A program made the position numbers and the translations under genes. 64,000 bases of DNA from Streptomyces sp. NWU339 (GTDB lineage: Bacteria > Actinomycetota > Actinomycetes > Streptomycetales > Streptomycetaceae): contig NZ_QFRK01000026.1 of assembly GCF_003143855.1 (NCBI RefSeq), positions 44,230 to 108,229 of the forward strand, written 5' to 3'. Under the pieces are notes generated by a model that saw nothing but the letters and a program-made list of their open reading frames with translations, searched no databases and was not told the DNA's origin. This document shows, one piece after another, positions 1 through 64,000 of this stretch (positions are counted from its first letter, which is position 1; every line of letters begins with the position of its first letter).

Positions 1-242
1 ACCTCCTCGATCACGATGACGGTGGCCAGCGCGTCGGCGCCCGCGCCGCCGTACGCCTCGGGCACGTGCACGGCGTGCAGGTCGTTGGCGGTCAGCGCGT
101 CCAGCGCCTCCCGGGGGAAGCGGGCCTCCTCGTCCACCGCGGCGGCGTACGGCGCGATCTTCGCCTCGGCCAGCGAGCGGACGGCGTCGCGGAGCATGTC
201 GTGCTCCTCGGACGGGCGGTACAGGTCGAAGTCCTGACTCAT
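1..242 (-). CDS. acyl-CoA dehydrogenase, N-terminal 80 residues (cut by window start)
   Basis: Reading the minus strand from the ATG at 242 gives a protein starting MSQDFDLYRPSEEHDMLRDA, running through FPREALDAL and HVPEAYGGAGAD. This is the all-helical N-terminal domain of a FAD-dependent acyl-CoA dehydrogenase. The rest lies beyond the window, so the catalytic Glu cannot be seen. It is transcribed away from the TetR gene at 423, and the palindrome at 315-353 sits between them, so TetR control is likely. With icmF, the crotonases, the hydroxybutyryl-CoA dehydrogenase and the thiolase to its right it could supply the butyryl-CoA to crotonyl-CoA step. That substrate is an inference; the family call is firm. 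Confidence 0.88.
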   Translation of the reverse strand, partial: MSQDFDLYRPSEEHDMLRDAVRSLAEAKIAPYAAAVDEEARFPREALDALTANDLHAVHVPEAYGGAGADALATVIVIEE

Positions 243-314
243 GACAAGGACGTCCCAACTCTGCTCCGGCCGTGAAAACGGCCGGAGCGTACAGAAACCG
301 GTGATGACCTAGCG

Positions 315-353
315 ATGGAACTCAGTATCGAAATTATGCACACCGAGTTCCAT
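315..353. promoter_or_regulatory. long inverted repeat, candidate TetR operator
   Basis: ATGGAACTC at 315-323 is mirrored exactly by GAGTTCCAT at 345-353, giving 9-bp perfect arms 21 bp apart. It lies in the divergent gap between the acyl-CoA dehydrogenase (start 242, minus) and the TetR gene (start 423, plus). The word GGAACTCAG recurs at 1218-1226 just after the TetR gene. A TetR autoregulatory site is the simplest reading. Confidence 0.6.
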
Positions 354-422
354 TTTTTCCAGCCCTTCTCTGTGACCACGCACACCCGAGCTCGCCCGCC
401 GGGATCGACTCAGGCGGGTGTT

Positions 423-1178
423 ATGTTCCCCTCCATGGACGAGGCGCAGGGACACGGCCGGACAGTCGGCGGCAACTCCGTGAAGCGACCGAAGCGGGAC
501 GCCCTGATCGCGGCGGCGTTCCAACTGTTCCTCGAGCGCGGCTTCGAGCGGACCACGATCGACGACATCGTCCGGCTCGCCGGCGTGGGCCGCAGCTCCT
601 TCTTCCGGTACTTCCCGTCCAAGGAGGACGTGGTCTTCCCCGATCATGAGGGCTGTCTGGCCGAGATGACGACCTTCCTCCAGGACAGCAGCGGCGAGAA
701 CGTGGAACCGGTGACCCGGGTCTGTGACGCCGCTCGCCTCGTCATGCGGATGTACGCCGGCAACCCCACCTTCGCCATCCAGCGGTATCGCCTCACCAAG
801 AGCGTGCCGGCGCTCCGCAACCACGAGTTGTCCGTGGTGCGGCGATACGAGGGCACCCTCGCCGCCTACCTCCGCCGACGCTTCGCGAGCCGATCCGACG
901 GAACCCTGCGGGCGGATGTCATCGCCGCCTCCGTGGTGGCTGCCCACAACAACGCGCTTCGTTCATGGCTCCGTTCCGGAGGCCAGGGAGACGTCTCGGC
1001 GCGCATGGACGCCGCTCTCGCGTTCGTGCAGAACTCCTGGGGCCCGGAAGGCCCGGCCGCGGCCGCGGCTGCGGGCGACAGCGGAGAGGGCGACGACGTC
1101 GTCGTCCTGATCACCACGCGCAAGACGCCGCTGTGGCACGTGGTTCGCAAGATCGAATCCACTCTCCACGAGAGCTGA
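423..1178 (+). CDS. TetR/AcrR family transcriptional regulator
   Basis: The N-terminus carries a TetR helix-turn-helix: RDALIAAAFQLFLERGF, then TTIDDIVRLAGVGRSSFFRYF and SKEDVVF, about residues 25-75. The C-terminal ligand domain is helical and ends in an acidic, Ala-rich stretch (residues ~205-225) followed by a basic tail. I chose the ATG at 423 because AGGCGGG lies just upstream; an ATG at 435 is the alternative. It is divergent from an acyl-CoA dehydrogenase and precedes a crotonase, the usual setting of TetR regulators that sense acyl-CoA or fatty acids. GGAACTC inverted repeats flank it on both sides, suggesting autoregulation plus control of both neighbours. The ligand is unknown. Confidence 0.88.
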   Translation: MFPSMDEAQGHGRTVGGNSVKRPKRDALIAAAFQLFLERGFERTTIDDIVRLAGVGRSSFFRYFPSKEDVVFPDHEGCLAEMTTFLQDSSGENVEPVTRVCDAARLVMRMYAGNPTFAIQRYRLTKSVPALRNHELSVVRRYEGTLAAYLRRRFASRSDGTLRADVIAASVVAAHNNALRSWLRSGGQGDVSARMDAALAFVQNSWGPEGPAAAAAAGDSGEGDDVVVLITTRKTPLWHVVRKIESTLHES

Positions 1179-1195
1179 TCACCACCCCGAGGAAT

Positions 1196-1226
1196 GAAAC
1201 TCAGTTCCTTTACACAGGGAACTCAG
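1196..1226. promoter_or_regulatory. second GGAACT inverted-repeat cluster, candidate TetR operator
   Basis: GAAACTCAGTTCC (1196-1208) is followed by GGGAACTCAG (1217-1226); AGTTCC and GGAACT form inverted arms 9 bp apart, and GGAACTCAG repeats the word at 317-325. The site lies just after the TetR gene and about 340 bp before the crotonase ATG at 1563. The remaining sequence between 1227 and 1562 holds no gene I can support, so the crotonase transcript may have a long leader. Confidence 0.5.
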
Positions 1227-1562
1227 CACCATAGGATGCGCACGGGCCGCAACGGGTGCCCGGCGTGGGCGCGCGGTCCTTGCGGTGGGCAGCGTGGTCC
1301 TCCTCCTCGCCCTCCAGCAGACGTCTTCCGGGCCATGTCGCGTGCGGGACGATCAGTCCGATGTTGACGTGGGCGCCCTTACCGAGCACAGTCACCCCCT
1401 GACGGTGATCGGCCCGCCAAGGACCTCGTCCGGCGTCACCCGGAGCCGGGCGTGGCGACCATGCGTGGCGGTGGCCATGCGTCGGCCGCGCTCTCCCCCA
1501 CTTCTACACCTGCGGTACTGCCCGCCCAGTCCGCACCCCCTCGACCAGGAAGGAGCACACAG

Positions 1563-2339
1563 ATGACGCAGAACCACGACCGGACCGAGGACCTCGTCCG
1601 TTACGCACGCCAGGACGGCCTGGCCCGCATCACGCTGGCCCGGCCGAACCGGGCGAACGCGGTGGACCTGCCCACTGCTCGTGCCTTGGGCGCGGCGGTG
1701 GACCGGGCGGCCGACGATCCCGCCGTGCGGGCGGTGCTCATCTGCGGCGAGGGCCGGCGGTTCTGTGCCGGAGGGGATGTGGCGGCGATGGCAGCCGCGG
1801 CGGACCGATCGGGCTACCTGGAGGAGCTGGCCGACACTCTCGACCAGGCCCTGCAGCGCCTGGCCGCCCTGCCCACACCCGTCGTTGCCGCAGTACAGGG
1901 GTCCGTGGCGGGAGCCGGGCTGGCCCTGATGCTCAGCTGCGACGTGATCGTCTCAGCCGCCTCGACGAAGTTCCTCATGGCCTACGCGGGGGTCGGCCTG
2001 ACCCCCGACTGCGGCACCTCCTACCTCCTTCCGCGGGCCATCGGTCAGGTCCGCGCCCTCGAGCTGGCTCTGACGGGCCGTACGCTCACCGCTGCCGAAG
2101 CACACCAGTGGGGGCTGGTCACCGAGGTGGTGAACGACGAGGTTCTCCAGGAGAGGGCTCTCGAGCTCGGTCAACGGCTCGCGTCCGGACCGGCGTTCGC
2201 CCTCGGTCAGGCCAAGCGCCTGTTGCGCGCCTGGCACATGCCGCGCGAGCAGATGGGGCGGGAGGAGGCCCGCGTGATAGGGGAGGCGGTCGGGCGTGAG
2301 GAGGCCGTCGCGCTCCTCGCCTCCTTCACCGGCCGGTGA
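1563..2339 (+). CDS. enoyl-CoA hydratase/isomerase (crotonase family)
   Basis: 258 residues, full crotonase length. The start at 1563 is supported by AGGAAGGAG about 10 bases upstream; an in-frame upstream extension has no such site. Crotonase landmarks in order: ITLARPNRANAVD near residue 25, oxyanion-hole segment GRRFCAGGDVAAM near 65, AGAGLALMLSCDVIVSA near 120, GLTPDCGTSYLLPR near 145, and C-terminal helix AKRLLRAW. The Asp of TPDCG replaces the second catalytic Glu of classical hydratases, as in PaaG-type members, so it may isomerise or hydrate. It lies downstream of TetR and could hydrate crotonyl-CoA in the IcmF route. The exact substrate is not readable. Confidence 0.9.
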   Translation: MTQNHDRTEDLVRYARQDGLARITLARPNRANAVDLPTARALGAAVDRAADDPAVRAVLICGEGRRFCAGGDVAAMAAAADRSGYLEELADTLDQALQRLAALPTPVVAAVQGSVAGAGLALMLSCDVIVSAASTKFLMAYAGVGLTPDCGTSYLLPRAIGQVRALELALTGRTLTAAEAHQWGLVTEVVNDEVLQERALELGQRLASGPAFALGQAKRLLRAWHMPREQMGREEARVIGEAVGREEAVALLASFTGR

Positions 2340-2388
2340 GGGCAAGGAGCGTGGGCCCGGGCGAGCGAGCCCAACTGAAACGCGGAGG

Positions 2389-3183
2389 CTAGAGCCACTC
2401 CACGTCGTCTTCGAGCAGATCGCCCATACTGGCCCGGTGCAGATTGACGATGTTCGTCAGGTGCGTGCGCATCATGGCCTCCGCCTTCTTGGGGTCGCCG
2501 TCGACGATGACCCGGGCCAGCTTGACGTGGTCGTGCGCCAGCGTCTGATGGATGGTCCGCACATCCGCCACGGTGGCGAGGTGGTGGGCCACCAACTGCC
2601 CGTAGGCGCGGAAGGTCACCTGGAAGACCTTGTTTCCCGACAGCGCCGCGACGGCACCGTGGAACCCCTCGTGCCCGGACACGTAGATGTCGAGATCGTC
2701 GTGCGCCTCCTCCTCGACGTCGCCCGAGAGGTAGGGCGCCATCGCGGACTCCCGCAGGGCGGCGTCCGGATTCGCGGCAGCCATGCGCGCGAGCGTCGGC
2801 TCCGCGAACAGCCACGCATCGAACAGTTCGCCATAGGTCGCTCCCGCCAGATGGAAGTAGAGCGCCTCCATCCGGCCCAGGTTGGCGGAGTCGACGGTTC
2901 CCACGAGCGGCCCGCCACCCGGCCCACGGCGGATGGTGATCATTCCCTGGACCTCGAGGAGCCTCAACCCCTCCCGCAACGACTCGCGGCTCACGCCGTA
3001 CTGCTTCACCATCTCGGCCTCCGAGGGCAAGCCGTCTCCCGGCTGCAGCCCTTGCGCCCGGATCGCGCGCACGACATTGCGAGCAACCACCTCTGCGGCC
3101 TTGAGGGGCCTGAGGACCGACCCACCTGTGGCGATCGGGATCGCCGCCGAGCCACTCCCGTTCCTGCTACTCACCTGGCGCAT
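2389..3183 (-). CDS. GntR-family regulator, FadR/FCD type (paralogue 1)
   Basis: 264 residues. The N-terminal winged helix contains LPSEAEMVKQYGVSRESLRE and GLRLLEVQGMITIRRGPGGG (residues ~52-95). The C-terminal helical FCD ligand domain contains HEGFHGAVAALSGN and further His residues at about the positions FCD proteins use to bind a metal or acid ligand. It is about 75 percent identical by eye, over roughly 240 residues, to the regulator at 15170-15964, and both end DVEWL. It is transcribed away from the crotonase at 3320. The palindrome ATTCCTCATGACGAAT in that gap is one of a set across the island, making this protein and its paralogue the best candidates for the regulon's repressors. Confidence 0.9.
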   Translation of the reverse strand: MRQVSSRNGSGSAAIPIATGGSVLRPLKAAEVVARNVVRAIRAQGLQPGDGLPSEAEMVKQYGVSRESLREGLRLLEVQGMITIRRGPGGGPLVGTVDSANLGRMEALYFHLAGATYGELFDAWLFAEPTLARMAAANPDAALRESAMAPYLSGDVEEEAHDDLDIYVSGHEGFHGAVAALSGNKVFQVTFRAYGQLVAHHLATVADVRTIHQTLAHDHVKLARVIVDGDPKKAEAMMRTHLTNIVNLHRASMGDLLEDDVEWL

Positions 3184-3277
3184 CCTTCCGACTGGGTCTC
3201 GCTCCCAACTTCATACTGAAACCGCTCGCGAGCACAAGTTCGGGTCCGTTGACACGAAACCCTCCCCGGCACCCCCT

Positions 3278-3293
3278 ATTCCTCATGACGAAT
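3278..3293. promoter_or_regulatory. operator site O1 (ATTCnTCATGAnGAAT family)
   Basis: ATTCCTCATGACGAAT matches the palindromic consensus except at the two central n positions. It ends 26 bases before the ATG of the crotonase at 3320. TAGCGA directly follows (3294-3299) and TAGCGT lies at 3308-3313; the second as -10 box would give a nearly leaderless mRNA. It is about 95 bp upstream of the divergent FadR paralogue 1. Confidence 0.65.
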
Positions 3294-3319
3294 TAGCGAT
3301 CTCGTGCTAGCGTCCGCAC

Positions 3320-4168
3320 ATGGCAGACGCTATCCCCGGCTCCGGCCCGATCACGTACGAACGACGCGACTCCGTCGCGCTGATCACCTTGAACAGGCCC
3401 GAGTACCGCAACGCCCAGAACTCCGCGATGACGTACGCCCTGGACGACGCGTTCACCCGGGCGGTGAACGACGACTCGGCGCGAGTCATCGTCCTCCGCG
3501 GGGCCGGACAGCACTTCTGCGCCGGCCACGACATCGGCACACCGGGGCGCGACGCCCACCAGTCGTTCGACCGTCGCGCCATCATCCACTGGGACCACGT
3601 CGACCGCGAGGGCGTCGACGCGAGGTACGCCCGCGAGTCCGAGGTCTATCTCGGCATGTGCCGACGCTGGCGCGAGATTCCCAAGCCCGTTATCGCCATG
3701 GTTCACGGGGCCTGCATCGCCGGTGGTTTGATGCTCGCCTGGTCGTGCGACTTCATCGTCGCCTCCGACGACGCCTTCTTCTCCGATCCCGTGGTCCGGA
3801 TGGGCATCCCCGGGGTGGAGTATTTCGCCCACCCGTGGATGATGAACCCCCGGGCAGCCAAGGAGTTCCTCTTCACCGGCGATCGGTTCTCCGCCGCACG
3901 GGCGCACGAGCTCGGCATGGTGAACCACGTTGTGCCGCGCGAACAGCTCGAGGGCACGGTGTTCGCCATCGCCGAGCGGATGGCGCAGATGCCCGCCTTC
4001 GGCCTGGCCCTGACCAAGAAGGCAGTCAACCAGGCTGAGGACCTCCAGGGCATGCGCGCCGGCATGGACTCCGTCTTCGGTCTGCACCACATGGCGCACG
4101 CCCACAACGCCGAGGTCGGCGCCGACGCGCTCGGCGGGTTCGACGCCCGGGCCATGAGGGCCCGCTGA
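3320..4168 (+). CDS. enoyl-CoA hydratase/isomerase family protein
   Basis: 282 residues. Crotonase signature: ALITLNRPEYRNAQN near residue 20, oxyanion loop GQHFCAGHDIGTP near 65, HGACIAGGLMLAWSCDFIVA near 125, RMGIPGVEYFAHPW near 155. An insertion of about 25 residues (DAHQSFDRRAIIHWDHVDRE) follows the oxyanion loop, as in actinobacterial crotonases for bulky CoA esters. The usual first catalytic Glu is not present at the position after the second glycine loop, so plain hydration of short enoyl-CoA is doubtful. No clear ribosome-binding site precedes the ATG, fitting a leaderless or short-leader transcript from the promoter overlapping operator O1. It is the left-most member of the proposed regulon. 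Substrate unknown. Confidence 0.88.
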   Translation: MADAIPGSGPITYERRDSVALITLNRPEYRNAQNSAMTYALDDAFTRAVNDDSARVIVLRGAGQHFCAGHDIGTPGRDAHQSFDRRAIIHWDHVDREGVDARYARESEVYLGMCRRWREIPKPVIAMVHGACIAGGLMLAWSCDFIVASDDAFFSDPVVRMGIPGVEYFAHPWMMNPRAAKEFLFTGDRFSAARAHELGMVNHVVPREQLEGTVFAIAERMAQMPAFGLALTKKAVNQAEDLQGMRAGMDSVFGLHHMAHAHNAEVGADALGGFDARAMRAR

Positions 4169-4298
4169 ACGGCCCGTTGCCGCGCGGGGTCCGACCAGCG
4201 TCGTGACGCTGCTCGGCGAGGTGCGCCCGCACGGTCCCGATCACCGGAAACACCCCTGGCCTGTGCTTGCCGTCACACAACCATCACCTGCTGCAATT

Positions 4299-4316
4299 TA
4301 CTAGGGCGTCCTAGTA
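4299..4316. promoter_or_regulatory. perfect palindrome upstream of icmF, candidate operator
   Basis: TACTAGG (4299-4305) and CCTAGTA (4310-4316) form a perfect 7-bp inverted repeat with a 4-base centre (GCGT), 43 bases before the icmF ATG. TACTnnnnnnnnnnAGTA palindromes are typical TetR-type sites, and it differs from both other operator families in the window. The regulator is not identified here. Confidence 0.5.
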
Positions 4317-4359
4317 TTTCTCCAGCCAACTCTCCCCCGTACCGTCCGGGAAGGCCTCC

Positions 4360-7300
4360 ATGAACGAACTGCACCGCCCCGTGCATCCCGTCCGCCTGGT
4401 CACCGCTTCGGCCCTGTTCGACGGGCACGACGCGTCGATCAACATCATGCGGCGCATCTTCCAGTCCCAAGGCGCCGAGGTGATCCACCTCGGACACAAC
4501 CGGTCAGTGCGGGAAGTCGTGGACGCGGCACTCGAGGAGGACGCACACGGCGTGGCGGTCTCGTCCTACCAGGGCGGGCACGTCGAGTACTTCGAGTACC
4601 TGGTCGAGTCGCTGCGCGAGCGGGGGGCGAAGCACATCCGCGTGGTGGGCGGTGGCGGCGGCGTGATCGTGCCCGAGGAGATCGCCCGACTGCGCAAGAG
4701 CGGTGTGACCATCTTCTCCCCCGAGGACGGCCAGCGGATGGGCCTCGCCGGGATGGTCAACTCGGTGATCCGGGACTGCGACTTCGACCTCTGGGACGGC
4801 AGGTCGACCGACGCCGCCGCCGTGCTCGCCGGCGACCGGTTCGCGGTCGCTCGTGCCATCACGGGCGCGGAGCTCGGCAAGCTGCCCATGGATCTCCTGG
4901 AGCGGCTGCGCGCCGCTGCGGCGGAGCGGGTCACGCCCGTTCTCGGTATCACCGGAACCGGCGGCTCCGGGAAATCGTCGCTGACGGACGAACTGGTGCG
5001 CCGGTTCCGTGTCGACCAGCAGGACAGGCTGCGGATCGCGGTGATCGCCGTCGACCCGACCCGCCGCCGCGGCGGCGGCGCACTGCTCGGTGACCGGATC
5101 CGGATGAACTCCCTGGACGGGGAACGGGTCTTCTTCCGCAGCCTCGCCACCCGCGGCAGTCACGAGCTGCCCGAGCACCTGGCCGATGTGATCGACGTGG
5201 TCAAGGCCGCCGGGTTCGACCTGGTGATCGTGGAGACGCCGGGCATCGGCCAGGGCGACGCGGCGATCGTGCCGTTCGTCGACATCCCGATGTACGTGAT
5301 GACGCCGGAGTTCGGCGCCGCCTCGCAGCTGGAGAAGATCGACATGCTCGACTTCGCCGACGTGGTGGCCATCAACAAGTTCGAGCGGCGCGGTGCCAAG
5401 GACGCCCTGCGCGACGTGGCCCGCCAACTGGTCCGCAACCGCGAGGCGTTCGACAAGAGGCCCGAGGACATGCCGGTGTTCGGCACCGCGGCGGCCACGT
5501 TCAACGACGACGGTGTCACCGCGCTCTACCAGCACCTGAGGACCGCCCTGGGCGAGAAGGGGCTTCCGCTGTCCGAGGGCACGCTGCCCACGGTCGACGT
5601 ACGCCACTCCTCCGGCATCCGGCAGGTGGTGCCCGCGGACCGGGTGCGCTACCTCGCCGAGATCACCGAAACGGTCCGCGCCTACCACGCCGAGACCGGA
5701 CGAGTCGCCGAGGCGGCCCGGCGGGTGCAGCGCCTGGACATCGTCCAGGGCGAGCTCGTCCGGGCCGGGTCCGACGCCGGCAACGTGGCCGCGCTGCTGG
5801 AAGAGGCACGCAAGCAGCTCCCCCACCAGGTCGCGGAGCAGATCGCGAACTGGCCCGCCGTCGTGGAGTCCTACTCCGGCGACGAGCAGGTCGTGAAGGT
5901 CAGGGACAAGGAGATCCGCACCAAGCTGACCCGCGAGTCCCTGTCGGGCAACAAGGTCCCCCGCGTGGCGCTGCCCGCGTTCGCCGACCACGGAGAGCTG
6001 GTGAGGTTCTGGCGCCGGGAGAACCTGCCCGGCTACTTCCCGTTCACCGCCGGGGTGTTCCCGTTCAAGCGCGATGGCGAGGACCCGGCCCGGATGTTCG
6101 CCGGCGAAGGCGATCCCTTCCGCACCAACCGGCGGTTCAAGCTGCTCTCCGAGGACCAGCCGGCCACCCGGCTGTCCACCGCCTTCGACTCGGTCACCCT
6201 GTACGGCCGTGACCCCGACGAACGTCCCGACATCTACGGCAAGGTCGGCACCTCCGGCGTCTCCGTCGCGACGCTGCAGGACATGAAGACGCTCTACGAC
6301 GGCTTCGACCTGGTCGCGCCCACCACCTCGGTGTCGATGACGATCAATGGTCCGGCGCCCACGGTGCTGGCCTTCTTCCTCAACACCGTCATCGACCAGC
6401 AGGTCGAGAAGTTCCGCGCTGCCGAGGGCCGCGATCCCTCGCCCTCGGAGGCGGCCGAGCTGCGCGCGCACGCGCTGGCGAACGTGCGCGGCACGGTGCA
6501 GGCCGACATCCTGAAGGAGGACCAGGGCCAGAACACCTGTCTGTTCTCCACCGAGTTCAGCCTGCGGATGATGGCCGACATCCAGGAGTGGTTCATCCAT
6601 CAGCACGTCCGCAACTTCTACTCCGTCTCGATCTCCGGCTACCACATCGCCGAGGCCGGCGCGAACCCGATCAGCCAGCTCGCGTTCACCCTCGCCAACG
6701 GGTTCACCTACGTCGAGGCCTACCTGGCGCGCGGCATGCACATCGACGACTTCGCGCCGAACCTGTCGTTCTTCTTCTCCAACGGCATGGACCCCGAGTA
6801 CTCCGTGCTCGGCCGGGTCGCCCGCCGGATCTGGGCCGTCGCGATGAAGGAGAAGTACGGCGCCAACGAGCGTTCCCAGAAGTTGAAGTACCACGTCCAG
6901 ACCTCCGGACGCTCCCTGCACGCCCAGGAGATGGACTTCAACGACATCCGCACCACCCTGCAGGCGCTGATCGCCATCTACGACAACGCCAACTCGCTGC
7001 ACACCAACGCCTACGACGAGGCCGTCACCACTCCGTCCGCGGAGTCCGTACGCCGCGCGCTGGCGATCCAGCTCATCATCAACCGGGAGTGGGGCCTGGC
7101 GATGAACGAGAACCCGCTGCAGGGCTCGTTCGTCATCGACCAGCTCACCGACCTGGTCGAAGAGGCGGTGCTCGCCGAGTTCGACCGGATCAACGAACGC
7201 GGCGGCGTACTCGGCGCCATGGAGACCGGCTACCAACGCGGCCGCATCCAGGACGAGTCCATGCTCTACGAGCAGCGCAAGCACGACGGCACGCTGCCCA

Positions 7301-7587
7301 TCATCGGGGTGAACACCTTCCGTCGGCCCGGCGGCGACGCCGAGCCCCAGGAGCTCGAACTCGCCCGCGCCACCGAGGAGGAGAAGGAGTCCCAGCTCAA
7401 GCGGGTCCACGACTTCCAGATCACGCACAGCGAGGAGGCCGCGAAGGCGATCGCCCGGCTCAAGGAAGCCGCGATCAACGGTGACAACGCCTTCGAGGTC
7501 CTCATGGATGCCGCCCGTGTCTGCTCGCTGCAGCAGGTCACCGAGGCGTTCTTCGAGGTCGGAGGCCAATACCGGCGCAACGTCTGA
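4360..7587 (+). CDS. icmF: fused isobutyryl-CoA mutase IcmF (B12 mutase with built-in GTPase chaperone)
   Basis: 1075 residues in the IcmF order. First a cobalamin domain with DGHDAS (D21, H23 as lower axial ligand). Then a MeaB/MeaI-like GTPase with Walker A GTGGSGKSS (199-207), VDPTRRRGGGALLGDR and ETPGIGQGD. Last the mutase barrel. It interconverts isobutyryl-CoA and n-butyryl-CoA with adenosylcobalamin, while the G domain guards cofactor loading. Aligning to methylmalonyl-CoA mutase by eye, ARMFAGEG puts Phe580 at the substrate Tyr position and GQNTC puts Gln724 at the substrate Arg position. Phe/Gln is the isobutyryl-CoA pair, and their 144-residue spacing matches characterised IcmF. Neighbouring beta-oxidation genes would burn the butyryl-CoA. 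Its own palindrome (4299-4316) suggests separate regulation. Confidence 0.97.
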   Translation: MNELHRPVHPVRLVTASALFDGHDASINIMRRIFQSQGAEVIHLGHNRSVREVVDAALEEDAHGVAVSSYQGGHVEYFEYLVESLRERGAKHIRVVGGGGGVIVPEEIARLRKSGVTIFSPEDGQRMGLAGMVNSVIRDCDFDLWDGRSTDAAAVLAGDRFAVARAITGAELGKLPMDLLERLRAAAAERVTPVLGITGTGGSGKSSLTDELVRRFRVDQQDRLRIAVIAVDPTRRRGGGALLGDRIRMNSLDGERVFFRSLATRGSHELPEHLADVIDVVKAAGFDLVIVETPGIGQGDAAIVPFVDIPMYVMTPEFGAASQLEKIDMLDFADVVAINKFERRGAKDALRDVARQLVRNREAFDKRPEDMPVFGTAAATFNDDGVTALYQHLRTALGEKGLPLSEGTLPTVDVRHSSGIRQVVPADRVRYLAEITETVRAYHAETGRVAEAARRVQRLDIVQGELVRAGSDAGNVAALLEEARKQLPHQVAEQIANWPAVVESYSGDEQVVKVRDKEIRTKLTRESLSGNKVPRVALPAFADHGELVRFWRRENLPGYFPFTAGVFPFKRDGEDPARMFAGEGDPFRTNRRFKLLSEDQPATRLSTAFDSVTLYGRDPDERPDIYGKVGTSGVSVATLQDMKTLYDGFDLVAPTTSVSMTINGPAPTVLAFFLNTVIDQQVEKFRAAEGRDPSPSEAAELRAHALANVRGTVQADILKEDQGQNTCLFSTEFSLRMMADIQEWFIHQHVRNFYSVSISGYHIAEAGANPISQLAFTLANGFTYVEAYLARGMHIDDFAPNLSFFFSNGMDPEYSVLGRVARRIWAVAMKEKYGANERSQKLKYHVQTSGRSLHAQEMDFNDIRTTLQALIAIYDNANSLHTNAYDEAVTTPSAESVRRALAIQLIINREWGLAMNENPLQGSFVIDQLTDLVEEAVLAEFDRINERGGVLGAMETGYQRGRIQDESMLYEQRKHDGTLPIIGVNTFRRPGGDAEPQELELARATEEEKESQLKRVHDFQITHSEEAAKAIARLKEAAINGDNAFEVLMDAARVCSLQQVTEAFFEVGGQYRRNV

Positions 7588-7612
7588 CCCGCCGGTACGA
7601 CGGCCGCGGTCC

Positions 7613-7639
7613 GCACCCCGCCGCATCCGAGCGGGGTGC
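7613..7639 (+). terminator. hairpin after icmF, probable terminator
   Basis: GCACCCCGC (7613-7621) pairs with GCGGGGTGC (7631-7639) across a 9-base loop, starting 25 bases after the icmF stop. There is no U tract, as is common in Streptomyces. The remaining bases up to the next gene at 7872 contain nothing else I can support. Confidence 0.55.
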
Positions 7640-7871
7640 CGCCGCACCTCGGCCCTGACGTGCTCAAGTCGGCAGGCAGCCGCTCCGGCGTCCGCCTGCC
7701 GCGCCACCCGTACCCGGTCCCATGGGCGCCGGCCTCGAGGACACCACCCGCGTCCCTTCCCTTCCCTTCAACCGACCGCCGAAGGCCGTTGCCGGAGGCC
7801 GGTACCGCCGCGACGTCCGTGCCTCACCCGGCCGGAAGCAAGACTGCGCTCTTCGTCAGATAGGACCTCAG

Positions 7872-8732
7872 ATGGATCCCGTTACCCGTCTCGGTGTCAT
7901 CGGCTGCGGCCTGATGGGCTCCGGCATCGCCGAAGTCGCCGCCCGCAACGGCCTCGACGTCCGCGTCGCCGAGTCCACCCATGACGCCGCCGAGGCAGGC
8001 CGCCGCCGTATCACCGCCTCCCTCGACAAGGGCGTGCGCCACGGCAAGCTCAGCGAGGAGCAACGCGACCAGGCCCTCGCCGGGCTCTCGTTCACCCACG
8101 ACCTCGGCGACATGGCCGACCGTCAGTTCGTCATCGAGGCCGTCGCCGAGAACCGCGACATCAAGACCGACGTCATCCGCGCCCTGGACAAGGCGGTCGA
8201 GGACCCCGCGGCGATCCTGGCCACCAACACCTCCTCGATCCCCATCGTCGACCTCGCCGTCGCCACCGAGCGCCCCGGGCAGGTCATCGGCATGCACTTC
8301 TTCAACCCGGTGCCCGTGCAGCAGCTGGTCGAGCTCATCCCGGCCCTCACCACCAGCCAGGAGACCGTGCAGCGCACCCGTGACCTCGCCGGGCAACTGG
8401 GCAAGCGGGCCATCCAGGCACCCGACCGCTCCGGCTTCGTGGTCAACGCACTGCTCGTGCCCTATCTGCTCAGCGCCGTGCGGATGCTGGAGTCGGGCGC
8501 CGCACGCCCGGACGACATCGACCGGGGCATGGAACTCGGCTGCGCCCACCCCATGGGGCCGCTGCGCCTGCTCGACCTCATCGGTCTCGACACCGCCCAA
8601 GCGGTGGCCGAGTCGATGTACGAAGAGTTCAAAGAACCGCTGTACGCACCGCCCGCCCTCCTGCGCCGCATGGTCGCCGCGGGCCACCTCGGCCGCAAGA
8701 ACGGCCGCGGCTTCTACACCTACGACGCCTGA
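7872..8732 (+). CDS. 3-hydroxybutyryl-CoA dehydrogenase (3-hydroxyacyl-CoA dehydrogenase family)
   Basis: 286 residues, the usual length for the stand-alone enzyme. The N-terminal Rossmann fold has GVIGCGLMGSGIAEVAARNG (residues ~8-27). Next come ATNTSSIPI, the catalytic HFFNPVPVQQLVELIP (His near residue 140), and the C-terminal dimerisation domain with GFVVNALLVPYL and HPMGPLRLLDLIGLD, ending LGRKNGRGFYTYDA. It oxidises (S)-3-hydroxybutyryl-CoA to acetoacetyl-CoA with NAD(P). The ATG at 7872 was preferred because the Rossmann strand begins at once after it; an upstream extension to 7722 is Arg/Pro-rich and shadow-like. Placed between icmF and a convergent acetyl-CoA acetyltransferase, it fits the third step of a butyryl-CoA to acetyl-CoA route. 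Confidence 0.93.
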   Translation: MDPVTRLGVIGCGLMGSGIAEVAARNGLDVRVAESTHDAAEAGRRRITASLDKGVRHGKLSEEQRDQALAGLSFTHDLGDMADRQFVIEAVAENRDIKTDVIRALDKAVEDPAAILATNTSSIPIVDLAVATERPGQVIGMHFFNPVPVQQLVELIPALTTSQETVQRTRDLAGQLGKRAIQAPDRSGFVVNALLVPYLLSAVRMLESGAARPDDIDRGMELGCAHPMGPLRLLDLIGLDTAQAVAESMYEEFKEPLYAPPALLRRMVAAGHLGRKNGRGFYTYDA

Positions 8733-9034
8733 GACCGGCCCACCGATCCGGAGATCCACACCGGCCGGCAGGCATGGACCGCGGCAGCCGGCCTCGACAG
8801 TCCCGCCGCATGACTGCTCCAGCCCGCCAGAACGCCGGCACTCACGTCGGCAGTGGGTGAGCAGCACCGCGGCCGGCGCACAGCCCGACTCGAGGCCGGC
8901 CCCGGGCCTCCAGCGGCCGGAGCCGCTCTTCCCGCCCGGAGGACGGCACCGCCCTCCGGGCCCGGGCCGCGGAGGGGAGAACGCACACGCCCGTCGGCCC
9001 CTCCCGCGTGCGGCATCGCGACTCCACAGGAGTG

Positions 9035-9069
9035 GGCGTCCCCACCGCACTCCTGGCGGCGGGGACGCC
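9035..9069. terminator. hairpin between convergent genes, possible shared terminator
   Basis: GGCGTCCCC (9035-9043) pairs with GGGGACGCC (9061-9069); an overlapping CAGGAGTG/CACTCCTG pair could form an alternative stem. It sits 20 bases past the end of the minus-strand thiolase and about 300 bases past the dehydrogenase. The rest of the gap 8733-9034 holds no gene I can support. Confidence 0.45.
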
Positions 9070-9089
9070 GAACGCCTCGGCGTCTCGCC

Positions 9090-10271
<1,182 letters not shown>

Positions 10272-10289
10272 GTCCGTCTCCTGGTTCGT

Positions 10290-11948
10290 TCAGTCGGTCG
10301 AAAGTGCTGCCGCGATCACGGCCAGTTGGGCGTCCCTGTCCGCCACCTTGGCGCGCGGGCGGCCCGCGGCTCGGCCGCTCGTCCTCTCGTGGGCGTCCAG
10401 GGCCTTCCACGCCTCCAGGTCGGTGACGCGCGGCAGGATCGATGTGACGTCGGTGGCATCGGTCGGCTCGCCGAGCCGTCCCACTTCCCAGTCCTCGAGC
10501 AGGGCGTCGACCGTCTCACGCGCACATCGCCTGTTGGTTCCGATGACGCCCGAGGGCCCGCGCTTGACCCAGCCCGTGACGAAGGCGCCCGGGACCGTCG
10601 TGCCCGTGGACGGGTCGACGACCCGCCCGTGCTCGTTCGGCACGACCGCCCGCTCCTCGTCGAAGGGCAGGTCCTTGATCGGCTGCGCCCGGTAGCCCAC
10701 GGAGCGGATGACCAGGCCGGCGGACACGTCGTCCGTCTCGTCGGTCACCGAGGTCGGGCCGGTCCCGGGATCGATCCGCGTCCGCGCGAACCGGACCGCC
10801 TCGACTCGCTCGTCGCCGACGATGGCGACCGGCGTCTTGCAGTAGTCCAGGACGACCACCGGCCGGTCGCCGTCCGGTACCTCGGTCGGCAGCCCTTCGA
10901 TGAGATCGCGCTTGTACCGGTCGAGTGGCGCCCCGCCGGCGCCGAGCGCCCCGAGGTCGGCCGACCGGATCAGCCGCGGCCCCAACGCCTCCTTGAGACC
11001 GATCAGTTCGGGGGTCGTGAAGGCCGAGGCGTCCGCCCCCCGTCTGGCGACCACGCGGATCTCCTTGATCGACGACGCTCTCAGTGCCTCGAGGGCGTGC
11101 TCGGCGATATCGGTCGCGACGAGCGCCTCCGGATCCTTCGCGAGCACCCTGGCGACGTCGAGCGCGACGTTCCCGTTGCCGACGATCACCGCCCGCTCGA
11201 CGGCGAGGTCGAACTCGGAGGCCGCATGGTCGGGATGGCCGTTGTACCAGCCGACGAAGTCCGTCGCGGCGTGGCTCCCCGGCAGGTCCTCGCCCTCGAC
11301 TCCCAGTCGGCGGTCGCGGGACGCGCCCACCCCGTACATGACGGCGTGATAGCGCTCGGCGAGCTGCTCGTGCGTCACGTCCTCACCGACCGTGACGTCG
11401 AGGAACACCCGCACGTTCCTGCTGCGCAGCGCCCTGCCGAACGGCTCGGCCGCGTTCTTCGTCGACAGGTGGTCGGGCGCCACGCCGAACCGGACGAGCC
11501 CCCATGGCGTGAGCAGCCGCTCGAAGACGTCGATCGCGATGTCGACGCCGCGTTGCGACAGCAGGTGCTGGACGGCGTAGCTCGCCGCGGGCCCGGTGCC
11601 GACGACGGCCACCTTCAGGGGGCCGGTCGGCGCGCCCGTCCAGGTGCGCGGCGCGGGCTCCTTGTACGGCGTCGGGTCGTAGTCCCGATGGGCGGGATCC
11701 CGGTAGTACGCCGCATTCAGTTCGAGGAACGGCAGCGACTCCGCGGGAAGGTCGTAGTCGGGCTCGATCGCGCTGACCGGGCAGGCGTCGAGACAGGCCC
11801 CGCAGTCGATGCAACCGTCCGGGTCGATGTAGAGCATCTCGGTCGTGCCGTACCCCGGCTCCTCGGGAGTCGGGTGGATGCAGTTGACCGGACACACAGG
11901 CACGCAGGACGCATCGTTGCAGCAGTTCTGGGTGATGACGTATGTCAT
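10290..11948 (-). CDS. fprB: ferredoxin domain-fused ferredoxin-NADP reductase, FprB type
   Basis: 552 residues. The N-terminus is a bacterial two-cluster ferredoxin: CCNDASCVPVCPVNCIHP (residues ~9-26) and CIDCGACLDACPVSAI (~45-60). The remainder is an adrenodoxin-reductase-like flavoprotein: VAVVGTGPAASYAVQHLL near 110, VGNGNVALDVARVLA for the NADPH domain, and GWVKRGPSGVIGTNR near the C-terminus binding FAD. Such enzymes pass electrons from NADPH to ferredoxins serving P450s or other oxygenases. The acyl-CoA ligase is upstream (136-base gap with a weak operator-like site at 11959) and the thiolase follows. With the P450, 3Fe-4S ferredoxin and the second reductase at 17036 it offers an alternative electron route. 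Confidence 0.93.
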   Translation of the reverse strand: MTYVITQNCCNDASCVPVCPVNCIHPTPEEPGYGTTEMLYIDPDGCIDCGACLDACPVSAIEPDYDLPAESLPFLELNAAYYRDPAHRDYDPTPYKEPAPRTWTGAPTGPLKVAVVGTGPAASYAVQHLLSQRGVDIAIDVFERLLTPWGLVRFGVAPDHLSTKNAAEPFGRALRSRNVRVFLDVTVGEDVTHEQLAERYHAVMYGVGASRDRRLGVEGEDLPGSHAATDFVGWYNGHPDHAASEFDLAVERAVIVGNGNVALDVARVLAKDPEALVATDIAEHALEALRASSIKEIRVVARRGADASAFTTPELIGLKEALGPRLIRSADLGALGAGGAPLDRYKRDLIEGLPTEVPDGDRPVVVLDYCKTPVAIVGDERVEAVRFARTRIDPGTGPTSVTDETDDVSAGLVIRSVGYRAQPIKDLPFDEERAVVPNEHGRVVDPSTGTTVPGAFVTGWVKRGPSGVIGTNRRCARETVDALLEDWEVGRLGEPTDATDVTSILPRVTDLEAWKALDAHERTSGRAAGRPRAKVADRDAQLAVIAAALSTD

Positions 11949-11958
11949 GGCATCCTCA

Positions 11959-11974
11959 ACTTCTCATGATCAAT
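11959..11974. promoter_or_regulatory. weak operator-like site upstream of fprB
   Basis: ACTTCTCATGATCAAT contains the TCATGA core of the island's palindrome, but by my count only 5 of 8 conserved flanking positions match. It ends 11 bases before the fprB ATG (minus strand). It could be a degenerate operator or chance. Confidence 0.3.
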
Positions 11975-12084
11975 CGTGGCCCCGGTCCACGTTCCCGGCA
12001 ATCGGACGCCGCCGACGGAGACCGTTCCGGCCCCCGTCGGCGTCTCCCGGCCCCGCTCCACGCGTCCCGTCCCCGGAAAGCCGG

Positions 12085-13572
12085 TCACGGCGACGTCGCC
12101 AGGGCTGCGACCCTCTCGGCCCTCAGCACCCGCCGCAGCAGCTTGCCCATCTCGTTGTAGGGCAGCTCCTCGCGCACGTGGAAGTTCTGCGGGACCCGGG
12201 TCGACCGCAGCCCTTCCCGCACCCACTCGCGCAGGTCGTCCTCGACGACAGCGGCACCGGCGGCCGGCACGACGAAGGCCTCGATCCGCTCCCCCCACTC
12301 CGTGTCGGGGACGCCGATCACCGCGACGTCCTTGATCGAGGCGTGCGACCGGAGCCGCTCCTCGATCTCACCGGGAGCGATGTTCTCGCCGCCGCGGACG
12401 ATCACGTCGTCGGCACGGCCGTGGAGGAAGAGGAAGCCGTCCACGTCGAGATGGCCGTGGTCGCGGGTCGGGTACCAGCCGTCGTCGCCGACCGCCGAGT
12501 GCGAGAGGTACTCGCCCGAGACCTGGTCGCCCCGGACCCAGATCTCACCGGTCTCGTGGGGACCGAGTACCCGGCCGTCCTCGTCGCGGATCTCGATCTC
12601 GACGGTGGGCAGGGCCCGGCCGACCGAACCCAGGCGAGCGCGAACCGACGGATCGTCGCTCGCCGCGGCCTCGCGGTGATCGTCCGGACTCAGCAGCGTG
12701 ATGGTCGAGCTCGTCTCGGTCAGCCCGTAGGCGTTCACCAGGTCCAGCGACGGGAGCAGGCTCATGGCCCGCTCGATGACCTCGACGGGCATGCGGCCAC
12801 CACCGTACGAGAGGTGACGCAGTGCCGGCAGGCCCCGGCCGTCACGCTCGACCTCGTCGAGGATCCGGTTCAGCATCGTGGGGACGACCATGGCCTGCGT
12901 CACCTTGTGGCGGCGTGCGGCCTCCACCCAGGCGGCCGGATCGAACGCGGACATGAGGACGATCCGGCGGCCGGCGTAGACCGAGGTGAGGAGCGAGCTC
13001 ACCGCTGCGATGTGGTACGGCGGAACGGACACGAGGATCGCCTCGTCCTCGGACGCGTTGAGGAACTCGACGGTCGTGACGACGTACGGCACCAGGTGCC
13101 GGTTCCGCAGGACGGCCGCCTTCGGCGTCCCGCTGGTGCCGCTGGTGAACAGCAGCACGGCGGGAAACTCACCGTCGGTGTCCTGGGGTTCGGTCGGTGC
13201 CCCACCGCCGGGGAGGAGGAGCGGCTCGACGCCGGGCAGGCCCGGCACCCGGGAGGCGGACCGCTCGTCGGTGACCACCGCGACGGGGGCGATGCGCTGC
13301 AGCGCCTCCGCCAGCTGGTCATCGGTCCATCGATAGTTCACCGGGACGTAGGAGACCCCCGCCATCGCGCAACCGAAGAACAGCGCGATCGTCTCCGGCG
13401 AGTTCTCACCGAGGTAGGCGACCGACGTGACGGCCCGCTCCCGGATGGCAGCGGCATGCGCGCGGGCGCGGTCGGCCAGCTCGTCGTAGTTCCAGCACAG
13501 GTCACCCGACACGACGGCCGCGCGGTCGCCGGCTGCCTGCGAGACCATCTCGAGGATCATTGTCACATTCAT
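12085..13572 (-). CDS. acyl-CoA ligase (AMP-forming, class I adenylate-forming family)
   Basis: 495 residues from the ATG at 13572 (MNVTMILEMVSQAAGDRAAV); an upstream extension is Arg-rich and overlaps the neighbouring gene. ATP-binding P-loop LLFTSGTSGTPKAAVL near residue 155, YGLTETSS near 285, the hinge region WYPTRDHGHLDVDGFLFLHG near 375, GRADDVIVRGGENIAPGEIE, and the C-terminal catalytic Lys in NEMGKLLRR. It makes an acyl-AMP and then an acyl-CoA, so it is a candidate for the entry step that loads the pathway substrate onto CoA. It lies 8 bases after a small conserved protein and downstream of an APH-type kinase, all probably sharing the operator-controlled promoter at 15086-15114. Acid substrate unknown. 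Confidence 0.93.
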   Translation of the reverse strand: MNVTMILEMVSQAAGDRAAVVSGDLCWNYDELADRARAHAAAIRERAVTSVAYLGENSPETIALFFGCAMAGVSYVPVNYRWTDDQLAEALQRIAPVAVVTDERSASRVPGLPGVEPLLLPGGGAPTEPQDTDGEFPAVLLFTSGTSGTPKAAVLRNRHLVPYVVTTVEFLNASEDEAILVSVPPYHIAAVSSLLTSVYAGRRIVLMSAFDPAAWVEAARRHKVTQAMVVPTMLNRILDEVERDGRGLPALRHLSYGGGRMPVEVIERAMSLLPSLDLVNAYGLTETSSTITLLSPDDHREAAASDDPSVRARLGSVGRALPTVEIEIRDEDGRVLGPHETGEIWVRGDQVSGEYLSHSAVGDDGWYPTRDHGHLDVDGFLFLHGRADDVIVRGGENIAPGEIEERLRSHASIKDVAVIGVPDTEWGERIEAFVVPAAGAAVVEDDLREWVREGLRSTRVPQNFHVREELPYNEMGKLLRRVLRAERVAALATSP

Positions 13573-13580
13573 CTGCGGCC

Positions 13581-13871
13581 TCAGTCCGAGGAGGGCAGCT
13601 TCTTGGCGGCGAGCTCGGTCAGGGCCCCACCGTCGGCGCTCAGGCTTCCGGCCCCGGGCTTCACGCAGAGGACCTGGAGTCCGGAGCTCTCGTGGGTGTA
13701 GCGCTTCCCCAGAAGGGTGCCGTGATCGTGCCCGGCGGCGGGTTCGCCCCGGACGCCGTCCCGGGCGGCCACCATGGCGACGCCCCCGCACTCCAGCACG
13801 ACGTCCGCGCCCTTGATGACCACCACCTCCGTCTCGCACACGGCGCTGACCACTCGGGTCCCTGTCTTCAT
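13581..13871 (-). CDS. small conserved protein of unknown function next to the acyl-CoA ligase
   Basis: 96 residues: TRVVSAVCETEVVVIKG, VVLECGGVAMV, HDHGTLLGKRYTHESSGLQV, LCVKPGAGSL, ending in AAKKLPSSD. Three Cys residues (VCETE, LECGG, LCVK) and a HDH motif could bind a metal, but no domain can be named. Similar small proteins recur beside acyl-CoA ligases in other actinobacteria as I recall, which argues for a real gene with a linked role. It sits 64 bases after the APH kinase and 8 bases before the ligase on the same strand, so co-expression is likely. Confidence 0.7.
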   Translation of the reverse strand: MKTGTRVVSAVCETEVVVIKGADVVLECGGVAMVAARDGVRGEPAAGHDHGTLLGKRYTHESSGLQVLCVKPGAGSLSADGGALTELAAKKLPSSD

Positions 13872-13935
13872 CGTCCTGCTCCTCGTTCGTCTCTCGGGAG
13901 GGAGTTCTCGTGTTCACATCGGGCTCGTCGGTCAC

Positions 13936-15045
13936 TCACACCGCACCACCCAGCAGGGCCAACGCCCGGCGCGCGAGGGGCCGGACCATTTCTCCTCGCT
14001 GTGCCATCCGCGGATCCGGGCTCTCGCCGCGCACGTGGCGTGCGTAGAGCTGCTGGAGGATGACCACGGTCCGCCAGCACCCGAACGCCTCGTACCAGCC
14101 GATGTCCGACAGGTCGTACGAGCTGGTGCCGGCGTACCTTTCGATCACCTCGCCACGGCTTGGCAGGTCGAGTCCGCGGGTCGCGGACGCGGCGACGAAG
14201 GCACCCACGTCTCCCGCGGGGAGCGTGTGGTCGGGCCAGTAGTTGAGCAGGGTCCCGAAGTCCGCCAGCGTGTCGCCGAGGGTGGCCATGTCCCAGTCGA
14301 AGACCGACGCGACCCTGTCGGGGTCGCCTGCCGCGAACTGGCAGTTGTCGATCTTGAAGTCGTTGTGGACGATCCCAGCCGCCTGGCTCCTGGGCATGGT
14401 GCGGGCCAGTCGACCCCCGACCTCGTCGACCAGTGCCTTCGTCGAGGCCGCGTCCGGGAGGTTCGACTGCTCGGCGACCGCCCGCCAGCGCTTGGTCCAG
14501 CCGGCGACCTGGCGCTCGAGGAATCCGTCGGGCCGACCGAGGTCCTGGAGTCCGCAGGAGGCGGGATCGACCTCGTGCAGCTCGGCCAGGGCGTCGATCA
14601 CCGCAAGGCCGATGCGACGGGTCGCGTCGACGTCGGTGCTGACCTCGGAAGGCACGCGCTCCCAGACCACGTATCCCGAGCGGTACTCCGAGACGAAGAA
14701 CTCGGCCCCGATCACCGCGGGGTCCGAACAGTGGAGGAACGCCCGGGGCGCGCGGTCGTACGCCTCGTGCAGACGCGACAGCACCCGGTGCTCGCGTGCC
14801 ATGTCGTGAGCCCCGGCGGCCACGGTGCCGAGCGGCGGGCGCCGCACGACGAGGTGCCGGTCGCCGAAGGACACCCGGTACGTCAGGTTCGCCGAGCCCC
14901 GCGGGAACTGCATCACCGCCATGTCGCCGTCCAGGCCCGGCAGGTGCTCGACCAGCCAGGAACGAAGCGCCGGCTCGTCGAACTCGTCACCGGCCCGGAC
15001 GGCGGCGACGTCGTGCGTCGGGGCGGGCTCGTGGACGGTGGCCAT
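13936..15045 (-). CDS. APH-fold phosphotransferase, ACAD10/11-kinase-like
   Basis: 369 residues of the aminoglycoside phosphotransferase/protein-kinase fold. Nucleotide loop FPRGSANLTYRVSFGD and Lys-equivalent strand HLVVRRPP (residues ~47-70), Brenner motif VHNDFKIDNCQF with catalytic Asp and Asn (near 240), and metal-binding VFDWDMATLGD (near 265). In mammals this kinase type is fused to the dehydrogenase of ACAD11 and phosphorylates 4-hydroxyacyl-CoA; bacterial LvaA does so in levulinate breakdown. Here it stands alone, but an ACAD10/11-type dehydrogenase is encoded at 19309, so the pair may rebuild that function. It is the first gene of a minus-strand unit with an operator-embedded promoter (15086-15114). 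It is not likely to be an antibiotic resistance enzyme. Confidence 0.85.
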   Translation of the reverse strand: MATVHEPAPTHDVAAVRAGDEFDEPALRSWLVEHLPGLDGDMAVMQFPRGSANLTYRVSFGDRHLVVRRPPLGTVAAGAHDMAREHRVLSRLHEAYDRAPRAFLHCSDPAVIGAEFFVSEYRSGYVVWERVPSEVSTDVDATRRIGLAVIDALAELHEVDPASCGLQDLGRPDGFLERQVAGWTKRWRAVAEQSNLPDAASTKALVDEVGGRLARTMPRSQAAGIVHNDFKIDNCQFAAGDPDRVASVFDWDMATLGDTLADFGTLLNYWPDHTLPAGDVGAFVAASATRGLDLPSRGEVIERYAGTSSYDLSDIGWYEAFGCWRTVVILQQLYARHVRGESPDPRMAQRGEMVRPLARRALALLGGAV

Positions 15046-15085
15046 GGACGGAGTCCCTCCTGTGGTGGCGTGTGAACGTCACCAC

Positions 15086-15114
15086 AAGCTAATTCATCAT
15101 GATGAATAGGTCAA
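15086..15114 (-). promoter_or_regulatory. promoter with operator O2 filling the -35/-10 spacer
   Basis: On the minus strand TTGACC (15109-15114) and TAGCTT (15086-15091) are separated by exactly 17 bases, which contain the perfect 16-bp palindrome ATTCATCATGATGAAT (15092-15107). It drives the kinase gene starting at 15045. A protein bound there would block RNA polymerase. Confidence 0.8.
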
Positions 15115-15169
15115 GGTGCATCGCGGCGTGGTTCACGGCCTCCACGGCCGCCGGGCACACGCCGAGGAG

Positions 15170-15964
15170 TCACAGCCACTCGACGTCCCCGTCGAGGAGA
15201 TCACCCAGCTGCTCCTTGTGCAGGTTCAGGACGTTGGCGAGGTGCGACTCCATCAAGGACTCGGCAGCCGACTCGTCACCGTCCAGCACCGCCTGGGCCA
15301 ATCTGAGGTGGTCGTCGACGAGCGCGGCGTGGATCGTCCGAACGTCGCCGACGGTCGCGAAGTGGTGCGCGACCAGTTGACCGTACGCCCGGAACGTCAC
15401 CTGGATGACCCGGTTGCCGGCCAGGGCCGCCAACGCGCCGTGAAAGCCCTCATGTCCGGACATGTACACGTCAAGATCGTCGTGTGCCACGTCGTCGACG
15501 TCACCGGACAGGTACGGAGTCATCGCCGCCTCCCGTGCCGCTGCGTCGGGGTTGGCGGCGGCCAGACGCGCCAAGGTCGACTCGGCGAAGATCCACGCCT
15601 CGAACAGCTCGTCGTAGGAGGCGCCCGCCAGATGGAAGTACAGGGCCTGCAGCCGGCCCAGGTTCGCCGAATCGACCGTGCCGACCAATGGACCTCCGCC
15701 GGGGCCGCGCCGGATCGAGATCATGCCCTGGACCTCGAGAAGCCGAAGTCCCTCACGAAGCGACTCCCGGCCCACGCCGTACAACTTCAGCATCTCCGCC
15801 TCGGAGGGGAGACCGTCTCCCGTGCACAGTCCGTGCGACCGGACCGTGCGCACCACGTCGCGGGCGACGACTTCGGCCGCCTTGAGCGGACGAAGAACCG
15901 ATCCACCGGCCGCGATGGGGATTCCCGCGCGCCCACCGTCTCCGGACGTCACCTTGCTGCTCAT
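15170..15964 (-). CDS. GntR-family regulator, FadR/FCD type (paralogue 2)
   Basis: 264 residues from the ATG at 15964. Winged helix LPSEAEMLKLYGVGRESLRE and LRLLEVQGMISIRRGPGGG; FCD domain with HEGFHGALAALAGN and RAYGQLVAHHFATV. It is about 75 percent identical by eye to the regulator at 2389-3183. Its ATG overlaps the stop of the LLM monooxygenase gene (ATGA), so it is the last cistron of the 14-gene operon starting at 28813. That operon's promoter carries operator O3, so the regulator would repress its own synthesis. The operator O2 promoter lies just beyond its 3' end. Ligand unknown; an acyl-CoA intermediate is likely by family. Confidence 0.9.
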   Translation of the reverse strand: MSSKVTSGDGGRAGIPIAAGGSVLRPLKAAEVVARDVVRTVRSHGLCTGDGLPSEAEMLKLYGVGRESLREGLRLLEVQGMISIRRGPGGGPLVGTVDSANLGRLQALYFHLAGASYDELFEAWIFAESTLARLAAANPDAAAREAAMTPYLSGDVDDVAHDDLDVYMSGHEGFHGALAALAGNRVIQVTFRAYGQLVAHHFATVGDVRTIHAALVDDHLRLAQAVLDGDESAAESLMESHLANVLNLHKEQLGDLLDGDVEWL

Positions 15965-17034
15965 GACCACTCCCCTTCGGAGTTCGCTTGCACCTTGTCG
16001 TTCGTGCCTCCGCCGGGGCCACTGGCACGACGAGGACACTCCCGTAAGAATTCATTCCCATAAATTGATGCCACGCCCGCACGCGGATGATCCCGTACGC
16101 AACCGATGGACGAGGGCGCTTCCGTGAGGGTCTGCCGGCGCTCATCGACGGCTCTGGCGCGCCGGATCCGGTCGGCCCGCACGATCACCTCGTCGAACCC
16201 GTCGGCGGCGTGCTCCGCCACCAGTCCGCGGTCCGCGCTGTCGGCTCTCTCGATGTACATGAACGGGCCGGTCCGTTCCGGAACTTGGCGGATCTCGCTG
16301 ATGTCCGCCTTGGCCCGCGCCGCCTCCGCCGGGGGCGGCGCGCCGGAGACGATCCAGCCGTCTCCGGCAGCGGCTCCCCGGCGCAGGACCGCCGGGGAGG
16401 TGCCGCCCGCGATCACTGAGCCGCCGAGTGCCGTCCCACCGGGCACCACAGCGCTCACCCGAACGGGATCGAACGCCCATCGGTCCGGCCGGTCGCCCGA
16501 GGGGTCGTCGGCGAAAACCCGGCGGAGCACGGCGATCTCGTCGTCGCCGTCGCGGCCACGCGTGGCGAACGGCGCACCGAGCGCCGCGAACTCCCCCTGC
16601 GACCGGCCTGCGCCGGCCCCCGGCCGTAAGCGCCCGCCCGAGACCTCGTGCAGCGTCGCGACGGCCCGTGCGGCCAGGAGCGGGTGCCGGAGCACGGCGA
16701 CGAGCACAGCCGTCCCCGGCCCGGTCGTGCCGGTCGCCCCTGCGACGGCGGCCAGGGCGGCCAACGGGTCGGCCAGGGGCGTCCGTTCGTCGAGGAGGGC
16801 CGTACCCGGCCTGTGCGGGAGCCGCGGTCCACCCGGGCTCGGGTGCGCGGATCCGCGGCCGACGGGGTGCACCACCCGGTCACCGGCCCACCGCGCGCCG
16901 AATCCGGCGGACTCGCCGTCCCGGGCCGGCTCGACGAGTGCCCCACCCGGAACGACCCACCCGCCCGGGCTCAGTCGGACACCCCTCATGCCGCCCCGCC
17001 ACGGGCGGAGCGCAGGAGCAGGAGGACGGATCAC
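15961..17034 (-). CDS. LLM-class (luciferase-like) flavin/F420-dependent monooxygenase, divergent
   Basis: 357 residues from a GTG one base after the preceding stop; an ATG at 16989 fits the family N-terminus (MRGVRLSPGGWV) equally well. Luciferase-like features: LVEPARDGESAGFGARWAGD, LADPLAALAAVAGATG, LGTAVL-like GPGTAVLVAVLRHPLLAA, VSGGRLRPGAGAGRSQGEFA and VIAGGTSPAVLRRGAAAGDG. Several usually conserved positions are changed (for example VGAG-W becomes AGAGR), and a C-terminal tail of about 55 residues has no family counterpart. That tail includes the DNA just before the FadR paralogue 2 gene, with which it overlaps by 4 bases. It may be a drifting enzyme or contain an old frameshift. Substrate unknown; an oxygenative step in the pathway is plausible. 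Confidence 0.65.
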   Translation of the reverse strand: MIRPPAPALRPWRGGMRGVRLSPGGWVVPGGALVEPARDGESAGFGARWAGDRVVHPVGRGSAHPSPGGPRLPHRPGTALLDERTPLADPLAALAAVAGATGTTGPGTAVLVAVLRHPLLAARAVATLHEVSGGRLRPGAGAGRSQGEFAALGAPFATRGRDGDDEIAVLRRVFADDPSGDRPDRWAFDPVRVSAVVPGGTALGGSVIAGGTSPAVLRRGAAAGDGWIVSGAPPPAEAARAKADISEIRQVPERTGPFMYIERADSADRGLVAEHAADGFDEVIVRADRIRRARAVDERRQTLTEAPSSIGCVRDHPRAGVASIYGNEFLRECPRRASGPGGGTNDKVQANSEGEWS

Positions 17035-17035
17035 G

Positions 17036-18214
17036 TCAGAACGACTCCGTCAGCGATCCGACCCGGCTCAGGTCAACGATCCTGCGCTCGGCGATCGCGG
17101 CCCGGGCCTGCACCATCGAGCGCGGGAATCCCACCGAGAGATGTGCGGAGAGCCGCCCTTCGGCGTCGATCCAGGCGGCGCCCCACCGCTCCGGGTCGTC
17201 GTGCCCCCTCAAGAACATGCGATCCCCAGGGCGATGCTGACCCACATACTGCAGCTTCCTGCCGAACTGGTCCGACCAGAAGTAGGGGACGTCGTCGGCC
17301 GACTTCGGCGTGCCCATGATCGCGCCGGCCGCGGCCGGCGCACCGTTCACCGCCTCGTCCCAATGCCCGGAGTGAACCCGCCGACCGAGCAGGTCGCTCC
17401 ACCGCGCGGCCACGTCGCCCACCGCGAACACGTGGGGGTCACTGGTCCGACGGTCCGCGTCGACGGCGACTCCCCCTGCCTCGACGGCGAGACCGGCGCG
17501 GGCCAGCCAGTCGGTCTCGGCGCGCACGCCCACCCCCGTCACCACGATGTCCGCAGGGATGAGCTCGCCGTCGGCGAGCACCACCCCGTCCGCCGAGACC
17601 TCGCGAACCCCGGTCGACGTGCGCAGGTCCACCTCCTGCCACCACGGCAGGAACCGACGCCCGACCTCCGGGCCCAGCGGCCCCTCGAGCGGCGTCGCGC
17701 CGAGCTCCACGCACGTCACCCGGCATCCGCGCGTCAGCGCGGCGGTGCTGACCTCGGCACCGATCCAGCCCGCGCCGATGACGACGAGCCGGGCGCCGGG
17801 CACCAGGGACTCGCGGAGGCGCTCGGCGTCCTCACGGGTGCGCAGGGTCACCTGCGGCCCGTCACCGGGCAGGGTGACCGGGCGCGCCCCGGTGGCGATC
17901 ACCAGGAAGTCGTAGTCGTGTGCCGACCGGTCGGTCGTCACACGCCGCCGTGCCAGGTCCAGGCCCGTGGCGCGCTCGCCGCGGGCGAAGTCCACCCCCA
18001 GCTCCGCCAGGTCCAGGCCCAGGCCGAGGTCGATGTCGCCGTGCAGGAACGCCTTCGCCAACGGCGGTCGGTCGTACGGCTCGTGGAGCTCGTCGCCGAT
18101 CAGTACGATCTCGCCGTCGAAGCCTGCCGATCGGAGCGCCGCACAGGTCCGTCCGCCGCCGATTCCACCACCGACGACGACGACCCTCCGCGGAGCCGCT
18201 CCGGCGTACGTCAT
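17036..18214 (-). CDS. NAD(P)H-dependent ferredoxin/rubredoxin reductase (FAD)
   Basis: 392 residues. Two-dinucleotide-binding flavoprotein fold: FAD site RVVVVGGGIGGGRTCAALRS (residues ~9-28), RPPLAKAFL, VIATGARPV, NAD site LVVIGAGWIGAEVSTAALTR near 145, and FAD-contacting VFAVGDVA near 270. The C-terminal domain (FWSDQFGRKLQYVG) is that of oxygenase-coupled ferredoxin reductases of the BphA4/putidaredoxin reductase type. The ATG overlaps the stop of the upstream dehydrogenase (ATGA). In the same operon lie the P450 (27027) and its 3Fe-4S ferredoxin (26819), so NADH to reductase to ferredoxin to P450 is the natural chain. Confidence 0.92.
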   Translation of the reverse strand: MTYAGAAPRRVVVVGGGIGGGRTCAALRSAGFDGEIVLIGDELHEPYDRPPLAKAFLHGDIDLGLGLDLAELGVDFARGERATGLDLARRRVTTDRSAHDYDFLVIATGARPVTLPGDGPQVTLRTREDAERLRESLVPGARLVVIGAGWIGAEVSTAALTRGCRVTCVELGATPLEGPLGPEVGRRFLPWWQEVDLRTSTGVREVSADGVVLADGELIPADIVVTGVGVRAETDWLARAGLAVEAGGVAVDADRRTSDPHVFAVGDVAARWSDLLGRRVHSGHWDEAVNGAPAAAGAIMGTPKSADDVPYFWSDQFGRKLQYVGQHRPGDRMFLRGHDDPERWGAAWIDAEGRLSAHLSVGFPRSMVQARAAIAERRIVDLSRVGSLTESF

Positions 18215-19305
18215 GCGAGAACCCCCTCCGCACGGAGCACCCGATCGGCCAGGTCGGCCGGCGGGTGCAGGATCATCTCGTTGCTGCGCGCCTTCCGGAA
18301 CAGCAGATGAGCGGAGTGCTCCCAGCTGAACCCGATCCCACCGTGGACCTGGACGTTCTCGCTGCTGGCGAGGACGGCGGCGCGGGACGCCGCCAACAGG
18401 GCCATGGCCGAGGTCTCCGGGAGGTCCCGCGGGCTCTGGACCGCCGCCCACACCGCGTGCTCCACGAGCGACCGGGCCAGGTCGGCTTCGACCGCCACGT
18501 CGGCGAGCACGTGCTTGACGGCCTGGAAGGAGCCGATGACCCTGCCGAACTGCTCGCGGACCTTGGCGTACTCGACGGCGTCCTCCAGCGACTGCTCGGC
18601 GACGCCGAGCTGTTCGCAGGCGAGCAGGAGATCGGCGACCGCCTCGATCCTGTTGCGCAGCCCTTCCGTGACGGCGTCGCCGAGGTCTGTCGCGGGGGCA
18701 CCGTCGACGGTCAGCGTGGTGATGTCCCGGACGAGGTCCAGGGTCTCGTGCCGGTCCCGGGTCGCGTCCGCGACGTCAACTCCGAACCAGCGCGCTCCGG
18801 CCGGGGTCGACGCCTCGGCGATGAGGACGTCTGCCACGGATCCGTCGACGACGGCCGGAGCCGATCCCGTGACCCGCCAGGCGCCGTCGACCTCGACCGC
18901 GCGGAGGTCGCCGGCGAAGGCGACGGCGCCGTGAGCGCTGCCGTCGATCAGTGCGGGCAGCCACACGCCGGCCGCCGGCGACTCGAGCGCGGTCACGAGC
19001 GCCTCGATGGCCAGTGCCGCGCCGAACAGCGGAACCGCCGCGGTTCGCCGGCCCAACACCTCGACGACCGCGCCCAGCTCGGCGTGGGTCGCGCCGGCGC
19101 CGCCCTGCTCCTCCGGCACCGCGAGTCCGAGGATGCCGACCTCGCGGATCAGGCGTTCCCACAGCTCACGGTCGAACGCTCCCTCGGCCGCGACATCGGC
19201 CCGGGCGACCGCGTCGCTGCGGGGCGCGACGCGCTCGGCCAGCTGCGCAACGCACTCGGTGAGCTCCGACCGCAACTCGGCCGCCTCGACATCCTGCAGA
19301 ATCAT
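18211..19305 (-). CDS. acyl-CoA dehydrogenase, short beta-type subunit (FadE27/FadE29-like)
   Basis: 364 residues, acyl-CoA dehydrogenase fold throughout: GLAVPEEQGGAGATHAELG near residue 60, VEYAKVREQFGRVIGSFQAVKH near 245, VQVHGGIGFSWEHSAHLLFR near 325. The middle flavin region is weak, and the C-terminus has FRKARSNEM where active enzymes carry the GTxxIQR motif. This matches the beta subunits of the alpha2beta2 steroid side-chain dehydrogenases of actinobacteria, where one partner supplies catalysis and the other completes the FAD site. The likely alpha partner is the enzyme at 25575-26822. It follows the 19309 dehydrogenase by 3 bases and overlaps the ferredoxin reductase by 4. Confidence 0.87.
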   Translation of the reverse strand: MILQDVEAAELRSELTECVAQLAERVAPRSDAVARADVAAEGAFDRELWERLIREVGILGLAVPEEQGGAGATHAELGAVVEVLGRRTAAVPLFGAALAIEALVTALESPAAGVWLPALIDGSAHGAVAFAGDLRAVEVDGAWRVTGSAPAVVDGSVADVLIAEASTPAGARWFGVDVADATRDRHETLDLVRDITTLTVDGAPATDLGDAVTEGLRNRIEAVADLLLACEQLGVAEQSLEDAVEYAKVREQFGRVIGSFQAVKHVLADVAVEADLARSLVEHAVWAAVQSPRDLPETSAMALLAASRAAVLASSENVQVHGGIGFSWEHSAHLLFRKARSNEMILHPPADLADRVLRAEGVLA

Positions 19306-19308
19306 CCG

Positions 19309-20625
19309 TCACACCTCCACGGAGGTCGGGGCGTCCGTCCGCAGTGACGCGAGGAGGCCGGCGTACTTCTCCTCCGCCTGGACCTGGAGCCGCGGCACGT
19401 GCATCGACGGGAAGAGGTCGGGGGCGGGAGTCACGTCGCGCAGCAGCTGCTTGGCCACGGACTGCTTGTGCACCTCCGTCGCGCCGTCGGCGATCGCCAT
19501 GTGGAAGCTCTCCAGGACGTACTTGCCGAAGGGCATCTCGGTCGAGACCCCCAGCGAGCCGTGCAGCTGCAGGGCACGGCCGGCGACGTCCTGCAGCACC
19601 CTCGGCATCGCGACCTTCACGCCTGCGATGTCCTTGATGACCTGCTTGTAGTCCTTGGCCTGGTCGATCTTCCACGCCGTGCGCAGCACGAACAGCCGGA
19701 ACTGCTCGAGCTGGATCCACGAGTCCGCGATCATCTCCTGGACCAGCTGCAGGTCTCCGAGCCGCCGGCCACGGGTCTCGCGCGAGACCGCCCGCTCGAG
19801 CATCAGGTCCAGCGAGCGGCGCACCAGCGCGACGGTGCGCATCGCGTGGTGGATGCGCCCGCCTCCGAGGCGCACCTGCGCGACCTTGAAGCCGTCACCC
19901 TCCTCGCCGAGCAGGTGGTCCGCGGGGATGCGCACGTCGTTGTACCGGACATAGGCGTGCGTCCCCTCGTGACCGGCGTGGCCGGTGACGCCGACGTTGC
20001 GGACGATCTCGATTCCCGGCGTGTCCGACGGCACGATGAACATCGACGCGCGACGGTGGCGCGGTGCGTCCGGATCGGTCACCGCCATGAGGACGAGGAA
20101 GCTCGCGAACCGGGCGTTCGACGAGAACCACTTCTCGCCGTTCACGACGTAGTGGTCGCCGTCGCGCACGGCCCGGCATCGGAACGACGTCGGGTCCGAT
20201 CCTCCCGTCGGCTCCGTCATCGAGAAGCACGACGCGATCTCGCCCTCGAGCAGCGGGGTCAGGTAGCGACGCTTGAGCTCCTCGGAGCCGAAGTGCGCCA
20301 GCACCTCCGAGTTGCCCGAGTCCGGTGCCTGGGTGCCGAAGACAACGGGGCCGCTGAGGGTCGTGCCGATCAGCTCGTTGAGCAGCGCGAGCTTGAGCTG
20401 ACCGTAGCCGGGGCCACCGAGCTCCGGGTCCAGGTGGCAGGCCCACAGCTCCTTCTCGCGCACCTTCTGCTGCAGGGGCTTGATGATCGCGTTTCGGACG
20501 GGGTCGGCCATGTCGAGCGGGTGCTCGTACATGCGATCGGCCGGCTCGACCTCCTCGCGGACGAACTGCTCGACCCAGTCCAGCTTCGCCTGGTACTCCG
20601 GATCGGTCTGGAAGTCCCACGCCAT
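19309..20625 (-). CDS. acyl-CoA dehydrogenase, ACAD10/11-like clade
   Basis: 438 residues from the ATG at 20625, about 14 bases after a GGAG-like region; the upstream in-frame extension is another gene's shadow. Hallmarks of the ACAD10/11 clade: TQAPDSGNSEVLAHFGSEE near residue 100, FSMTEPTGGSDPT near 135, GEKWFSSNARF near 165, and LGGGRIHHAMRTVALVRR near 250; then ALQLHGSLGVSTEMPF and the C-terminal region ADGATEVHKQSVAKQ. In mammals this dehydrogenase domain acts after 4-phosphorylation of a 4-hydroxyacyl-CoA. An APH-type kinase of the matching kind is encoded at 13936, so a split ACAD11-like system is possible. Ordinary alpha,beta-dehydrogenation is the alternative. Confidence 0.88.
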   Translation of the reverse strand: MAWDFQTDPEYQAKLDWVEQFVREEVEPADRMYEHPLDMADPVRNAIIKPLQQKVREKELWACHLDPELGGPGYGQLKLALLNELIGTTLSGPVVFGTQAPDSGNSEVLAHFGSEELKRRYLTPLLEGEIASCFSMTEPTGGSDPTSFRCRAVRDGDHYVVNGEKWFSSNARFASFLVLMAVTDPDAPRHRRASMFIVPSDTPGIEIVRNVGVTGHAGHEGTHAYVRYNDVRIPADHLLGEEGDGFKVAQVRLGGGRIHHAMRTVALVRRSLDLMLERAVSRETRGRRLGDLQLVQEMIADSWIQLEQFRLFVLRTAWKIDQAKDYKQVIKDIAGVKVAMPRVLQDVAGRALQLHGSLGVSTEMPFGKYVLESFHMAIADGATEVHKQSVAKQLLRDVTPAPDLFPSMHVPRLQVQAEEKYAGLLASLRTDAPTSVEV

Positions 20626-20636
20626 GGTGTTCTCCT

Positions 20637-21080
20637 TCAGGTGGCGGACGGCTCGGATGCGCCGACCGCCCAGTTGGGCAGGACGACGTCCTCTCCGAGG
20701 TCGATGAACTCGACGGTCACGGGCGTGCCCACGCGCAGGTGCGGCCGGCCGGGCAGGTGACCGAGGAAACGGACGGTCGGGTCCCCGGGTCGCGGTTCGA
20801 CATCGACCAGGACCGACGTGTAGGGAACCGGGAAGTGGGGGTTGATCTGGTGCTCGACGACGGTCCACGTGTGGACCCTGCCCTCGCCGGGCACCTCCTC
20901 CCACCCGAGGTCGTCACCGCGGCAGGAACGGCACCGCGGGCGGGGCGGCTGCTGCTGATGCGCGCAGGCGCGGCATGTCTGGACCACGAGCCGGTGCTCC
21001 CGGGCCGCGGCGAAGAATCCCGACGTGTCGGGGTCATCCGTGATCGGACGCAGTCCGATCCCTCCTCCCAGCCCGCTCAT
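20637..21080 (-). CDS. DUF35 OB-fold/zinc-ribbon protein, aldolase partner
   Basis: 147 residues. The N-terminal rubredoxin-like zinc ribbon has C36-x2-C39 and C50-x2-C53 (CRACAHQQQPPRPRCRSC); the C-terminal OB fold has GEGRVHTWTVVEHQ and FPVPYTSVLVDVE. The ATG overlaps the stop of the Ltp gene by 4 bases. Ltp-DUF35 pairs form the retro-aldolase complexes of steroid side-chain degradation, where the DUF35 part is needed for activity. There it is fused behind a MaoC-like domain (ChsH2); here it is free-standing, and a MaoC hydratase is encoded elsewhere (33266). Confidence 0.9.
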   Translation of the reverse strand: MSGLGGGIGLRPITDDPDTSGFFAAAREHRLVVQTCRACAHQQQPPRPRCRSCRGDDLGWEEVPGEGRVHTWTVVEHQINPHFPVPYTSVLVDVEPRPGDPTVRFLGHLPGRPHLRVGTPVTVEFIDLGEDVVLPNWAVGASEPSAT

Positions 21081-22258
21081 GCCGACACCAGCAGCAGAGC
21101 GCTCGCCCCCGGCGGAGGCGCCGAGGTGACCAGCGAGACCTCGGCCCCGGGGACTTGAGCGGTCGACGTTCCGCGGATCTGGCGGACGCCCTCGACGATG
21201 TGGTTCATGCCATGGATGTACGCCTCGGACAACTGGCCTCCTGCCGTGTTGATCGGGATCCGTCCGCCGACGTCGAGCGCGCCGCCCTCGACGAAGGCCG
21301 ACGCGTCGAGCCGGTCGCAGAATCCGTAGTCCGGCAGTTGGAGGAACACCGTGATGGTGAAGCAGTCGTAGAGCTGCGCCACATCGACGTCGCTCGCCGT
21401 CAGGCCGGCACGCGCGTAGAGCCGCTCGGCGACGCGCCGGGAGGTGAGGGTGTCGAGGCTCTCCCCCATCAGCACCGGATACATCTGTCCCGGCCCGACC
21501 CGCGTCCCCGTGCCCTGTGCGACGGAACGGATCATCGCCGGCGGCTGCGCGCAGTCGCGCGCCCGCTCCGCCGAGGTGACGACCAGCGCCGCCGCGCCGT
21601 CCGTCTCCAGACAGAAGTCGTAGAGGCGCAGTGGGTCGGAGATCATCCTCGACGCGTAGTAGTCGTCGAGCGTCAACGGACGGTCGTACATCTGTGCCGC
21701 CGGGTTCGCGTTGGCTCGCCGGCGGCACACCATGGCGATCTCGGCGAGCGCCTCCGACGTCAGGCCCCACTCCTCCTGGTAGCGCCGGGCGATCATGGCG
21801 AAGAACTGGCCGGGCGAGGTGACGCCGTACGGTGAGAACAGCTCGAGGTAGCTCGAGTTCCCCCCGACGCCGCCGTCGACCGACACGCCCTTGCCCAGCC
21901 GCCGCCCCGACCGGCCGTTGAGCGCTCGGTAGACGAGGACGTTCGTGGCCTGGCCGGACACGATCGCCGCCACCGCCTGCCCGACCATCGCCGCCGGGCC
22001 GGAACCGCCGGGACCGTTCTGGCCCCAGTACGCGATGTCGTCGATGCCGAGCGCGTCCGCCAGTGCCACCTGGGACGTCTCGTCGTAGTCGCTGCGGATC
22101 AGTCCGTCGATGTCGGCGGGAACCAGCCCGGCGTCCGCGATGGCGGCCAGCGACGCCTCGGCAGCGAGTGAGGTGACGCTGACGCCGGACGCCTTCGAGT
22201 ACGCGGTCGTGCCGATGCCGACGACCGCGCACCGGTCCGGCACCCAGGTGTCGCTCAC
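21077..22258 (-). CDS. thiolase-like lipid-transfer protein (Ltp), probable retro-aldolase
   Basis: 393 residues with the thiolase fold of the SCPx/Ltp class: CAVVGIGTTAYSK near residue 9, YDCFTITVFLQLPDYGFC near 295, and the C-terminal NTAGGQLSEAYIHGMNHIVE (NTxGG). Where true thiolases have the nucleophile Cys (NxxCxSG), this protein reads QNGPGGSGPAA, so no thiolytic Cys exists there. That matches Ltp2-type enzymes, which cleave 3-hydroxyacyl-CoA by retro-aldol chemistry and use Tyr residues. Its gene overlaps the DUF35 gene downstream and a CoA-transferase upstream, both by ATGA. Expected products: a ketone or aldehyde plus acetyl-CoA or propionyl-CoA. The side chain cleaved is unknown. 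Confidence 0.88.
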   Translation of the reverse strand: MSDTWVPDRCAVVGIGTTAYSKASGVSVTSLAAEASLAAIADAGLVPADIDGLIRSDYDETSQVALADALGIDDIAYWGQNGPGGSGPAAMVGQAVAAIVSGQATNVLVYRALNGRSGRRLGKGVSVDGGVGGNSSYLELFSPYGVTSPGQFFAMIARRYQEEWGLTSEALAEIAMVCRRRANANPAAQMYDRPLTLDDYYASRMISDPLRLYDFCLETDGAAALVVTSAERARDCAQPPAMIRSVAQGTGTRVGPGQMYPVLMGESLDTLTSRRVAERLYARAGLTASDVDVAQLYDCFTITVFLQLPDYGFCDRLDASAFVEGGALDVGGRIPINTAGGQLSEAYIHGMNHIVEGVRQIRGTSTAQVPGAEVSLVTSAPPPGASALLLVSA

Positions 22259-23472
22259 GACGCCACCTCGCCGGCGGCGAGACCGCTCACCACCGCGGCG
22301 GTGTCCGCTCCGAGGCGCGGAGGCGCCTTCGGCCCGCCGGTTCCGTACGAGAACCGGAACGGCGCCCCCGGGAACAGAGCCGGCTCACCGTCACCGGCCG
22401 CGACCGGGACGAAGAAGCCGCGCTCTCGCAGGTGCGGATCGTCGAGGAGCTGCTCGGGCGCGAAGACCGGACCGATCGGCAGGCCACGGCGCTGGGCCTC
22501 CTCGTAGACCGTGACCGAGTCCTGCATCAGGAAGAACGACTCCATGATCGTCTGGATGTGGGAGAAGTGCTCCTGCCGGTACGCCAGCGAGAGGTACTCC
22601 TCACCTCCCAGGTCGAGGTCGAGACCCAGCGTGGTGAGCCACTCGACCAGCGTCGTCCACGTCCGGTCGTCGCTGAGGATCAGCGCGAAGTACACCTGGA
22701 CGCCGTCGGCGCACTCGAACAGAGCCGGCTGCGTCGGCGACGGCTGCGCGTGCCGGCACGTCTGTCGTTCGAGGAGGACCCGGGGGTAGAACCAGTACGG
22801 GTTCGCCAGCTCCCCGCTGACCGCCACGGCCTCGTGCATCGAGACGTCGACCAGCTGACCCAGTCCCGTGGCCTGCCGTTCGAGCAGGGCGAGGAGTACC
22901 CCGCAGTGGCCGAAGCTCGCCGCGATCTGGAAGGCCTGGTTCCCACCCGGCCTGATCGGCGGGATCGTGTGGTCGTCGTAGCCGCAGCTCATGAGGATCC
23001 CGCCGGCGGCGAGTGCCACGAGGTCGCTCGAACGCCACTCGGCCCAGGGGCCTGTCAACCCGAACGGAGAGACCGACAGGACGATCAGGTGCGGCAACTC
23101 GTCGACGAGCGCGTGCAGATCGAGTCCGTCAGCCTCCAGGTCGCGCGGGCCGGCCGACGTGATGAGCACGTCGGCGTCGGTGATGAGCGCCCCGCGCTCC
23201 TGACGCCCCTCGGCTGTGGACGTGTCCACGACGACACTGCGCTTGCCCGTGTTGTACGTCCAGAAGTGCAGGCTGTGGTCGGGGTCGCCCTCGTGGCCCT
23301 GTGCCCACGGGCCGATCCTGCGGCCGGCCGATCCGCCGGGGGGCTCGACCTTGACGACGTCGGCGCCCTGGTCGGCGAGCAGCTTGCCGACGATCTCGCC
23401 CTGGGGATCCTGAGCGAGTTCGACGACTCGCAGACCGCTGTACGTCAGTTCCGACGTGGGGCCGTCCCACAT
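22255..23472 (-). CDS. CaiB/BaiF type III CoA-transferase (1)
   Basis: 405 residues of the interlocked type III CoA-transferase family: LRVVELAQDPQGEIVGKLLADQ at the start, GADVVKVEPPGG near residue 37, TYNTGKRSVVVDTST near 75, VSPFGLTGPWAEW near 135, and TGLGQLVDVSMHEAV near 205. Such enzymes move CoA between carboxylic acids, or act as epimerases (AMACR-like). The canonical Asp of the SMxD motif is Glu here. It sits one base downstream of the second CoA-transferase and overlaps ltp by 4 bases. The pair may form a hetero-oligomer, or one may load and one salvage CoA. Substrate unknown. Confidence 0.88.
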   Translation of the reverse strand: MWDGPTSELTYSGLRVVELAQDPQGEIVGKLLADQGADVVKVEPPGGSAGRRIGPWAQGHEGDPDHSLHFWTYNTGKRSVVVDTSTAEGRQERGALITDADVLITSAGPRDLEADGLDLHALVDELPHLIVLSVSPFGLTGPWAEWRSSDLVALAAGGILMSCGYDDHTIPPIRPGGNQAFQIAASFGHCGVLLALLERQATGLGQLVDVSMHEAVAVSGELANPYWFYPRVLLERQTCRHAQPSPTQPALFECADGVQVYFALILSDDRTWTTLVEWLTTLGLDLDLGGEEYLSLAYRQEHFSHIQTIMESFFLMQDSVTVYEEAQRRGLPIGPVFAPEQLLDDPHLRERGFFVPVAAGDGEPALFPGAPFRFSYGTGGPKAPPRLGADTAAVVSGLAAGEVAS

Positions 23473-23473
23473 G

Positions 23474-24784
23474 TCAGATCACCCCTTCCGACTCGAGCTC
23501 TGCGATCTCGTCGCCGGTCAGCCCGAGCATGTCGCCGAACACGTGGTGGTTGTCCTCACCGAGCAGTGGCGCGGAGCGCCAGGTGTGCTGGCGCGTCCGC
23601 GAGAACGTGACGGGCGTCCCCTCGAACCGGGCCTCGCCGATCACCGGGTGATCGAGCTCGAAGAAGATTCCGCGCTCCCGCAGCTGCGGGTCCCACTCGT
23701 TGATCTCCTCGGCTGTCTGCGCCGCACCGGCGGCCACACCCGCCGACTGCAGGAGCAGCATGGCCTCGCGGGGACTGCGCTGCCGGGTCCAGGCCGTGAC
23801 GTGCTCGTCCAGCGCGTCCTGGTGGGCACGGCGCGACCCCTCGGTCGCGAACCGCGGATCCTCGGTCCAGGCCGGCCGTCCGATCGCCTCGACGAACCGC
23901 GTCCAGTCGTCGTCCCCGAAGACGGCGATCGCGATCCAGCGATCGTCACTGTCGCTCGGATACACCCCGTGGGGCGCTGCGGGCGGATGCTCGAGCCGGT
24001 TCCCGCGGGGGAAGTCGGGACGCCTGGTGTGGTGGCCGTTCACGGTCACGTCGAGCATGTCGGGCCCGATCATCGAGATGCCGACCTCGACGGCGGAGAC
24101 GTCGACCTCGGCGCCGCGCCCTGTCTTGTTCCGTCGCAGGATCGCCATCATGAGTGCGGCCGAGTTGTAGTACGCCGCCTGGTTGTCCATGTAGGACAGC
24201 CCCCATCCGGACGGCTCGCGGCCGGGAAGTCCGCTGATGAAGGACAGTCCGCTGACCGCCTGGACGATCGGTCCGTAGGACTTGAAGTGCGCGTGCGGGC
24301 CCGAGTGCCCGAACCCGCTCATGCGTCCGTAGACGACGTTCGGTGACAGTTCGTCCAGCCGCTCGTAGGTGAGTCCCCAGCGCTCCATCACGCCCGGGGC
24401 GAAGTTCTCCGTCACGACGCTGCTCACCGAGATCAGACGGTCGACCAGGTCGCGCCCCTTCGGTGACTTCATGTCGACCGTGATGCCGAGCTTGTTGCGG
24501 CTGTAGTTGTTGTGGAGTCCTCCGCGGTTCGGGTCGGCGTCGGGTACCTCCTCACCGTAGTTGCGCGCCTCGCCCTTGTAGATCGGGAGCAGGCGGGGCC
24601 GGTCGATCCGGCGCCTGTTCTCGATCTTGATCACCTCGGCCCCGAAGTCCGCGAGCATGCGCGTGGCCACGGAGCCGACGCCCATCCAGCAGAAGTCGGC
24701 CACGCGGACACCCGCGAGCGGTCCGACCCGCGGCACCGGCGTGCGGTGGGCGGGACGTGCTGGAGACTCGTTCACCGACGTCAT
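23474..24784 (-). CDS. CaiB/BaiF type III CoA-transferase (2)
   Basis: 436 residues from the ATG at 24784. Family landmarks: LAGVRVADFCWMGVGSVATR near residue 23, GAEVIKIENRRR near 48, RNKLGITVDMKSPKGRDL near 95, YGRMSGFGHSGPHA near 150, KTGRGAEVDVSAVEVGIS near 220 (again Glu where many relatives have Asp). It differs clearly from its neighbour at 22255, so this is not a recent duplication. It is separated from that gene by a single base and lies 38 bases after the SDR. Role: CoA transfer onto a pathway acid, or alpha-methylacyl-CoA epimerisation before dehydrogenation; the sequence does not decide. Confidence 0.88.
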   Translation of the reverse strand: MTSVNESPARPAHRTPVPRVGPLAGVRVADFCWMGVGSVATRMLADFGAEVIKIENRRRIDRPRLLPIYKGEARNYGEEVPDADPNRGGLHNNYSRNKLGITVDMKSPKGRDLVDRLISVSSVVTENFAPGVMERWGLTYERLDELSPNVVYGRMSGFGHSGPHAHFKSYGPIVQAVSGLSFISGLPGREPSGWGLSYMDNQAAYYNSAALMMAILRRNKTGRGAEVDVSAVEVGISMIGPDMLDVTVNGHHTRRPDFPRGNRLEHPPAAPHGVYPSDSDDRWIAIAVFGDDDWTRFVEAIGRPAWTEDPRFATEGSRRAHQDALDEHVTAWTRQRSPREAMLLLQSAGVAAGAAQTAEEINEWDPQLRERGIFFELDHPVIGEARFEGTPVTFSRTRQHTWRSAPLLGEDNHHVFGDMLGLTGDEIAELESEGVI

Positions 24785-24822
24785 GCAGGTTGCTCGCTCT
24801 CTGTGAGGGGGATCGGGGTGGC

Positions 24823-25578
24823 TCAGGACATCGCGGTGCGTCCACCGTCGACCGGCAGCACCGTTCCGGTGGTGAAGGAGGACAGGTCGGAGGCGTAGTA
24901 GAGGGCGGCTCCGACGATCTCGCGCGGTTCCCCGGCACGGCCGAGGGGGAACGACTTCGCGCGCTCGCGCCACTCGTCCGTGTACCAGACGTCGCTCAGG
25001 TCCGTCAGGAAGGGCCCGGCCATGATCGTGTTGCAGCGGATCCGCGGGCCGTAGGCCTGGGCCAGGCCCTTGGTCAGGGTGTTCAACCCCGCCTTCGCCG
25101 CGGCGTAGACGAGGTCGGAGGTCTTCGGGCGGACCGAGGCGATCGAGCTCACGTTGACGATCGACCCGCCGTCGGACATCCGTGGAGCCGCGAGGGTGCT
25201 GAGCCGGAACGGACCCTTGAGGTTGACGTCGAAGGTCTTGTCGAACAGCTGCTCCGTCGCGGTCTCGAGGCTCTCGTACATCGGGGCGATGCCGGCGTTG
25301 TTCACCAGTACGTCGAGACGACCGAACTCCTCGAAGACGGTGTCGACGAGCGCCTCGCCACCGGACCAGTCGCCGACGTGGGCGCCGACCCCGACGGAGC
25401 GGACACCGCTGTCGCGGGTCAGCTTCTCCGCCACCTCCCGGCACGCGTCGGCCTTGCGGCTCGCGACCACGACATTGGCTCCTGCCCGGGCGAACGCCTG
25501 GCACATCTCCAGGCCGAGGCCACGGCTGCCGCCGGTCACCAGTACGACCCGGCCGGTCAGGTCGATCGACACGCTCAT
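24823..25578 (-). CDS. short-chain dehydrogenase/reductase
   Basis: 251 residues, classical SDR. Cofactor motif VTGGSRGLGLEM near residue 14, NNAGIAP near 92, catalytic Ser in IVNVSSIAS near 145, YAAAKAGL (YxxxK) near 160, and C-terminal GTVLPVDGG. ASRKAD after the second strand suggests NADP preference. Its ATG overlaps the stop of the preceding acyl-CoA dehydrogenase (ATGA). In this operon it could oxidise the alcohol made by the P450 or a 3-hydroxyacyl-CoA. Substrate not readable. Confidence 0.9.
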   Translation of the reverse strand: MSVSIDLTGRVVLVTGGSRGLGLEMCQAFARAGANVVVASRKADACREVAEKLTRDSGVRSVGVGAHVGDWSGGEALVDTVFEEFGRLDVLVNNAGIAPMYESLETATEQLFDKTFDVNLKGPFRLSTLAAPRMSDGGSIVNVSSIASVRPKTSDLVYAAAKAGLNTLTKGLAQAYGPRIRCNTIMAGPFLTDLSDVWYTDEWRERAKSFPLGRAGEPREIVGAALYYASDLSSFTTGTVLPVDGGRTAMS

Positions 25579-26822
25579 GGCCCCTCCTTCTCTGACCGGG
25601 ACTTGGACACCTTGGGCTCGGGTGGCAGGTTCAGGTGCCGCTCGGCGACGATCGACCGCTGGATCTGGTCGGTTCCGCCTGCGATGCGGTAGCCGGGAGC
25701 ACCGAGGACGTGGGCGTTCCACGAGAACGTGCCCGGCTCGCCGAGGTCGGCGACCGCCCGGTCGGCCAGTAGGGTGCGCGCCAGGTCGGAGACCCGGTTG
25801 AGCTTCGCGACCCACTGCAGCTTGCGCATGGAGCCGGCGGCGCCGGGCGCCTCGCCGGCATCGCGTGCGCGCTTGTCGCGCCGGAGGGCGATCTCGGCGG
25901 CGACCTCCCGCATCCGGACATCGGCCAGTGCGAGCCTGACGTCGCGGTGGGACAGGGAGCGGGTTCGTCGCGCGAGGTCGACCAACTGCTCGAACGACCC
26001 GCCGACGCCGGCCTTGTTGGAGGCGTTGGCGCGCTCGAAGCCCAAGGTCGCCCGGGTGACGCCCCACCCGTCGCCGACGTCGCCCATCCGGTACGCGTCC
26101 GGAACGCGCACGTCGGTCAGGAACACCTCGTTGAAGCTCGTCCCACCCGACATCTGCCGGATCTGGCGCACCTCGACACCCGGCGCGTCCATGGGGATCA
26201 TGAGGGTGGTCAGACCGCGGTTGCGGCTCGAGCCGGCCTCGGTCCGGACGATCGCCTGGCCCCAGTCGGCGAACTGCGCACCGGACGTCCACACCTTCTG
26301 CCCGTTGACGACCCACTCGTCGCCTTCGCGCACGGCCCGGGTGGAGATGTCCGCGAGGTCCGAGCCGGCCCCCGGCTCCGAGAACAGCTGGCACGCGAGC
26401 AGTGAGCCGTCGAGCAGCCCCGGGAGCAGCAGGGACCTGAGCTCGTCCGACCCGTAGATCCGCACGGTGGGGGCGATCAGATTGACGGTCACCGAGAAGA
26501 GTTCGTGTCGGGTCGGAGCGACCGCGGCGGTCTCCTCGTCCTTGAAGGCGTCGGCGTACTCCGTGGGCAGGCCGGCACCGTGCAGCTCCGTCGGCCACGA
26601 GAGTGCCGCGTAGCCGGCGTCGAACTTGAGCCGCTGCCACTCCCGCAGCTCGCGCAGGACCTCGAGTTCGGCGTCGTGGTCGAGATTGTGGAAGACCGAG
26701 ACGTCGTGCTCGTCCCGCACGGCCGATCGGGCAGGAGCGTTCTGCCTCAGCCAGGCCCGGGCCCGCTCGCGGAACTCCTCGATCGTCGGAGTCCCGACGG
26801 TCATGTCGATCGCCATCGTCAC
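25575..26822 (-). CDS. acyl-CoA dehydrogenase, alpha-type (FadE26/FadE28-like)
   Basis: 415 residues from a GTG that overlaps the ferredoxin stop (GTGA); an ATG two codons later is also possible. Full acyl-CoA dehydrogenase: LSWPTELHGAGLP near residue 75, FSEPGAGSDLADISTRAV near 140 (flavin site), GQKVWTSGAQFADWGQAIV, and C-terminal YRIAGGTDQIQRSIVAERHL. It resembles the alpha subunits of heteromeric dehydrogenases acting on steroid side-chain CoA esters, and the short dehydrogenase at 18211 looks like its beta partner. The large N-terminal half and the intact GTDQIQR motif contrast with that partner. It probably desaturates a bulky branched acyl-CoA; substrate unknown. Confidence 0.9.
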   Translation of the reverse strand: MTMAIDMTVGTPTIEEFRERARAWLRQNAPARSAVRDEHDVSVFHNLDHDAELEVLRELREWQRLKFDAGYAALSWPTELHGAGLPTEYADAFKDEETAAVAPTRHELFSVTVNLIAPTVRIYGSDELRSLLLPGLLDGSLLACQLFSEPGAGSDLADISTRAVREGDEWVVNGQKVWTSGAQFADWGQAIVRTEAGSSRNRGLTTLMIPMDAPGVEVRQIRQMSGGTSFNEVFLTDVRVPDAYRMGDVGDGWGVTRATLGFERANASNKAGVGGSFEQLVDLARRTRSLSHRDVRLALADVRMREVAAEIALRRDKRARDAGEAPGAAGSMRKLQWVAKLNRVSDLARTLLADRAVADLGEPGTFSWNAHVLGAPGYRIAGGTDQIQRSIVAERHLNLPPEPKVSKSRSEKEGP

Positions 26823-27025
26823 GCCCCGTCACTCACCGAGATCGCGCGCTCGGGGCAGTTGTCGACGGCCGACAGCAGGTCCGCGACACCGTCCCGGTCG
26901 TCGGGAACACGCTCGTCGAGGATGACCGGGAAGCCCTCGTCGTCGTAGTCGAAGAAGGCCGACGCGAGCGTGTAGCAACGGCCGTGGCCGCTGCACTTCG
27001 AGGTGTCGACGGTGATGCGCTTCAT
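26819..27025 (-). CDS. 3Fe-4S ferredoxin, P450 redox partner
   Basis: 68 residues. Cluster ligands sit in CSGHGRCYTLASAFF and NCPERAISV: one position of the 4Fe-4S pattern is His or Gly instead of Cys, as in the small 3Fe-4S ferredoxins serving bacterial P450s. The N-terminus MKRITVDTSKC is canonical, so I use the ATG at 27025, one base after the P450 stop; an in-frame start at 27043 would overlap the P450 gene. It would carry electrons from the reductase at 17036 (or FprB at 10290) to the P450 immediately upstream. Confidence 0.93.
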   Translation of the reverse strand: MKRITVDTSKCSGHGRCYTLASAFFDYDDEGFPVILDERVPDDRDGVADLLSAVDNCPERAISVSDGA

Positions 27026-27026
27026 C

Positions 27027-28292
27027 TCAGGCCTCCCAGGCAAGCTGCAGCTTCTCGATGCCGACCTGCGGGCCGCTCTCGACCAGGCCCTCGGTGTTCG
27101 TGACGCGGTAGTTCGGGATCCGCTTGTGCCACTCCTCGAGGGTGATGGCGAGCTCGGTCCGGGCGAGGTGTGCGCCGGCGCAGCGGTGCGGGCCGCCCGC
27201 GAACGAGAAGTGGCGGTTGACCTGGCGGTCGAGGCGGATCTCGGTCGGGTCGTCGTACACGGCCTCGTCGCGCGAGGCCGACGGGTTGGCGACCATCACC
27301 ATGTCGCCCTTCTTCATCGGGCAGCCGTGGAAGTCGACGTCCTCGGCGACCTGACGGGCGGTCATCACGATGTTGTGCGCGCGCAGGAACTCCTCGACCG
27401 CGTTCGGGATGATCTCCGGCTCACGCGTGATCCACTCACGATCCGAGTCGTGTGTGGCCAGCCAGTAGAAGATGTAGCTCAGCTGGCTCTTCACCGTGTC
27501 GAGGCCGGCCAGGAGCATCACCTCCGACATGTTCAGGAACTCGTCGTCGCGGATCGGCCGACCCTCGATCTGGGCGTTCGCGAGGATCGTGAAGAAGTCG
27601 TCCTCGGCGTTCGCCGGCGGGTTCTCCCGGCGGTCCTTGAGGACGCCCGCGAAGTAGGTGTGGATGTCCCGCTGCGCCTGCAGCTGGTCCTCGGCCTCCT
27701 CGCCGAAGTGACCGAGGCCCTCGAAGATCGTCTCGACCCACCCCATGAACATGTCGGTGTGCTCCAGCGGGAGCCCGAGGATGCGCAGGAAGACCTTGGT
27801 CGGGAACACCTTCGCGAACTGCTCGAGGAAGTCGCACTGGCCGTCGGCCAGGAACGACTCGATGGTGTCGATGCAGTCCTGGCGGATGGAATCCTCGATG
27901 GCCTTCACGAAACGCGGGGAGAAGGCGATGCTGACGAAGCGCCGGTACTCGCTGTGCAGCGGCGGATCGATCATCGTCGGGATCCAGGTCCAGTCCGGGT
28001 GCGGGACGGTCGGGATGGTGGCGCTGCTGCTGAAGATCTCCGGCGTCTGGTACGCCTCGCCGACGAGATCGGAGGTCAGCAGCATCCAGAAGCCGGGGCC
28101 GTACGTCGAGTAGGCCGTCGGACCCTGGTGGCGGAGCTTGTCGAACTCCTCGAAGTAGCTCAGCGCCGGCTTCGGGTTCGTGTAGTCGAAGTGGACGACC
28201 GGGCATCCCGCGGCCTTCGCTCGCTCGAGCCGCTCGGCGGCTTCGGCGGCTTCGGCGGCCTCGTCGTACTGCCCGCTGGTCGTGGTGTGCAT
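27027..28292 (-). CDS. cytochrome P450
   Basis: 421 residues, bacterial class I P450. I-helix oxygen-activation motif LLAGLDTVKSQLSY near residue 255, K-helix EEFLRAHNIV (ExxR), AEDVDFHGCPMKKGD, and heme loop HFSFAGGPHRCAGAHLART with the thiolate ligand at Cys371. The N-terminus has an AAEAAEAAERLERAKAAG helix and no membrane anchor, so it is soluble. The ATG at 28292 follows GAGCG 7-10 bases upstream. It is the second gene of the long operon and is followed by its own ferredoxin. It likely hydroxylates the substrate or its CoA ester, as CYP125/CYP142 do for sterol side chains, but the family cannot be named from sequence alone. Confidence 0.95.
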   Translation of the reverse strand: MHTTTSGQYDEAAEAAEAAERLERAKAAGCPVVHFDYTNPKPALSYFEEFDKLRHQGPTAYSTYGPGFWMLLTSDLVGEAYQTPEIFSSSATIPTVPHPDWTWIPTMIDPPLHSEYRRFVSIAFSPRFVKAIEDSIRQDCIDTIESFLADGQCDFLEQFAKVFPTKVFLRILGLPLEHTDMFMGWVETIFEGLGHFGEEAEDQLQAQRDIHTYFAGVLKDRRENPPANAEDDFFTILANAQIEGRPIRDDEFLNMSEVMLLAGLDTVKSQLSYIFYWLATHDSDREWITREPEIIPNAVEEFLRAHNIVMTARQVAEDVDFHGCPMKKGDMVMVANPSASRDEAVYDDPTEIRLDRQVNRHFSFAGGPHRCAGAHLARTELAITLEEWHKRIPNYRVTNTEGLVESGPQVGIEKLQLAWEA

Positions 28293-28318
28293 CGGCGCTC
28301 CTCGCTCGGTGGACGGTC

Positions 28319-28813
28319 TCAGTGACTGACGGCTGGGGGGACTGCGGCGCCGTTCGGCGGCGCTGTGGTGATCGGGAGGTGGTTGGCGACCTTGATCGTG
28401 TGGACCATGCGCGACAGGACCCAGCCGCGCTCCCCTCGGTCGAACTCCAGGTCGTAGGTCGCCGCCATCATCAGGACGTGTGACGGGTCGTCCTTCAGCA
28501 TCTGGTGGGACACCAGGTACGCCTGGGCGGTGGCCCGGTCGCCGGCGACGTCGACGCCGTACGGCGCGACCATGTGGTGCTGCCACGCCAGGTGGGCCGT
28601 GTTGTCGCGGATGTAGTCGACCATCGCCCGCGCACCCGTCACGACCGTCCGGCCGTTGTGGTAGTCGGCCACGACCTCGTCCGCGAGGATCCCGGCGAGT
28701 CCCTCCCACTCGCGAGCGTCCACGAGGGCTGCGTAGTCAGTGATGACGCGACGGATCTCGAGGTCGTCGACGGCCCGCGCGAGTCGCTCCACGAGGTGCT
28801 CGGTGGTGTCCAC
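28319..28813 (-). CDS. SnoaL-like (NTF2-fold) protein
   Basis: 164 residues from the GTG at 28813, preceded by AAAGGAG at good spacing; an ATG at 28843 lies too near the promoter. The cone-shaped NTF2/SnoaL fold is suggested by VDDLEIRRVITDYAALVDAREW near residue 13, then VVADYHNGRTVVTGARAMVDYI, HLAWQHHMVAP, VSHQMLKDD and ATYDLEFDRGERGWVLSRM. Tyr, Asp and His at the usual pocket positions are kept, so it may be a dehydratase, isomerase or ring hydrolase of a cyclic intermediate, or only a ligand binder. It is the first gene of the 14-gene operon, 26 bases before the P450. Confidence 0.85.
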   Translation of the reverse strand: MDTTEHLVERLARAVDDLEIRRVITDYAALVDAREWEGLAGILADEVVADYHNGRTVVTGARAMVDYIRDNTAHLAWQHHMVAPYGVDVAGDRATAQAYLVSHQMLKDDPSHVLMMAATYDLEFDRGERGWVLSRMVHTIKVANHLPITTAPPNGAAVPPAVSH

Positions 28814-28848
28814 GCTGGCTCCTTTCGGCTCACGGTGTGGCACAGCGC

Positions 28849-28877
28849 ACGCTAATTCGTCATGATAATTAGGTCAA
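28849..28877 (-). promoter_or_regulatory. promoter of the 14-gene operon with operator O3 in the spacer
   Basis: On the minus strand TTGACC (28872-28877) and TAGCGT (28849-28854) are 17 bases apart; the spacer contains ATTCGTCATGATAATT in plus-strand reading (28855-28870), a variant of the island palindrome. The first gene starts at 28813, leaving a leader of about 25-30 bases. Confidence 0.78.
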
Positions 28878-29009
28878 GGGGGAGGAGAGGCCCTTGCGGC
28901 ACGTCGCCCGCGCGAGTCACCCTCCGGCCAGGCGGCCCCCGCCTCCCGCGCTCATCGAGCGCGGGCACGCCGGGGTACCGGCCGCCCCGCGCGACGACCG
29001 GCGCAGCAT

Positions 29010-29025
29010 ATTCCTCATGATGTAT
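29010..29025. promoter_or_regulatory. operator site O4 in the divergent control region
   Basis: ATTCCTCATGATGTAT matches the consensus in the left half and core. No good -35/-10 pair surrounds it. It lies between O3 (28855) and O5 (29112), so it may be an auxiliary site. The rest of 28878-29180 contains no gene I can support. Confidence 0.55.
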
Positions 29026-29111
29026 TGCCCGCAAGATCGAGACCCCTCGACTCGCGAGACGCCCGGCGTGCCCCGCCCCGGCCCACTCGGGAAGCCGTCG
29101 CCGGACTCTTA

Positions 29112-29127
29112 ATTCCTTATGATGAAT
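29112..29127 (+). promoter_or_regulatory. operator site O5 with promoter of the KstD-like gene
   Basis: ATTCCTTATGATGAAT has one changed core base (TTATGA for TCATGA) but an intact right half. TAGGCT (29127-29132) directly follows, at the place of the -10 box in the other operator promoters; the -35 is poor. The KstD-like gene starts at 29181. Confidence 0.6.
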
Positions 29128-29180
29128 AGGCTAGGGTGTGGCACAGGACACAATCGGACGGCAGGTCAAGCGAGGTCTCG

Positions 29181-31001
29181 ATGGCATCAACTGCGCGCAA
29201 ACTCACAGGCGTTGTCGGCAAGGCGACGGAGTCCGGCCTGCCGGAGCAGGTCGACGTCGTCGTCGTCGGGTCGGGCGCGTCCGGACTCACAGCCGCCCTG
29301 AGCGCCGCGGTGAACGGCGCCGACGTGCTCGTCCTGGAGTCCGAGCACCTGGTCGGCGGGACGTCGGCGATCTCCGGCGGAGCGATATGGGTTCCCCACC
29401 ACCGCCTCTCCTACGGCGCCCTCAAGGCGGACGACTCCCCGGAGCAGGCGCGGACCTACCTGCTGGGCCAGGGCCGCGACCAGGTCCTCGACCACGACAC
29501 CGTCGACACGTTCATCGAGACCGCGCCGAAGGTCGCCCGCTTCATCGAGGAGCAGACGTATCTGAGCTGGATCCCCGTGGCGTGGCCCGACTACACGTCC
29601 GACATCCCGGGCGCGTCGAATTTCCGCTCGCTCTTCCCCGGCCCGTTCTCCCCGTCCGTCCTGGGTGATGCGGCCGGCCTCGTGCGACCGCCCAAGAAAT
29701 CCGGCATGGCCCGCAACCCCCTGCCCCTGTGGCTCATCAACGGGATCCAGGGCGTGTGGATGGCCGGGTACGCGATGATCGGCGCACTCCTCGAAGGCTG
29801 CCTGCACCACGGGGTCGCGGTCCGCACCGGGGCTCGCGCGACGCAGCTCCTGAAGGACTCCACCGGCGTCACCGGCGTGGTCGTCGACACCGGCGCGGGC
29901 CGGGAGACGGTCCGGGCCTCGAAGGGCGTCATCCTCGCCAGCGGCGGCTTCGAGGGCGACGACGATCTCACCGCGAAGCACCTCGGTGCGCCCTTCCCGA
30001 TCCAGACCAGCGCCCGCGGTCACGTCGGCGACGCCATGCGCATGGTGGAGGAGGTCGGGGCCGACATGGTCGGCACCGACCAGGCGTGGTGGATGCCCGG
30101 GATCAGCATCCCGGGAGAGGAGCTCGACGGTGCGCCGATCAGCCGCCTCGTCCAGGGCGAACGGGCGCTGCCCCACACGATCATGGTGAACGCCGAGGGC
30201 AAGCGCTTCGGCAACGAGGCGGCGTCGTACAACGACCTCGGTGCCGTGATGCGCGAGGTGGATCCTGCAAGCGGCGAGATGCCGAACGCCACCGCCTGGA
30301 TGATCTTCGACGAGTACTACCACCGGCGCTACGGCTTCCTGAGCACCCCACCCGGCGGCGACTACCCGGCCGTTGTCCAGAAGGCCGCCACCTTGGAGGA
30401 GCTCGCCCACAAGTGCGGGATCGACCCCGACGGTCTCACCCGGACGGTCCGGGAGTTCAACCCTGAGGCCGCCAAGGGCCGCGACCCCCGGTTCGGACGC
30501 GGCACCACCACGTTCGAGCGCTTCTTCGGCGACCACAACCCCTTCCTGGGACGCTTCTCCATCAACGCCTGGGCTCCCGCTGCGGCCGAGCGCGGACGTG
30601 CCCTGATCGCGAAGCTGATCGGGCCGGTCGCCGGCCGGATCATGGGCAACATCGCGAAGGCCCGGAATCCGGAGCGGATGCGCAGGCAGCTGGTCGGTCC
30701 CCTGGCCATGGTCATGCGTCCCGCGTTGAAGAACCCCGCCACGGGCGCCATCGGGCCCGTCGACACCGCGCCGTACTACGCGGTGAAGGTCGAGGCCAGC
30801 GCCATCGGCACCATCGGCGGGCCGCGCACGGACGCCAAGGGCCGTGTCGTCGACACCGAGGGGACGACCATCCCCGGGCTGTACGCGGCGGGCAATGTCG
30901 GAGGTGCGACGACGCAAGGCTTCTACGGCGGGGCCGGCGGCACGATCGTCCTCGGCGTCGCCTTCGGATACCTCGCGGGAGAGGACGCCGCCGCGCGCTG
31001 A
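29181..31001 (+). CDS. FAD-dependent dehydrogenase, 3-ketosteroid delta1-dehydrogenase-like
   Basis: 606 residues from the ATG at 29181; an earlier in-frame ATG lies too close to the -10 box. Rossmann FAD motif VVVVGSGASGLTAALSAAVN near residue 26, VLESEHLVGGTSAISGGAIW near 52, and near the C-terminus GLYAAGNVGGATTQGFYGG followed by GAGGTIVLGVAFGYLAG. KstD enzymes share this architecture; the conserved Tyr and Gly of their YPGPG loop correspond by eye to Tyr582 and Gly586 here. Such enzymes trans-desaturate the position next to a ring ketone, passing electrons to a quinone or other acceptor. Length exceeds typical KstD (~510-570). It suggests a cyclic ketone intermediate. Related fumarate-reductase-like or urocanate-type activities cannot be excluded. 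Confidence 0.85.
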   Translation: MASTARKLTGVVGKATESGLPEQVDVVVVGSGASGLTAALSAAVNGADVLVLESEHLVGGTSAISGGAIWVPHHRLSYGALKADDSPEQARTYLLGQGRDQVLDHDTVDTFIETAPKVARFIEEQTYLSWIPVAWPDYTSDIPGASNFRSLFPGPFSPSVLGDAAGLVRPPKKSGMARNPLPLWLINGIQGVWMAGYAMIGALLEGCLHHGVAVRTGARATQLLKDSTGVTGVVVDTGAGRETVRASKGVILASGGFEGDDDLTAKHLGAPFPIQTSARGHVGDAMRMVEEVGADMVGTDQAWWMPGISIPGEELDGAPISRLVQGERALPHTIMVNAEGKRFGNEAASYNDLGAVMREVDPASGEMPNATAWMIFDEYYHRRYGFLSTPPGGDYPAVVQKAATLEELAHKCGIDPDGLTRTVREFNPEAAKGRDPRFGRGTTTFERFFGDHNPFLGRFSINAWAPAAAERGRALIAKLIGPVAGRIMGNIAKARNPERMRRQLVGPLAMVMRPALKNPATGAIGPVDTAPYYAVKVEASAIGTIGGPRTDAKGRVVDTEGTTIPGLYAAGNVGGATTQGFYGGAGGTIVLGVAFGYLAGEDAAAR

Positions 31002-31032
31002 GGCGGGCCCTCAGTCACTCACGGCACGGGCC

Positions 31033-31066
31033 GTGGCCGCCCGCCTCGCCGGAGGCGGGCGGCCAC
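31033..31066 (+). terminator. strong hairpin after the KstD-like gene
   Basis: GTGGCCGCCCGCCTC (31033-31047) pairs perfectly with GAGGCGGGCGGCCAC (31052-31066): a 15-bp stem with a GCCG tetraloop, 32 bases after the stop. No U tract follows. The next SDR gene at 31152 would then need its own promoter. Confidence 0.7.
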
Positions 31067-31151
31067 GCGCCCGCCCGCGGATCCGTACCCCGGTGATCGC
31101 GGCCGGGCCCGAACGGCGCCAGGCCGTCCGCACCACCGATGAGAGGTGGAC

Positions 31152-31913
31152 ATGCATCGCGAACTCGAAGACCGCTGCGCCCTGGTGACGGGGGCCGGGT
31201 CGGGCATGGGCGCGGCCACGGCCCTGCTGTTCGCCGAGCAGGGCGCACGCGTTCTCGTCGCCGACATCGACCGGGAACTCGGGGAGGCGACCGCGCGGGC
31301 CGTCCGCGACCGAGGCGGCGACGCCGTCTTCCTGCGCACGGACGTCTCGGTCGAGGAAGACGTCGAACGTGCGGTGGCCACCGCGGTGGAACGCTGGGGC
31401 CGGCTCGACTGCGCCGTGAACAACGCGGCGGTCGCCCCCGACGCGGCCCGCCTCGTGGACCTCGACCTGTCGGCCTTCGACCGCATCGTCTCGGTGAACC
31501 TCCGGGCTGTCGCGCTCTGCCTGAAGCACGAGCTGCGCCAGTTCGTCCGACAGGGCGAGGGGCCGCGGACGATCGTCAACATCGGATCGGTGAGCTCGGT
31601 GCGCGCACGCGTCGGCAACGCGGCGTACGTCGCCGCGAAGCACGCCGTCGTCGGCCTGACCAAGGTCGCCGCGCTGGAGCACGGCGCGGAGGGGATCCGG
31701 GTGAACGCCGTCCTGCCCGGCGGCGTCGACACCCCGATGATCCGCGCCTCACGGGCGGGTCGCACGCCCGTGGACGAGTTCTCGCTCAGCGTGTTCGGCC
31801 GGCTCGGCACGCCGGAGGAGGTCGCACAGGCCAACCTGTGGCTGAGCTCCGGGAGGTCGTCCTACGTCACCGGACACTGCCTCGCGGTCGACGGCGGGCA
31901 CCTGGCGCAGTGA
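31152..31913 (+). CDS. short-chain dehydrogenase/reductase
   Basis: 253 residues, classical SDR. VTGAGSGMGAATALLFAEQG near residue 12, VADIDRELGEA (Asp after the second strand suggests NAD), VNNAAVAPDA near 90, IVNIGSVSSVRA with catalytic Ser near 142, YVAAKHAVVGLTK (YxxxK) near 156, and C-terminal GHCLAVDGGHLAQ. GAGAGG precedes the ATG at 31152 by 6 bases; a GTG at 31146 is an alternative. Between the KstD-like gene and the beta-oxidation trio it may act on a ring or side-chain alcohol. No operator copy is seen directly before it. Confidence 0.88.
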   Translation: MHRELEDRCALVTGAGSGMGAATALLFAEQGARVLVADIDRELGEATARAVRDRGGDAVFLRTDVSVEEDVERAVATAVERWGRLDCAVNNAAVAPDAARLVDLDLSAFDRIVSVNLRAVALCLKHELRQFVRQGEGPRTIVNIGSVSSVRARVGNAAYVAAKHAVVGLTKVAALEHGAEGIRVNAVLPGGVDTPMIRASRAGRTPVDEFSLSVFGRLGTPEEVAQANLWLSSGRSSYVTGHCLAVDGGHLAQ

Positions 31914-32306
31914 CGGGTCGTTCAGCGCCCCGTGCACGGGCCGGACGACTCGAGCAGACCTTCGGCCGGCCGTCCACCGACGCGCACGGGGCGTCATGGC
32001 CCTGCCCTGGAAGCGCCCTTCCCGCATCTCGCCGGGCCGAGAGGAGAACGAGGGGAGCCCTCGCGGGCGCGTGATGAGCGCGTGATGAGCCTTCACCAGG
32101 TGTGTCACGACGGGCTCATCCCCACAGGCGGTCCGTTGCCCGGCGGTTGTGGCGGGGGCTGGGCGCGCACGGCGTCGTCACGGTCACCGGCCTCGCCATC
32201 GCCGGGTTCCGCCTCCGACTCCGGTGCACGCCACCGCTCACTCCCACCGCCGGGCCGGGCGTTCCCGCGCCCTCGCCGGCCCCCGGTCGCCGGGCTCCGA
32301 GAACCC

Positions 32307-32335
32307 TTGACTAATTCATCATGAGAAATTAGTTT
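32307..32335 (+). promoter_or_regulatory. promoter with operator O6 filling the -35/-10 spacer
   Basis: TTGACT (32307-32312) and TAGTTT (32330-32335) are separated by exactly 17 bases containing ATTCATCATGAGAAAT (32314-32329). With flanks CTAATT and AATTAG the symmetry extends over 22 bp with two mismatched pairs. It drives the SDR-MaoC-thiolase genes from 32376. Upstream, 31914-32306 holds no gene I can support. Confidence 0.8.
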
Positions 32336-32375
32336 CGTCGCCAGCCGTAGCGCAGGTGAAGGAGAAGGTGAGCTG

Positions 32376-33269
32376 ATGGGAATCTGTGAGGGCCGCGTCG
32401 CCGTGGTGACCGGCGCGGGCGCCGGCCTCGGCCGCGAGCACGCACTCGAGTTCGCGCGGCAGGGAGCCCGGGTGGTGGTCAACGACGTGGCCGACCCCGA
32501 GCCCGTCGTGCGGGAGATCCTCGACATGGGGGGTCAGGCGGTACCGAGCACCCACGACGTCTCCGACTGGGACGACGCGGGGCGCCTGATCAGGACGGCC
32601 CTCGACGCCTTCGGCACGGTGCACACCGTGGTGAACAACGCCGGCATCCTGCGCGACAAGATGCTGGTCAACATGGACGTCGCCCAGTGGGACGCGGTCG
32701 TCAAGGTGCACCTGCGGGGCACCTTCTGCGTCACCAGGCACGCAATCGACCACTGGCGTCAGCGGTACAAGGCGGGAGACCCCGTCCCCGCGCCGCGCAT
32801 CGTGAACACCTCCTCCCCCTCGGGGCTGTTCGGCAACATCGGGCAGGCGAACTACGGCGCCGCCAAGGCAGCGGTCGCCTCCTTCACCCTGATCGCCGCC
32901 GACGAGCTCGCCCGGCTTTCCGTGGGCGTCAACGCGATCGCCCCGACCGCGTTGACCGACATGACGGCGGGGCTCGACGCGTACGTCGCGCAGGTGCGCG
33001 AGACCTTCGAGCGCACCGGCTTCGACTCCGGCTCGCCGGCGAACATCGCACCGTTGGTCGTCTACCTGGGCAGCCCCGCATCAGAGGGCATCACGGGCCG
33101 GGTCTTCACGGTCAAGGGCGGCGAGATCGCTGTGGCGGAGACCTGGGTCAAGGGTCCGCGCGCCGAAAAGGAAGAGCGCTGGGAGGTCGCCGAGATCGGC
33201 GGCATGCTCCACCAACTGGTCGCCCAGGCACGGCCGAACAGCCGGATCGACGGGAGTCCGCGACCGTGA
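32376..33269 (+). CDS. SDR 3-hydroxyacyl-CoA dehydrogenase (MFE-2/17beta-HSD4-like)
   Basis: 297 residues, longer than plain SDRs because of a C-terminal extension (ETWVKGPRAEKEERWEVAEI). VVTGAGAGLGREHALEFARQ near residue 9, VVNDVADPEP (Asp, NAD type), VNNAGILRDKMLVNM near 87, a loop MHWRQRYKAG-like region (DHWRQRYKAGDPVPAPRIVN) near 130, and YGAAKAAVASFT (YxxxK). This is the pattern of the hydroxyacyl-CoA dehydrogenase domain of peroxisomal multifunctional enzyme 2 and actinobacterial homologues. It is preceded by AAGGAGAAGGTGAG. It overlaps the MaoC gene by GTGA, and the thiolase follows, so these three form the hydration, oxidation and thiolysis steps of one beta-oxidation cycle. Confidence 0.9.
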   Translation: MGICEGRVAVVTGAGAGLGREHALEFARQGARVVVNDVADPEPVVREILDMGGQAVPSTHDVSDWDDAGRLIRTALDAFGTVHTVVNNAGILRDKMLVNMDVAQWDAVVKVHLRGTFCVTRHAIDHWRQRYKAGDPVPAPRIVNTSSPSGLFGNIGQANYGAAKAAVASFTLIAADELARLSVGVNAIAPTALTDMTAGLDAYVAQVRETFERTGFDSGSPANIAPLVVYLGSPASEGITGRVFTVKGGEIAVAETWVKGPRAEKEERWEVAEIGGMLHQLVAQARPNSRIDGSPRP

Positions 33270-33742
33270 GGAACGACATCGCTCCCGCAACCAGGGTCTT
33301 CGAGGACATCGCGGCGTTCCGGGCCGTCGAGGGCGAACTCCTCGGCGTGGGCGACTGGTTCGAGGTCAGCCAGCAGAGGATCGACGACTTCGCCGATGCG
33401 ACCGAGGACTGGCAATGGATCCACGTCGACGTCGAGCGGAGCAAGGCGGGCCCCTACGGCGCACCGATCGCGCACGGCTTCCTCACACTCTCGCTGATCC
33501 CCCGCCTCGGCGGCGACATCTTCCGCGTCGACGGGCCGAGGATGGCGATCAACTACGGCCTCAACAAGGTGCGTTTCCCCCACCCGGTGACCGCCGGCTC
33601 CCGGGTTCGCGCGGTCGCCACACTCGTCGAGGTCACCGATGTGCCTGCCGGCGTGCAGGCGGTCGTCCGCTACACGATCGAGATCGAGGGCGCCGACAAG
33701 CCGGCCTGCGTCGCCGAGACGGTGCGTGTGCTCGTCCCCTGA
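33266..33742 (+). CDS. MaoC-like (R)-enoyl-CoA hydratase
   Basis: 158 residues, single hot-dog domain, GTG start overlapping the SDR stop (GTGA). The hydratase-2 catalytic motif is present as FADATEDWQWIHVDVE (Asp and His, near residue 42), then GPYGAPIAHGFLTLSLIPRL and NYGLNKVRFPHPVTAGSRVR. It adds water to a trans-2-enoyl-CoA to give the (R)-3-hydroxyacyl-CoA, the substrate class of the SDR just upstream. It may also supply the 3-hydroxyacyl-CoA for the Ltp-DUF35 aldolase, since in mycobacteria a MaoC protein is complexed with DUF35. Confidence 0.92.
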   Translation: MRNDIAPATRVFEDIAAFRAVEGELLGVGDWFEVSQQRIDDFADATEDWQWIHVDVERSKAGPYGAPIAHGFLTLSLIPRLGGDIFRVDGPRMAINYGLNKVRFPHPVTAGSRVRAVATLVEVTDVPAGVQAVVRYTIEIEGADKPACVAETVRVLVP

Positions 33743-33774
33743 GCCGTCGGCCGCCCAACCGAAGAAGGAGCATC

Positions 33775-34992
33775 ATGCAGGACGCTGTCATCGTCGCGGC
33801 CGCCCGCTCGCCCATCGGGCGGGCCAACAAGGGGTCCCTACGCGACCTCCGCCCCGACGACCTCGCCGCCGAGATGGTGACGGCCGCGCTCGCGCAGGTG
33901 CCGGCCCTCGACCCGGCCGAGGTGGACGATCTCATGCTCGGCTGCGCGCAGCCGGCCGGTGAGCACGGCTACAACATGGGCCGCGCGGTCGCCGTGCTGG
34001 CAGGCCTCGACGGCGTCCCCGGCACCACCGTCAACCGCTACTGCTCCTCCAGCGTGCAGACCACCCGGATGGCACTCCACGCTATCCGGGGCGGCGAAGG
34101 TGACGTCTTCGTCTCCGCCGGTGTCGAGATGGTCAGTCGCTACCAGTACGGGAAGGCCGACGGGCTGCCGCAGACCCGCAACCCGCGGTTCGCCGAAGCG
34201 GCCGCCAGGTCCGAGCGGCTGGCCGGGAACGGCGGCACCTGGACCGATCCTCGCGAAGCCGGCGACCTCCCGGACCTCTATCTCGCGATGGGCCACACCG
34301 CGGAGAACGTGGCCCGGTTCATGGGGGTCTCACGCGCGGACCAGGACGCCTTCGCCGCCCGCAGTCAGCAACGCGCGCAGGCCTCGATCGCGAGCGGGTT
34401 CTGGGCCGATGACATCACCCCCGTCACTCGCCCCGACGGCGTGGTGGTGTCGGCCGACGACGGACCCCGGTCCGGCGTCACCACCGAGTCCCTGGCCGCA
34501 CTGGAGCCGGTATTCCGTCCGGACGGCACCGTGACGGCCGGCAACTGCTGTGCCCTCAACGACGGCGCCGCCGCGCTCGTGCTCATGTCCGCGCAGCGAG
34601 CGCGCGACCTGGGCATCACCCCGCTGGCCAGGATCGTCAGCACGGGGCTGAGCGCCCTGTCGCCCGAGATCATGGGGCTCGGCCCCGTGGAGTCGTGCCA
34701 CCAGGCCCTGGGACGGGCCGGCATGAAGGTCTCCGACGTCGACCTGGTCGAGCTCAACGAGGCTTTCGCGGCCCAGGTCGTGCCCTCGGTCCGGGAGCTC
34801 GGCCTCGACGAGGAACGGGTCAACGTGCACGGCGGGGCGATCGCCGTCGGGCATCCGTTCGGCATGACCGGAGCGCGACTCACCACGACGCTGCTCAACG
34901 CGCTGCGGTGGGAGGACCGCGAGATCGGGATGATCAGCATGTGCGTCGGAGGCGGGCAGGGCATGGCGATGATCGTTCAGCGCCTCAACTGA
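33775..34992 (+). CDS. thiolase, FadA5/FadA6-like 3-ketoacyl-CoA thiolase
   Basis: 405 residues; GAAGAAGGAG precedes the ATG. Catalytic Cys in TVNRYCSSSVQTTRMALHAI (near residue 92), NEAFAAQVVPSVRELG near 325, His in HGGAIAVGHPFGMTGARL near 355, second Cys in MISMCVGGGQGMAMI near 385. The NRYCxSSxQTTRMAxHAI word and the inserted region around QTRNPRFAEAAARSERL are typical of FadA5/FadA6-type enzymes for steroid-derived 3-ketoacyl-CoA rather than short-chain acetyltransferases. It is the last gene of the O6-controlled unit. Substrate remains inference. Confidence 0.92.
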   Translation: MQDAVIVAAARSPIGRANKGSLRDLRPDDLAAEMVTAALAQVPALDPAEVDDLMLGCAQPAGEHGYNMGRAVAVLAGLDGVPGTTVNRYCSSSVQTTRMALHAIRGGEGDVFVSAGVEMVSRYQYGKADGLPQTRNPRFAEAAARSERLAGNGGTWTDPREAGDLPDLYLAMGHTAENVARFMGVSRADQDAFAARSQQRAQASIASGFWADDITPVTRPDGVVVSADDGPRSGVTTESLAALEPVFRPDGTVTAGNCCALNDGAAALVLMSAQRARDLGITPLARIVSTGLSALSPEIMGLGPVESCHQALGRAGMKVSDVDLVELNEAFAAQVVPSVRELGLDEERVNVHGGAIAVGHPFGMTGARLTTTLLNALRWEDREIGMISMCVGGGQGMAMIVQRLN

Positions 34993-35189
34993 CGGCCGGC
35001 GCGCTGTCTCCCACCGGGGACAGCCGGATGCGAACCACCCGGCACCAAGGCCGAGGCCGGACGCGTCCCTGCGGTGACGCAGCTCTTTGCCCCGCTCCGA
35101 GGGGCCGCCGCCCGGCCCGCCCGGGTTCCGGTGGTCGGCGCAACACCCCGCGGTTCAGGGGTGGCGACGGACTTCGGGATCCGGCGGGA

Positions 35190-35210
35190 CCGGGCCCCTC
35201 AAGGGCCCGG
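35190..35210. terminator. short GC hairpin downstream of the thiolase
   Basis: CCGGGCCC (35190-35197) pairs with GGGCCCGG (35203-35210) over a 5-base loop, about 200 bases after the thiolase stop. It may be a terminator or part of the old insertion-sequence end. The stretch 34993-35189 holds nothing else I can support. Confidence 0.4.
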
Positions 35211-35224
35211 AAAGTCGGGCCGAA

Positions 35225-35826
35225 GAGCGGGAGGCACACTCCCGGCCCATGCGGCAGGGCCACGGCTCTCGGGAAGAGAGCCGCACCTTCGGCATCGACC
35301 CCCGCACGGGCGGGAAGTGGCTCCACGGACGTCAGCCCACTGGCACACAGAGGAAGGCGCCGGCACCGCTCGACGCGGTGGCGGCGCCTTCTGTGCCGTC
35401 CCGGTATCCGTGCGAGGCGGACCGTGTCCACCTCGCCGACCGGCACGCCCGGGCTCTGCGCTCAGGCCGCGCACACCGCACACCCCACTGTCAGGCCGCC
35501 TCCCGCCGGCCACGGTTCACCAGACGCCCGTGATCGTGATCAGTGAACGACCGCGGCAGCCTCCGGACCGTGCCTTCCCGGCCACCGGCAGGACGACCTC
35601 GTCATCGGCGAGGACGGGAAGCCGGCCATCGGCACACCGGTCGAGCGCGCCACTCGCCACGTCATGCTCCAGCAGCCTGCTGCGGCGTTGCTTCCCCCAG
35701 GGAACCGACCCGTCCGTCCACAGCCCCGGGCATCCAGCCTCCGCCACCGGACTCAACGACCGCCCACGCAGAACGCTCGGCCGGGAAAACCCGGCCGAGC
35801 GCCTGCACACACTGCTCGCAGCCTGA
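35225..35826 (+). pseudogene. decayed IS30-family transposase
   Basis: Pieces of an IS30 transposase survive in different frames. From 35225 EREAHSRPMRQGHGSREESR and TFGIDPRTGGKWLHGR match the N-terminal helix-turn-helix region. From 35399 SRYPCEADRVHLADRHARA matches the second DNA-binding region. Around 35545-35585 SERPRQPPDRAFP, then after a frame change LVIGEDGKPAIGTPVERATR and HVMLQ (to ~35670), match the start of the DDE domain. After another shift FPQGTDPSVHSPGHP and LNDRPRRTLGRENPAERLHT match the C-terminus, ending at the TGA at 35824-35826. Most of the DDE core is deleted. It is clearly inactive. It separates the thiolase from the transporter operon and marks past insertion or rearrangement here. 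Confidence 0.8.
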
Positions 35827-35870
35827 TCAGCACCACCGTGCTGCGGCGGCCGCGGGTGACCGCCCACGGC

Positions 35871-35908
35871 AGCCGGCAGGCCCGGGATGTTTCCCGGGCC
35901 TGCCGGCT
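35871..35908 (-). terminator. 17-bp perfect stem-loop ending the transporter operon
   Basis: AGCCGGCAGGCCCGGGA (35871-35887) pairs without a mismatch to 35892-35908, leaving the tetraloop TGTT. It begins 6 bases past the stop of the ThDP enzyme gene on the minus strand. Stem length and position make it the strongest intrinsic terminator in the window. Confidence 0.85.
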
Positions 35909-35913
35909 ACGCC

Positions 35914-37524
35914 TCAGGCGACCCGGTCGGGGTCGACCTTGATGTCGATCAGCACCGGCCGGTCACGGTGGGGGAGCTCCGCCAGGACTGCGTCGAGCTC
36001 CGCCAGGTTGCGGACGGTGTAGCCCTTGCCGCCGAGCGCGTCGGCCACCGGGGCGAACTCCGGCCAGTCGAACATCGACGGGGTGGGGTCCATCTCCTTG
36101 TTGCGGAACTGGATGTGCTCGGCGCCGTAGGCACTGTCGTTGAACATCACCACGACGAGGTCCAGGCCGTGGCGCACAGCGGTGTTGAACTCCGCGAGGC
36201 CGCCCAGCATGAATCCGCCGTCGCCGGTGACCAGCAGCGTCGGCTTGCCGCCTCCGGCCGCGGCTCCGATCGCGTTGCCCATGCCGAGGCCGATCGAACC
36301 GAAGTTGATGGTGTGGTGGTAGTCGCGCGGATGCTCCACGTGGAACATCGTGAAGCAGTTGAAGATGAAGCGGCCCGCGTCGAACACGAGCGAACGGTCC
36401 TGGGGGAAGGCCGCATCGATCCGGAGGATCGCGGACCGGATGTCGACCGTGGTGTCGGTGCCGAGGTCCTTGAAATCCGCATCGCTCCGCTCACTGAGCC
36501 GCTGGGCGAGCTCAGGAGTGGCGAAGCCCGTCGGCTTGATCTCCGCTTCGTCCAGTTGCTCGATCAGGAGGTCGGCGACGGCCCCGCTGTCTCCGTGGAC
36601 GACCGCATCGACCGTCTGGTGGCGCCCGAGGGCCGCCGGGTCGGAGTCGACCTGCACGACCGCCTTGCCGTCGAGCAGCGCACCCTCGGCCGTCGTCCAC
36701 TTGTTCAACGACGCGCCGAAGGCGACCAGACAGTCGGCCTTGTCGATCGTGTCGAGAGCGATCTGGTGGGACAGGGTTCCGTGCACGCCGAGGTTGTGGG
36801 GGTCGCCGCGGAAGAGGTCACGAGCGCGAAGCGTCGTCGCCACCGGGGCGCCGATGCGACGCGCGAAGCGCAGCACTGCGGCGCGGGCCTCCTCGTCCCA
36901 GACACCGCGACCGGCCAGCACCACCGGCCGCTTCGCCGAAGCCACGATCCCGAGGGCCGCGTCGAGCGACCCCAGAGAAGGCACGAACGGCTGCGGTGCG
37001 TGCCAACGCCGGCCGGACGCCGGGGTGTACGTCGTCTCCTGCCACTGGAATTCCACCGGGACGTTGAGAACGATGGGCCGTTGCTCGGTGAACGCACGAC
37101 GCACCGCGACGGCGACGTCCTCGCACGCCGTGTCGACCGAACGGACCTGCTCGAATCCGGCGCCCGTCGGGAGGACGACGTCGCGTTGGGAGATGTTCTG
37201 GAAGTTCTCGTTGTCCACGACTGCCGTGTCGCCCGCCACCAGCAGGAGCGGCGTCCGCTCGCGCACGGACTCGACCAGTGCCGTCACGGTGTTGGTCAGC
37301 GCGGGCCCGTGCGTGACCGTGGCGACGCCGAGTCCGCCTGTGGCGCGGGCGTAGCCGTTGGCCGCGAGAACGCCGCCGGCCTCGTTCGAGACCGAGTAGA
37401 ACGTGCCACCGGTCACCTTGACGAAACTGTCCATCATGTACAGGTTCGCGTCACCGAGCAGACCGAAGATCTCGGTGACACCCTGGTCGGCGAGCGACCG
37501 GGCGATTGCTTCGTGGAAGAGCAT
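35914..37524 (-). CDS. thiamine diphosphate-dependent enzyme (acetolactate synthase-like)
   Basis: 536 residues with the three domains of the POX/AHAS family. N-terminal pyrimidine domain with the activating Glu in YSVSNEAGGVLAANGYARAT (near residue 48), central domain with RPVVLAGRGVWDE, and C-terminal diphosphate domain with VTGDGGFMLGGLAEF (GDG) and VVVMFNDSAYG (Asn), about residues 430-465. It probably decarboxylates or carboligates a 2-oxo acid, or cleaves a C-C bond next to a carbonyl. No quinone- or valine-specific features let me name it. It is the last gene of the transporter operon, after an ALDH and an SDR, so an aldehyde product passed to the ALDH would make sense. Confidence 0.87.
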   Translation of the reverse strand: MLFHEAIARSLADQGVTEIFGLLGDANLYMMDSFVKVTGGTFYSVSNEAGGVLAANGYARATGGLGVATVTHGPALTNTVTALVESVRERTPLLLVAGDTAVVDNENFQNISQRDVVLPTGAGFEQVRSVDTACEDVAVAVRRAFTEQRPIVLNVPVEFQWQETTYTPASGRRWHAPQPFVPSLGSLDAALGIVASAKRPVVLAGRGVWDEEARAAVLRFARRIGAPVATTLRARDLFRGDPHNLGVHGTLSHQIALDTIDKADCLVAFGASLNKWTTAEGALLDGKAVVQVDSDPAALGRHQTVDAVVHGDSGAVADLLIEQLDEAEIKPTGFATPELAQRLSERSDADFKDLGTDTTVDIRSAILRIDAAFPQDRSLVFDAGRFIFNCFTMFHVEHPRDYHHTINFGSIGLGMGNAIGAAAGGGKPTLLVTGDGGFMLGGLAEFNTAVRHGLDLVVVMFNDSAYGAEHIQFRNKEMDPTPSMFDWPEFAPVADALGGKGYTVRNLAELDAVLAELPHRDRPVLIDIKVDPDRVA

Positions 37525-37562
37525 TGCGACTGGGATCCTTCTCTAGTTCGGTTCGACGCGGC

Positions 37563-38348
37563 TCAGGCGATGGTTGCGCCACCATCGACCGGGATCGTCA
37601 CGCCGGTCAGGTAGCTGGCGTCGTCGCTGTTGAGGAACGCGATGACGTTGCCGATCTCCTCCGGCTGCGCCCCGCGACCGAGCGGCACCGAGGACCGGAA
37701 CGATGCCATCAGCTCGGCGGGGTCCTTGTCCCGCGCACCCGGGAAGAACGAGGACAGCATGGGCGTTTCGACCATTCCCGGCGCGACGACGTTGACGCGG
37801 ATCCCGCGCTTGGCTCCGATCAGGGCCAAGGAACGGGCGAACGGCAGGATCGCCCCCTTGGTCATGGAGTAGATGGGGCTGCGCGGTGAGCCGATGATCG
37901 CGGCAGCGGTGCTGGTCATCGTGATGCTGCCCTTGCCTCCCGCCCTCTCGAGCAGGTCGAAGCAGAGGGTGGTCGCGTAGTACGCCGACTTCATGTTGAC
38001 GTCCATGGTCCGCTGCCACTCGTCCTCGGACACCGCGAGGCCGGCCGGACCGGGGATGCCCACCTGGTAGTGCACGGCATGGAGGACTCCGTGCTCCCTG
38101 TCGATCCTGGCGTAGAGGTCGGTGAGCGCTTGGACGTCTGCCGCGTCGAGCCGGACGCCCACCGCACGGCCGCCCGCCTCATCGATCTCTGCTGCCACCT
38201 TCTTCGCGCTGTCCTCGTCGATATCCGCGACCCACACATGGCCGCCTTCGGAGGCGATCCGAAGAGCGGCCGAGCGCCCCATGCCCGACCCTGCACCAAT
38301 GACCAGGACCACACGGTCCGCAAAGCGTTCCAATGACCTGCTCTCCAT
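37563..38348 (-). CDS. short-chain dehydrogenase/reductase
   Basis: 261 residues from the ATG at 38348. VLVIGAGSGMGRSAALRIAS near residue 13, VADIDEDSAKK (Asp, NAD type), SITMTSTAAAIIGSPRSP with the catalytic Ser near 145, and YSMTKGAILPF (YxxxK) near 160; C-terminus YLTGVTIPVDGGATIA. The usual NNAG motif is replaced by HYQVGIPGP, an unusual change at the active-site-stabilising Asn. It follows the ALDH by 29 bases and precedes the ThDP enzyme by 38. Substrate unknown. Confidence 0.87.
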   Translation of the reverse strand: MESRSLERFADRVVLVIGAGSGMGRSAALRIASEGGHVWVADIDEDSAKKVAAEIDEAGGRAVGVRLDAADVQALTDLYARIDREHGVLHAVHYQVGIPGPAGLAVSEDEWQRTMDVNMKSAYYATTLCFDLLERAGGKGSITMTSTAAAIIGSPRSPIYSMTKGAILPFARSLALIGAKRGIRVNVVAPGMVETPMLSSFFPGARDKDPAELMASFRSSVPLGRGAQPEEIGNVIAFLNSDDASYLTGVTIPVDGGATIA

Positions 38349-38377
38349 TCCGCCACTCCTCACGCAAGGAGTCGGGC

Positions 38378-39886
38378 TCAGTAGTTCCGCGACCAGACGC
38401 TCTTGCACCGCGTGTACTCGTCGAGCGCCGGCCGGCCCAGACTCCGCCCGTAGCCGGAGCTCTTGGCGCCGCCGTACGACACGGCGGCGTCCGTGACCTG
38501 GTAGCAGTTGATCCACACGGTGCCGACGTCGAGGGCATCGGCTGCTCGGTGTGCCCTGGCGATGTCCCGGGTGAAGACACCGGCGGCGAGACCGAACTGA
38601 CTGTCGTTGGCCAGCCGGTAGGCCTCGGCCTCGTCCTCGAAGGGGATCACCGACATCACCGGCCCGAAGATCTCCTCGCGGGCGATCGTCATGTCGTTGC
38701 GGACGTCCGCGAAGATCACCGGAGGCACGTAGTTGCCTCCGGTCGCGGAGCCGACCGCGCCGAGGTACCTCAGGCTGGCACCCTCCTCCTGTCCGACCTG
38801 GATGTAGCGCTGTACCTTGGCCTGCTGCTCGGGCGTGATCAGCGGCCCCAGATCGGTCTGCGGATCGAAGGCGTTGCCCACCTTCTTGTCGCTCGAGTAG
38901 CGGACGGCCTCGTCGAGGAACTCCTCGTAGATCGACCGTTGCACGAAGGTGCGGGTTCCGGCCGTGCAGACCTGTCCCGAGTTGTTCCACACCGAGTGCG
39001 TCGCCATCTGCGCCGCGGTGGCGAGCTCGGCGTCAGCGAACACCAGGACGGGACTCTTGCCGCCCAGTTCGAGGTTGACCTTCTTGAAGGTGTGCGCCGC
39101 ACTCGCGGCGATCGCCCGTCCGGTCCCGACCGATCCCGTGAACGAGATCCGGTTCACGCCCGGGTGCTCGACCATCGCGCGGCCGACGGCCGCATCGCCG
39201 TGCACGATGTTGAAGACCCCGTCGGGGATGCCCGCCTCGAGCGCGAGCGTCCCGAGATACGCAGCGCTGAGCGGCGTGTGCTCGGCCGGCTTGAGCACCA
39301 CGGAGTTACCCGCCGCCAGCGCGGGGGCGCACTGCGCGAAGACGGCGGCCGGCCCGTTCCACGGCTTGATGACGCCCATGACGCCGACCGGCTCGATCCG
39401 CTCCTGGACGACGTAGTCCGGACCGACCGGCGGAAGCGAGCCCGCCATCTTGGTCGGCCAACCGGCGAAGTAGCGCAGCGCGTTCGCCGAGTAGGTCGCG
39501 ATGTAGTCCGCGTAGCGCCGGAGAATGCCCGCGTCCAGCGTGTCGAGGTCTCCGATGACGCTCGCGTTCTGCTCGATGAGCTCGGCCAGCCGCACGAGCC
39601 GACGCTCCCGCTCGCGCGGGACGAGGTTGCGCCACCGGCCGTCGTCGAAGGCTTCGCGTGCGGCGAGGACCGCGCGATCCAGCTCGGCCGCACCGCCCGC
39701 GGCCACGTGTCCCAGCACGCTCCCCGTCGACGGGTTGACGATGTCACGCGTCGCCCCGGACTCGGAGAGCACCTCGCGCCCCCCGATGAGATGAGGCACG
39801 GTTCCCGCGGAGATGAGCCGGTGTGCCTCTGCGGAGATCCTGGCGCTGCCGAACTCGACCTCGCCGGAATACGGGGTGGTGGTCAC
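38378..39886 (-). CDS. aldehyde dehydrogenase, NAD(P)-dependent
   Basis: 502 residues from a GTG at 39886 with AAAGGGACGG upstream. Standard ALDH fold: cofactor region GVMGVIKPWNGPAAVFAQCA near residue 160, ISFTGSVGTGRAIA near 240, catalytic Glu in KKVNLELGGKSPVLVF near 265, catalytic Cys in NNSGQVCTAGTRTFVQ near 300, and EEIFGPVMSVIPFEDE near 400. It oxidises an aldehyde to the acid with NAD(P). Between the importer genes and the SDR/ThDP enzymes it is placed to oxidise an aldehyde from retro-aldol cleavage, ThDP chemistry or imported substrate. Specificity cannot be read. Confidence 0.92.
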   Translation of the reverse strand: MTTTPYSGEVEFGSARISAEAHRLISAGTVPHLIGGREVLSESGATRDIVNPSTGSVLGHVAAGGAAELDRAVLAAREAFDDGRWRNLVPRERERRLVRLAELIEQNASVIGDLDTLDAGILRRYADYIATYSANALRYFAGWPTKMAGSLPPVGPDYVVQERIEPVGVMGVIKPWNGPAAVFAQCAPALAAGNSVVLKPAEHTPLSAAYLGTLALEAGIPDGVFNIVHGDAAVGRAMVEHPGVNRISFTGSVGTGRAIAASAAHTFKKVNLELGGKSPVLVFADAELATAAQMATHSVWNNSGQVCTAGTRTFVQRSIYEEFLDEAVRYSSDKKVGNAFDPQTDLGPLITPEQQAKVQRYIQVGQEEGASLRYLGAVGSATGGNYVPPVIFADVRNDMTIAREEIFGPVMSVIPFEDEAEAYRLANDSQFGLAAGVFTRDIARAHRAADALDVGTVWINCYQVTDAAVSYGGAKSSGYGRSLGRPALDEYTRCKSVWSRNY

Positions 39887-39903
39887 TTTCCGTCCCTTTC
39901 TTC

Positions 39904-40296
39904 TTACGAGGCGAGCACCGGCGACGCGTGCCAGCAGATGAATCGCCAGGTGCCGTTCGCCGTCGTCCAGACCGCCGAGTACCTCGAACGGATCTCGATC
40001 ACGTCGCCGTTGAGCTCGGCGGAGATCCTCGCCTCGCCGGTCACGATGGAGGTCGGCCCGTAGACCGTGACCCGGGTGTCGCTGCGGTCCACGGCGACGT
40101 AGCGGACCGTGCCAGCCTCCAGCGATCCGAGGTACGACGCCGCCGTGTCGACCAGCCCGTTGGAGTGGGTGTACGACAGTTCCTCGTCGAAGAGCGATCG
40201 AAGCGTGCCGATGTCCTGCGCGATCAGCGCCTGCCATCGCCGGTCCTCGAACGCCAGTACTTCCTCTGTGACACTCGTCGTGTCCGCCGCCGTCAT
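39904..40296 (-). CDS. DUF4440 / NTF2-like protein
   Basis: 130 residues: EEVLAFEDRRWQALIAQDIG, LRSLFDEELSYTHSNGLVDT, ASYLGSLEAGTVRY, VYGPTSIVTGEARISAEL, RYSAVWTTANGTWRFICWHA. This is the small alpha+beta cone of DUF4440/SnoaL-like proteins; no catalytic set can be assigned. It lies 13 bases after the LivF-type gene and 17 before the ALDH, so it belongs to the same operon. It is unrelated in detail to the SnoaL-like protein at 28319. It may be a small lyase, isomerase or ligand binder. Confidence 0.82.
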   Translation of the reverse strand: MTAADTTSVTEEVLAFEDRRWQALIAQDIGTLRSLFDEELSYTHSNGLVDTAASYLGSLEAGTVRYVAVDRSDTRVTVYGPTSIVTGEARISAELNGDVIEIRSRYSAVWTTANGTWRFICWHASPVLAS

Positions 40297-40309
40297 GTCG
40301 GCTCCTCTC

Positions 40310-41014
40310 TCAGGCACTGACGCCCAGGTAGGACGCCTCGATCTCCGGCCAGCGACGCTCGAGGTCCGCGGCACCGCCCTCAGCCGTGATCCGGCCGCCG
40401 GACATGACGTAGCCGCGTTCCACGTGCTTCAACGCCAGGTGGACGTGCTGCTCGACCACCAGCACACCGATGCCGAACTCGGCTGACAGCGACCGCAGGG
40501 CGTCGAACAACCGCTCGACGATCAGCGGCGCCAGCCCCAGTGACATCTCGTCCACCAGCAGGATCGAGGGATTGCAGTAGAGCGCCCGGGCCATCACCAG
40601 CATCTGCTGCTCTCCGCCGGAGAGCAGCGCGCTGCGACGCCTGCGCAAACGTTTCAGCTCGGGGAACAGGTCGTAGGCGTCGACCCGAGGAGGTGCCGAC
40701 GACGCCACACGGAGGTTCTCCTCGACGGTGAGGCTGTAGAACAGCGACCGGTCCTCGGGCACCTGCACGACGCCCTTGCCCACGAGTTCGTTCGGCGACT
40801 TCCCGTTGAGGACCTCGTCGCCCAGCCGGATCTGCCCGCCGAGGGGCTTCACCAGTCCGGAGCAGGTCAGCATGATCGTCGACTTGCCGCCGCCGTTGGG
40901 ACCGACCAGCGCCACGACTTCGCCGGGGGCGACGGAGAGGTCGACGCCGTGCACGACCGGAACACCGCCGTACCCAGCGCTGAGTCCGCTCACGGTCAGG
41001 CTCTTTCCGGTCAT
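40310..41014 (-). CDS. livF: ABC transporter ATP-binding protein, LivF type
   Basis: 234 residues. Walker A GPNGGGKST near residue 38, Q-loop VQVPEDRSLFYSLTVEENL, signature LLSGGEQQMLVMARAL near 135, Walker B ILLVDEMSLGLAP near 155, switch His in VVEQHVH near 190. The signature LSGGEQQ and the RSLF...TVEENL words are those of LivF, one of two ATPases of branched-chain-amino-acid-type (HAAT) importers. Its ATG overlaps the LivG stop (ATGA). It powers the importer whose permease and binding protein are encoded just upstream. The regulon context suggests it imports the catabolic substrate rather than amino acids. Confidence 0.93.
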   Translation of the reverse strand: MTGKSLTVSGLSAGYGGVPVVHGVDLSVAPGEVVALVGPNGGGKSTIMLTCSGLVKPLGGQIRLGDEVLNGKSPNELVGKGVVQVPEDRSLFYSLTVEENLRVASSAPPRVDAYDLFPELKRLRRRRSALLSGGEQQMLVMARALYCNPSILLVDEMSLGLAPLIVERLFDALRSLSAEFGIGVLVVEQHVHLALKHVERGYVMSGGRITAEGGAADLERRWPEIEASYLGVSA

Positions 41015-41784
41015 CGTGCACCCTCCTCGCTGCCCGCCGGAACAGTCGCCGGCGCGCCCAGGTAAGCCTGCAGAACGGCCGGATCCTCCCGAATCATCTG
41101 GGGGGTGCCGGACGCGATCCAGCGGCCGAAGTTGATGACATGGACCGTTTCGCAGTGCCCGAGGACGAGGTCCATGTCGTGGTCGATCAGGAACACGGTG
41201 ACGCCCAGTTTCTCGACGGCGGCCCGGAGGTGCTCCGCCAACTCACGCGTCTCACCGGCCTCGAGGCCGGCGGCGGGCTCGTCGAGCAGCAGCACCTTCG
41301 GCCGGGAGACCAGCGCGCGGGCGATCGAGACCACGCGCTGGATTCCGTGCGGCAGGTCGCCGGGAAAGCGATCGACGGTCCAGCCCACGCCGAACAGATC
41401 GAGTGCCTCCTCGATCGACTCGTCCGTCCCCGCGCCCTTGCGGAAGTTCCGGATCCGGTTGCGGATCCCATGCCGGTCGGCGTAGACCTGCATGTTCTCG
41501 CGGACGGTGAGGTCGTGGAAGAGCTCCACCGACTGGAAGCTGCGGACCAAGCCGTGCCGGCTGCGCTTGTGCGCCGCCCACCTGTCGATGGCCTCACCCT
41601 CGTACCTGATCGAGCCGGTGTACGAGGTCATGCCCGTGAGTGTGTCGATCAGTGTCGTCTTGCCGGCTCCGTTCGGGCCGATCAGGCCGGTGATGCTGCC
41701 CTCCTCGACCGTGAAGGAGACGTCCGTGAGCGCCTGTACACCGCCGTACCGGACACCGACCTGGTCAAGCTCGATGATCGCCAT
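41011..41784 (-). CDS. livG: ABC transporter ATP-binding protein, LivG type
   Basis: 257 residues. Walker A GPNGAGKTTLIDTLTG near residue 36, RHGLVRSFQSVELFHDLTVREN (the LivG-type Q-loop region) near 78, a degenerate ABC signature LPHGIQRVVSIARAL (LSGGxQ becomes LPHGIQ) near 150, Walker B VLLLDEPAAGLEAGE, switch His LIDHDMDLVL. It pairs with LivF; the two dimerise under the permease. The unusual signature still keeps the Gly and Gln. It lies 42 bases after the binding-protein gene and overlaps livF by 4 bases. Confidence 0.93.
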   Translation of the reverse strand: MAIIELDQVGVRYGGVQALTDVSFTVEEGSITGLIGPNGAGKTTLIDTLTGMTSYTGSIRYEGEAIDRWAAHKRSRHGLVRSFQSVELFHDLTVRENMQVYADRHGIRNRIRNFRKGAGTDESIEEALDLFGVGWTVDRFPGDLPHGIQRVVSIARALVSRPKVLLLDEPAAGLEAGETRELAEHLRAAVEKLGVTVFLIDHDMDLVLGHCETVHVINFGRWIASGTPQMIREDPAVLQAYLGAPATVPAGSEEGAR

Positions 41785-41826
41785 CGTCAACTCCGATTCT
41801 CGTTCCGACAGACTGCCGCACGGTGC

Positions 41827-43077
41827 TCAGGACGCCGGCAGCGTGCCGCGGAACCACGGGATGCCGTCGCGGACGTTCACGTAGGGCTTCAGATTCGCGG
41901 GGACGCCGTCGACGGTGACCGGCACGAACTCGCCCTTCTTGTACTGCGCGACCGTGACGTAGGGGTTACGGATCGCCGGGGCCTCCTTCGCCGCCGCGCC
42001 CGATTCCATCGGGTGAGTCATGAAGCCGGGCCAGTCGGTCGACTTCTGGGCCTGGGCGAGGACGGACTCCTTGGTGATGTCGCCCTTGATGCCCTGGAGC
42101 ACCGACAGGGCGTACTGCATCCCCGAGGACGCGGCACAGGTCTGACCGGTCAGCTCCCTGTCCGGCGCGTACGTCTTCATCACGTGCTCGTACAGCTCGG
42201 CGTCCTTGCCGTTGCCGCTGGTGGGCGAGCAGACGAACGAGAAGTAGACCCCTTCGGCGGCCCCTCCGGAGCTCTCCAGCACTGTCTTCACCGCGGGAGT
42301 CTGGGTGGTCGTGATCGGGACGTCGACGCCCGCGGCCTTGAACGCCTTGAGCACACGGACCGCGTCCCCCGCCCCGATTCCCGCGATCACGGCCTCCGGC
42401 TTCGACGCGGCCACCTGCGAGGCGAGCGGCGTGAAGTCCGGCGTGCGCAGACCGTAGGAGAAAATGCTCGACTTCTTGCCGCCGAGCGTCTCCCACAGGT
42501 CCGCCAGCGACTTGGCGACCGCGTTCGCGGCACCGTTGTCCTCGAACACCAGCGCCACGTTCTCGACGCCGATCGAGCGGAGGTAGACCGCGAGCCCGGG
42601 GTAGGTTCCGGAGGCTCCGGAGGTGGTCGGGAAGAGCAGCGGGTTCTCGTTCTCCTGCTGCGAGATCGGCCAGGCGCCGAGCGTGGCGACCTTCGCCTGC
42701 GTGAACTGGGGAAGGACCACCTGGCCGACCACGAGGGAGGCGTTGTTCACGAAGGCGACGGGCTCCTCCGCCAGGAGGTTGTTGGCGCAGGTGGTTCCGG
42801 CGGCGCTGTCACCCTTGTCGTCACAGGTGACGACCTTGACCTCGCGGCCGTTGATCCCGCCGAGCTCCTTGTTGATGTACTTCTCCCACGCCTCGCTCGT
42901 CGCCTTGACGTCCGCGTTGCTCCAGAACGGGTTGTCGATCGTCAGCAGCGATCCGAGGACGATCGGTCCGGAGCCGCTCGCGGAGGCCGCGCCGCCTCCG
43001 CAGGCGGTGAGCGCGCTCATGGTCAGCAGTCCCGCCGCGGCGAGGGCGACACGGGTTCTGAAAGTCTTGTGCTTCAT
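41827..43077 (-). CDS. ABC transporter substrate-binding lipoprotein, LivK-like
   Basis: 416 residues. Lipoprotein signal peptide: MKHKTFRTRVALAAAGLL, then lipobox LTAC with Cys near residue 26, and a Gly/Ser-rich linker. The mature part is a type I periplasmic-binding fold of the Leu/Ile/Val-binding class: GPIVLGSLLTIDNPF, EYINKELGGINGREVKVV-like segment, AFVNNASLVVG, ENVALVFEDNGAANAV and GVDVPITTTQTPAV. Two Cys pairs may form disulfides. The canonical Leu-binding residues cannot be traced, fitting another ligand such as an aromatic, cyclic or terpenoid acid. It overlaps the permease gene by ATGA. Confidence 0.9.
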   Translation of the reverse strand: MKHKTFRTRVALAAAGLLTMSALTACGGGAASASGSGPIVLGSLLTIDNPFWSNADVKATSEAWEKYINKELGGINGREVKVVTCDDKGDSAAGTTCANNLLAEEPVAFVNNASLVVGQVVLPQFTQAKVATLGAWPISQQENENPLLFPTTSGASGTYPGLAVYLRSIGVENVALVFEDNGAANAVAKSLADLWETLGGKKSSIFSYGLRTPDFTPLASQVAASKPEAVIAGIGAGDAVRVLKAFKAAGVDVPITTTQTPAVKTVLESSGGAAEGVYFSFVCSPTSGNGKDAELYEHVMKTYAPDRELTGQTCAASSGMQYALSVLQGIKGDITKESVLAQAQKSTDWPGFMTHPMESGAAAKEAPAIRNPYVTVAQYKKGEFVPVTVDGVPANLKPYVNVRDGIPWFRGTLPAS

Positions 43078-45023
43078 CGGACGAGCCCTTCGATTTCTGA
43101 ATCGGTAGCGACACTGGTGCTGCGTTCCGCCGGGGGTGGCGGAGGCACCTTCGAGTTGCCTGAACGCGATCGCAGACGGTGGCGCAGATCATGTCCAAGA
43201 GATGCGATCCCGTTGGGGTGGAGCTGGATCGCGATCAGCAAGCCGAGTCCACCGATCAGGTCGTGATAGCTGGCCCAGCCGTTGACGGCGAGGAGTTGGG
43301 CGAAGAGGCCGCCGGCGGCGCCGATACCGGCGAAGATCGCGCCTCCGATCATCGCGATGCCGCCGATGTAGGCCATGACCACGACGTTCAGCGAGGCGAA
43401 CGTGGTGAAGCCGTTCGGAGCGAAGACCATGGCGTGGTAGCCGAGGAGGCATCCCGCGAGGCCGGCGATCGCCGAGGCCAGTGCGAAGCCCGCCAGCTTG
43501 TAGCGAGGGACGTTGGTGCCCGCCGCGATCGCCGCCGCCTCGTTCTCGCGGATCGCCAGGGCACGTCGGCCCAGGCTCGACGCCCGCAGGGCTCCGACGA
43601 CGGAGGCCACGGCGATCACGACGACGAGGACCAGCACGGCGAACGAGGTCATGTCCAGCTGTCTGCCGAACAGCGCCGCAGCGGGGATCAGCGGGTAGCC
43701 GTACTCCGCATCGGTGAACCGCGGGTCCTGGAAGACCACCTGCTCGCAGATGTACGCGGCGCTGAGGGTGACAAGAGCGAGGCTCTGTCCGCGCACCCGC
43801 ACCGACGGCAGCCCCAGGATGATCCCGATGACACCCGCCACGGCGGCGGCGATCAGCATGACCAGGGGCAGCGGCAGGCCGGCGGCGAGGCGCGCCGTGA
43901 CCAGCCCACCGATGCCCGCGGTCGCGCACTGCGCGAGCGAGATCTGGCCCAGATATCCCGTGACCACGACCACCGAGAGGCCGATGAGGATGCCGCAGAG
44001 GGTCACGATGCCGGCCGACAGCCACGGGGTCGACGACGTGTAGATGAGGAGCAGCCCCACCGCGAGTGCGATGACAGGGCCCGACTTCCGGTAGCGCGGA
44101 AGGGGGGCGACCGGCAGCCGGCCCGTGGCGGCATCGCCCCGTGCGGGGAGCAGCCGGCCCGACGCGACGATGAGGAGGATGACCACGAGGGCCGGGAATG
44201 CCTGGGAGCGGCCGATCCCGGCCCACAGGATGGAGTACCAGCCCTGGTGGTCCTGGACGAGGGCGAGCATCGACTGGGCGATGCCGATGCCGAGGCCGCC
44301 CGCGACGGCGAGCATGAACGAGTTGAACCTCGCCAGGAGCGCCGCTCCGAACACCGGGACGATGAGCATGGTCAGCGCGTCCGCGTCGAGGCCGGAGATC
44401 GGGCTGAGGACGATGCCCGCCACGGCGGCGAGCGCGAATCCGATCGCCCAGGTCAGGGCCCCCAGCAACTGGGGGGACAGCCCGACGAGCTGGACGCCCT
44501 TCTCGTTGTCGGCCACGGCGCGGACGGCGAGACCGAGCCGAGTCCGCACGGACACCACGCTGAGCACGATCCCGAGCAGGACCGCCAGGCACGCGATCAG
44601 CAGGCGGTCGACCGGCAGGGCGACACTGCCCAACTGGAGCACGTGGGAGGGCAGCTCGCCCCTGGGTGTGCGGGAGGCGACGTCGAACAGCGCCATCGCC
44701 AGTCCGCGCAGGGCCAGCAGCAGTCCCAGCGTCGCGGTGATCCGGGCCAGGATCGGTGCGTTCCGGAGCTGGCGCATCACGAGGAGGTAGAACGCCACGC
44801 CCGCCAGAGAGGCGGTCGCGACGGTGATGACGACCGCCAACGCGGCCGGGACCCCTCCGTCATCGCGGAGCCCGAAGAAGACATAGGCGCTGAACATGCC
44901 GACGGCCCCTTGGGCGAAGTTCGGCACGCCGGTTCCGCGGTAGATCGCGACCACCCCCAGGGCCAGGAGGGCGTACGCGCCTCCCAAGCCCAGGCCCAGC
45001 ACCGCCATGCGCAGCAATTCCAC
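43074..45023 (-). CDS. fused LivH-LivM permease of a branched-chain-type ABC importer
   Basis: 649 residues. The first half (to about 290) is a LivH-type permease: LGLGGAYALLALGVVAIYRG, VPNFAQGAVGMFSAYVFF, RTRLGLAVRAVADNEKGVQL. The second half is a LivM-type permease: TPWLSAGIVTLCGILIGLSVV, GYLGQISLAQCATAGIGGL, SLGRRALAIRENEAAAIAAG. About 16-18 hydrophobic segments can be seen. LivH and LivM are normally separate proteins; here one chain supplies both. It heads an eight-gene operon (LivHM, LivK, LivG, LivF, DUF4440, ALDH, SDR, ThDP). Upstream lie the tandem operator cores at 45111-45142. It imports the presumed pathway substrate across the cytoplasmic membrane. Confidence 0.93.
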   Translation of the reverse strand: MELLRMAVLGLGLGGAYALLALGVVAIYRGTGVPNFAQGAVGMFSAYVFFGLRDDGGVPAALAVVITVATASLAGVAFYLLVMRQLRNAPILARITATLGLLLALRGLAMALFDVASRTPRGELPSHVLQLGSVALPVDRLLIACLAVLLGIVLSVVSVRTRLGLAVRAVADNEKGVQLVGLSPQLLGALTWAIGFALAAVAGIVLSPISGLDADALTMLIVPVFGAALLARFNSFMLAVAGGLGIGIAQSMLALVQDHQGWYSILWAGIGRSQAFPALVVILLIVASGRLLPARGDAATGRLPVAPLPRYRKSGPVIALAVGLLLIYTSSTPWLSAGIVTLCGILIGLSVVVVTGYLGQISLAQCATAGIGGLVTARLAAGLPLPLVMLIAAAVAGVIGIILGLPSVRVRGQSLALVTLSAAYICEQVVFQDPRFTDAEYGYPLIPAAALFGRQLDMTSFAVLVLVVVIAVASVVGALRASSLGRRALAIRENEAAAIAAGTNVPRYKLAGFALASAIAGLAGCLLGYHAMVFAPNGFTTFASLNVVVMAYIGGIAMIGGAIFAGIGAAGGLFAQLLAVNGWASYHDLIGGLGLLIAIQLHPNGIASLGHDLRHRLRSRSGNSKVPPPPPAERSTSVATDSEIEGLVR

Positions 45024-45110
45024 GTTCTCACTCCCGTCTGTCCGCCGCGAAGGCGATTCGCGGTGTGACTGGCGCCGCGAGGAGTCTCACCAGCACCGGA
45101 GCCGTGCGTC

Positions 45111-45142
45111 AATACTCATGATGAATATTTCTCATGAGCATT
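45111..45142. promoter_or_regulatory. two abutting operator sites O7a/O7b
   Basis: Two TCATGA cores at 45116-45121 and 45132-45137 lie 16 bp apart, so the 16-bp windows 45111-45126 (AATACTCATGATGAAT) and 45127-45142 (ATTTCTCATGAGCATT) touch exactly. The first keeps a perfect right half. They lie in the divergent region between the transporter operon (start 45023, minus) and the crotonase-like gene (45222, plus). On the minus strand TTGACG (45107-45112) could be the transporter's -35. Confidence 0.65.
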
Positions 45143-45161
45143 GAGGCTCCCGATCGAACCC

Positions 45162-45193
45162 TTGACGCACCCATTCCTCATGACAAATACTGT
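45162..45193 (+). promoter_or_regulatory. promoter with operator O8 for the crotonase-like gene
   Basis: TTGACG (45162-45167) is followed by ATTCCTCATGACAAAT (45173-45188) and an AATACT/TACTGT -10 candidate at 45186-45193. The left half and core of the palindrome are intact, the right half is degenerate. The gene starts at 45222 after AGGAGGCAGGAG. Confidence 0.62.
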
Positions 45194-45221
45194 GCGGTGC
45201 GTCACAGGAGGCAGGAGAGTC

Positions 45222-46301
45222 ATGACCGCCGAACCCCGTCGCGCCGCCAAGGCCGCAGCACGCCCGTCGCGGGTGTGCACCGTGCAGCGGGTCGGCGCCG
45301 GTGAACTCGCCGAGTTCCTGACGTCGCTGCGGTACGCCGACGGCCCGATGCCGCGTCGTCCCGTGCTCGTCGACCTCGACGACGTCGTACGCGAAGGGAC
45401 CCCCGGGCTACCGCCGGTCCGCCCTGGCCTCGACCCGATCCTGGTGGGCGTCTCCACCTCGGTCCTGGGGCCGGCCGTCGCTCCGCTGTCGAGGTCGCTG
45501 GCCTTCACCATCGCGCCGGGAGGGGTCGGGCGCTCCTGGGTCGACGCCCCGGTCGACGAGACCGTCGAGGCGGTCGTGTCCACCTTCTCGCGCGCACCGG
45601 TCGCGTCGGGTGTGCTGGACCGGATCCTGCGCGCGAGCGAGGACCTCTCGGTCGTCGCCGCACTCGAGCTGGAGTCCTCCGCCTACTCGATGCTGCTGGC
45701 CTCCACCGAGTTCGCCGACTGGCGGCGGCGAACCCCGCGCGGAACACCGAGCTCCGAGCCCGCGGCCGTCGTCGTCGAGCGCGACGGGTCGTCGCTCGTG
45801 GTCGAGCTGAACCGACCCGCTCGTCACAACGCCTTCAACCGCGCGATGCGCGACGGAGTGCTGGAGGCGCTCTCGATCGCGCTGGCCGACGACTCCATCG
45901 CCGAGATCCTTCTGCGCGGTCGCGGACCCTCGTACTGCAGCGGCGGCGACCTCGACGAGTTCGGCTCGTGCGACTCCCCCGCGGCCGCCCATCTGGTCAG
46001 GCTGGAGCAGAGCGTGGGGCACGCCGTCCATCTCCTCCGGGAGCGGGTCGTGCCGACGCTCCACGGTGCCTGCATCGGGGCGGGCATCGAGATCCCGGCG
46101 TTCGCGAGCCGTGTGCGCGCGGTCGAGGGGAGCTGGTTCCAGCTCCCCGAGCTGTCGATGGGACTTGTCCCGGGGGCCGGCGGAACCGTCGGCATCCCGC
46201 GGCGCATCGGCCGCTGGCGCACGGCGTTCCTGGCCCTCACCGGGCAGCGGATCGACGTGGCCACGGCCTTGGACTGGGGCCTGGTCGATGAACGGTACTG
46301 A
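45222..46301 (+). CDS. crotonase-superfamily protein with unusual domain order
   Basis: 359 residues. The second half is a crotonase N-terminal core: LVVELNRPARHNAFNRAMRD near residue 190, oxyanion loop GRGPSYCSGGDLDEFG near 230, HGACIGAGIEIPAFAS near 280, ELSMGLVPGAGGTVGIPRRI near 310. It stops at ALDWGLVDERY, just where crotonases begin their C-terminal trimerisation helices. The first half contains what looks like such a tail (VVAALELESSAYSMLLAST then EFADWRRR, near 145-170) plus a degenerate strand-rich segment. So it is either a permuted crotonase or a fusion of two partial ones. The ATG has GGAG upstream. It starts a three-gene unit with a CoA-transferase-like protein and an amidohydrolase. 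Function unknown. Confidence 0.8.
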   Translation: MTAEPRRAAKAAARPSRVCTVQRVGAGELAEFLTSLRYADGPMPRRPVLVDLDDVVREGTPGLPPVRPGLDPILVGVSTSVLGPAVAPLSRSLAFTIAPGGVGRSWVDAPVDETVEAVVSTFSRAPVASGVLDRILRASEDLSVVAALELESSAYSMLLASTEFADWRRRTPRGTPSSEPAAVVVERDGSSLVVELNRPARHNAFNRAMRDGVLEALSIALADDSIAEILLRGRGPSYCSGGDLDEFGSCDSPAAAHLVRLEQSVGHAVHLLRERVVPTLHGACIGAGIEIPAFASRVRAVEGSWFQLPELSMGLVPGAGGTVGIPRRIGRWRTAFLALTGQRIDVATALDWGLVDERY

Positions 46302-47547
46302 GGACGCGGCCTCCGCGGAGGCACGCCTTTGGGCCGCGTCGGGAGCGATGTCGCTGACCGGGCGGGCCGGCGGGCCGCCCCGGCCGGCGCCGGGTCTCCC
46401 CGCGGCCACCGTCGCCGAGGAGCTGGCCCGGCTGTCACGGTCCGCGCGCAGGCGCACCGGCCGCGCCCCGACACTCCCCGACGTCCGCCTGCTCTCCGAA
46501 CGCGCCGCCATCGCCGGCCTGGGGCGTCGCGGCCCGCTCTCGTGCTCCGGCACGTTCCGGACCCTGCCCACCCTCGACGGCCGCATCGGACTGTCCCTCG
46601 CGCGCGACAGCGACCTCGACATGGTGCCCGCCCTGGTGATGACCGACGAGATCACCGACCCGTGGGAAGCGGTGTCGGCTTGGGCGCGCGGCACCTCGAC
46701 CTCGGACGCCGCCGACCGGATGGAGCTGCTGGGTCTGCCCGGTACGGCCGTGCCCCGCCATGAGCCTCCACCGGGTGACCGGGACCCTGTCGAGCTGACT
46801 CCGGGCGGAACCCGCCCACACGTCCGTGAGCGCCCGCTGATCATCGACTTCACGGCGCTGTGGGCGGGCCCGCTGTGCGCGCACCTGCTCGGGCTGACGG
46901 GCGCGGAGGTCGTCAAGGTCGAGAGCAGCACCCGCCTCGACGGTGCCCGTCACGGTCCTCGCGCCTTCTTCGACCTGCTGCACGGCGGGCACCGCTCCGT
47001 CGTGATCGACCAGAACGACCCGGCCTCGCGGGACGCCCTGCTCCGACTGGTCCGATCCGCGGACCTCGTACTGGAGTCCTCACGCCCGCGCGCACTCGCC
47101 TCCTGGGGCCTGCACGCCGACGAGCTCGTCGCGGACGGCGTCAGCTGGCTCTCCATCTCGGCTCGGGGCAGGGGCAGCCAGCGCGTCGGCTTCGGTGACG
47201 ACGTGTCCGTCGGCGCAGGGCTGTACCTCCTCGACCGGGACGACGTCCTCCCCTGCGGCGACGCCCTCGCGGATCCGCTCACCGGCGTGGTCGCGTCCAG
47301 GGCCGCCGCAGAAGCCCTGGAGCAGGAGCGGGCGGTGCTCGTCGACGTCTCCATGCACGATGTCTGCCGCCACGTCGCCGCCGCGGGTGCCGACGACCGG
47401 CACCGGCTGCGCGTCACGATGGACAGGTCGGGCCGATGGCGGCTCGACACCGGCGAAGACATCGTGGAGGTCGCCCCTCCTCAAGCCCGCCGGCCTGCCG
47501 CACCGGCCGCCGCAGCCGGTGCGCACACCCAAGAGGTGCTCCGGTGA
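46288..47547 (+). CDS. CaiB/BaiF CoA-transferase family protein with rearranged domains
   Basis: 419 residues; the ATG overlaps the previous gene by 14 bases. The C-terminal half is a CaiB N-terminal domain: LIIDFTALWAGPLCAHLLGL near residue 182, TGAEVVKVESSTRLDG, LLHGGHRSVVIDQND, and the VDVSMHDVCRHV motif near 355 with the canonical Asp. The N-terminal ~160 residues instead resemble the middle and C-terminal parts of the same family: LWAASGAMSLTGRAGGPP near 15 and DPWEAVSAWARGTS followed by ELLGLPGTAVP near 130-155. The order is therefore swapped, or two partial domains are joined. Likely a CoA-transferase or racemase acting with its two co-transcribed neighbours; substrate unknown. Confidence 0.78.
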   Translation: MNGTEDAASAEARLWAASGAMSLTGRAGGPPRPAPGLPAATVAEELARLSRSARRRTGRAPTLPDVRLLSERAAIAGLGRRGPLSCSGTFRTLPTLDGRIGLSLARDSDLDMVPALVMTDEITDPWEAVSAWARGTSTSDAADRMELLGLPGTAVPRHEPPPGDRDPVELTPGGTRPHVRERPLIIDFTALWAGPLCAHLLGLTGAEVVKVESSTRLDGARHGPRAFFDLLHGGHRSVVIDQNDPASRDALLRLVRSADLVLESSRPRALASWGLHADELVADGVSWLSISARGRGSQRVGFGDDVSVGAGLYLLDRDDVLPCGDALADPLTGVVASRAAAEALEQERAVLVDVSMHDVCRHVAAAGADDRHRLRVTMDRSGRWRLDTGEDIVEVAPPQARRPAAPAAAAGAHTQEVLR

Positions 47548-48953
47548 CGGGCCCGGAAGCCCTCGGCCTGCTCCTCACCGAGGTGGACCTGGGCGGGACG
47601 CTCGTCGACGTACGCACCCGTGGTCCGCGGATCATCGAGGTCGCTCCCGGGCTGCGGCCCGCCGGCGAGCTGGTGATCGCCGGCCGAGGGGGTGCACTGC
47701 TCCCCGGGCTCCACGACCACCATCTCCATCTGCACGCCCTCGCCGCCGCGCGGCACTCGCTCGATGTCGGACCCGATCGGGTGAGCGGCCTGCCAGGTCT
47801 GGCCCGCGCGCTGCAGACCGCTCCGCAGGGCGACGGCTGGCTTCGCGCCGTCGGCTACCACGAGTCCGTCGCCGGCGAGCTGGACCGCCACGTGCTCGAC
47901 CGGCTGCTTCCGGGCCGACCGTTGCGGGTTCAGCACCGAAGCGGGGCGCTGTGGATGCTGAACTCGAAGGCGCTCGACCTGGTCGCCGGGGCGCTCGACC
48001 TCGGCTCCCCCGACATCGAGCGAGACGCGCAGGGGCGTCCCAACGGCCGGCTGTGGCGCTACGACCGCCGCCTGCGAGGGCACCTCGCAGGCGTCGACGA
48101 CTCCCACCGCGTGGCGCTGCGCGAGGTCCGCGACCAGCTGCTCGGGTCCGGCATCACCGGCGTCACCGACGCGACGCCGGACCTGGACGAGGCGGGCGTC
48201 CGCGAACTGGCCCTGGTGGCACCACTCCACGTACAGGCGCTCGGTGTCGGTGACACGCTCGACCTTCCGGCGAACGTGAGCCGCGGACCACGTAAGTTGC
48301 TGCTGCGAGACCACGATCTGCCCGACTACGACACACTGCGCGCCCTCATCGACCAGGTAGGCGCCGACGGTCGGCGGCGCGCCGTCGCCGTCCACTGCGT
48401 CTCGCGGGAGTCGCTCGTCCTGACCGTTGCGGTACTCGCCGACCTGGGCGCCTGCCCCGGCGATCGCATCGAGCACGGTGCGATCATCCCGCCGGAGCTC
48501 GACGGCGACCTACGGCGGCTCGGGCTCACCGTCGTGACGCAGCCCGACTTCCTGCGCAGCCGCGGCGACACCTACCTCGCCGAGGTCGACGTCGACGATC
48601 TGCCGCACCTCTACCGCTGGGCGAGCCTGTGCCGGGCCGGCATCCGCGTGGCCGGCTCCTCCGACGCGCCCTTCGGCGACCCGGACCCATGGCAGGTCAT
48701 CAGGTCGGCACGGGACCGCACCACCCGCTCCGGAGCGGCGATCGGCGCCGGCGAGCGAATCGCCTCGGCGCCGGCCCTGGATACGCTGCTCACCCCCCTC
48801 GAAAACCCGGGCGGTGCACCGCGCCGCGTGGCGCCGGGCGCACCGGCCGACCTCTGCCTGCTCTCGGTGTCCTACCGCGAGCAGCTCGCCGCGCCTTGCT
48901 CGGAGGCAGTGCGGATGACCGTGGTCGACGGTCGTCCCGCCTGGTCCCGCTGA
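47544..48953 (+). CDS. amidohydrolase family protein, YtcJ-like
   Basis: 469 residues, GTG start overlapping the previous stop (GTGA). Metal-dependent hydrolase barrel of the YtcJ/AmiH type 3 group: GGALLPGLHDHHLHLHALAA near residue 48 (HxH metal ligands), LRAVGYHESVAGELDR, VQHRSGALWMLNSKAL near 132, AVHCVSRESLV with a metal-site His near 290, RIEHGAIIPPE near 310, VAGSSDAPFGDPDPW with the conserved Asp near 370, and a C-terminal GAPADLCLLS composite-domain strand. YtcJ-type enzymes hydrolyse cyclic amides, esters or amide bonds of varied substrates. In this unit it might open a ring or free an acid from a conjugate. Substrate unknown. Confidence 0.88.
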   Translation: MTGPEALGLLLTEVDLGGTLVDVRTRGPRIIEVAPGLRPAGELVIAGRGGALLPGLHDHHLHLHALAAARHSLDVGPDRVSGLPGLARALQTAPQGDGWLRAVGYHESVAGELDRHVLDRLLPGRPLRVQHRSGALWMLNSKALDLVAGALDLGSPDIERDAQGRPNGRLWRYDRRLRGHLAGVDDSHRVALREVRDQLLGSGITGVTDATPDLDEAGVRELALVAPLHVQALGVGDTLDLPANVSRGPRKLLLRDHDLPDYDTLRALIDQVGADGRRRAVAVHCVSRESLVLTVAVLADLGACPGDRIEHGAIIPPELDGDLRRLGLTVVTQPDFLRSRGDTYLAEVDVDDLPHLYRWASLCRAGIRVAGSSDAPFGDPDPWQVIRSARDRTTRSGAAIGAGERIASAPALDTLLTPLENPGGAPRRVAPGAPADLCLLSVSYREQLAAPCSEAVRMTVVDGRPAWSR

Positions 48954-49790
48954 GTTCACTGCGCCGACTGGCACTCCGGCAGCGTTTCGCTGTCCGGCCT
49001 GGTCGGAGACGTCGCCCTCGATGGCGATCGCGGTGAGAGCCGCACTTGGCAGCAGCAGCTTCAGCACCTGCCGAGCCGCCCCGTGACAGTGGAACTGATC
49101 ACCGTCTCGACCGGCACACAGAAGACCGGCCTCAGGCATGACCACTCCCGACGGACCTCAGAACGACGGAATCGGGCAAAGCTCTCCGCACACCACTCCA
49201 GACCAGGACGGCACAAGCCCGCACACGCTCCTCACCCCTCCCCGAGCCCGGCAACGCGTCGTCCGACGCATCATGTCCGGCACGACCGGCGCGGATCGGA
49301 ACGCCGCTCACAACTCCGCCTGCCGGGGACAACTGTCCTGATGGGGGCGTCACCGGCGCAGGCCCATGAAAACCGGTCCATCAGAAGCCGCCTCGCCCCC
49401 AACTCGGCGACCGCGAACCGGGCGGCTGCCGGACCCCGCTCCACCGCCCGAAACCCGAAGCCCTCCCCGCCCAGCACGGAAGCAGCACGGAACAGGTCAC
49501 CAGGGACGACGAGGGGTGCCCACAGGTCAGCACCGAACCGGCACCGGCACCGGCACCGGCACCACCGACGAGCCCCTCCTTGACGGAGCGACGCCCTTCC
49601 GACCCACCCCTTTGCCGAATCAGTGCACTTACGGGACGCAGCGCCTCGAAAATTTGTGCAGCAGTCTCATGACCCCCGAGAGTATCGGCCGGGTCCGACA
49701 TCACGGCGGATAACTCCTGTATCACCCGGCACGACCCGGGACCCGTGCGCCCGCCATGAGCCCGATGACCGCAGTGTGACTCGGTGGTGG
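48954..49790. other. 837-bp gene-poor junction between catabolic island and core genes
   Basis: No open reading frame here shows a recognisable domain or a convincing ribosome-binding site. Reading frames on both strands are rich in Arg, Pro and Thr and look like shadows. A minus-strand stretch around 48970-49130 reads LKLLLPSAALTAIAIEGD and could be an eroded gene fragment, but I cannot name it. A short hexamer repeat lies at 49538-49563. The region ends at the core gene yigZ. It may be a scar of island insertion. Confidence 0.5.
49538..49563. repeat. short tandem hexamer repeat (CCGGCA)
   Basis: The unit CCGGCA is repeated four times plus a partial copy within the gene-poor junction. In a GC-rich genome this can arise by slippage; no function is evident. 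Confidence 0.7.
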
Positions 49791-50417
49791 TCACGCGTCC
49801 CCGTATGCCTCGCCGCCCAGCTCGAAGCGGGCGGTCCCGGCGGTCGCGTCCGCGAGCCAGGACCGGAAGGCGTCCACGTCGGAGTCGGGAAGGCCGATCT
49901 CGATCGTGACCGCCTCGGCGTAGCGCACGTCCCGCACCACGCGCCCCGTGGAGCGCAGGTCGTTCTGGATCTTGCCGGCCCGCTGGTGGTCGACCGTCAC
50001 CGTGGCCAGCCGGAACCGGCGGCGGGTGAGCGTGCCGACGGTGTCCAGTGCCTCGCCGACGGCGCCGCCGTACGCGCGGATCAGCCCGCCCGCGCCGAGC
50101 TTGACACCGCCGTAGTAACGGGTGACGACCGCGACGACGTACCGCATGTCGCGGCGCAGCAGCATCTGGAGCATGGGGACGCCCGCGGTGCCGCCGGGTT
50201 CCCCGTCGTCGCTGGCCTTCTGGACGGAGGCGTCCGCGCCGATGACGTACGCCCAGCAGTTGTGGGTGGCGGCGGCGTGCTCCTTGCGGACGCCGGCGAT
50301 GAACTCCTGCGCCTCCTGCTCGGTGGCCGCCGGGGCGAGGGCGCACAGGAAGCGGGAGCGGTTGATCTCGGTCTCGTGCACACCCGCGCGGGCGACGGTG
50401 CGGTACTCGTCCTGCAT
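49791..50417 (-). CDS. YigZ/IMPACT family protein
   Basis: 208 residues. The N-terminal IMPACT (UPF0029) domain has EINRSRFLCALAPAATEQEA, ATHNCWAYVIGADASVQKAS, DDGEPGGTAGVPMLQML and VTRYYGGVKLGAGGLIRAYG (residues ~17-120), all hallmarks. The C-terminal DUF1949-type domain follows (RFRLATVTVDHQRAGKI). Bacterial YigZ proteins bind nucleic acid and are thought to act in translation or stress, with no settled reaction. It is the first clear core gene right of the island, on the minus strand, 9 bases after the SixA gene. Confidence 0.93.
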   Translation of the reverse strand: MQDEYRTVARAGVHETEINRSRFLCALAPAATEQEAQEFIAGVRKEHAAATHNCWAYVIGADASVQKASDDGEPGGTAGVPMLQMLLRRDMRYVVAVVTRYYGGVKLGAGGLIRAYGGAVGEALDTVGTLTRRRFRLATVTVDHQRAGKIQNDLRSTGRVVRDVRYAEAVTIEIGLPDSDVDAFRSWLADATAGTARFELGGEAYGDA

Positions 50418-50426
50418 CCGGCCAGC

Positions 50427-50993
50427 CTATGCGGCGCCCCGGGGCACGGTCATGGCGGTCAGCAGGGCGGTGCCGGGGACGAGGTCCGGCCACCCGGCGC
50501 CGCGCCAGGACAGTACGGCGATCGCGGAGGTCGGGAACTTGGTGCGGACCCGGTCGAGCGTGTCGTCCACGCCCTCGCCCGCCAGTGCCACGACGAGGTC
50601 CGCCAAACCCGGGTTGTGGCCGATCAGCAGCAGGGTGCCGACATCGGTGGGCACCTCGTGCAGCACGGCCAGGAGCGCGGGGACGTCGGCGGCGTACAGC
50701 CTCGGTTCGTGCCGGACCGGCACGGACGTGTCCCACTGCGCCGCCGCCAGCTCCCAGGTCTCGCGGGTGCGGACGGCGGTGGAGCACAGCACGAGACCGG
50801 GCAGGCCGACGGTCTCGGCGATCGCGCGTCCGGCTGCGGGCGCGTCCCGGCGGCCGCGCGCGGCCAGCGGGCGGTCCCGGTCGGCGACGCCGTCGGGCCA
50901 GGCGGACTTGGCGTGCCGCAGGACGACCAGCCGTCGCGTCCGTCCCGCACCGGTGCGCCCGGTCGCCCCGGTGGTCCCCGCCGCCCCGCTCAC
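50427..50993 (-). CDS. histidine phosphatase family protein, SixA-like
   Basis: 188 residues from a GTG that overlaps the upstream stop (GTGA). Catalytic phospho-His motif LVVLRHAKSAWPDG near residue 23 (RHxKS variant typical of SixA), RTRETWELAAAQW near 78, acid region near 90, and second His in TLLLIGHNPGLADLV near 125. The first 18 residues are Gly/Ala/Thr-rich and probably disordered. SixA removes phosphate from histidine phosphotransfer proteins; the actinobacterial substrate is unknown. It may be co-transcribed with the CysRS-like gene and yigZ. Confidence 0.92.
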   Translation of the reverse strand: MSGAAGTTGATGRTGAGRTRRLVVLRHAKSAWPDGVADRDRPLAARGRRDAPAAGRAIAETVGLPGLVLCSTAVRTRETWELAAAQWDTSVPVRHEPRLYAADVPALLAVLHEVPTDVGTLLLIGHNPGLADLVVALAGEGVDDTLDRVRTKFPTSAIAVLSWRGAGWPDLVPGTALLTAMTVPRGAA

Positions 50994-51715
50994 GCCGGGG
51001 CTCCCAGGTCTCGGGCGAGGTCGAGGCCGAGCAGCCGGTCCGCGTAGACGTACGTCTCGAAGCGGGCGCCGTCCGGCAGGTCCGGTGCGGTCTCCACGTC
51101 CCGCAGCACGCGGAGGACGCCGACCGCGTCCAGGTCGTCCTCCCAGGCGGTGCGCAGGTCCGCGCGCACCTCGTCGGGGATGGGCCGTGAGGGCCGGTGC
51201 GCCCAGGCGGCGACCGCGCCGCGCCAGCGCGCGAGGGTGCCGGTGGCGTCGTCCAGGGCGGCCGGGCCGAGCCGCAGCGGGCTGCTCCTGGGGTGCGCGA
51301 GCAGGGCGAGGCGCAGAACGGTCGGGTCGGTGCCGCCCGGTGCGCCGGGGGCTTCCGGACGGACGGGCGCGACGGCGACCCGGACTCCGTCGGGTGTCTC
51401 GCCGCCCTCGCCCACCACGTGCAGGACCTGGGCCTCGCCCAGCCCCGTGCCGGCGTCCCGGCTGTCCTCGAAGGGCCGTACGCCGAGGGCCGCGCCCGCC
51501 GCGTGCAGTTCGGGCAGGTCCCGTTCGCCCACGAGCAGCGCCCACACCGGGGTGCCGCCGAGTTCCAGGGCACGCACGAGCAGGTCGGCGACGAGCAGCA
51601 CCCGCAGGTTCGTCGGGTCGAATCCGCGCGTGTGGGCCTCGACGCGGGTGAGGCCCCGCCGGGCGGGGGTGGCGTCCACGGGTTCGCCGGTCCGGGCGTC
51701 GGTGATGCGCAGCAC
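50990..51715 (-). CDS. truncated cysteinyl-tRNA synthetase-like protein
   Basis: 241 residues from a GTG at 51715 that begins VLRITDARTGEPVDATPARR. The first ~70 residues follow the start of CysRS (strand, then TRG-F, NLRVLLVADLLVRALEL in place of HIGHVRSALVFD), and the rest resembles the Rossmann core and linker. The zinc Cys and the HIGH and KMSKS signatures are absent, so aminoacylation is impossible. Similar CysRS-like proteins exist in Streptomyces. A role in Cys-related or mycothiol-like ligation is conceivable but not shown. It overlaps the SixA gene by GTGA. Confidence 0.7.
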   Translation of the reverse strand: MLRITDARTGEPVDATPARRGLTRVEAHTRGFDPTNLRVLLVADLLVRALELGGTPVWALLVGERDLPELHAAGAALGVRPFEDSRDAGTGLGEAQVLHVVGEGGETPDGVRVAVAPVRPEAPGAPGGTDPTVLRLALLAHPRSSPLRLGPAALDDATGTLARWRGAVAAWAHRPSRPIPDEVRADLRTAWEDDLDAVGVLRVLRDVETAPDLPDGARFETYVYADRLLGLDLARDLGAPA

Positions 51716-51903
51716 GAGGCGAGCGTAGGCGCACAAGCGGGCCCGCGCAGGCTCTAGCACGCTTTTCGGGCCCGCCGTGGCTCCGGGGACGTACCCTCGC
51801 CCCCGGGAAGCACCGCACTCCCGTGCCCTGCCGGTCGAACCGTCCGGAGGCAGGGCCGGGCAGGAATCCGTGACCGTGGTGCCGAGCCGAGAGCTTGTGG
51901 AGG

Positions 51904-52599
51904 TCAGCGGTCTTCCGGCAGGGCGTCACCGGCAGTGTGGCCGGGCTGGATCAGCCCGGTCTCGTAGGCCAGGACGACGAGCTGGACGCGGTCGCGGACG
52001 CCCATTTTCGTGATCGCCCGGGCGATGTGCGTCTTGGCCGTGAGCGGGGAGATCACCAGCCGCGCGGCGATCCGGTCGTTCGACAGCCCGGCCGCGACCA
52101 GTGCCACCACCTCGCGCTCACGGGTGGTGAGGGCCGCGAGCCGGGCCGGGGTCACCGCCGGGGCGACCGGTCGGTGCGCGTACTCCTCGACCACCCGGCG
52201 CGTCGCACTCGGTGACAGCAGCGCGTCGCCCGCCGCCACCGCCCGGATCGCCTGCCGCAGGTCGTCCGGCTCGATCTCCTTGGTGAGGAAGCCGCTCGCA
52301 CCCGCCCGCAGCGCCGCGAACACGTACTCGTCGGTCTCGAACGTCGTCAGTACGATCACCCGGCAGCCGATCAGCTCCGGGTCGCGGGTGACGGACTCGG
52401 TGGCCGTCAGCCCGTCGGTCCCCGGCATCCGGATGTCCATCAGTACGACGTCGGGGCGCAGGGCGCGAACGGCGCGTACGGCCTCGTCGCCGGAGGCCGC
52501 CTCGCCCACCACCTCGATGTCGCGTGTCCGGCGGAGCAGGCTGCGGAAGCCGGCCCGCACCAGGGACTGGTCGTCGGCGAGCAGAACCGAGATCGTCAT
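51904..52599 (-). CDS. two-component response regulator, NarL/FixJ family
   Basis: 231 residues. Receiver domain: acidic pair ADDQ near residue 9, phosphoacceptor Asp55 in VVLMDIRMPG, Thr in VIVLTTFETDEY and Lys in GFLTKEIEPDDL. The C-terminal LuxR-type helix-turn-helix has LTTREREVVALVAAGLSNDR and ISPLTAKTHIARAITKMGVR (residues ~153-195). Its ATG overlaps the stop of the sensor kinase gene by 4 bases. It is phosphorylated by that kinase. Targets are not visible here; the DUF998 gene at the head of the same transcript may be one. Confidence 0.95.
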   Translation of the reverse strand: MTISVLLADDQSLVRAGFRSLLRRTRDIEVVGEAASGDEAVRAVRALRPDVVLMDIRMPGTDGLTATESVTRDPELIGCRVIVLTTFETDEYVFAALRAGASGFLTKEIEPDDLRQAIRAVAAGDALLSPSATRRVVEEYAHRPVAPAVTPARLAALTTREREVVALVAAGLSNDRIAARLVISPLTAKTHIARAITKMGVRDRVQLVVLAYETGLIQPGHTAGDALPEDR

Positions 52600-53918
52600 G
52601 ATCGCCAGCCTGGCACAGGAATCAGGGCCCGGACGGCGTAGCCGCCCTCCTTTTCGGGCCCCGCGGCGAATTCCCCGCCGAGCACCGAGACCCGCTCGCG
52701 CATCCCGTCGACGCCGTGTCCGGACCCGCCCGCCGCTTCCCCGCCGTCACCGGCCTCCCCCGGGCCGTCGTCGACGACCTCCACGCTCACCTGCTCGGCG
52801 CCGTACCCCAGCCGGACTGCGACCCGGGTGCCCCCGGAGTGCCGGACGGCGTTGGTCAACGACTCCTGGACGATCCGGTAGACGGCGAGGGCAACGGGCG
52901 CGGGCACGGCGGCCGGATCCCCCGCGGTCTCGACATCCGCCGCGAGCCCGGCTGCCCGTACCCGCGCCACCAGCTCGCCGACCCCGTCCAGTCCGCGCTC
53001 GGGCGCCAGCTCCATGGCCGGGCCACCCGTGCCCCGCTCGCCCGGATCGCGCAGGACGCCGAGGAGCGAGCGCAGATCGGCGACTGCCGTCGCGCGGACC
53101 TCCTGAGCGGTCTCCAGCGCGGCCCGCGCCTCCACCGGCTCGTCCTCCAGGGCCTCGACGGCCACGCGCAGCTGCACGCCGACCACGGTCAGGGTGTGCG
53201 CGACCACGTCGTGCAGCTCGCGCGCGATCTGCAGACGCTCCGCCTCGGCCCGTCGACGCCCCTCCAGTTCCCGTTCCCGCGCGGCACGTTCCAGCCCTGC
53301 GGCGACCTCGCCGCGCCAGCCGACCCAGTTCCGGCAGGCGGTCGCCGCGGCAAGCACCAGCGCCAGCCACAGGCTCTCCGCCCCCAGCTCGGCGACCGCC
53401 TCCCGGCCCGCCGTCCCGGCCACGAACAGCTCCCAGTTGGCGGCGAACGCGACCTGGAGCAGGCCGACAGCGACCGCGAACGCGGGTCCGGCAGCCGTCC
53501 GCCCGGCCCCCGCGCGCCCCCGGTCACGCGACGACCGGCTCCCGGCGGCCACCAGGAAGTACGCGGCAGAGGCCGGCCAGATCCAGCCGGTGTCCGACAA
53601 CCCGGCGGCCCGGAACGCGATCACCGACCCCACGCTGACCAGCAACGCGGCACGCGGCCACCGGCCGCCGGCGAGCAGCGCCACCGCGAGCCCGGTGACG
53701 AGCGGCAGCGTTCCGCCGAACGTGGGTCCCTTGCCCACCAGGGCCTCCGCGGTGACGAGGGCGACCACCGTCACCACGACCGACACGGCCACCGCGATGT
53801 CCTTGGCTCTCGTGGTCAACAGGCCCGGCACGAACCCCGTTTCATTTCCCGGCACGTCGGTGCGATCCATGGTCACCGACCAATTCTGCACAGTCGTACG
53901 GCTGTTCCACGGGTTCAT
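52596..53918 (-). CDS. sensor histidine kinase, HisKA_3 (NarX/DesK-like)
   Basis: 440 residues if the ATG at 53918 (overlapping the DUF998 stop) is used; MDRTDV at about 53870 is an alternative. Four to six hydrophobic segments fill residues ~35-200. HisKA_3 dimerisation helix with phospho-His in RLQIARELHDVVAHTLTVVG near 240, then the ATPase domain: IVQESLTNAVRHSGGTRV (N box) near 360, VVDDGPG near 385, and GHGVDGMRERVSVLGG (G2 box) near 402. It senses an unknown membrane or external signal and signals to the regulator overlapping its 3' end. Confidence 0.93.
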   Translation of the reverse strand: MNPWNSRTTVQNWSVTMDRTDVPGNETGFVPGLLTTRAKDIAVAVSVVVTVVALVTAEALVGKGPTFGGTLPLVTGLAVALLAGGRWPRAALLVSVGSVIAFRAAGLSDTGWIWPASAAYFLVAAGSRSSRDRGRAGAGRTAAGPAFAVAVGLLQVAFAANWELFVAGTAGREAVAELGAESLWLALVLAAATACRNWVGWRGEVAAGLERAARERELEGRRRAEAERLQIARELHDVVAHTLTVVGVQLRVAVEALEDEPVEARAALETAQEVRATAVADLRSLLGVLRDPGERGTGGPAMELAPERGLDGVGELVARVRAAGLAADVETAGDPAAVPAPVALAVYRIVQESLTNAVRHSGGTRVAVRLGYGAEQVSVEVVDDGPGEAGDGGEAAGGSGHGVDGMRERVSVLGGEFAAGPEKEGGYAVRALIPVPGWRS

Positions 53919-54628
53919 GAGCGGGCCGCGGGCCGAACCGCAGGCCGGGAGGCCGCGACGGTGGCCAGCGCCAGCCAGACGAGATCGGCGCCGAACGCGA
54001 CCCGCTCGACCAGTCCGACCACGGTCGGCACACCGCCGACGCCCAGCGACGGCCCGTCCATCACGTCCACCAGGCAGACCAGGAGCACGGCCGTGGAGAC
54101 CAGCAGTGTGCCGAGCACGACCCGCGGTACGGCGGCGCCCCGCGCCCATCGGCCGACCAGCCACCGGTGCAGCACCAGCGCCGCCACAGGCAGCGCGAGG
54201 AAGGCCCAGACGGCCGCCGTGCCGTGCACGATGTCCGCGGTCGACGGCCGGCCCCACTGCCCGGGCGGATCGGCCGGGAACACTCCGGCCACCAGGACCC
54301 CGGCGGTCCACACCCTCAGCGCCCACCGTCCCGCCCGCGGCGCACCCGCCCGCCGCAGCCGTACGGCGAGCACGGCCGACACGCCCGCGATGAGCAGCAG
54401 CGCCACCGTGATCAGCCAGCCCGCGGTGCCGTTCACATACCGGCTGATCACCTCGCTCACCCAGCTGTACTGCGGGTTCAGCAGGTCGGCGGCGCCGATC
54501 GCGGCCACCGCGCCGCCGATCCCGGCCGGCAGCCACCGGAAAGACATACGCGGCGGAGCCGTCGGATGCGCCGCACCGCCGCCGTCGGCCTCTCGGTCCT
54601 TCACCTCGGGAAAGATCTCGGTCCGCAC
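53915..54628 (-). CDS. DUF998 family membrane protein
   Basis: 237 residues with about six hydrophobic segments: WLPAGIGGAVAAIGAADLL, AGWLITVALLLIAGVSAVLA, VWTAGVLVAGVFPADPPG, AAVWAFLALPVAALVLHRWL, VLGTLLVSTAVLLVCLVDVM, and a last one near 215. YSWVSEVISRYVNG after the first segment and the FPADPPG loop are DUF998 marks. Function of the family is unknown. It leads the transcript with the sensor kinase and response regulator (4-base overlaps), so it may modulate the sensor. Confidence 0.85.
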   Translation of the reverse strand: MRTEIFPEVKDREADGGGAAHPTAPPRMSFRWLPAGIGGAVAAIGAADLLNPQYSWVSEVISRYVNGTAGWLITVALLLIAGVSAVLAVRLRRAGAPRAGRWALRVWTAGVLVAGVFPADPPGQWGRPSTADIVHGTAAVWAFLALPVAALVLHRWLVGRWARGAAVPRVVLGTLLVSTAVLLVCLVDVMDGPSLGVGGVPTVVGLVERVAFGADLVWLALATVAASRPAVRPAARS

Positions 54629-54901
54629 AGGCGACTCCTCTTCAGCGCTCCCCCGGACGGCACCTCCGTCCGAGGCCGCTCACGCTAGGAACCGGGGGCC
54701 GCGACGACATCCCGCCCACGCAGTCACCTGCTCGTACTCCGCATGAGCACGCCGTACATCGTTCGTGGTACGGACGTCGCTTCGGGCAGGCGGCCTCCAC
54801 CACCCGGCGGAGGGCACCGGTCGCTGCTCGCCGAAGCGAAATAGCCGCGGCACTCATGGGGTTGTCACAGCATCGAGATCACGTATCCGCAGGAGGCGTC
54901 C

Positions 54902-55309
54902 ATGTACGGTGACAGTGCCACGGTCCGCAGAATCCTGTCCGAGACGGGCGACACCTGGGCCGTGGTGGGCCTGTCGTCGAACCGGCAGCGCGCGGCGTAC
55001 GGCGTCGCCCAGGTGCTGCAGCGCTTCGGCAAGCGGGTGGTGCCGGTGCACCCGAAGGCCGAGACGGTGCACGGCCAGCAGGGGTACGCCGCGCTCGCGG
55101 ACATCCCCTTCGAGGTGGACGTCGTCGACGTGTTCGTGAACGGCGACCTGGCCGGAGCGGTCGCGGACGAGGCCGTCGCCAAGGGCGCCAAGGCGGTGTG
55201 GTTCCAGCTGGACGTCATCGACGAGGCGGCCTACGAGCGGACCCGCGCGGCGGGCCTGGACATGGTGATGGACCGCTGCCCGGCGATCGAGATACCGCGC
55301 CTGGGCTAG
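54902..55309 (+). CDS. CoA-binding domain protein (Rossmann, CoA_binding_2)
   Basis: 135 residues; GGAGG lies 6-10 bases before the ATG. A single Rossmann CoA-binding domain: TWAVVGLSSNRQRAAYGVAQ near residue 18, RVVPVHPKAETVHGQQGYAA near 45, VDVVDVFVNGDLAG near 72, AKAVWFQLDVIDEAAY, LDMVMDRCPAIEIPRLG with the conserved Cys near 127. These small proteins bind CoA or NAD and are widespread; the Cys may form a CoA disulfide. It is monocistronic and convergent with PspAB. Confidence 0.92.
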   Translation: MYGDSATVRRILSETGDTWAVVGLSSNRQRAAYGVAQVLQRFGKRVVPVHPKAETVHGQQGYAALADIPFEVDVVDVFVNGDLAGAVADEAVAKGAKAVWFQLDVIDEAAYERTRAAGLDMVMDRCPAIEIPRLG

Positions 55310-55333
55310 CCGGGGCCGGGCCGGCGGCAGACT

Positions 55334-55936
55334 TCAGGGCCGGGGCCCCGCGAGCCCCGGGGCGCCCCACACCGGGAACCAGCGGGCCAGATCGCCCTCG
55401 ATGCGCAGGTCGTCCGCGAGGAGCGCCCTGATCTGGAGTTCCAACGCGTTGTCGCGCCGCTCCGTGCCGTCGGGGAGCGGCGCGAACGGGTAGAAGGTGC
55501 CGCGCTTGTAGAGATAGACCAGCGCCAGGGCCCGGTGGTCCGGCGTGGCCTGGAACCCGATCAGGGAGCAGAGGAGTTGCGGGCCGAAGCCCGCGTCCTG
55601 GAGGAGCGTGTTGACGGCGTGCAGATCGTTGACCAGTGAGGCAGTGTCGTCGGCGGGTTGACGGACGAGGAGCCACGTGTACCCGTACGCGTCCTTGGTG
55701 CACTCGACGGGCGTGCCGCCCCGGCCGGTGTCGGCGTCGAGCAGGTCCCGTACCTCCTGCTGGAGCCGGTCGAAGGCGCCGCCCTCCACGCTCGCGAAGC
55801 AGACCGATCCGGTCCCGGTCGGGGTGAACCCCGCCCCCGCCTGCACGGTGATCGCGGCCGCGGGCAGGCTGAAGAGCTGGTCGAGGTCCGGGCGCACCGG
55901 TTTGCTGCGGCCGAGGATGGCGTCGAGGAGTCCCAC
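55334..55936 (-). CDS. pspAB: PspA-associated protein PspAB
   Basis: 200 residues starting MGLLDAILGRSKPVRPDLDQ and reading LPAAAITVQAGAGFTPTGTG, SVCFASVEGGAFDRLQQEV, YGYTWLLVRQPADDTASLVN, IGFQATPDHRALALVYLYKR. This is the conserved pattern of PspAB, a partner of PspA-type membrane-stress proteins in actinobacteria. It lies 22 bases downstream of an HtpX-type protease gene on the same strand, the usual pairing. It probably works at the inner face of the membrane in envelope stress; mechanism unknown. Confidence 0.88.
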   Translation of the reverse strand: MGLLDAILGRSKPVRPDLDQLFSLPAAAITVQAGAGFTPTGTGSVCFASVEGGAFDRLQQEVRDLLDADTGRGGTPVECTKDAYGYTWLLVRQPADDTASLVNDLHAVNTLLQDAGFGPQLLCSLIGFQATPDHRALALVYLYKRGTFYPFAPLPDGTERRDNALELQIRALLADDLRIEGDLARWFPVWGAPGLAGPRP

Positions 55937-55958
55937 GGCGCGGCACCTCCATGCATCG

Positions 55959-56873
55959 TCATGCCCGGCCGAGCTGGGCCGAGATCCGGCCGAGCTGGTC
56001 GAGGCGCTGTTCGAGGGTGGGGTGGGAGGAGAGCAGCCGGCTCAGGCTCTCCCGGGAGGAGAAGGCCGGTGCGAACCAGAAGGCGTTGAACGGCTCTGCC
56101 CGGCGAAGGTCCTTCGTCGGGATCCTCGCCATCTCGCCGGTCACCTTGGTGAGCGCGGACGCGAGTACGGACGGGCGGCCGGTGAGCAACGCGGCGGAGC
56201 GGTCGGCGGACAGTTCGCGGTAGCGGGACAGCAGCCGGGTCAGCAGGAAGCTGATCACGTACACGACGGCACTGACCAGGGGGATCAGGAGTGCCACGAG
56301 GGCGGTGGTGCTGTCGCGGCTGGTGCGGCCGAGCCCGGTGTAGAGCGCGGTACGCGTCATGACACCGGCCAGGACACCGAGGAACGAGGCGATGGTCATC
56401 ACGGCGACGTCCCGATGGGCGACGTGCGACAGCTCATGGGCGAGGACGCCCTCCAGTTCCTCCGGTTCCAGGCGACGGAGCAGACCCGTGGTGACGCATA
56501 CCAGGGCCGTTCTCTCGTTGCGGCCGGTGGCGAAGGCGTTCGGTATGTCGCTGTCGGCGATAGCCACCCGCGGCTTGGGTATGTCGGCGAGGGCGCAGAT
56601 GCGGTCCACGGAGCCGTGCAGCCCGGGAGCCTGCTCGGGGGTGACCTCGCGCGCGCCCATGCTGAAGGCCGCGATCCGGTCACTGAACCAGAACTGCGCG
56701 ACGAACAGGATGCCCGCGATCAGCAGGATGACGGGCCACGCGTTCTTCAGGAGGGCCAGCAGAACTCCGACGAAGACGACATAGAGCAGTCCGATCAGGA
56801 ACATCGTCGTCACCATGCGGGTGGTGAGGCCCCGGTCCGGGGCGTACCGCGAATGCGACCGGGTCTTGGGCAT
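55959..56873 (-). CDS. htpX: membrane zinc metalloprotease HtpX
   Basis: 304 residues from the ATG at 56873, preceded by GGAGGTGAT. Two N-terminal hydrophobic segments (MVTTMFLIGLLYVVFVGVLL and AWPVILLIAGILFVAQFWF), then the M48 peptidase domain: NAFATGRNERTALVCVTTGL near residue 115, zinc-binding HELSHVAHRD near 147, two more membrane segments (VMTIASFLGVLAG, VSAVVYVISFLLTRLL), and the third ligand region RYRELSADRSAALLTG. It degrades misfolded membrane proteins. The pairing with PspAB points to envelope stress. Confidence 0.95.
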   Translation of the reverse strand: MPKTRSHSRYAPDRGLTTRMVTTMFLIGLLYVVFVGVLLALLKNAWPVILLIAGILFVAQFWFSDRIAAFSMGAREVTPEQAPGLHGSVDRICALADIPKPRVAIADSDIPNAFATGRNERTALVCVTTGLLRRLEPEELEGVLAHELSHVAHRDVAVMTIASFLGVLAGVMTRTALYTGLGRTSRDSTTALVALLIPLVSAVVYVISFLLTRLLSRYRELSADRSAALLTGRPSVLASALTKVTGEMARIPTKDLRRAEPFNAFWFAPAFSSRESLSRLLSSHPTLEQRLDQLGRISAQLGRA

Positions 56874-57020
56874 CCGGATCACCTCCAGTGAACATGCACT
56901 GCCACAATGCACATCCCTCTCCTGCCAGTGTGCCCCTTCCCCGCACGACGGGGCCCGGTGCGGAACCCGCCGACCCGGACCGATGTGCACGGCACGAGGC
57001 GTCTGCACCCGCTGCTGCCG

Positions 57021-57380
57021 TCAGGCGTGCGAGGGAGGGTCGCCGGTCCGGTGGTCGGCCAGGTTCAGCGCCTCGTCCACCAGCCGGCGCAGATGTCCGT
57101 CACGCAGTGAGTAGATCACCCTGCGGCCCTCCTTCCGCGTGCCCACCAGCCCCGCGAGGCGCAGCCGTGCCAGGTGCTGGCTGACCGCGGGGCGCGCCGC
57201 CCCGCACACCTCGGTGAGCGTGCTGACGTCGGCCTCGCCGCCGGCCAGGGCGTGCAGCAGGGTCAGCCGGGTCCGGTCACCGAGCAGGGCGAGGAGTTCC
57301 GCCGCGAGCGCGAACTGCTGGTCGCCGGGAGTGCGTGGGTGCGCATCGTGCGCAGGTGAGAGGTGCATGCGTGCACTCAT
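57021..57380 (-). CDS. ArsR-family metal-responsive repressor
   Basis: 119 residues from the ATG at 57380 (an ATG four codons later is possible). Winged helix: LALLGDRTRLTLLHALAGGE near residue 32, VSTLTEVCGAARPAVSQHLA with recognition helix near 52, LRLAGLVGTRKEGRRVIYSL. The C-terminal helix holds DGHLRRLVDEALNLADH (Asp, His, Asp, His), the alpha5 zinc-site arrangement of the CzrA/NmtR type. It is divergent from a cation diffusion facilitator, so it likely represses that exporter and itself and lets go on binding Zn or a similar metal. Imperfect GTGC/GCAC symmetry spans 57361-57386. Confidence 0.92.
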   Translation of the reverse strand: MSARMHLSPAHDAHPRTPGDQQFALAAELLALLGDRTRLTLLHALAGGEADVSTLTEVCGAARPAVSQHLARLRLAGLVGTRKEGRRVIYSLRDGHLRRLVDEALNLADHRTGDPPSHA

Positions 57381-57441
57381 ACGCACATAATGGTCCCCCG
57401 GGCGGCACCCCGTCCACCCCGCCCACCGGAAGGGGATCCAC

Positions 57442-58467
57442 GTGAGCCTCCGGCACGAGCACCCGCACCCGCACCCCGGAACGTCCCCGCGCCGTCGCCT
57501 CCGCCACCTGCTCGCCCCGCACTCCCACGAGACCGCCGACAAGGTCGACTCCGCCCTCGAGTCCTCGGCCCGCGGCCTGCGGGCACTGTGGATCTCGCTG
57601 GCGGTGCTCGGCGTGACGGCGCTGGCCCAGGCGGTCGTGGTGGTCGCCTCGGGCTCGGTCGCGCTGCTCGGCGACACGGTGCACAACACCGCGGACGCGC
57701 TGACCGCCGTACCGCTCGCCCTCGCCTTCGTGCTGGGCCGGCGCGCCGCCACCCGCCGTTTCACCTACGGCTACGGCCGGGCCGAGGACCTGGCCGGCAT
57801 CGCGATCGTGCTGACGATCGCCGCCTCCGCGGCGTTCGCCGGCTGGACGGCGGTGGGCCGGCTGCTCGAACCGCGTCCCGTGGACCATGTCCCGGCGGTC
57901 GCCGTGGCCGCACTCGTCGGATTCGCGGGCAACGAGTGGGTGGCCCGCTACCGCATCCGGGTCGGCCGTGCCATCGGCTCGGCCGCGTTGGTCGCCGACG
58001 GACTGCATGCCCGGACGGACGGGTTCACCTCACTCGCCGTGCTGCTGGGGGCCGCCGGATCGGCTCTGGGGTGGCAGCTCGCGGACCCCGTCGTGGGACT
58101 GGCGATCACCGCGGCGATCACCCTGGTGCTGCGGGACGCCTCGCGGGAGGTGTTCCGGCGGGTGATGGACGCCGTCGACCCGACGCTCGTGGACCGGGCG
58201 GAGCAGGCACTGACCCGGGTCCCCGGGGTACGCGGCGTGGGCGAGCTGAGGCTGCGCTGGATCGGGCACCGGCTGCGCGCCGAGGTGGCGGTCGTGGTGG
58301 ACGGCGGGGCGCCGGTACGGGAGGCCCATCGCATCGCGGTCGACGCCGAGCACGCCCTGCTGCACGCCGTGCCCCGGCTGACCGCGGCCCTGGTCCACAC
58401 CGACCCGCAACCCGTCCCCGGCGAGCGGGACCCGCACCTGCCCCTGGCCCACCACGCGACGGCGTGA
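57442..58467 (+). CDS. cation diffusion facilitator (CDF) metal exporter
   Basis: 341 residues from a GTG with GGAAGGGGA upstream. A His-rich N-terminus (RHEHPHPHPG), then six membrane segments. The transport-site motifs HNTADAL near residue 81 and HARTDGF near 190 give the HxxxD/HxxxD zinc-binding pattern of CDF proteins. The C-terminal cytoplasmic domain has VRGVGELRLRWIGHRLRAEV and ends HHATA. It exports Zn, Co or Ni using proton exchange. The divergent ArsR repressor at 57021 completes a metal-resistance pair. Confidence 0.94.
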   Translation: MSLRHEHPHPHPGTSPRRRLRHLLAPHSHETADKVDSALESSARGLRALWISLAVLGVTALAQAVVVVASGSVALLGDTVHNTADALTAVPLALAFVLGRRAATRRFTYGYGRAEDLAGIAIVLTIAASAAFAGWTAVGRLLEPRPVDHVPAVAVAALVGFAGNEWVARYRIRVGRAIGSAALVADGLHARTDGFTSLAVLLGAAGSALGWQLADPVVGLAITAAITLVLRDASREVFRRVMDAVDPTLVDRAEQALTRVPGVRGVGELRLRWIGHRLRAEVAVVVDGGAPVREAHRIAVDAEHALLHAVPRLTAALVHTDPQPVPGERDPHLPLAHHATA

Positions 58468-58510
58468 CCGGCACGCCCCTGCTCCGCCTGAGCCGGGCAC
58501 GGCGCCCCGC

Positions 58511-59068
58511 TCAGGCCACTCCCAGGCCTTCCAGCACGACCGCACCCGGCAGTTCGGCGAAGGCCTTGCCCGGCACGAGCAGTTTGCCCTGGCGGCGCCC
58601 GCTGCCGACCAGCACGTACGGCAGGTCGACGACGGCCGCGTCCACCAGCACCGGCCAGTCGGCCGGGAGCCCGATCGGGGTGATGCCCCCGTACTCCATG
58701 CCGCTCTCCCCCGTGGCCGTGTCCATCGGGGCGAACGACACCTTGCGGGCGCCGAGTCGGCGGCGCACGACTCCGTTGACGTCGGCCCGGGTGGTGGACA
58801 GGACGAGGCACGCGGCGAGGATGGTTTCGCCGCCGCGCTTGCCCGCCACCACCACGCAGTTCGCCGACCGCTCCAGCAGGTCCTGGCCGTAGTGCTCCAC
58901 GAAGACGGCGGTGTCGGCCCAGCGCGGGTCCGTGTCGACGTAGAGGATCTGCTCGGCGGGGACGCTGCCGTTCCAGGCACGGACGGCCGCGGCGACCGGC
59001 GCGGTGAGCTGGTCGAGGCAGTCGGGGGCGGGGGTGGCGTGGCCGAAGGAGCCGATGGGTGCGCGCAT
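58511..59068 (-). CDS. YbaK/EbsC-type aminoacyl-tRNA deacylase family protein
   Basis: 185 residues from the ATG at 59068; longer upstream frames are shadows. YbaK fold: VFVEHYGQDLLERSANCVVVA near residue 55, GGETILAACLVLSTTRADVN near 80, RRRLGARKVSFAPMDTA near 100, GMEYGGITPIGLPADWPVLV near 120 with the GGxxPxG substrate loop, and YVLVGSGRRQGKLLV. The usual catalytic Lys is replaced or shifted (RKVSFA), so trans-editing activity is probable but not certain. Monocistronic. Confidence 0.88.
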   Translation of the reverse strand: MRAPIGSFGHATPAPDCLDQLTAPVAAAVRAWNGSVPAEQILYVDTDPRWADTAVFVEHYGQDLLERSANCVVVAGKRGGETILAACLVLSTTRADVNGVVRRRLGARKVSFAPMDTATGESGMEYGGITPIGLPADWPVLVDAAVVDLPYVLVGSGRRQGKLLVPGKAFAELPGAVVLEGLGVA

Positions 59069-59111
59069 GGCGGCACCGTAACAGCCGCTCGGCGGGCGTC
59101 GGTGGGGCGTC

Positions 59112-59684
59112 TCAGCGCACGGGCGGGACCGAGACCGCCATGACCATCTCCATGGGTTCGTCGCCCTGGTTGCCGTAGGTGTGCGGGGTGTCGGCCTCGA
59201 AGGAGGCGCTGGCACCGGCCGGGACGCGGTGCTCCGTGCCGTCGACGGTGAGCGTCAGCTGCCCGGCCGTGACGTGGATCAGCTCGACCGTGCCGACCGG
59301 GTGCGGGTCGGAGTCGCTGCTCTCGCCCGGCATGAGACGCCAGTCCCACATCTCCACCGGTCCGGGGGCCTCGGTGCCCGCGAGCAGCCGGTTCCAGCTG
59401 CCGGCCTCGGTGTGCCAGAGCCGTACGGCCCGGTCGGCGGGGACGATGCGGACCCTGGGGCCCCGCTCGTAGTCGAGCAGGGTGGTGATGCTGACGCCGA
59501 GCGCGTCGCCGATCTTGACGACGGTGCCGATGCTCGGGTTGGTGCGGGCCTGTTCGATCTGGATGAGCATGCCGCGGCTCACTCCGGCCCGCGCCGCGAG
59601 CGCGTCCAGGGTGAAGGCCCGCTCGGTGCGCCAGCGCTTGACGTTGCGCGCCAGCGACTGGGTCAGCAGGTCGAGATCCGACAC
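59112..59684 (-). CDS. XRE-family regulator with cupin sensor domain
   Basis: 190 residues. N-terminal Xre helix-turn-helix: LARNVKRWRTERAFTLDALA, ARAGVSRGMLIQIEQARTNP, IGTVVKIGDALGVSITTLLD (residues ~11-70). C-terminal cupin: VGTVELIHVTAGQLTLTVDG near 128 and FEADTPHTYGNQGDEPMEM near 160, with few metal His residues. Proteins of this layout (PuuR-like) sense small metabolites such as amines or amino acids. The neighbouring YbaK or acetyltransferase genes may be targets; nothing in the sequence decides. Confidence 0.92.
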   Translation of the reverse strand: MSDLDLLTQSLARNVKRWRTERAFTLDALAARAGVSRGMLIQIEQARTNPSIGTVVKIGDALGVSITTLLDYERGPRVRIVPADRAVRLWHTEAGSWNRLLAGTEAPGPVEMWDWRLMPGESSDSDPHPVGTVELIHVTAGQLTLTVDGTEHRVPAGASASFEADTPHTYGNQGDEPMEMVMAVSVPPVR

Positions 59685-59823
59685 GTTCCGTCCAATATTC
59701 CGGATGACAGCGTTCCACTCGTTCGACTGCGGTGCGGTGCACCCGATCGTCCACCGAACTGTACTGCGCGCCTCGCCGCGGCAGCGGCCTTCGCCCTGGC
59801 CACCGGCCCGCTGGGGGCGGGGG

Positions 59824-60597
59824 TCAGCTCTCGGGCTCCAGCTCGACCAGCCGGGCTGGATCCTCGGCGTCCTCGGCGTCCAGTGTCGCCAGCGCCCGCA
59901 GTTGCTCCGGGGTGATGCCCTCCGGGATCGGCACCGGCGCCGGAGTGCGCAGCGGCGGCTGCCATCCGTCGGCCGGAGTCCAGCGGCGTACGACGCGGGC
60001 CGGGGCGCCCGCGACCACGGCGTGGTCGGGCACCGTGCCCCGGACCACCGCGCCCGCGGCCACCACCACGTTCCGCCCGATCCGCGCGCCCGGCAGGATC
60101 ACCGCCCCGGTGCCGACCCAGCAGCCGGGACCGATCTCCACCGGGTCCATCCGCGGCCACTGCTTGCCGATGGGCTCGTGGGGGTCGTCGTAGGAGTGGT
60201 TGGTGGACGTGATGTAGACGTACGGCCCGAAGTAGCAGTCGCTGCCGATGGTGACGGTGGTGTCGGCGATGACATGGCTGCCGCGGCCCAGGACGACGCC
60301 GTCACCGAGGCGCAGGATCGGGGCGGGGCCCAGCTCCAGACCGGGCATCAGGCCGGCGGTGAGGGTGACCTGTTCGCCGATGATGCAGTGGGCGCCGAGA
60401 TGGATCCAGGGCTCACCGAAGACGGTGCCGAGCGGGAAGGCCAGCCTGGTGCCCGTTCCCATCGCGCCGAACCGGAAGCGGCCGGGGTGTTCGGCGGTCA
60501 CCGAGCCCGTGCGCTGCGCCCACGCCCAGCCGGCGTGGACGGCGCGCTGCGCGAGGCGGCGCAGCCAGGACGAGAACGTGTTCCTGCTCTTCGGCAC
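59824..60597 (-). CDS. left-handed beta-helix acyltransferase (hexapeptide repeat)
   Basis: 257 residues. Hexapeptide-repeat coils run from about residue 60 to 205: IHLGAHCIIGEQVTLTAG, LRLGDGVVLGRGSHVIAD, TVTIGSDCYFGPYVYITS, then the catalytic-type loop TNHSYDDPHEPIGKQW, VEIGPGCWVGTGAVILPG, ARIGRNVVVAAGAVVRGT. The NHSYDDP loop with His is typical of maltose/galactoside-type O-acetyltransferases (LbH_MAT_like). It likely acetylates a sugar or a polysaccharide unit with acetyl-CoA. The C-terminal Pro- and Glu-rich tail is probably disordered. Confidence 0.9.
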   Translation of the reverse strand: MPKSRNTFSSWLRRLAQRAVHAGWAWAQRTGSVTAEHPGRFRFGAMGTGTRLAFPLGTVFGEPWIHLGAHCIIGEQVTLTAGLMPGLELGPAPILRLGDGVVLGRGSHVIADTTVTIGSDCYFGPYVYITSTNHSYDDPHEPIGKQWPRMDPVEIGPGCWVGTGAVILPGARIGRNVVVAAGAVVRGTVPDHAVVAGAPARVVRRWTPADGWQPPLRTPAPVPIPEGITPEQLRALATLDAEDAEDPARLVELEPES

Positions 60598-60706
60598 CCG
60601 CTCACCGTAGTCGGCGGGCGCGCCGCCGAAGAGCCGGACGCCCTGTGATCTTCACCCCACCGTGCCGGCGTACGGTGCCTGACATCAACCCGACCAGGAG
60701 GCGACG

Positions 60707-61240
60707 ATGACGCACAGGGCACTGATCACCGGTATCGGCGGCAGGGAGCCGCAGGTGGACCAGGAGGCCTTCGTGGCACCCACCGCCACGGTGATCGGGG
60801 ACGTGACACTGCGGGCGGGCACCAGTGTCTGGTACGGCGCGGTCCTGCGCGGTGACGTGGAGAGCGTCTCCGTCGGCGCGAGCAGCAACGTCCAGGACAA
60901 CTGCACGCTGCACGCCGACCCCGGCTTCCCCGTCACCGTCGGCGAGCGGGTCTCCATCGGGCACAACGCCGTGGTGCACGGGGCGACGGTCGGGGACGAC
61001 TGCCTGATCGGCATGGGCGCCACGGTGCTCAACGGCGCGGTGATCGGCGCCGGTTCCCTGGTGGCCGCACAGGCGCTGGTGCCGCAGGGCATGGAGGTGC
61101 CGCCGGGCTCCCTCGTCGCGGGGGTCCCGGCGAAGGTCCGGCGGGAGCTCACGGAGGAGGAGCGTGCGGGACTGACGCTCAACGGGACGAGGTACGCGGA
61201 ACTGGCGAAGGCGCACCGCGACGCGCACGGCACGCCCTAG
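60707..61240 (+). CDS. gamma-class carbonic anhydrase-like protein
   Basis: 177 residues. Left-handed beta-helix with FVAPTATVIGDVTLRAGTSV, WYGAVLRGDVESVSVGASSN, VQDNCTLHADPGFP (first metal His near residue 66), VSIGHNAVVHGATVGDDCLI (His pair near 85-90), GMGATVLNGAVIGAGSLVAA. A C-terminal helix (LTEEERAGLTLNGTRYAELA) matches the CaiE/PaaY/gamma-CA group. The three His metal ligands are present, so a Zn- or Fe-dependent carbonic anhydrase or a thioesterase-like activity is possible. GACCAGGAGGCGACG precedes the ATG. Confidence 0.92.
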   Translation: MTHRALITGIGGREPQVDQEAFVAPTATVIGDVTLRAGTSVWYGAVLRGDVESVSVGASSNVQDNCTLHADPGFPVTVGERVSIGHNAVVHGATVGDDCLIGMGATVLNGAVIGAGSLVAAQALVPQGMEVPPGSLVAGVPAKVRRELTEEERAGLTLNGTRYAELAKAHRDAHGTP

Positions 61241-61304
61241 GGCGGGACCGGGGCACCGTCCGGCGCCCGTGCGCGTCGGACGGTGTGCCCTCCCCGATCC
61301 CGCC
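61241..61304. terminator. bidirectional terminator between convergent genes
   Basis: Nested inverted repeats: GGCGGGA (61241-61247) with TCCCGCC (61298-61304), and CACCGTCCG (61254-61262) with CGGACGGTG (61277-61285). It fills the whole gap between the converging carbonic anhydrase-like and universal stress protein genes. Confidence 0.78.
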
Positions 61305-61314
61305 TTCTGCCGGA

Positions 61315-62223
61315 TCAGTCGTGCGCGACGACGGCGACGGGCGCCGCGGAGTGGTGCAGCACGGCGTGCGCGATGGGTCCGACGCGGATGCCGAACGGGT
61401 TCCGGCGGACGCGGCGCCCGACCACGACGAGCGAGGACTCCCGGGACGCCTCGATCAGCCGGATGGACGGGCTGCCGCCGAAGGACTCCTCCGTCACCTC
61501 GACGTCCCCGAACTCCGCTCGCCAGGGGACGAGCGCCTTCGTCAGCGTCGCGGCCTGCTCCGCGCTGACCTTCTGGTACGTGTCCGGGTCGGCCGGCAGC
61601 CCGTGGACGTAGTACGACGGCAGGTTCCAGCCGTGCACGACGCGCAGGCCGGTGCCCCGGCGGGCCGCCTCGGCGAACGCGAACCGGATCACCGCGTCGT
61701 CGGGCCGGTCGGCGTCCACGCCGAGGAGGACCGGCCGGTAGCGGGTCGCGGCGGACGGGATGCCCGTGGGGTCCGGCTCGTGCTCGTCGGCGGCCTGCTC
61801 CCCGGCGCGGACCAGGACGACGGGCCGCTCGGCACGGGCCACGACGGCGAGACCGACGGAGCCGACCAGGAATCCGGCGAGGGCGCCCATCCCCCGGGAG
61901 CCCAGCACGAGCAGTTCGGCGTCCTCGGCCGCCTCGGCGAGCACCTCGTGGGGCCGGCCGGCGGCCTGCTCCGCGGCGACCTCGATGCCGGGGTGGCGCA
62001 GCCGCAACCCCTCGGCGGCCTCACGCCGCGCACTGTCCCAGTCGGCGGCGGAGGAACTCTCCGCACCGAGGAACGGTGCCCGGGCCACAGGCTCCGGAAG
62101 GGGCTCGCGGACCTCGAGCAGCCGCAGCGGCAGACCACGGAGCTTCGCCTCGCGGGCCGCCCATTCGGCCGCGGCCCGGCTCTCGGCCGAACCGTCGAAG
62201 CCGACCGTGATGGTGCGGGACAT
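61315..62223 (-). CDS. tandem universal stress protein (two UspA domains)
   Basis: 302 residues from the ATG at 62223. Domain 1 (residues 1-140): ITVGFDGSAESRAAAEWAAR and the ATP-binding GSRGMGALAGFLVGSVGLAV near 110. Domain 2 (from ~160): RPVLLGVDADRPDDAVIRFA and VVVGRRVRRNPFGIRVGPIA near 270. The GxxGx9G(S/T) nucleotide motif is clear in domain 1 and partly degenerate in domain 2. Tandem Usp proteins are common in Streptomyces and respond to redox, starvation or dormancy signals. The cNMP-binding protein gene lies just upstream in divergent orientation. Confidence 0.94.
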   Translation of the reverse strand: MSRTITVGFDGSAESRAAAEWAAREAKLRGLPLRLLEVREPLPEPVARAPFLGAESSSAADWDSARREAAEGLRLRHPGIEVAAEQAAGRPHEVLAEAAEDAELLVLGSRGMGALAGFLVGSVGLAVVARAERPVVLVRAGEQAADEHEPDPTGIPSAATRYRPVLLGVDADRPDDAVIRFAFAEAARRGTGLRVVHGWNLPSYYVHGLPADPDTYQKVSAEQAATLTKALVPWRAEFGDVEVTEESFGGSPSIRLIEASRESSLVVVGRRVRRNPFGIRVGPIAHAVLHHSAAPVAVVAHD

Positions 62224-62494
62224 GACGTGCGCCTCCTGTTGTCGGTGGATCATCCACAGCGTCGGGCGGGAGAATAGCCCGACGACAGGGACCGCAGGTC
62301 CCCCACGGGTGCCGAAGGTCCCGTCCCACGGAGAAGCGAGCGGCCGGGCCACCGGATCCCATCGGCGTGCGGGAGCGGCCTCGCACGGGACGGACGTGAA
62401 GCATCAGGGCCGTACGGCCCATGGCCACGGACGGGGTTCCGCAGGAGGCTGGGATCACAACGGCAGTTCCCGCACCCCGTATGGGAGGCCCGCG

Positions 62495-62959
62495 ATGTTC
62501 GCTCCCCCGTCCCCCAGCATGCCGCGCGCTCTGCCCGCCGAGCACCGGGTGAAACTCCTGCAGACCGCTCGGGAGGTGTCCTTCCCGCAAGGGGCCCGGC
62601 TGTTCGAGGAGGGTGGCCACGCGGACCGGTTCTGGGTGGTCCGTACCGGCACCGTCGAACTCGACATGCACGTGCCCGGCCGCCGGGCCGCCGTCATCGA
62701 ACGTCTCGGCCACAACGAACTCGTCGGCTGGTCCTGGCTGTACAGCCCGCACGTCTGGCATCTGGGCGCCGAGGCGGCCACTCCGGTGCGGGCCTACGAG
62801 TTCGACGCCGCGGCGGTCCACGCGCTGAGCGAGGAGGAGCCGGCCCTCGGGCGGGACCTCTCCCGGTGGGTGGGCAACGTGGTCGCCCACCGGCTGCACG
62901 CCGCCCGGATCCGGCTGCTGGACCTGTACGGCCCTTACGGGGCGGGCAGCGGCGTCTGA
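62495..62959 (+). CDS. cyclic-nucleotide-binding (CRP-like cNMP) domain protein without DNA-binding domain
   Basis: 154 residues; GGGAGG lies before the ATG. The double-stranded beta-helix of the cNMP family: REVSFPQGARLFEEGGHADR near residue 27, FWVVRTGTVELDMHVPG, AAVIERLGHNELVGWSWLYS near 67, AATPVRAYEFDAAAVHAL, then a C-terminal helix (VAHRLHAARIRLLDLYGP). The phosphate-binding cassette (usually GExxx..RAA) reads GHNELVGWSW, so cyclic-nucleotide binding is uncertain. No helix-turn-helix follows. Divergent from the universal stress protein; it may sense metabolites through protein-protein contact. Confidence 0.9.
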   Translation: MFAPPSPSMPRALPAEHRVKLLQTAREVSFPQGARLFEEGGHADRFWVVRTGTVELDMHVPGRRAAVIERLGHNELVGWSWLYSPHVWHLGAEAATPVRAYEFDAAAVHALSEEEPALGRDLSRWVGNVVAHRLHAARIRLLDLYGPYGAGSGV

Positions 62960-62991
62960 ACCGAACCCGCCACCGCCGCCCGCCACCTTGG

Positions 62992-63444
62992 TCAGCCGTT
63001 GGGCCGGAGGGTCCAGACGACCGTCATCTCCCCGGTCACGGCGCCGTCCTCGCGCCGGATGGCGACCGACACCGGGAACTCGGGACGCCGGCCCTCGTCC
63101 AGTTCCGCCACGACCTCGGCGGCCGGGCGGCCGAGGGTCGCGGTGGCGGTGACCGGGCCCATCGCCAGCTTCTTGTAGGCGATCTCGGCGCGGACCGCCA
63201 GTGGTACGGCTCGCGCGAGCTGGTCCCCGAAGGCGGCGAGCACGATGGCGCCGCTCGCCGACTCACCGAGGGTGAACATGGCACCGGCGTGCGGGCCGCC
63301 CACGTGGTTGTGGTAGTCGCCCTGGTCCGGCAGGGACACCACGGCCCGTTCCGAAGTGGTCTCCAGGAACTCGAGGTTGAGGGTCCGGGCCATGGGCACC
63401 GTGGCGGCGAGCATCTCGCCGATGGTCATCTGGTCTTGGCTCAT
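62992..63444 (-). CDS. DUF4442/PaaI-type hot-dog thioesterase
   Basis: 150 residues, a hot-dog fold: MARTLNLEFLETTSERAVVS near residue 18, QGDYHNHVGGPHAGAMFTLG near 40, ESASGAIVLAAFGDQLARAV near 60, VPLAVRAEIAYKKLAMGPVT, and a long final strand EMTVVWTLRP. The N-x-x-G-x-x-H-A-G-A motif is shared with PaaI-type thioesterases, where a Gly/Asn/His-rich loop and a downstream Glu or Asp (ESASG) act on acyl-CoA. It probably hydrolyses an acyl-CoA or acyl-ACP. No link to the catabolic island is visible; it lies among core genes. Confidence 0.9.
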   Translation of the reverse strand: MSQDQMTIGEMLAATVPMARTLNLEFLETTSERAVVSLPDQGDYHNHVGGPHAGAMFTLGESASGAIVLAAFGDQLARAVPLAVRAEIAYKKLAMGPVTATATLGRPAAEVVAELDEGRRPEFPVSVAIRREDGAVTGEMTVVWTLRPNG

Positions 63445-63608
63445 GGCCGCATGTTACCCACGAGTAGAACATGCTGACCAGGCTCTGCCCCCGCTCTCCG
63501 ACGGCCCGCACCGGCGGCCCGCCGCGCGGCGCTCACCCCCTGGCTGCTACGTCCCTGCCAAAGGACAGTGACCTGATCGTTTCCCTGGCAGGACTAGGGT
63601 GGCTGACC

Positions 63609-64000
63609 ATGTGGCCAGGAAACCAGCCGCCCGGGGGCGAGCAGAACCCGCAGTCGAACAATCCGTATCAGCAGCCGGGATACCAGCAGCCGAATCCGTA
63701 TCAGCAGCCCGGTGTCCAGCAACCCAACCCCTACGCACAGCAGCAGTGGGGGACGCCGGCCACTGTGGGCATGCCCCGGCCGCCGCAGGGCGGGGGCGGC
63801 GGGAACCGGACGAAGCTGGTGGCCGTCGTGGCGGCGACGGCTGTCGTCGTGGCCGCCGGCGTCACCGGTTTCCTGGTGCTGGGCGGCGACAAGGACGACA
63901 CGGCCGACAAGAAGGACGAGAAGCCGTCCGTGAGCGCGTCCGCGGAGCCGAGCACATCCGAATCCGGCTCCGAGGACAACCCGCGGGGCGGTGAGGCGGA
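63609..64000 (+). CDS. membrane protein with Gln/Pro-rich N-terminus (cut by window end)
   Basis: The reading frame from the ATG at 63609 stays open to the end of the window (130 codons). Residues 1-45 are low complexity with repeats PYQQPGYQQPNPYQQPG and QQPNPYAQQQ. After a Gly-rich linker (PPQGGGGGNRTK) comes one membrane segment, LVAVVAATAVVVAAGVTGFLVL (about 68-89), then a charged/Ser-rich exported region (DKDDTADKKDEKPSV). This layout, cytoplasmic Gln/Pro-rich arm, one anchor and an external domain, is common in Streptomyces membrane proteins of unknown role. The external domain lies outside the window. Confidence 0.8.
   Translation, partial: MWPGNQPPGGEQNPQSNNPYQQPGYQQPNPYQQPGVQQPNPYAQQQWGTPATVGMPRPPQGGGGGNRTKLVAVVAATAVVVAAGVTGFLVLGGDKDDTADKKDEKPSVSASAEPSTSESGSEDNPRGGEA

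Follow-up and report, generated by a model that had tools for sequence, protein, structure and literature searches.

A predicted GntR/FCD regulon of Streptomyces sp. NWU339 joins an Ltp-DUF35 pair to an lva-like module and probably degrades a branched alicyclic acid

The window, i.e. the whole stretch of 64,000 nucleotides from the soil actinomycete Streptomyces sp. NWU339 analysed here, contains a tightly packed operon of 14 genes on the minus strand (28813 to 15170), in which neighbours either overlap by 4 bases or are separated by gaps of at most 35 bases. This confirms what the initial annotation had observed, and profile searches of the open reading frames (ORFs) bear out its list of domains. 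The order is SnoaL_4, cytochrome P450, single-cluster ferredoxin, acyl-CoA dehydrogenase (ACAD), SDR and two type III CoA-transferases, followed by a thiolase-fold Ltp, a DUF35/ChsH2-domain protein and an ACAD11-type ACAD, and then by an ACAD with no detected middle domain, a ferredoxin reductase, an LLM-family gene and a GntR/FCD regulator. Missing from that list was the KstD-like flavoprotein gene, which has the divergent promoter region and the palindrome described below in common with the operon; likewise absent were the two features that best define the system, namely an APH kinase, which completes an lva-like module, and, behind the same operator, an isobutyryl-CoA mutase. In all, the predicted regulon has about three times the size of the 14-gene finding (Table 1).

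Table 1. Genes and predicted operator sites of the window, by position
Feature	Position	Strand	Evidence or remark
GntR/FCD regulator 1 (gntR1)	2389..3183	-	profile matches
Predicted operator palindrome between gntR1 and echA-icmF-hbd	3276..3295		
Enoyl-CoA hydratase (echA)	3320..4168	+	PRK08290, 450 bits (cut-off 280)
IcmF, fused isobutyryl-CoA mutase	4360..7587	+	Pfam B12-binding/MeaB/MM_CoA_mutase; 4xc6, 1644 bits, residues 7-1075 of 1075
3-Hydroxybutyryl-CoA dehydrogenase-like (hbd)	7722..8732	+	PRK07819, 460.6 bits (cut-off 319)
Thiolase, BktB-like	9090..10271	-	profile matches
Ferredoxin-fused pyridine-nucleotide reductase, fprB-like	10290..11948	-	profile matches; weak operator-like site at 11957
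Acyl-CoA ligase (FadD)	12085..13935	-	profile matches; true start uncertain
APH-fold kinase (LvaA / ACAD10-11 N-domain type)	13936..15045	-	APH 3e-41; motifs HNDFKIDN, FDWD
Predicted operator palindrome upstream of aph-fadD-fprB-bktB	15090..15109		
GntR/FCD regulator 2	15170..15964	-	profile matches; 74% identical to regulator 1
LLM-family gene, probably decaying	15961..17034	-	profile matches, identity, codon-position GC
Ferredoxin reductase	17036..18214	-	Pyr_redox_2 + Reductase_C
Beta-type ACAD (acadB), IpdE2/Tcur3481-like	18211..19305	-	profile and structure-chain matches; no middle domain detected
ACAD11/LvaC-type ACAD-fold enzyme; putative 4-phosphoacyl-CoA elimination	19309..20625	-	ACAD11 8v3u, 2e-79
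Stand-alone ChsH2-type DUF35 (zinc ribbon + OB), presumed Ltp partner	20637..21080	-	zf-ChsH2/OB_ChsH2_C; 6ok1_B, 5e-16; no MaoC domain
Ltp-type retro-aldolase (predicted), YDCF + Tyr347	21077..22258	-	6ok1_A, 1.5e-91, 172/381 identical; motif survey; tree
Type III CoA-transferase-like partner (coaN), specific marker of the system	22255..23472	-	coaD-type Asp in 0/30 rows
Type III CoA-transferase, catalytic-type subunit (coaD)	23474..24787	-	CoA_transf_3 1e-103; Asp at residue 201 in 34/34 rows
SDR dehydrogenase (sdr1)	24823..25578	-	profile matches; homologue of at least 48% in 20/29 related loci
Acyl-CoA dehydrogenase (acadA), pimC-like	25575..26822	-	profile matches
Ferredoxin, single-cluster, probably 3Fe-4S	26819..27025	-	Fer4_15 2e-12
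Cytochrome P450, CYP101-like	27027..28292	-	phmmer 3lxh 5e-66, 6wgw (CYP101D1) 2e-65; heme motif FSFAGGPHRCAG
SnoaL_4 protein, putative (de)hydratase, first gene of the operon	28319..28813	-	Pfam SnoaL_4 6e-20; closest solved structure BaiE 4l8o, E 2e-4
Predicted operator palindrome upstream of the 14-gene operon	28853..28872		
Predicted operator palindrome upstream of the kstD-like gene	29110..29129		weaker site at 29008
KstD/ChcC-like flavoprotein dehydrogenase, divergent from the operon	29136..31001	+	best NCBIfam ChcC1, 345 bits (cut-off 1000); 7p18 2e-65
SDR (sdr2)	31146..31913	+	profile matches
Predicted operator palindrome upstream of sdr3-fadA	32312..32331		
SDR (sdr3)	32376..33269	+	profile matches
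Acetyl-CoA acyltransferase (fadA)	33775..34992	+	PRK07851, 713 bits (cut-off 580); start approximate
ThDP-dependent enzyme	35914..37524	-	profile matches; homologue near Georgenia and Nocardioides clusters
Aldehyde dehydrogenase	38378..40237	-	profile matches; true start probably near 39820
Liv-type ABC transporter (LivF, LivG, binding protein, permeases)	40310..45023	-	profile matches
Three weaker operator-like sites between transporter operon and ech triad	45109..45190		scores 21.4, 18.8, 24.1
Enoyl-CoA hydratase/isomerase-like, first of conserved triad	45141..46301	+	profile matches; locus comparison
Third CoA-transferase III-like gene, triad	46066..47547	+	profile matches; locus comparison; ORF, true start probably after 46301
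Amidohydrolase_3, last of conserved triad	47436..48953	+	profile matches; locus comparison

The palindrome is common to the 14-gene operon, echA-icmF-hbd, aph-fadD-fprB-bktB, the KstD/ChcC-like gene with its SDR, and sdr-fadA, and weaker sites precede the Liv-type transporter/aldehyde dehydrogenase operon and the ech-CoA-transferase-amidohydrolase triad; a weight-matrix scan detects none in front of the ThDP enzyme gene. The five strong palindromes of the window give nine matches on both strands, with none in 100 shuffles. Genome-wide, a relaxed pattern (up to two mismatches), which itself misses the window sites at 28853 and 29110, occurs in five places, namely three in the window and two poor ones elsewhere, and its reversed control in one. 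A weight matrix built from the five window sites yields 45 matches scoring at least 20 in 31 related loci (20 of them matched) and none in 51 loci of unrelated CoA-transferases, the mean over three resamplings being 0.33. Among the 11 loci that stay below 20 are those of Caulobacter ginsengisoli (14.9), a Caulobacter MAG (16.4), Phenylobacterium (19.3) and Nocardioides alcanivorans (14.1), and in Nocardioides YIM 152315 an operator-like site scoring 30.7 stands in front of icmF. The window probably carries a self-regulated catabolic regulon under GntR/FCD control, extending over about 46 kb (about 2.4-49 kb).

The operon includes a putative Ltp-DUF35 pair. The closest solved chains of the Ltp and of the 147-aa DUF35 protein, which has both the zf-ChsH2 and OB_ChsH2_C domains and lacks MaoC, come from the same entry, 6ok1. 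On the Ltp2 model the Ltp scores 432 bits against a cut-off of 469, nine Ltp2-type proteins of seven related genomes score 648-721 bits, and 7 of 13 carriers have an Ltp2-type gene above the cut-off elsewhere in the genome. The tree splits the operon-type Ltp group from the Ltp2 group at 100/100, with 23 of its 48 rows falling in no group and possibly belonging inside one, and with a second Georgenia copy outside the cluster (450 bits on the Ltp2 model) counted in the core group. Rows of the motif survey and of the tree include identical genes fetched twice; the script that dropped re-fetched duplicates from the tree took out the nearest relatives of the window Ltp as well (Georgenia, Nocardioides), and its position within its clade is therefore not fixed.

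Both catalytic tyrosines of TcLtp2 have aligned counterparts in the operon Ltp (Y294 with Y297, Y344 with Y347), and a YD-motif tyrosine plus a second acid, as in retro-aldolases, are found as Y297, C299 and Y347. This second acid is given in PMC12329534 as Tyr344 in TcLtp2 or Cys304 in CtSal. The operon motif is YDCF, as opposed to YDHF in Ltp2, its YDC recalling the YDCY of the Sal-Shy bile acid aldolase, a member with Ltp2 of the same DUF35-partnered thiolase-fold family; unlike either, the operon-type clade combines the cysteine of Sal with the second tyrosine of Ltp2 in 40 of 40 rows, and outside it the same residue letters occur in one M. branderi protein (39% identical). DUF35-partnered proteins of the Ltp fold also comprise thiolases and acylases. 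Retro-aldol chemistry of the Ltp2-DUF35 kind is a well supported prediction at the sequence level. In 13 survey rows (Rhodococcus, Nocardia, Nocardioides, Frankia and others) there is a second Ltp-like protein, whose motif is replaced by QDTE or QDTD; it has no counterpart in the 14-gene operon.

The two adjoining ACADs, initially read as an alpha/beta pair, turn out to be a beta-like one (acadB, resembling steroid ACADs) and one of the ACAD11 type, and hence do not make an obvious FadE28/FadE29-like pair; the separate acadA would be the likelier partner of acadB. The ACAD11/LvaC-type enzyme and the APH kinase lie behind the same operator, and their homologues co-occur in related loci. Chemistry of such enzymes on 4-hydroxyacyl-CoA is described in PMC11342911, and the two genes are predicted to encode a 4-hydroxyacyl-CoA kinase/eliminase pair. 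Similarly, the lva operon, whose substrate is levulinic acid, has an APH-fold kinase (LvaA) and an ACAD11/LvaC-type enzyme (the ACAD LvaC) in one regulon with an SDR and a CoA ligase; here, by contrast, aph and acad11 belong to separate operons, beside a retro-aldolase and a P450, and levulinate itself is not implied. It was set aside as a substrate because the P450, the Ltp and the ring-type flavoprotein would be left without a role.

In IcmF, B12-binding, G-domain and mutase are fused in that order, matching the enzyme of Cupriavidus metallidurans over its full length, with the difference that icmF is here found behind the operator of a putative ring-compound regulon. As for the CoA-transferases, coaN adjoins coaD in 29 of 29 loci. 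The Asp column is one that I take to be catalytic by analogy with formyl-CoA transferase, and the residue replacing it in coaN is unsure, since the column adjoins an alignment gap. A SnoaL_4 protein weakly like BaiE next to type III CoA-transferases recalls the bai operon, in which BaiF is a type III CoA-transferase, yet the system here is P450-based.

The 53 best solved chains for the P450 belong to the CYP101 family, presumably so for the several that are titled just 'cytochrome P450', the nearest being CYP101D1, CYP101J2 and P450cam chains; CYP125MRCA comes at rank 54 (2e-50), and on this similarity ranking the P450 is not of the CYP125 type. In the LLM frame the GC content at second codon positions is 0.63, whereas the 16 other gene stretches measured give 0.41-0.54; the frame shares 34.5% identity with its R. 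opacus counterpart, and no homologue was found in the operon loci of Georgenia or Nocardioides YIM 152315. On these grounds the gene is probably decaying, and it makes a doubtful ring-opening oxygenase. In Nocardioides YIM 152315 a different LLM gene is located about 6.5 kb upstream of snoaL.

Loci with the core are also found in Georgenia, Nocardioides, Nocardia, Rhodococcus and alphaproteobacteria (Caulobacter relatives); within the genus it is present in 1 of 392 genomes searched, that of the window. Among 80 loci returned, 29 have coaN at 50% or above, and the remaining 51 (28-32%) were taken as negatives for the operator. In the 29, at the homology thresholds applied, coaD stands beside coaN in all, followed in frequency by duf35 (22), ltp (21), sdr1 and gntR (20 each), fadD (16), aph and acadA (13 each), acad11 (12) and acadB (10); some of the loci are short, one pair lies on one contig (L048, L049) and another in one genome (L030, L044), and L043 may owe its label 'Kuenenia' to faulty binning. 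A P450 of the operon type (at least 40%) is found in 3 of 29, most related clusters having other P450s. Georgenia and Nocardioides YIM 152315 also possess homologues of the kstD-like gene, echA, sdr3, TPP and ALDH.

Linkage of icmF to the cluster is seen in the window genome and, about 30 kb off, in one Nocardioides; in 19 genomes or records searched, icmF is matched in 11, on the coaN contig in that Nocardioides only, and not in the other 8, two of which are plasmid records only. IcmF is thus rejected as a universal part of the core, and, with its linkage so rare, isobutyryl-CoA may arise as a side product or belong to the P450 branch alone. To my knowledge no substrate has been assigned to any carrier; searches on the core and its relatives named none, and the titles and abstract openings listed by literature searches contain no description of the cluster. 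Three annotated plasmid records whose P450 matches at 36-43%, from M. branderi, Rhodococcus BH4 and Streptomyces NBC_00080, were discarded, as their gene orders differ and they gave no substrate.

The initial proposal of a related but different branched or cyclic substrate remains the best reading. I put at roughly 60% the probability that the regulon degrades a branched alicyclic, probably terpenoid-derived, acid via CoA thioesters, with the 14-gene operon as one part. What the sequence itself shows is a closely packed gene set with a common palindrome, a core that is found again in other genera, an aldolase clade of its own, and no detected steroid ring or Mce genes; the placement of IcmF, ACADs and CoA-transferases in one pathway is suggested by linkage. 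The substrate would enter through the Liv-type ABC transporter and be hydroxylated by the CYP101-like P450 with ferredoxin and reductase, the SDRs and aldehyde dehydrogenase would oxidise the product, and the KstD/ChcC-like flavoprotein might desaturate the ring beside a ketone. FadD and the CoA-transferase formed by coaD (catalytic) and coaN (Asp-less) could load CoA; acadA/acadB would then desaturate, and the BaiE-like SnoaL protein or a hydratase add or remove water. The Ltp-DUF35 pair is expected to cleave a beta-hydroxyacyl-CoA by retro-aldol, and the APH kinase with the ACAD11-type enzyme to turn a 4-hydroxyacyl-CoA into an enoyl- or 3-hydroxyacyl-CoA. Beta-oxidation would follow, IcmF isomerising the released isobutyryl-CoA to butyryl-CoA.

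The likeness to the mycobacterial igr operon (cyp125-fadE28-fadE29-chsH1-chsH2-ltp2), advanced in the initial annotation, holds for the chemistry, given a P450, ACADs, an Ltp-fold protein with both TcLtp2 tyrosines and a ChsH2-type DUF35 in one operon. Membership fails. An igr-type operon that takes the final propionyl unit off a sterol or bile acid is highly improbable, for, although the Ltp2/ChsH2 complex is the best match of Ltp and DUF35, acadB resembles steroid ACADs and SnoaL weakly resembles BaiE, the Ltp falls under the Ltp2 cut-off and into another clade, separate Ltp2-type genes exist in 7 of 13 carriers, the P450 is CYP101-like, the DUF35 protein stands alone and no MaoC hydratase (ChsH1-ChsH2 in igr) is found among the window ORFs scanned, and a CoA-transferase pair, APH/ACAD11 and IcmF are added. 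KshA and HsaC types and an Mce importer, none of them seen by the initial annotation, were looked for across all 169 contigs of the genome (stated completeness 100). KshA_C (PF19298) has no match, in a search that lacks a strong positive control because 0 of 14 control genomes exceed the cut-off; Mce/MlaD (PF02470) has none either, with 4 of 14 controls over it; and the one HsaC-type match (TIGR03213) reaches 59 bits against 366, with no control over the cut-off. Full ring-degradation genes under the same palindrome, which the initial annotation had named as evidence against itself, did not turn up: the KstD/ChcC-like gene is there, at 258-330 bits on steroid-dehydrogenase models with cut-offs of 788-793, and KshA/HsaC are not found.

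A narrower version of the preferred reading, tentative at best, is the catabolism of a mono- or bicyclic monoterpenoid (cineole, terpineol, camphor or menthane type). Ring opening would then give a 4-hydroxy or 4-oxo acid for APH/ACAD11, and the isopropyl or gem-dimethyl carbon would end up in isobutyryl-CoA. The P450's nearest chains, IcmF in the regulon and the lva-like module agree with it; likeness to the CYP101 family, on the other hand, does not settle the substrate, the LLM, as the likeliest oxygenase to open the ring, seems decayed, related clusters mostly use other P450s, and a full-text literature search on such terms gave nothing relevant. It is improbable that the core is the so far missing pathway by which bacteria degrade abscisic acid and similar isoprenoid acids with a gem-dimethyl cyclohexenoid ring: the gem-dimethyl carbon could become isobutyryl-CoA and a 1,4-diketone ring product could yield the 4-oxo/4-hydroxy acid, but the P450 branch would have no obvious role and icmF is unlinked in most carriers. 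Equally improbable is the degradation of a cyclohexanecarboxylate-type acid, as in the Chc pathway with its P450, ChcB dehydrogenases and ChcC desaturases. The divergent flavoprotein does match 4-oxocyclohexanecarboxylate 2-dehydrogenase best in NCBIfam and an SDR resembles ChcB2, yet both remain far under cut-off (345 of 1000 and 204 of 350 bits), scores too low to retain this substrate, and neither a retro-aldolase nor a CoA-transferase pair nor a kinase is required by the pathway. That the genes serve biosynthesis or tailoring is hardly credible: SnoaL, P450 and ferredoxin are met with in the antibiotic clusters of such actinomycetes too, but the first 49 kb hold no synthase or assembly-line domain among the ORFs scanned, and the gene content is that of uptake, activation, beta-oxidation and IcmF.

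Shared by several actinobacterial families and Caulobacter relatives, and accompanied by the operator in about two thirds of the loci (20 of 31), the core probably serves a common natural compound. The predicted regulon joins two chemistries described separately, namely DUF35-partnered retro-aldol cleavage (steroid side chains) and 4-hydroxyacyl-CoA phosphorylation-elimination (levulinate, human ACAD10/11), and the aldolase clade with its mixed Sal/Ltp2 residues offers a natural test of side-chain length choice. For annotation it carries a warning, in that Ltp, DUF35 and a P450 alone do not amount to steroid degradation. Of 49 loci searched, 8 have the ech-CoA-transferase-amidohydrolase triad in unchanged order and a ninth has it rearranged.

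The catabolic regulon described here is real and recurring. At its centre stands the operon of the initial annotation, whose 14 genes are present in the order claimed, on the minus strand from 28813 to 15170, spaced in the window by a 4-base overlap or by at most 35 bases. A palindrome, approximately TAATTCNTCATGANGAATTA, accompanies this operon and several further units (see table). A 20-base pattern, allowing up to three mismatches, gave nine matches in the window, representing five places, most of them on both strands; 100 shuffles produced no match. Across the whole genome, a relaxed pattern tolerating two mismatches at most returned five places, three of them in the window, and one for the reversed control, a search that is not exhaustive because the sites at 28853 and 29110 escape it. 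The two GntR/FCD regulators, 74% identical to each other, are both predicted from their position to bind the palindrome.

Palindrome sites in the window and the genes that they accompany
Feature	Position	Location
Palindrome	28853	upstream of the 14-gene operon
Palindrome	29110; weaker, 29008	upstream of the divergent flavoprotein gene
Palindrome	32312	upstream of sdr3-fadA
Palindrome	15090; weak site, 11957	upstream of aph-fadD-fprB-bktB
Palindrome	3276	between gntR1 and echA-icmF-hbd
Weaker palindrome-like sites	45109-45190	between the transporter operon and the ech triad

With a weight matrix built from the five window sites, 20 of the 31 related loci (627 kb) had hits scoring 20 or more, 45 altogether; 51 loci (955 kb) whose CoA-transferases are unrelated had none, and three first-order resamplings averaged 0.33. 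The 11 loci with no operator at this score include Caulobacter ginsengisoli, a Caulobacter MAG, Trebonia, N. alcanivorans, short contigs and Phenylobacterium (best score 19.3). Outside actinobacteria, hits occur in two alphaproteobacterial MAG loci (L033, L035) and a Caulobacterales MAG locus (L042); conservation of the operator is therefore good within actinobacteria and patchy in other groups.

A sharp marker of the recurring core is coaN, the gene of an Asp-less type III CoA-transferase, whose homologues, among the matches listed, are either more than 50% or about 28-34% identical. In the 29 loci above 50%, coaD always adjoins coaN (29/29), and they are accompanied by duf35 (22), ltp (21), sdr1 (20), gntR (20), fadD (16), aph (13), acadA (13), acad11 (12), acadB (10) and a P450 of the window type (3), while kstD and icmF occur in none within the flanks fetched (10 kb at most). 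Wider fetches revealed kstD-like homologues (74% and 72%) near the clusters of Georgenia ruanii and Nocardioides sp. YIM 152315, together with echA, sdr3, ALDH and TPP homologues and TRAP transporter genes. In the latter organism the P450 operon is separated by about 30 kb from a bktB/icmF pair that has an operator-like site scoring 30.7; this Nocardioides alone has icmF on the coaN contig among the 19 carrier genomes or records searched, 11 of which have an icmF match. In R. opacus, the annotated plasmid pRop44186_a shares the core and has a different P450. Eight of the 49 loci searched, in hosts ranging from Rhodococcus to Caulobacter, preserve the order of the ech-CoA-transferase-amidohydrolase triad (window 45141-48953), and a ninth has it rearranged.

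Some peculiarities of these relatives deserve mention. The Nocardioides alcanivorans contig (L048, L049) presents the cluster as a large inverted duplication, either real or an artefact of assembly. The Georgenia kstD-like gene adjoins a sugar-type ABC transporter (L117:8283-15215), one ORF of which fuses a permease domain to a strictosidine-synthase/SMP-30-like (lactonase-type) domain; Nocardioides has ORFs of comparable size at L112:8134-15084.

The operon had been likened to the mycobacterial igr operon of cholesterol side-chain breakdown; the central operon of the regulon was thus already seen, but igr membership is rejected on account of the Ltp, which falls below the Ltp2-type cut-off and in a separate clade, of the CYP101-like P450, and of searches that gave no MaoC domain in the scanned ORFs and, in the genome, no KshA_C or Mce match and no HsaC over the cut-off. 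On the Ltp2-type model (NCBIfam NF005892; PRK07855, lipid-transfer protein; cut-off 469 bits) the window Ltp scores 432 bits and its clade 396-450, with one partial match at 282, the 450-bit protein being a further Georgenia copy that lies outside the cluster. Seven of 13 carriers searched also encode proteins over the cut-off, nine in all (648-721 bits), Ltp2-type by score. In a common alignment the window clade (40 rows, duplicates included) has YDCF in 38 and YDCY in 2, and the nine Ltp2-type rows have YDHF in 7 and YDAF in 2, the second Tyr being present in both groups; YDCF with the Tyr also occurs in one M. branderi protein outside the window clade. Among the rows kept for the tree, 16 of the window clade separate from the 9 Ltp2-type rows with a support of 100/100. 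According to one study (PMC12329534), TcLtp2 relies on Tyr294 and Tyr344, and CtSal on Tyr302 and Cys304, both within its YDCY motif. The window Ltp carries Tyr297, Cys299 and Tyr347. The early doubt about a steroid assignment was right. The genome gave no KshA_C match and no HsaC over the cut-off, in searches which both lacked controls over the cut-off, and no Mce match, in a search which had them. What is new is the gene combination and the aldolase clade; no single enzyme fold is.

A second Ltp-like protein, with QDTE/QDTD replacing YDxF, is common to many related clusters (L017:17604-19030, for example, and L018, L024, L026, L028, L029, L030, L031, L034, L047, L050, L105 and L126); on the annotated plasmid of R. 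opacus its neighbour is an OB-fold protein. The window operon has no counterpart.

The enzyme encoded at 19309-20625 has ACAD11 as its closest solved structure, and the downstream operon encodes an APH-fold kinase with visible kinase motifs. Such a pair, in the bacterial lva system and in mammals, phosphorylates 4-hydroxyacyl-CoA and eliminates phosphate to yield enoyl-CoA (PMC11342911). The presumed catalytic Asp is present in 34/34 aligned coaD rows and 0/30 coaN rows, which suggests that CoaD is the catalytic subunit and CoaN a structural partner. IcmF, a near-full-length match to C. metallidurans IcmF, stands beside EchA and a 3-hydroxybutyryl-CoA dehydrogenase; together the three would carry isobutyryl-CoA towards acetyl-CoA. 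The SnoaL protein is weakly BaiE-like. From the APH/ACAD11, CoA-transferase, IcmF and SnoaL assignments we infer a CoA-dependent breakdown of a branched alicyclic acid, which would include one retro-aldol step and one 4-hydroxyacyl-CoA step. Among the solved chains closest to the ThDP enzyme at 35914-37524 are those of benzaldehyde lyase and 2-hydroxyacyl-CoA lyase types; the enzyme could perform a C-C cleavage supplying the aldehyde dehydrogenase.

As to the substrate, three features point to a terpenoid-like compound without proving it: the CYP101-like P450, the ring-type flavoprotein and an outlet for isobutyryl-CoA. The boldest candidate, abscisic acid or a similar norisoprenoid, is very improbable. 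In its favour, bacteria are described as beginning abscisic acid breakdown by shortening the side chain, first to dehydrovomifoliol and then to rhodococcal acid (PMC7996341, PMC9599779), a process whose mechanism was termed unknown in 2019 (PMC6460035). Esterified to CoA, rhodococcal acid would form a tertiary beta-hydroxyacyl thioester. Rhodococcus sp. P1Y and R. globerulus AX7B are abscisic acid users with published genomes (PMC6460035, PMC12509608).

Within the otherwise intact operon, the LLM gene (15961-17034) is probably in decay, as judged from its composition, its eroded similarity and its distribution. Although a full-length open frame, it shares 34.5% identity with its R. opacus counterpart; its second-codon-position GC is 0.63, the one atypical codon-position value among the 17 gene stretches measured (0.41-0.54 in the other 16); and no homologue turned up in the operon loci of Georgenia (L022) and Nocardioides YIM 152315 (L023), whose clusters are the closest.

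At E below 1e-80 the coaN gene occurs in one of 392 genomes searched in the window's genus (its own), and at E below 1e-120 in six of 394 in the class, own included; in the genus group of a Nocardioides genome (G764), seven of 215 have it. The cluster therefore probably came to the window's genome from another actinobacterium. Inside the Georgenia cluster, a transposase whose C-terminal domain is of the Mu type and an IstB-like protein (IS21 type; L118:4218-6298) hint at mobility.
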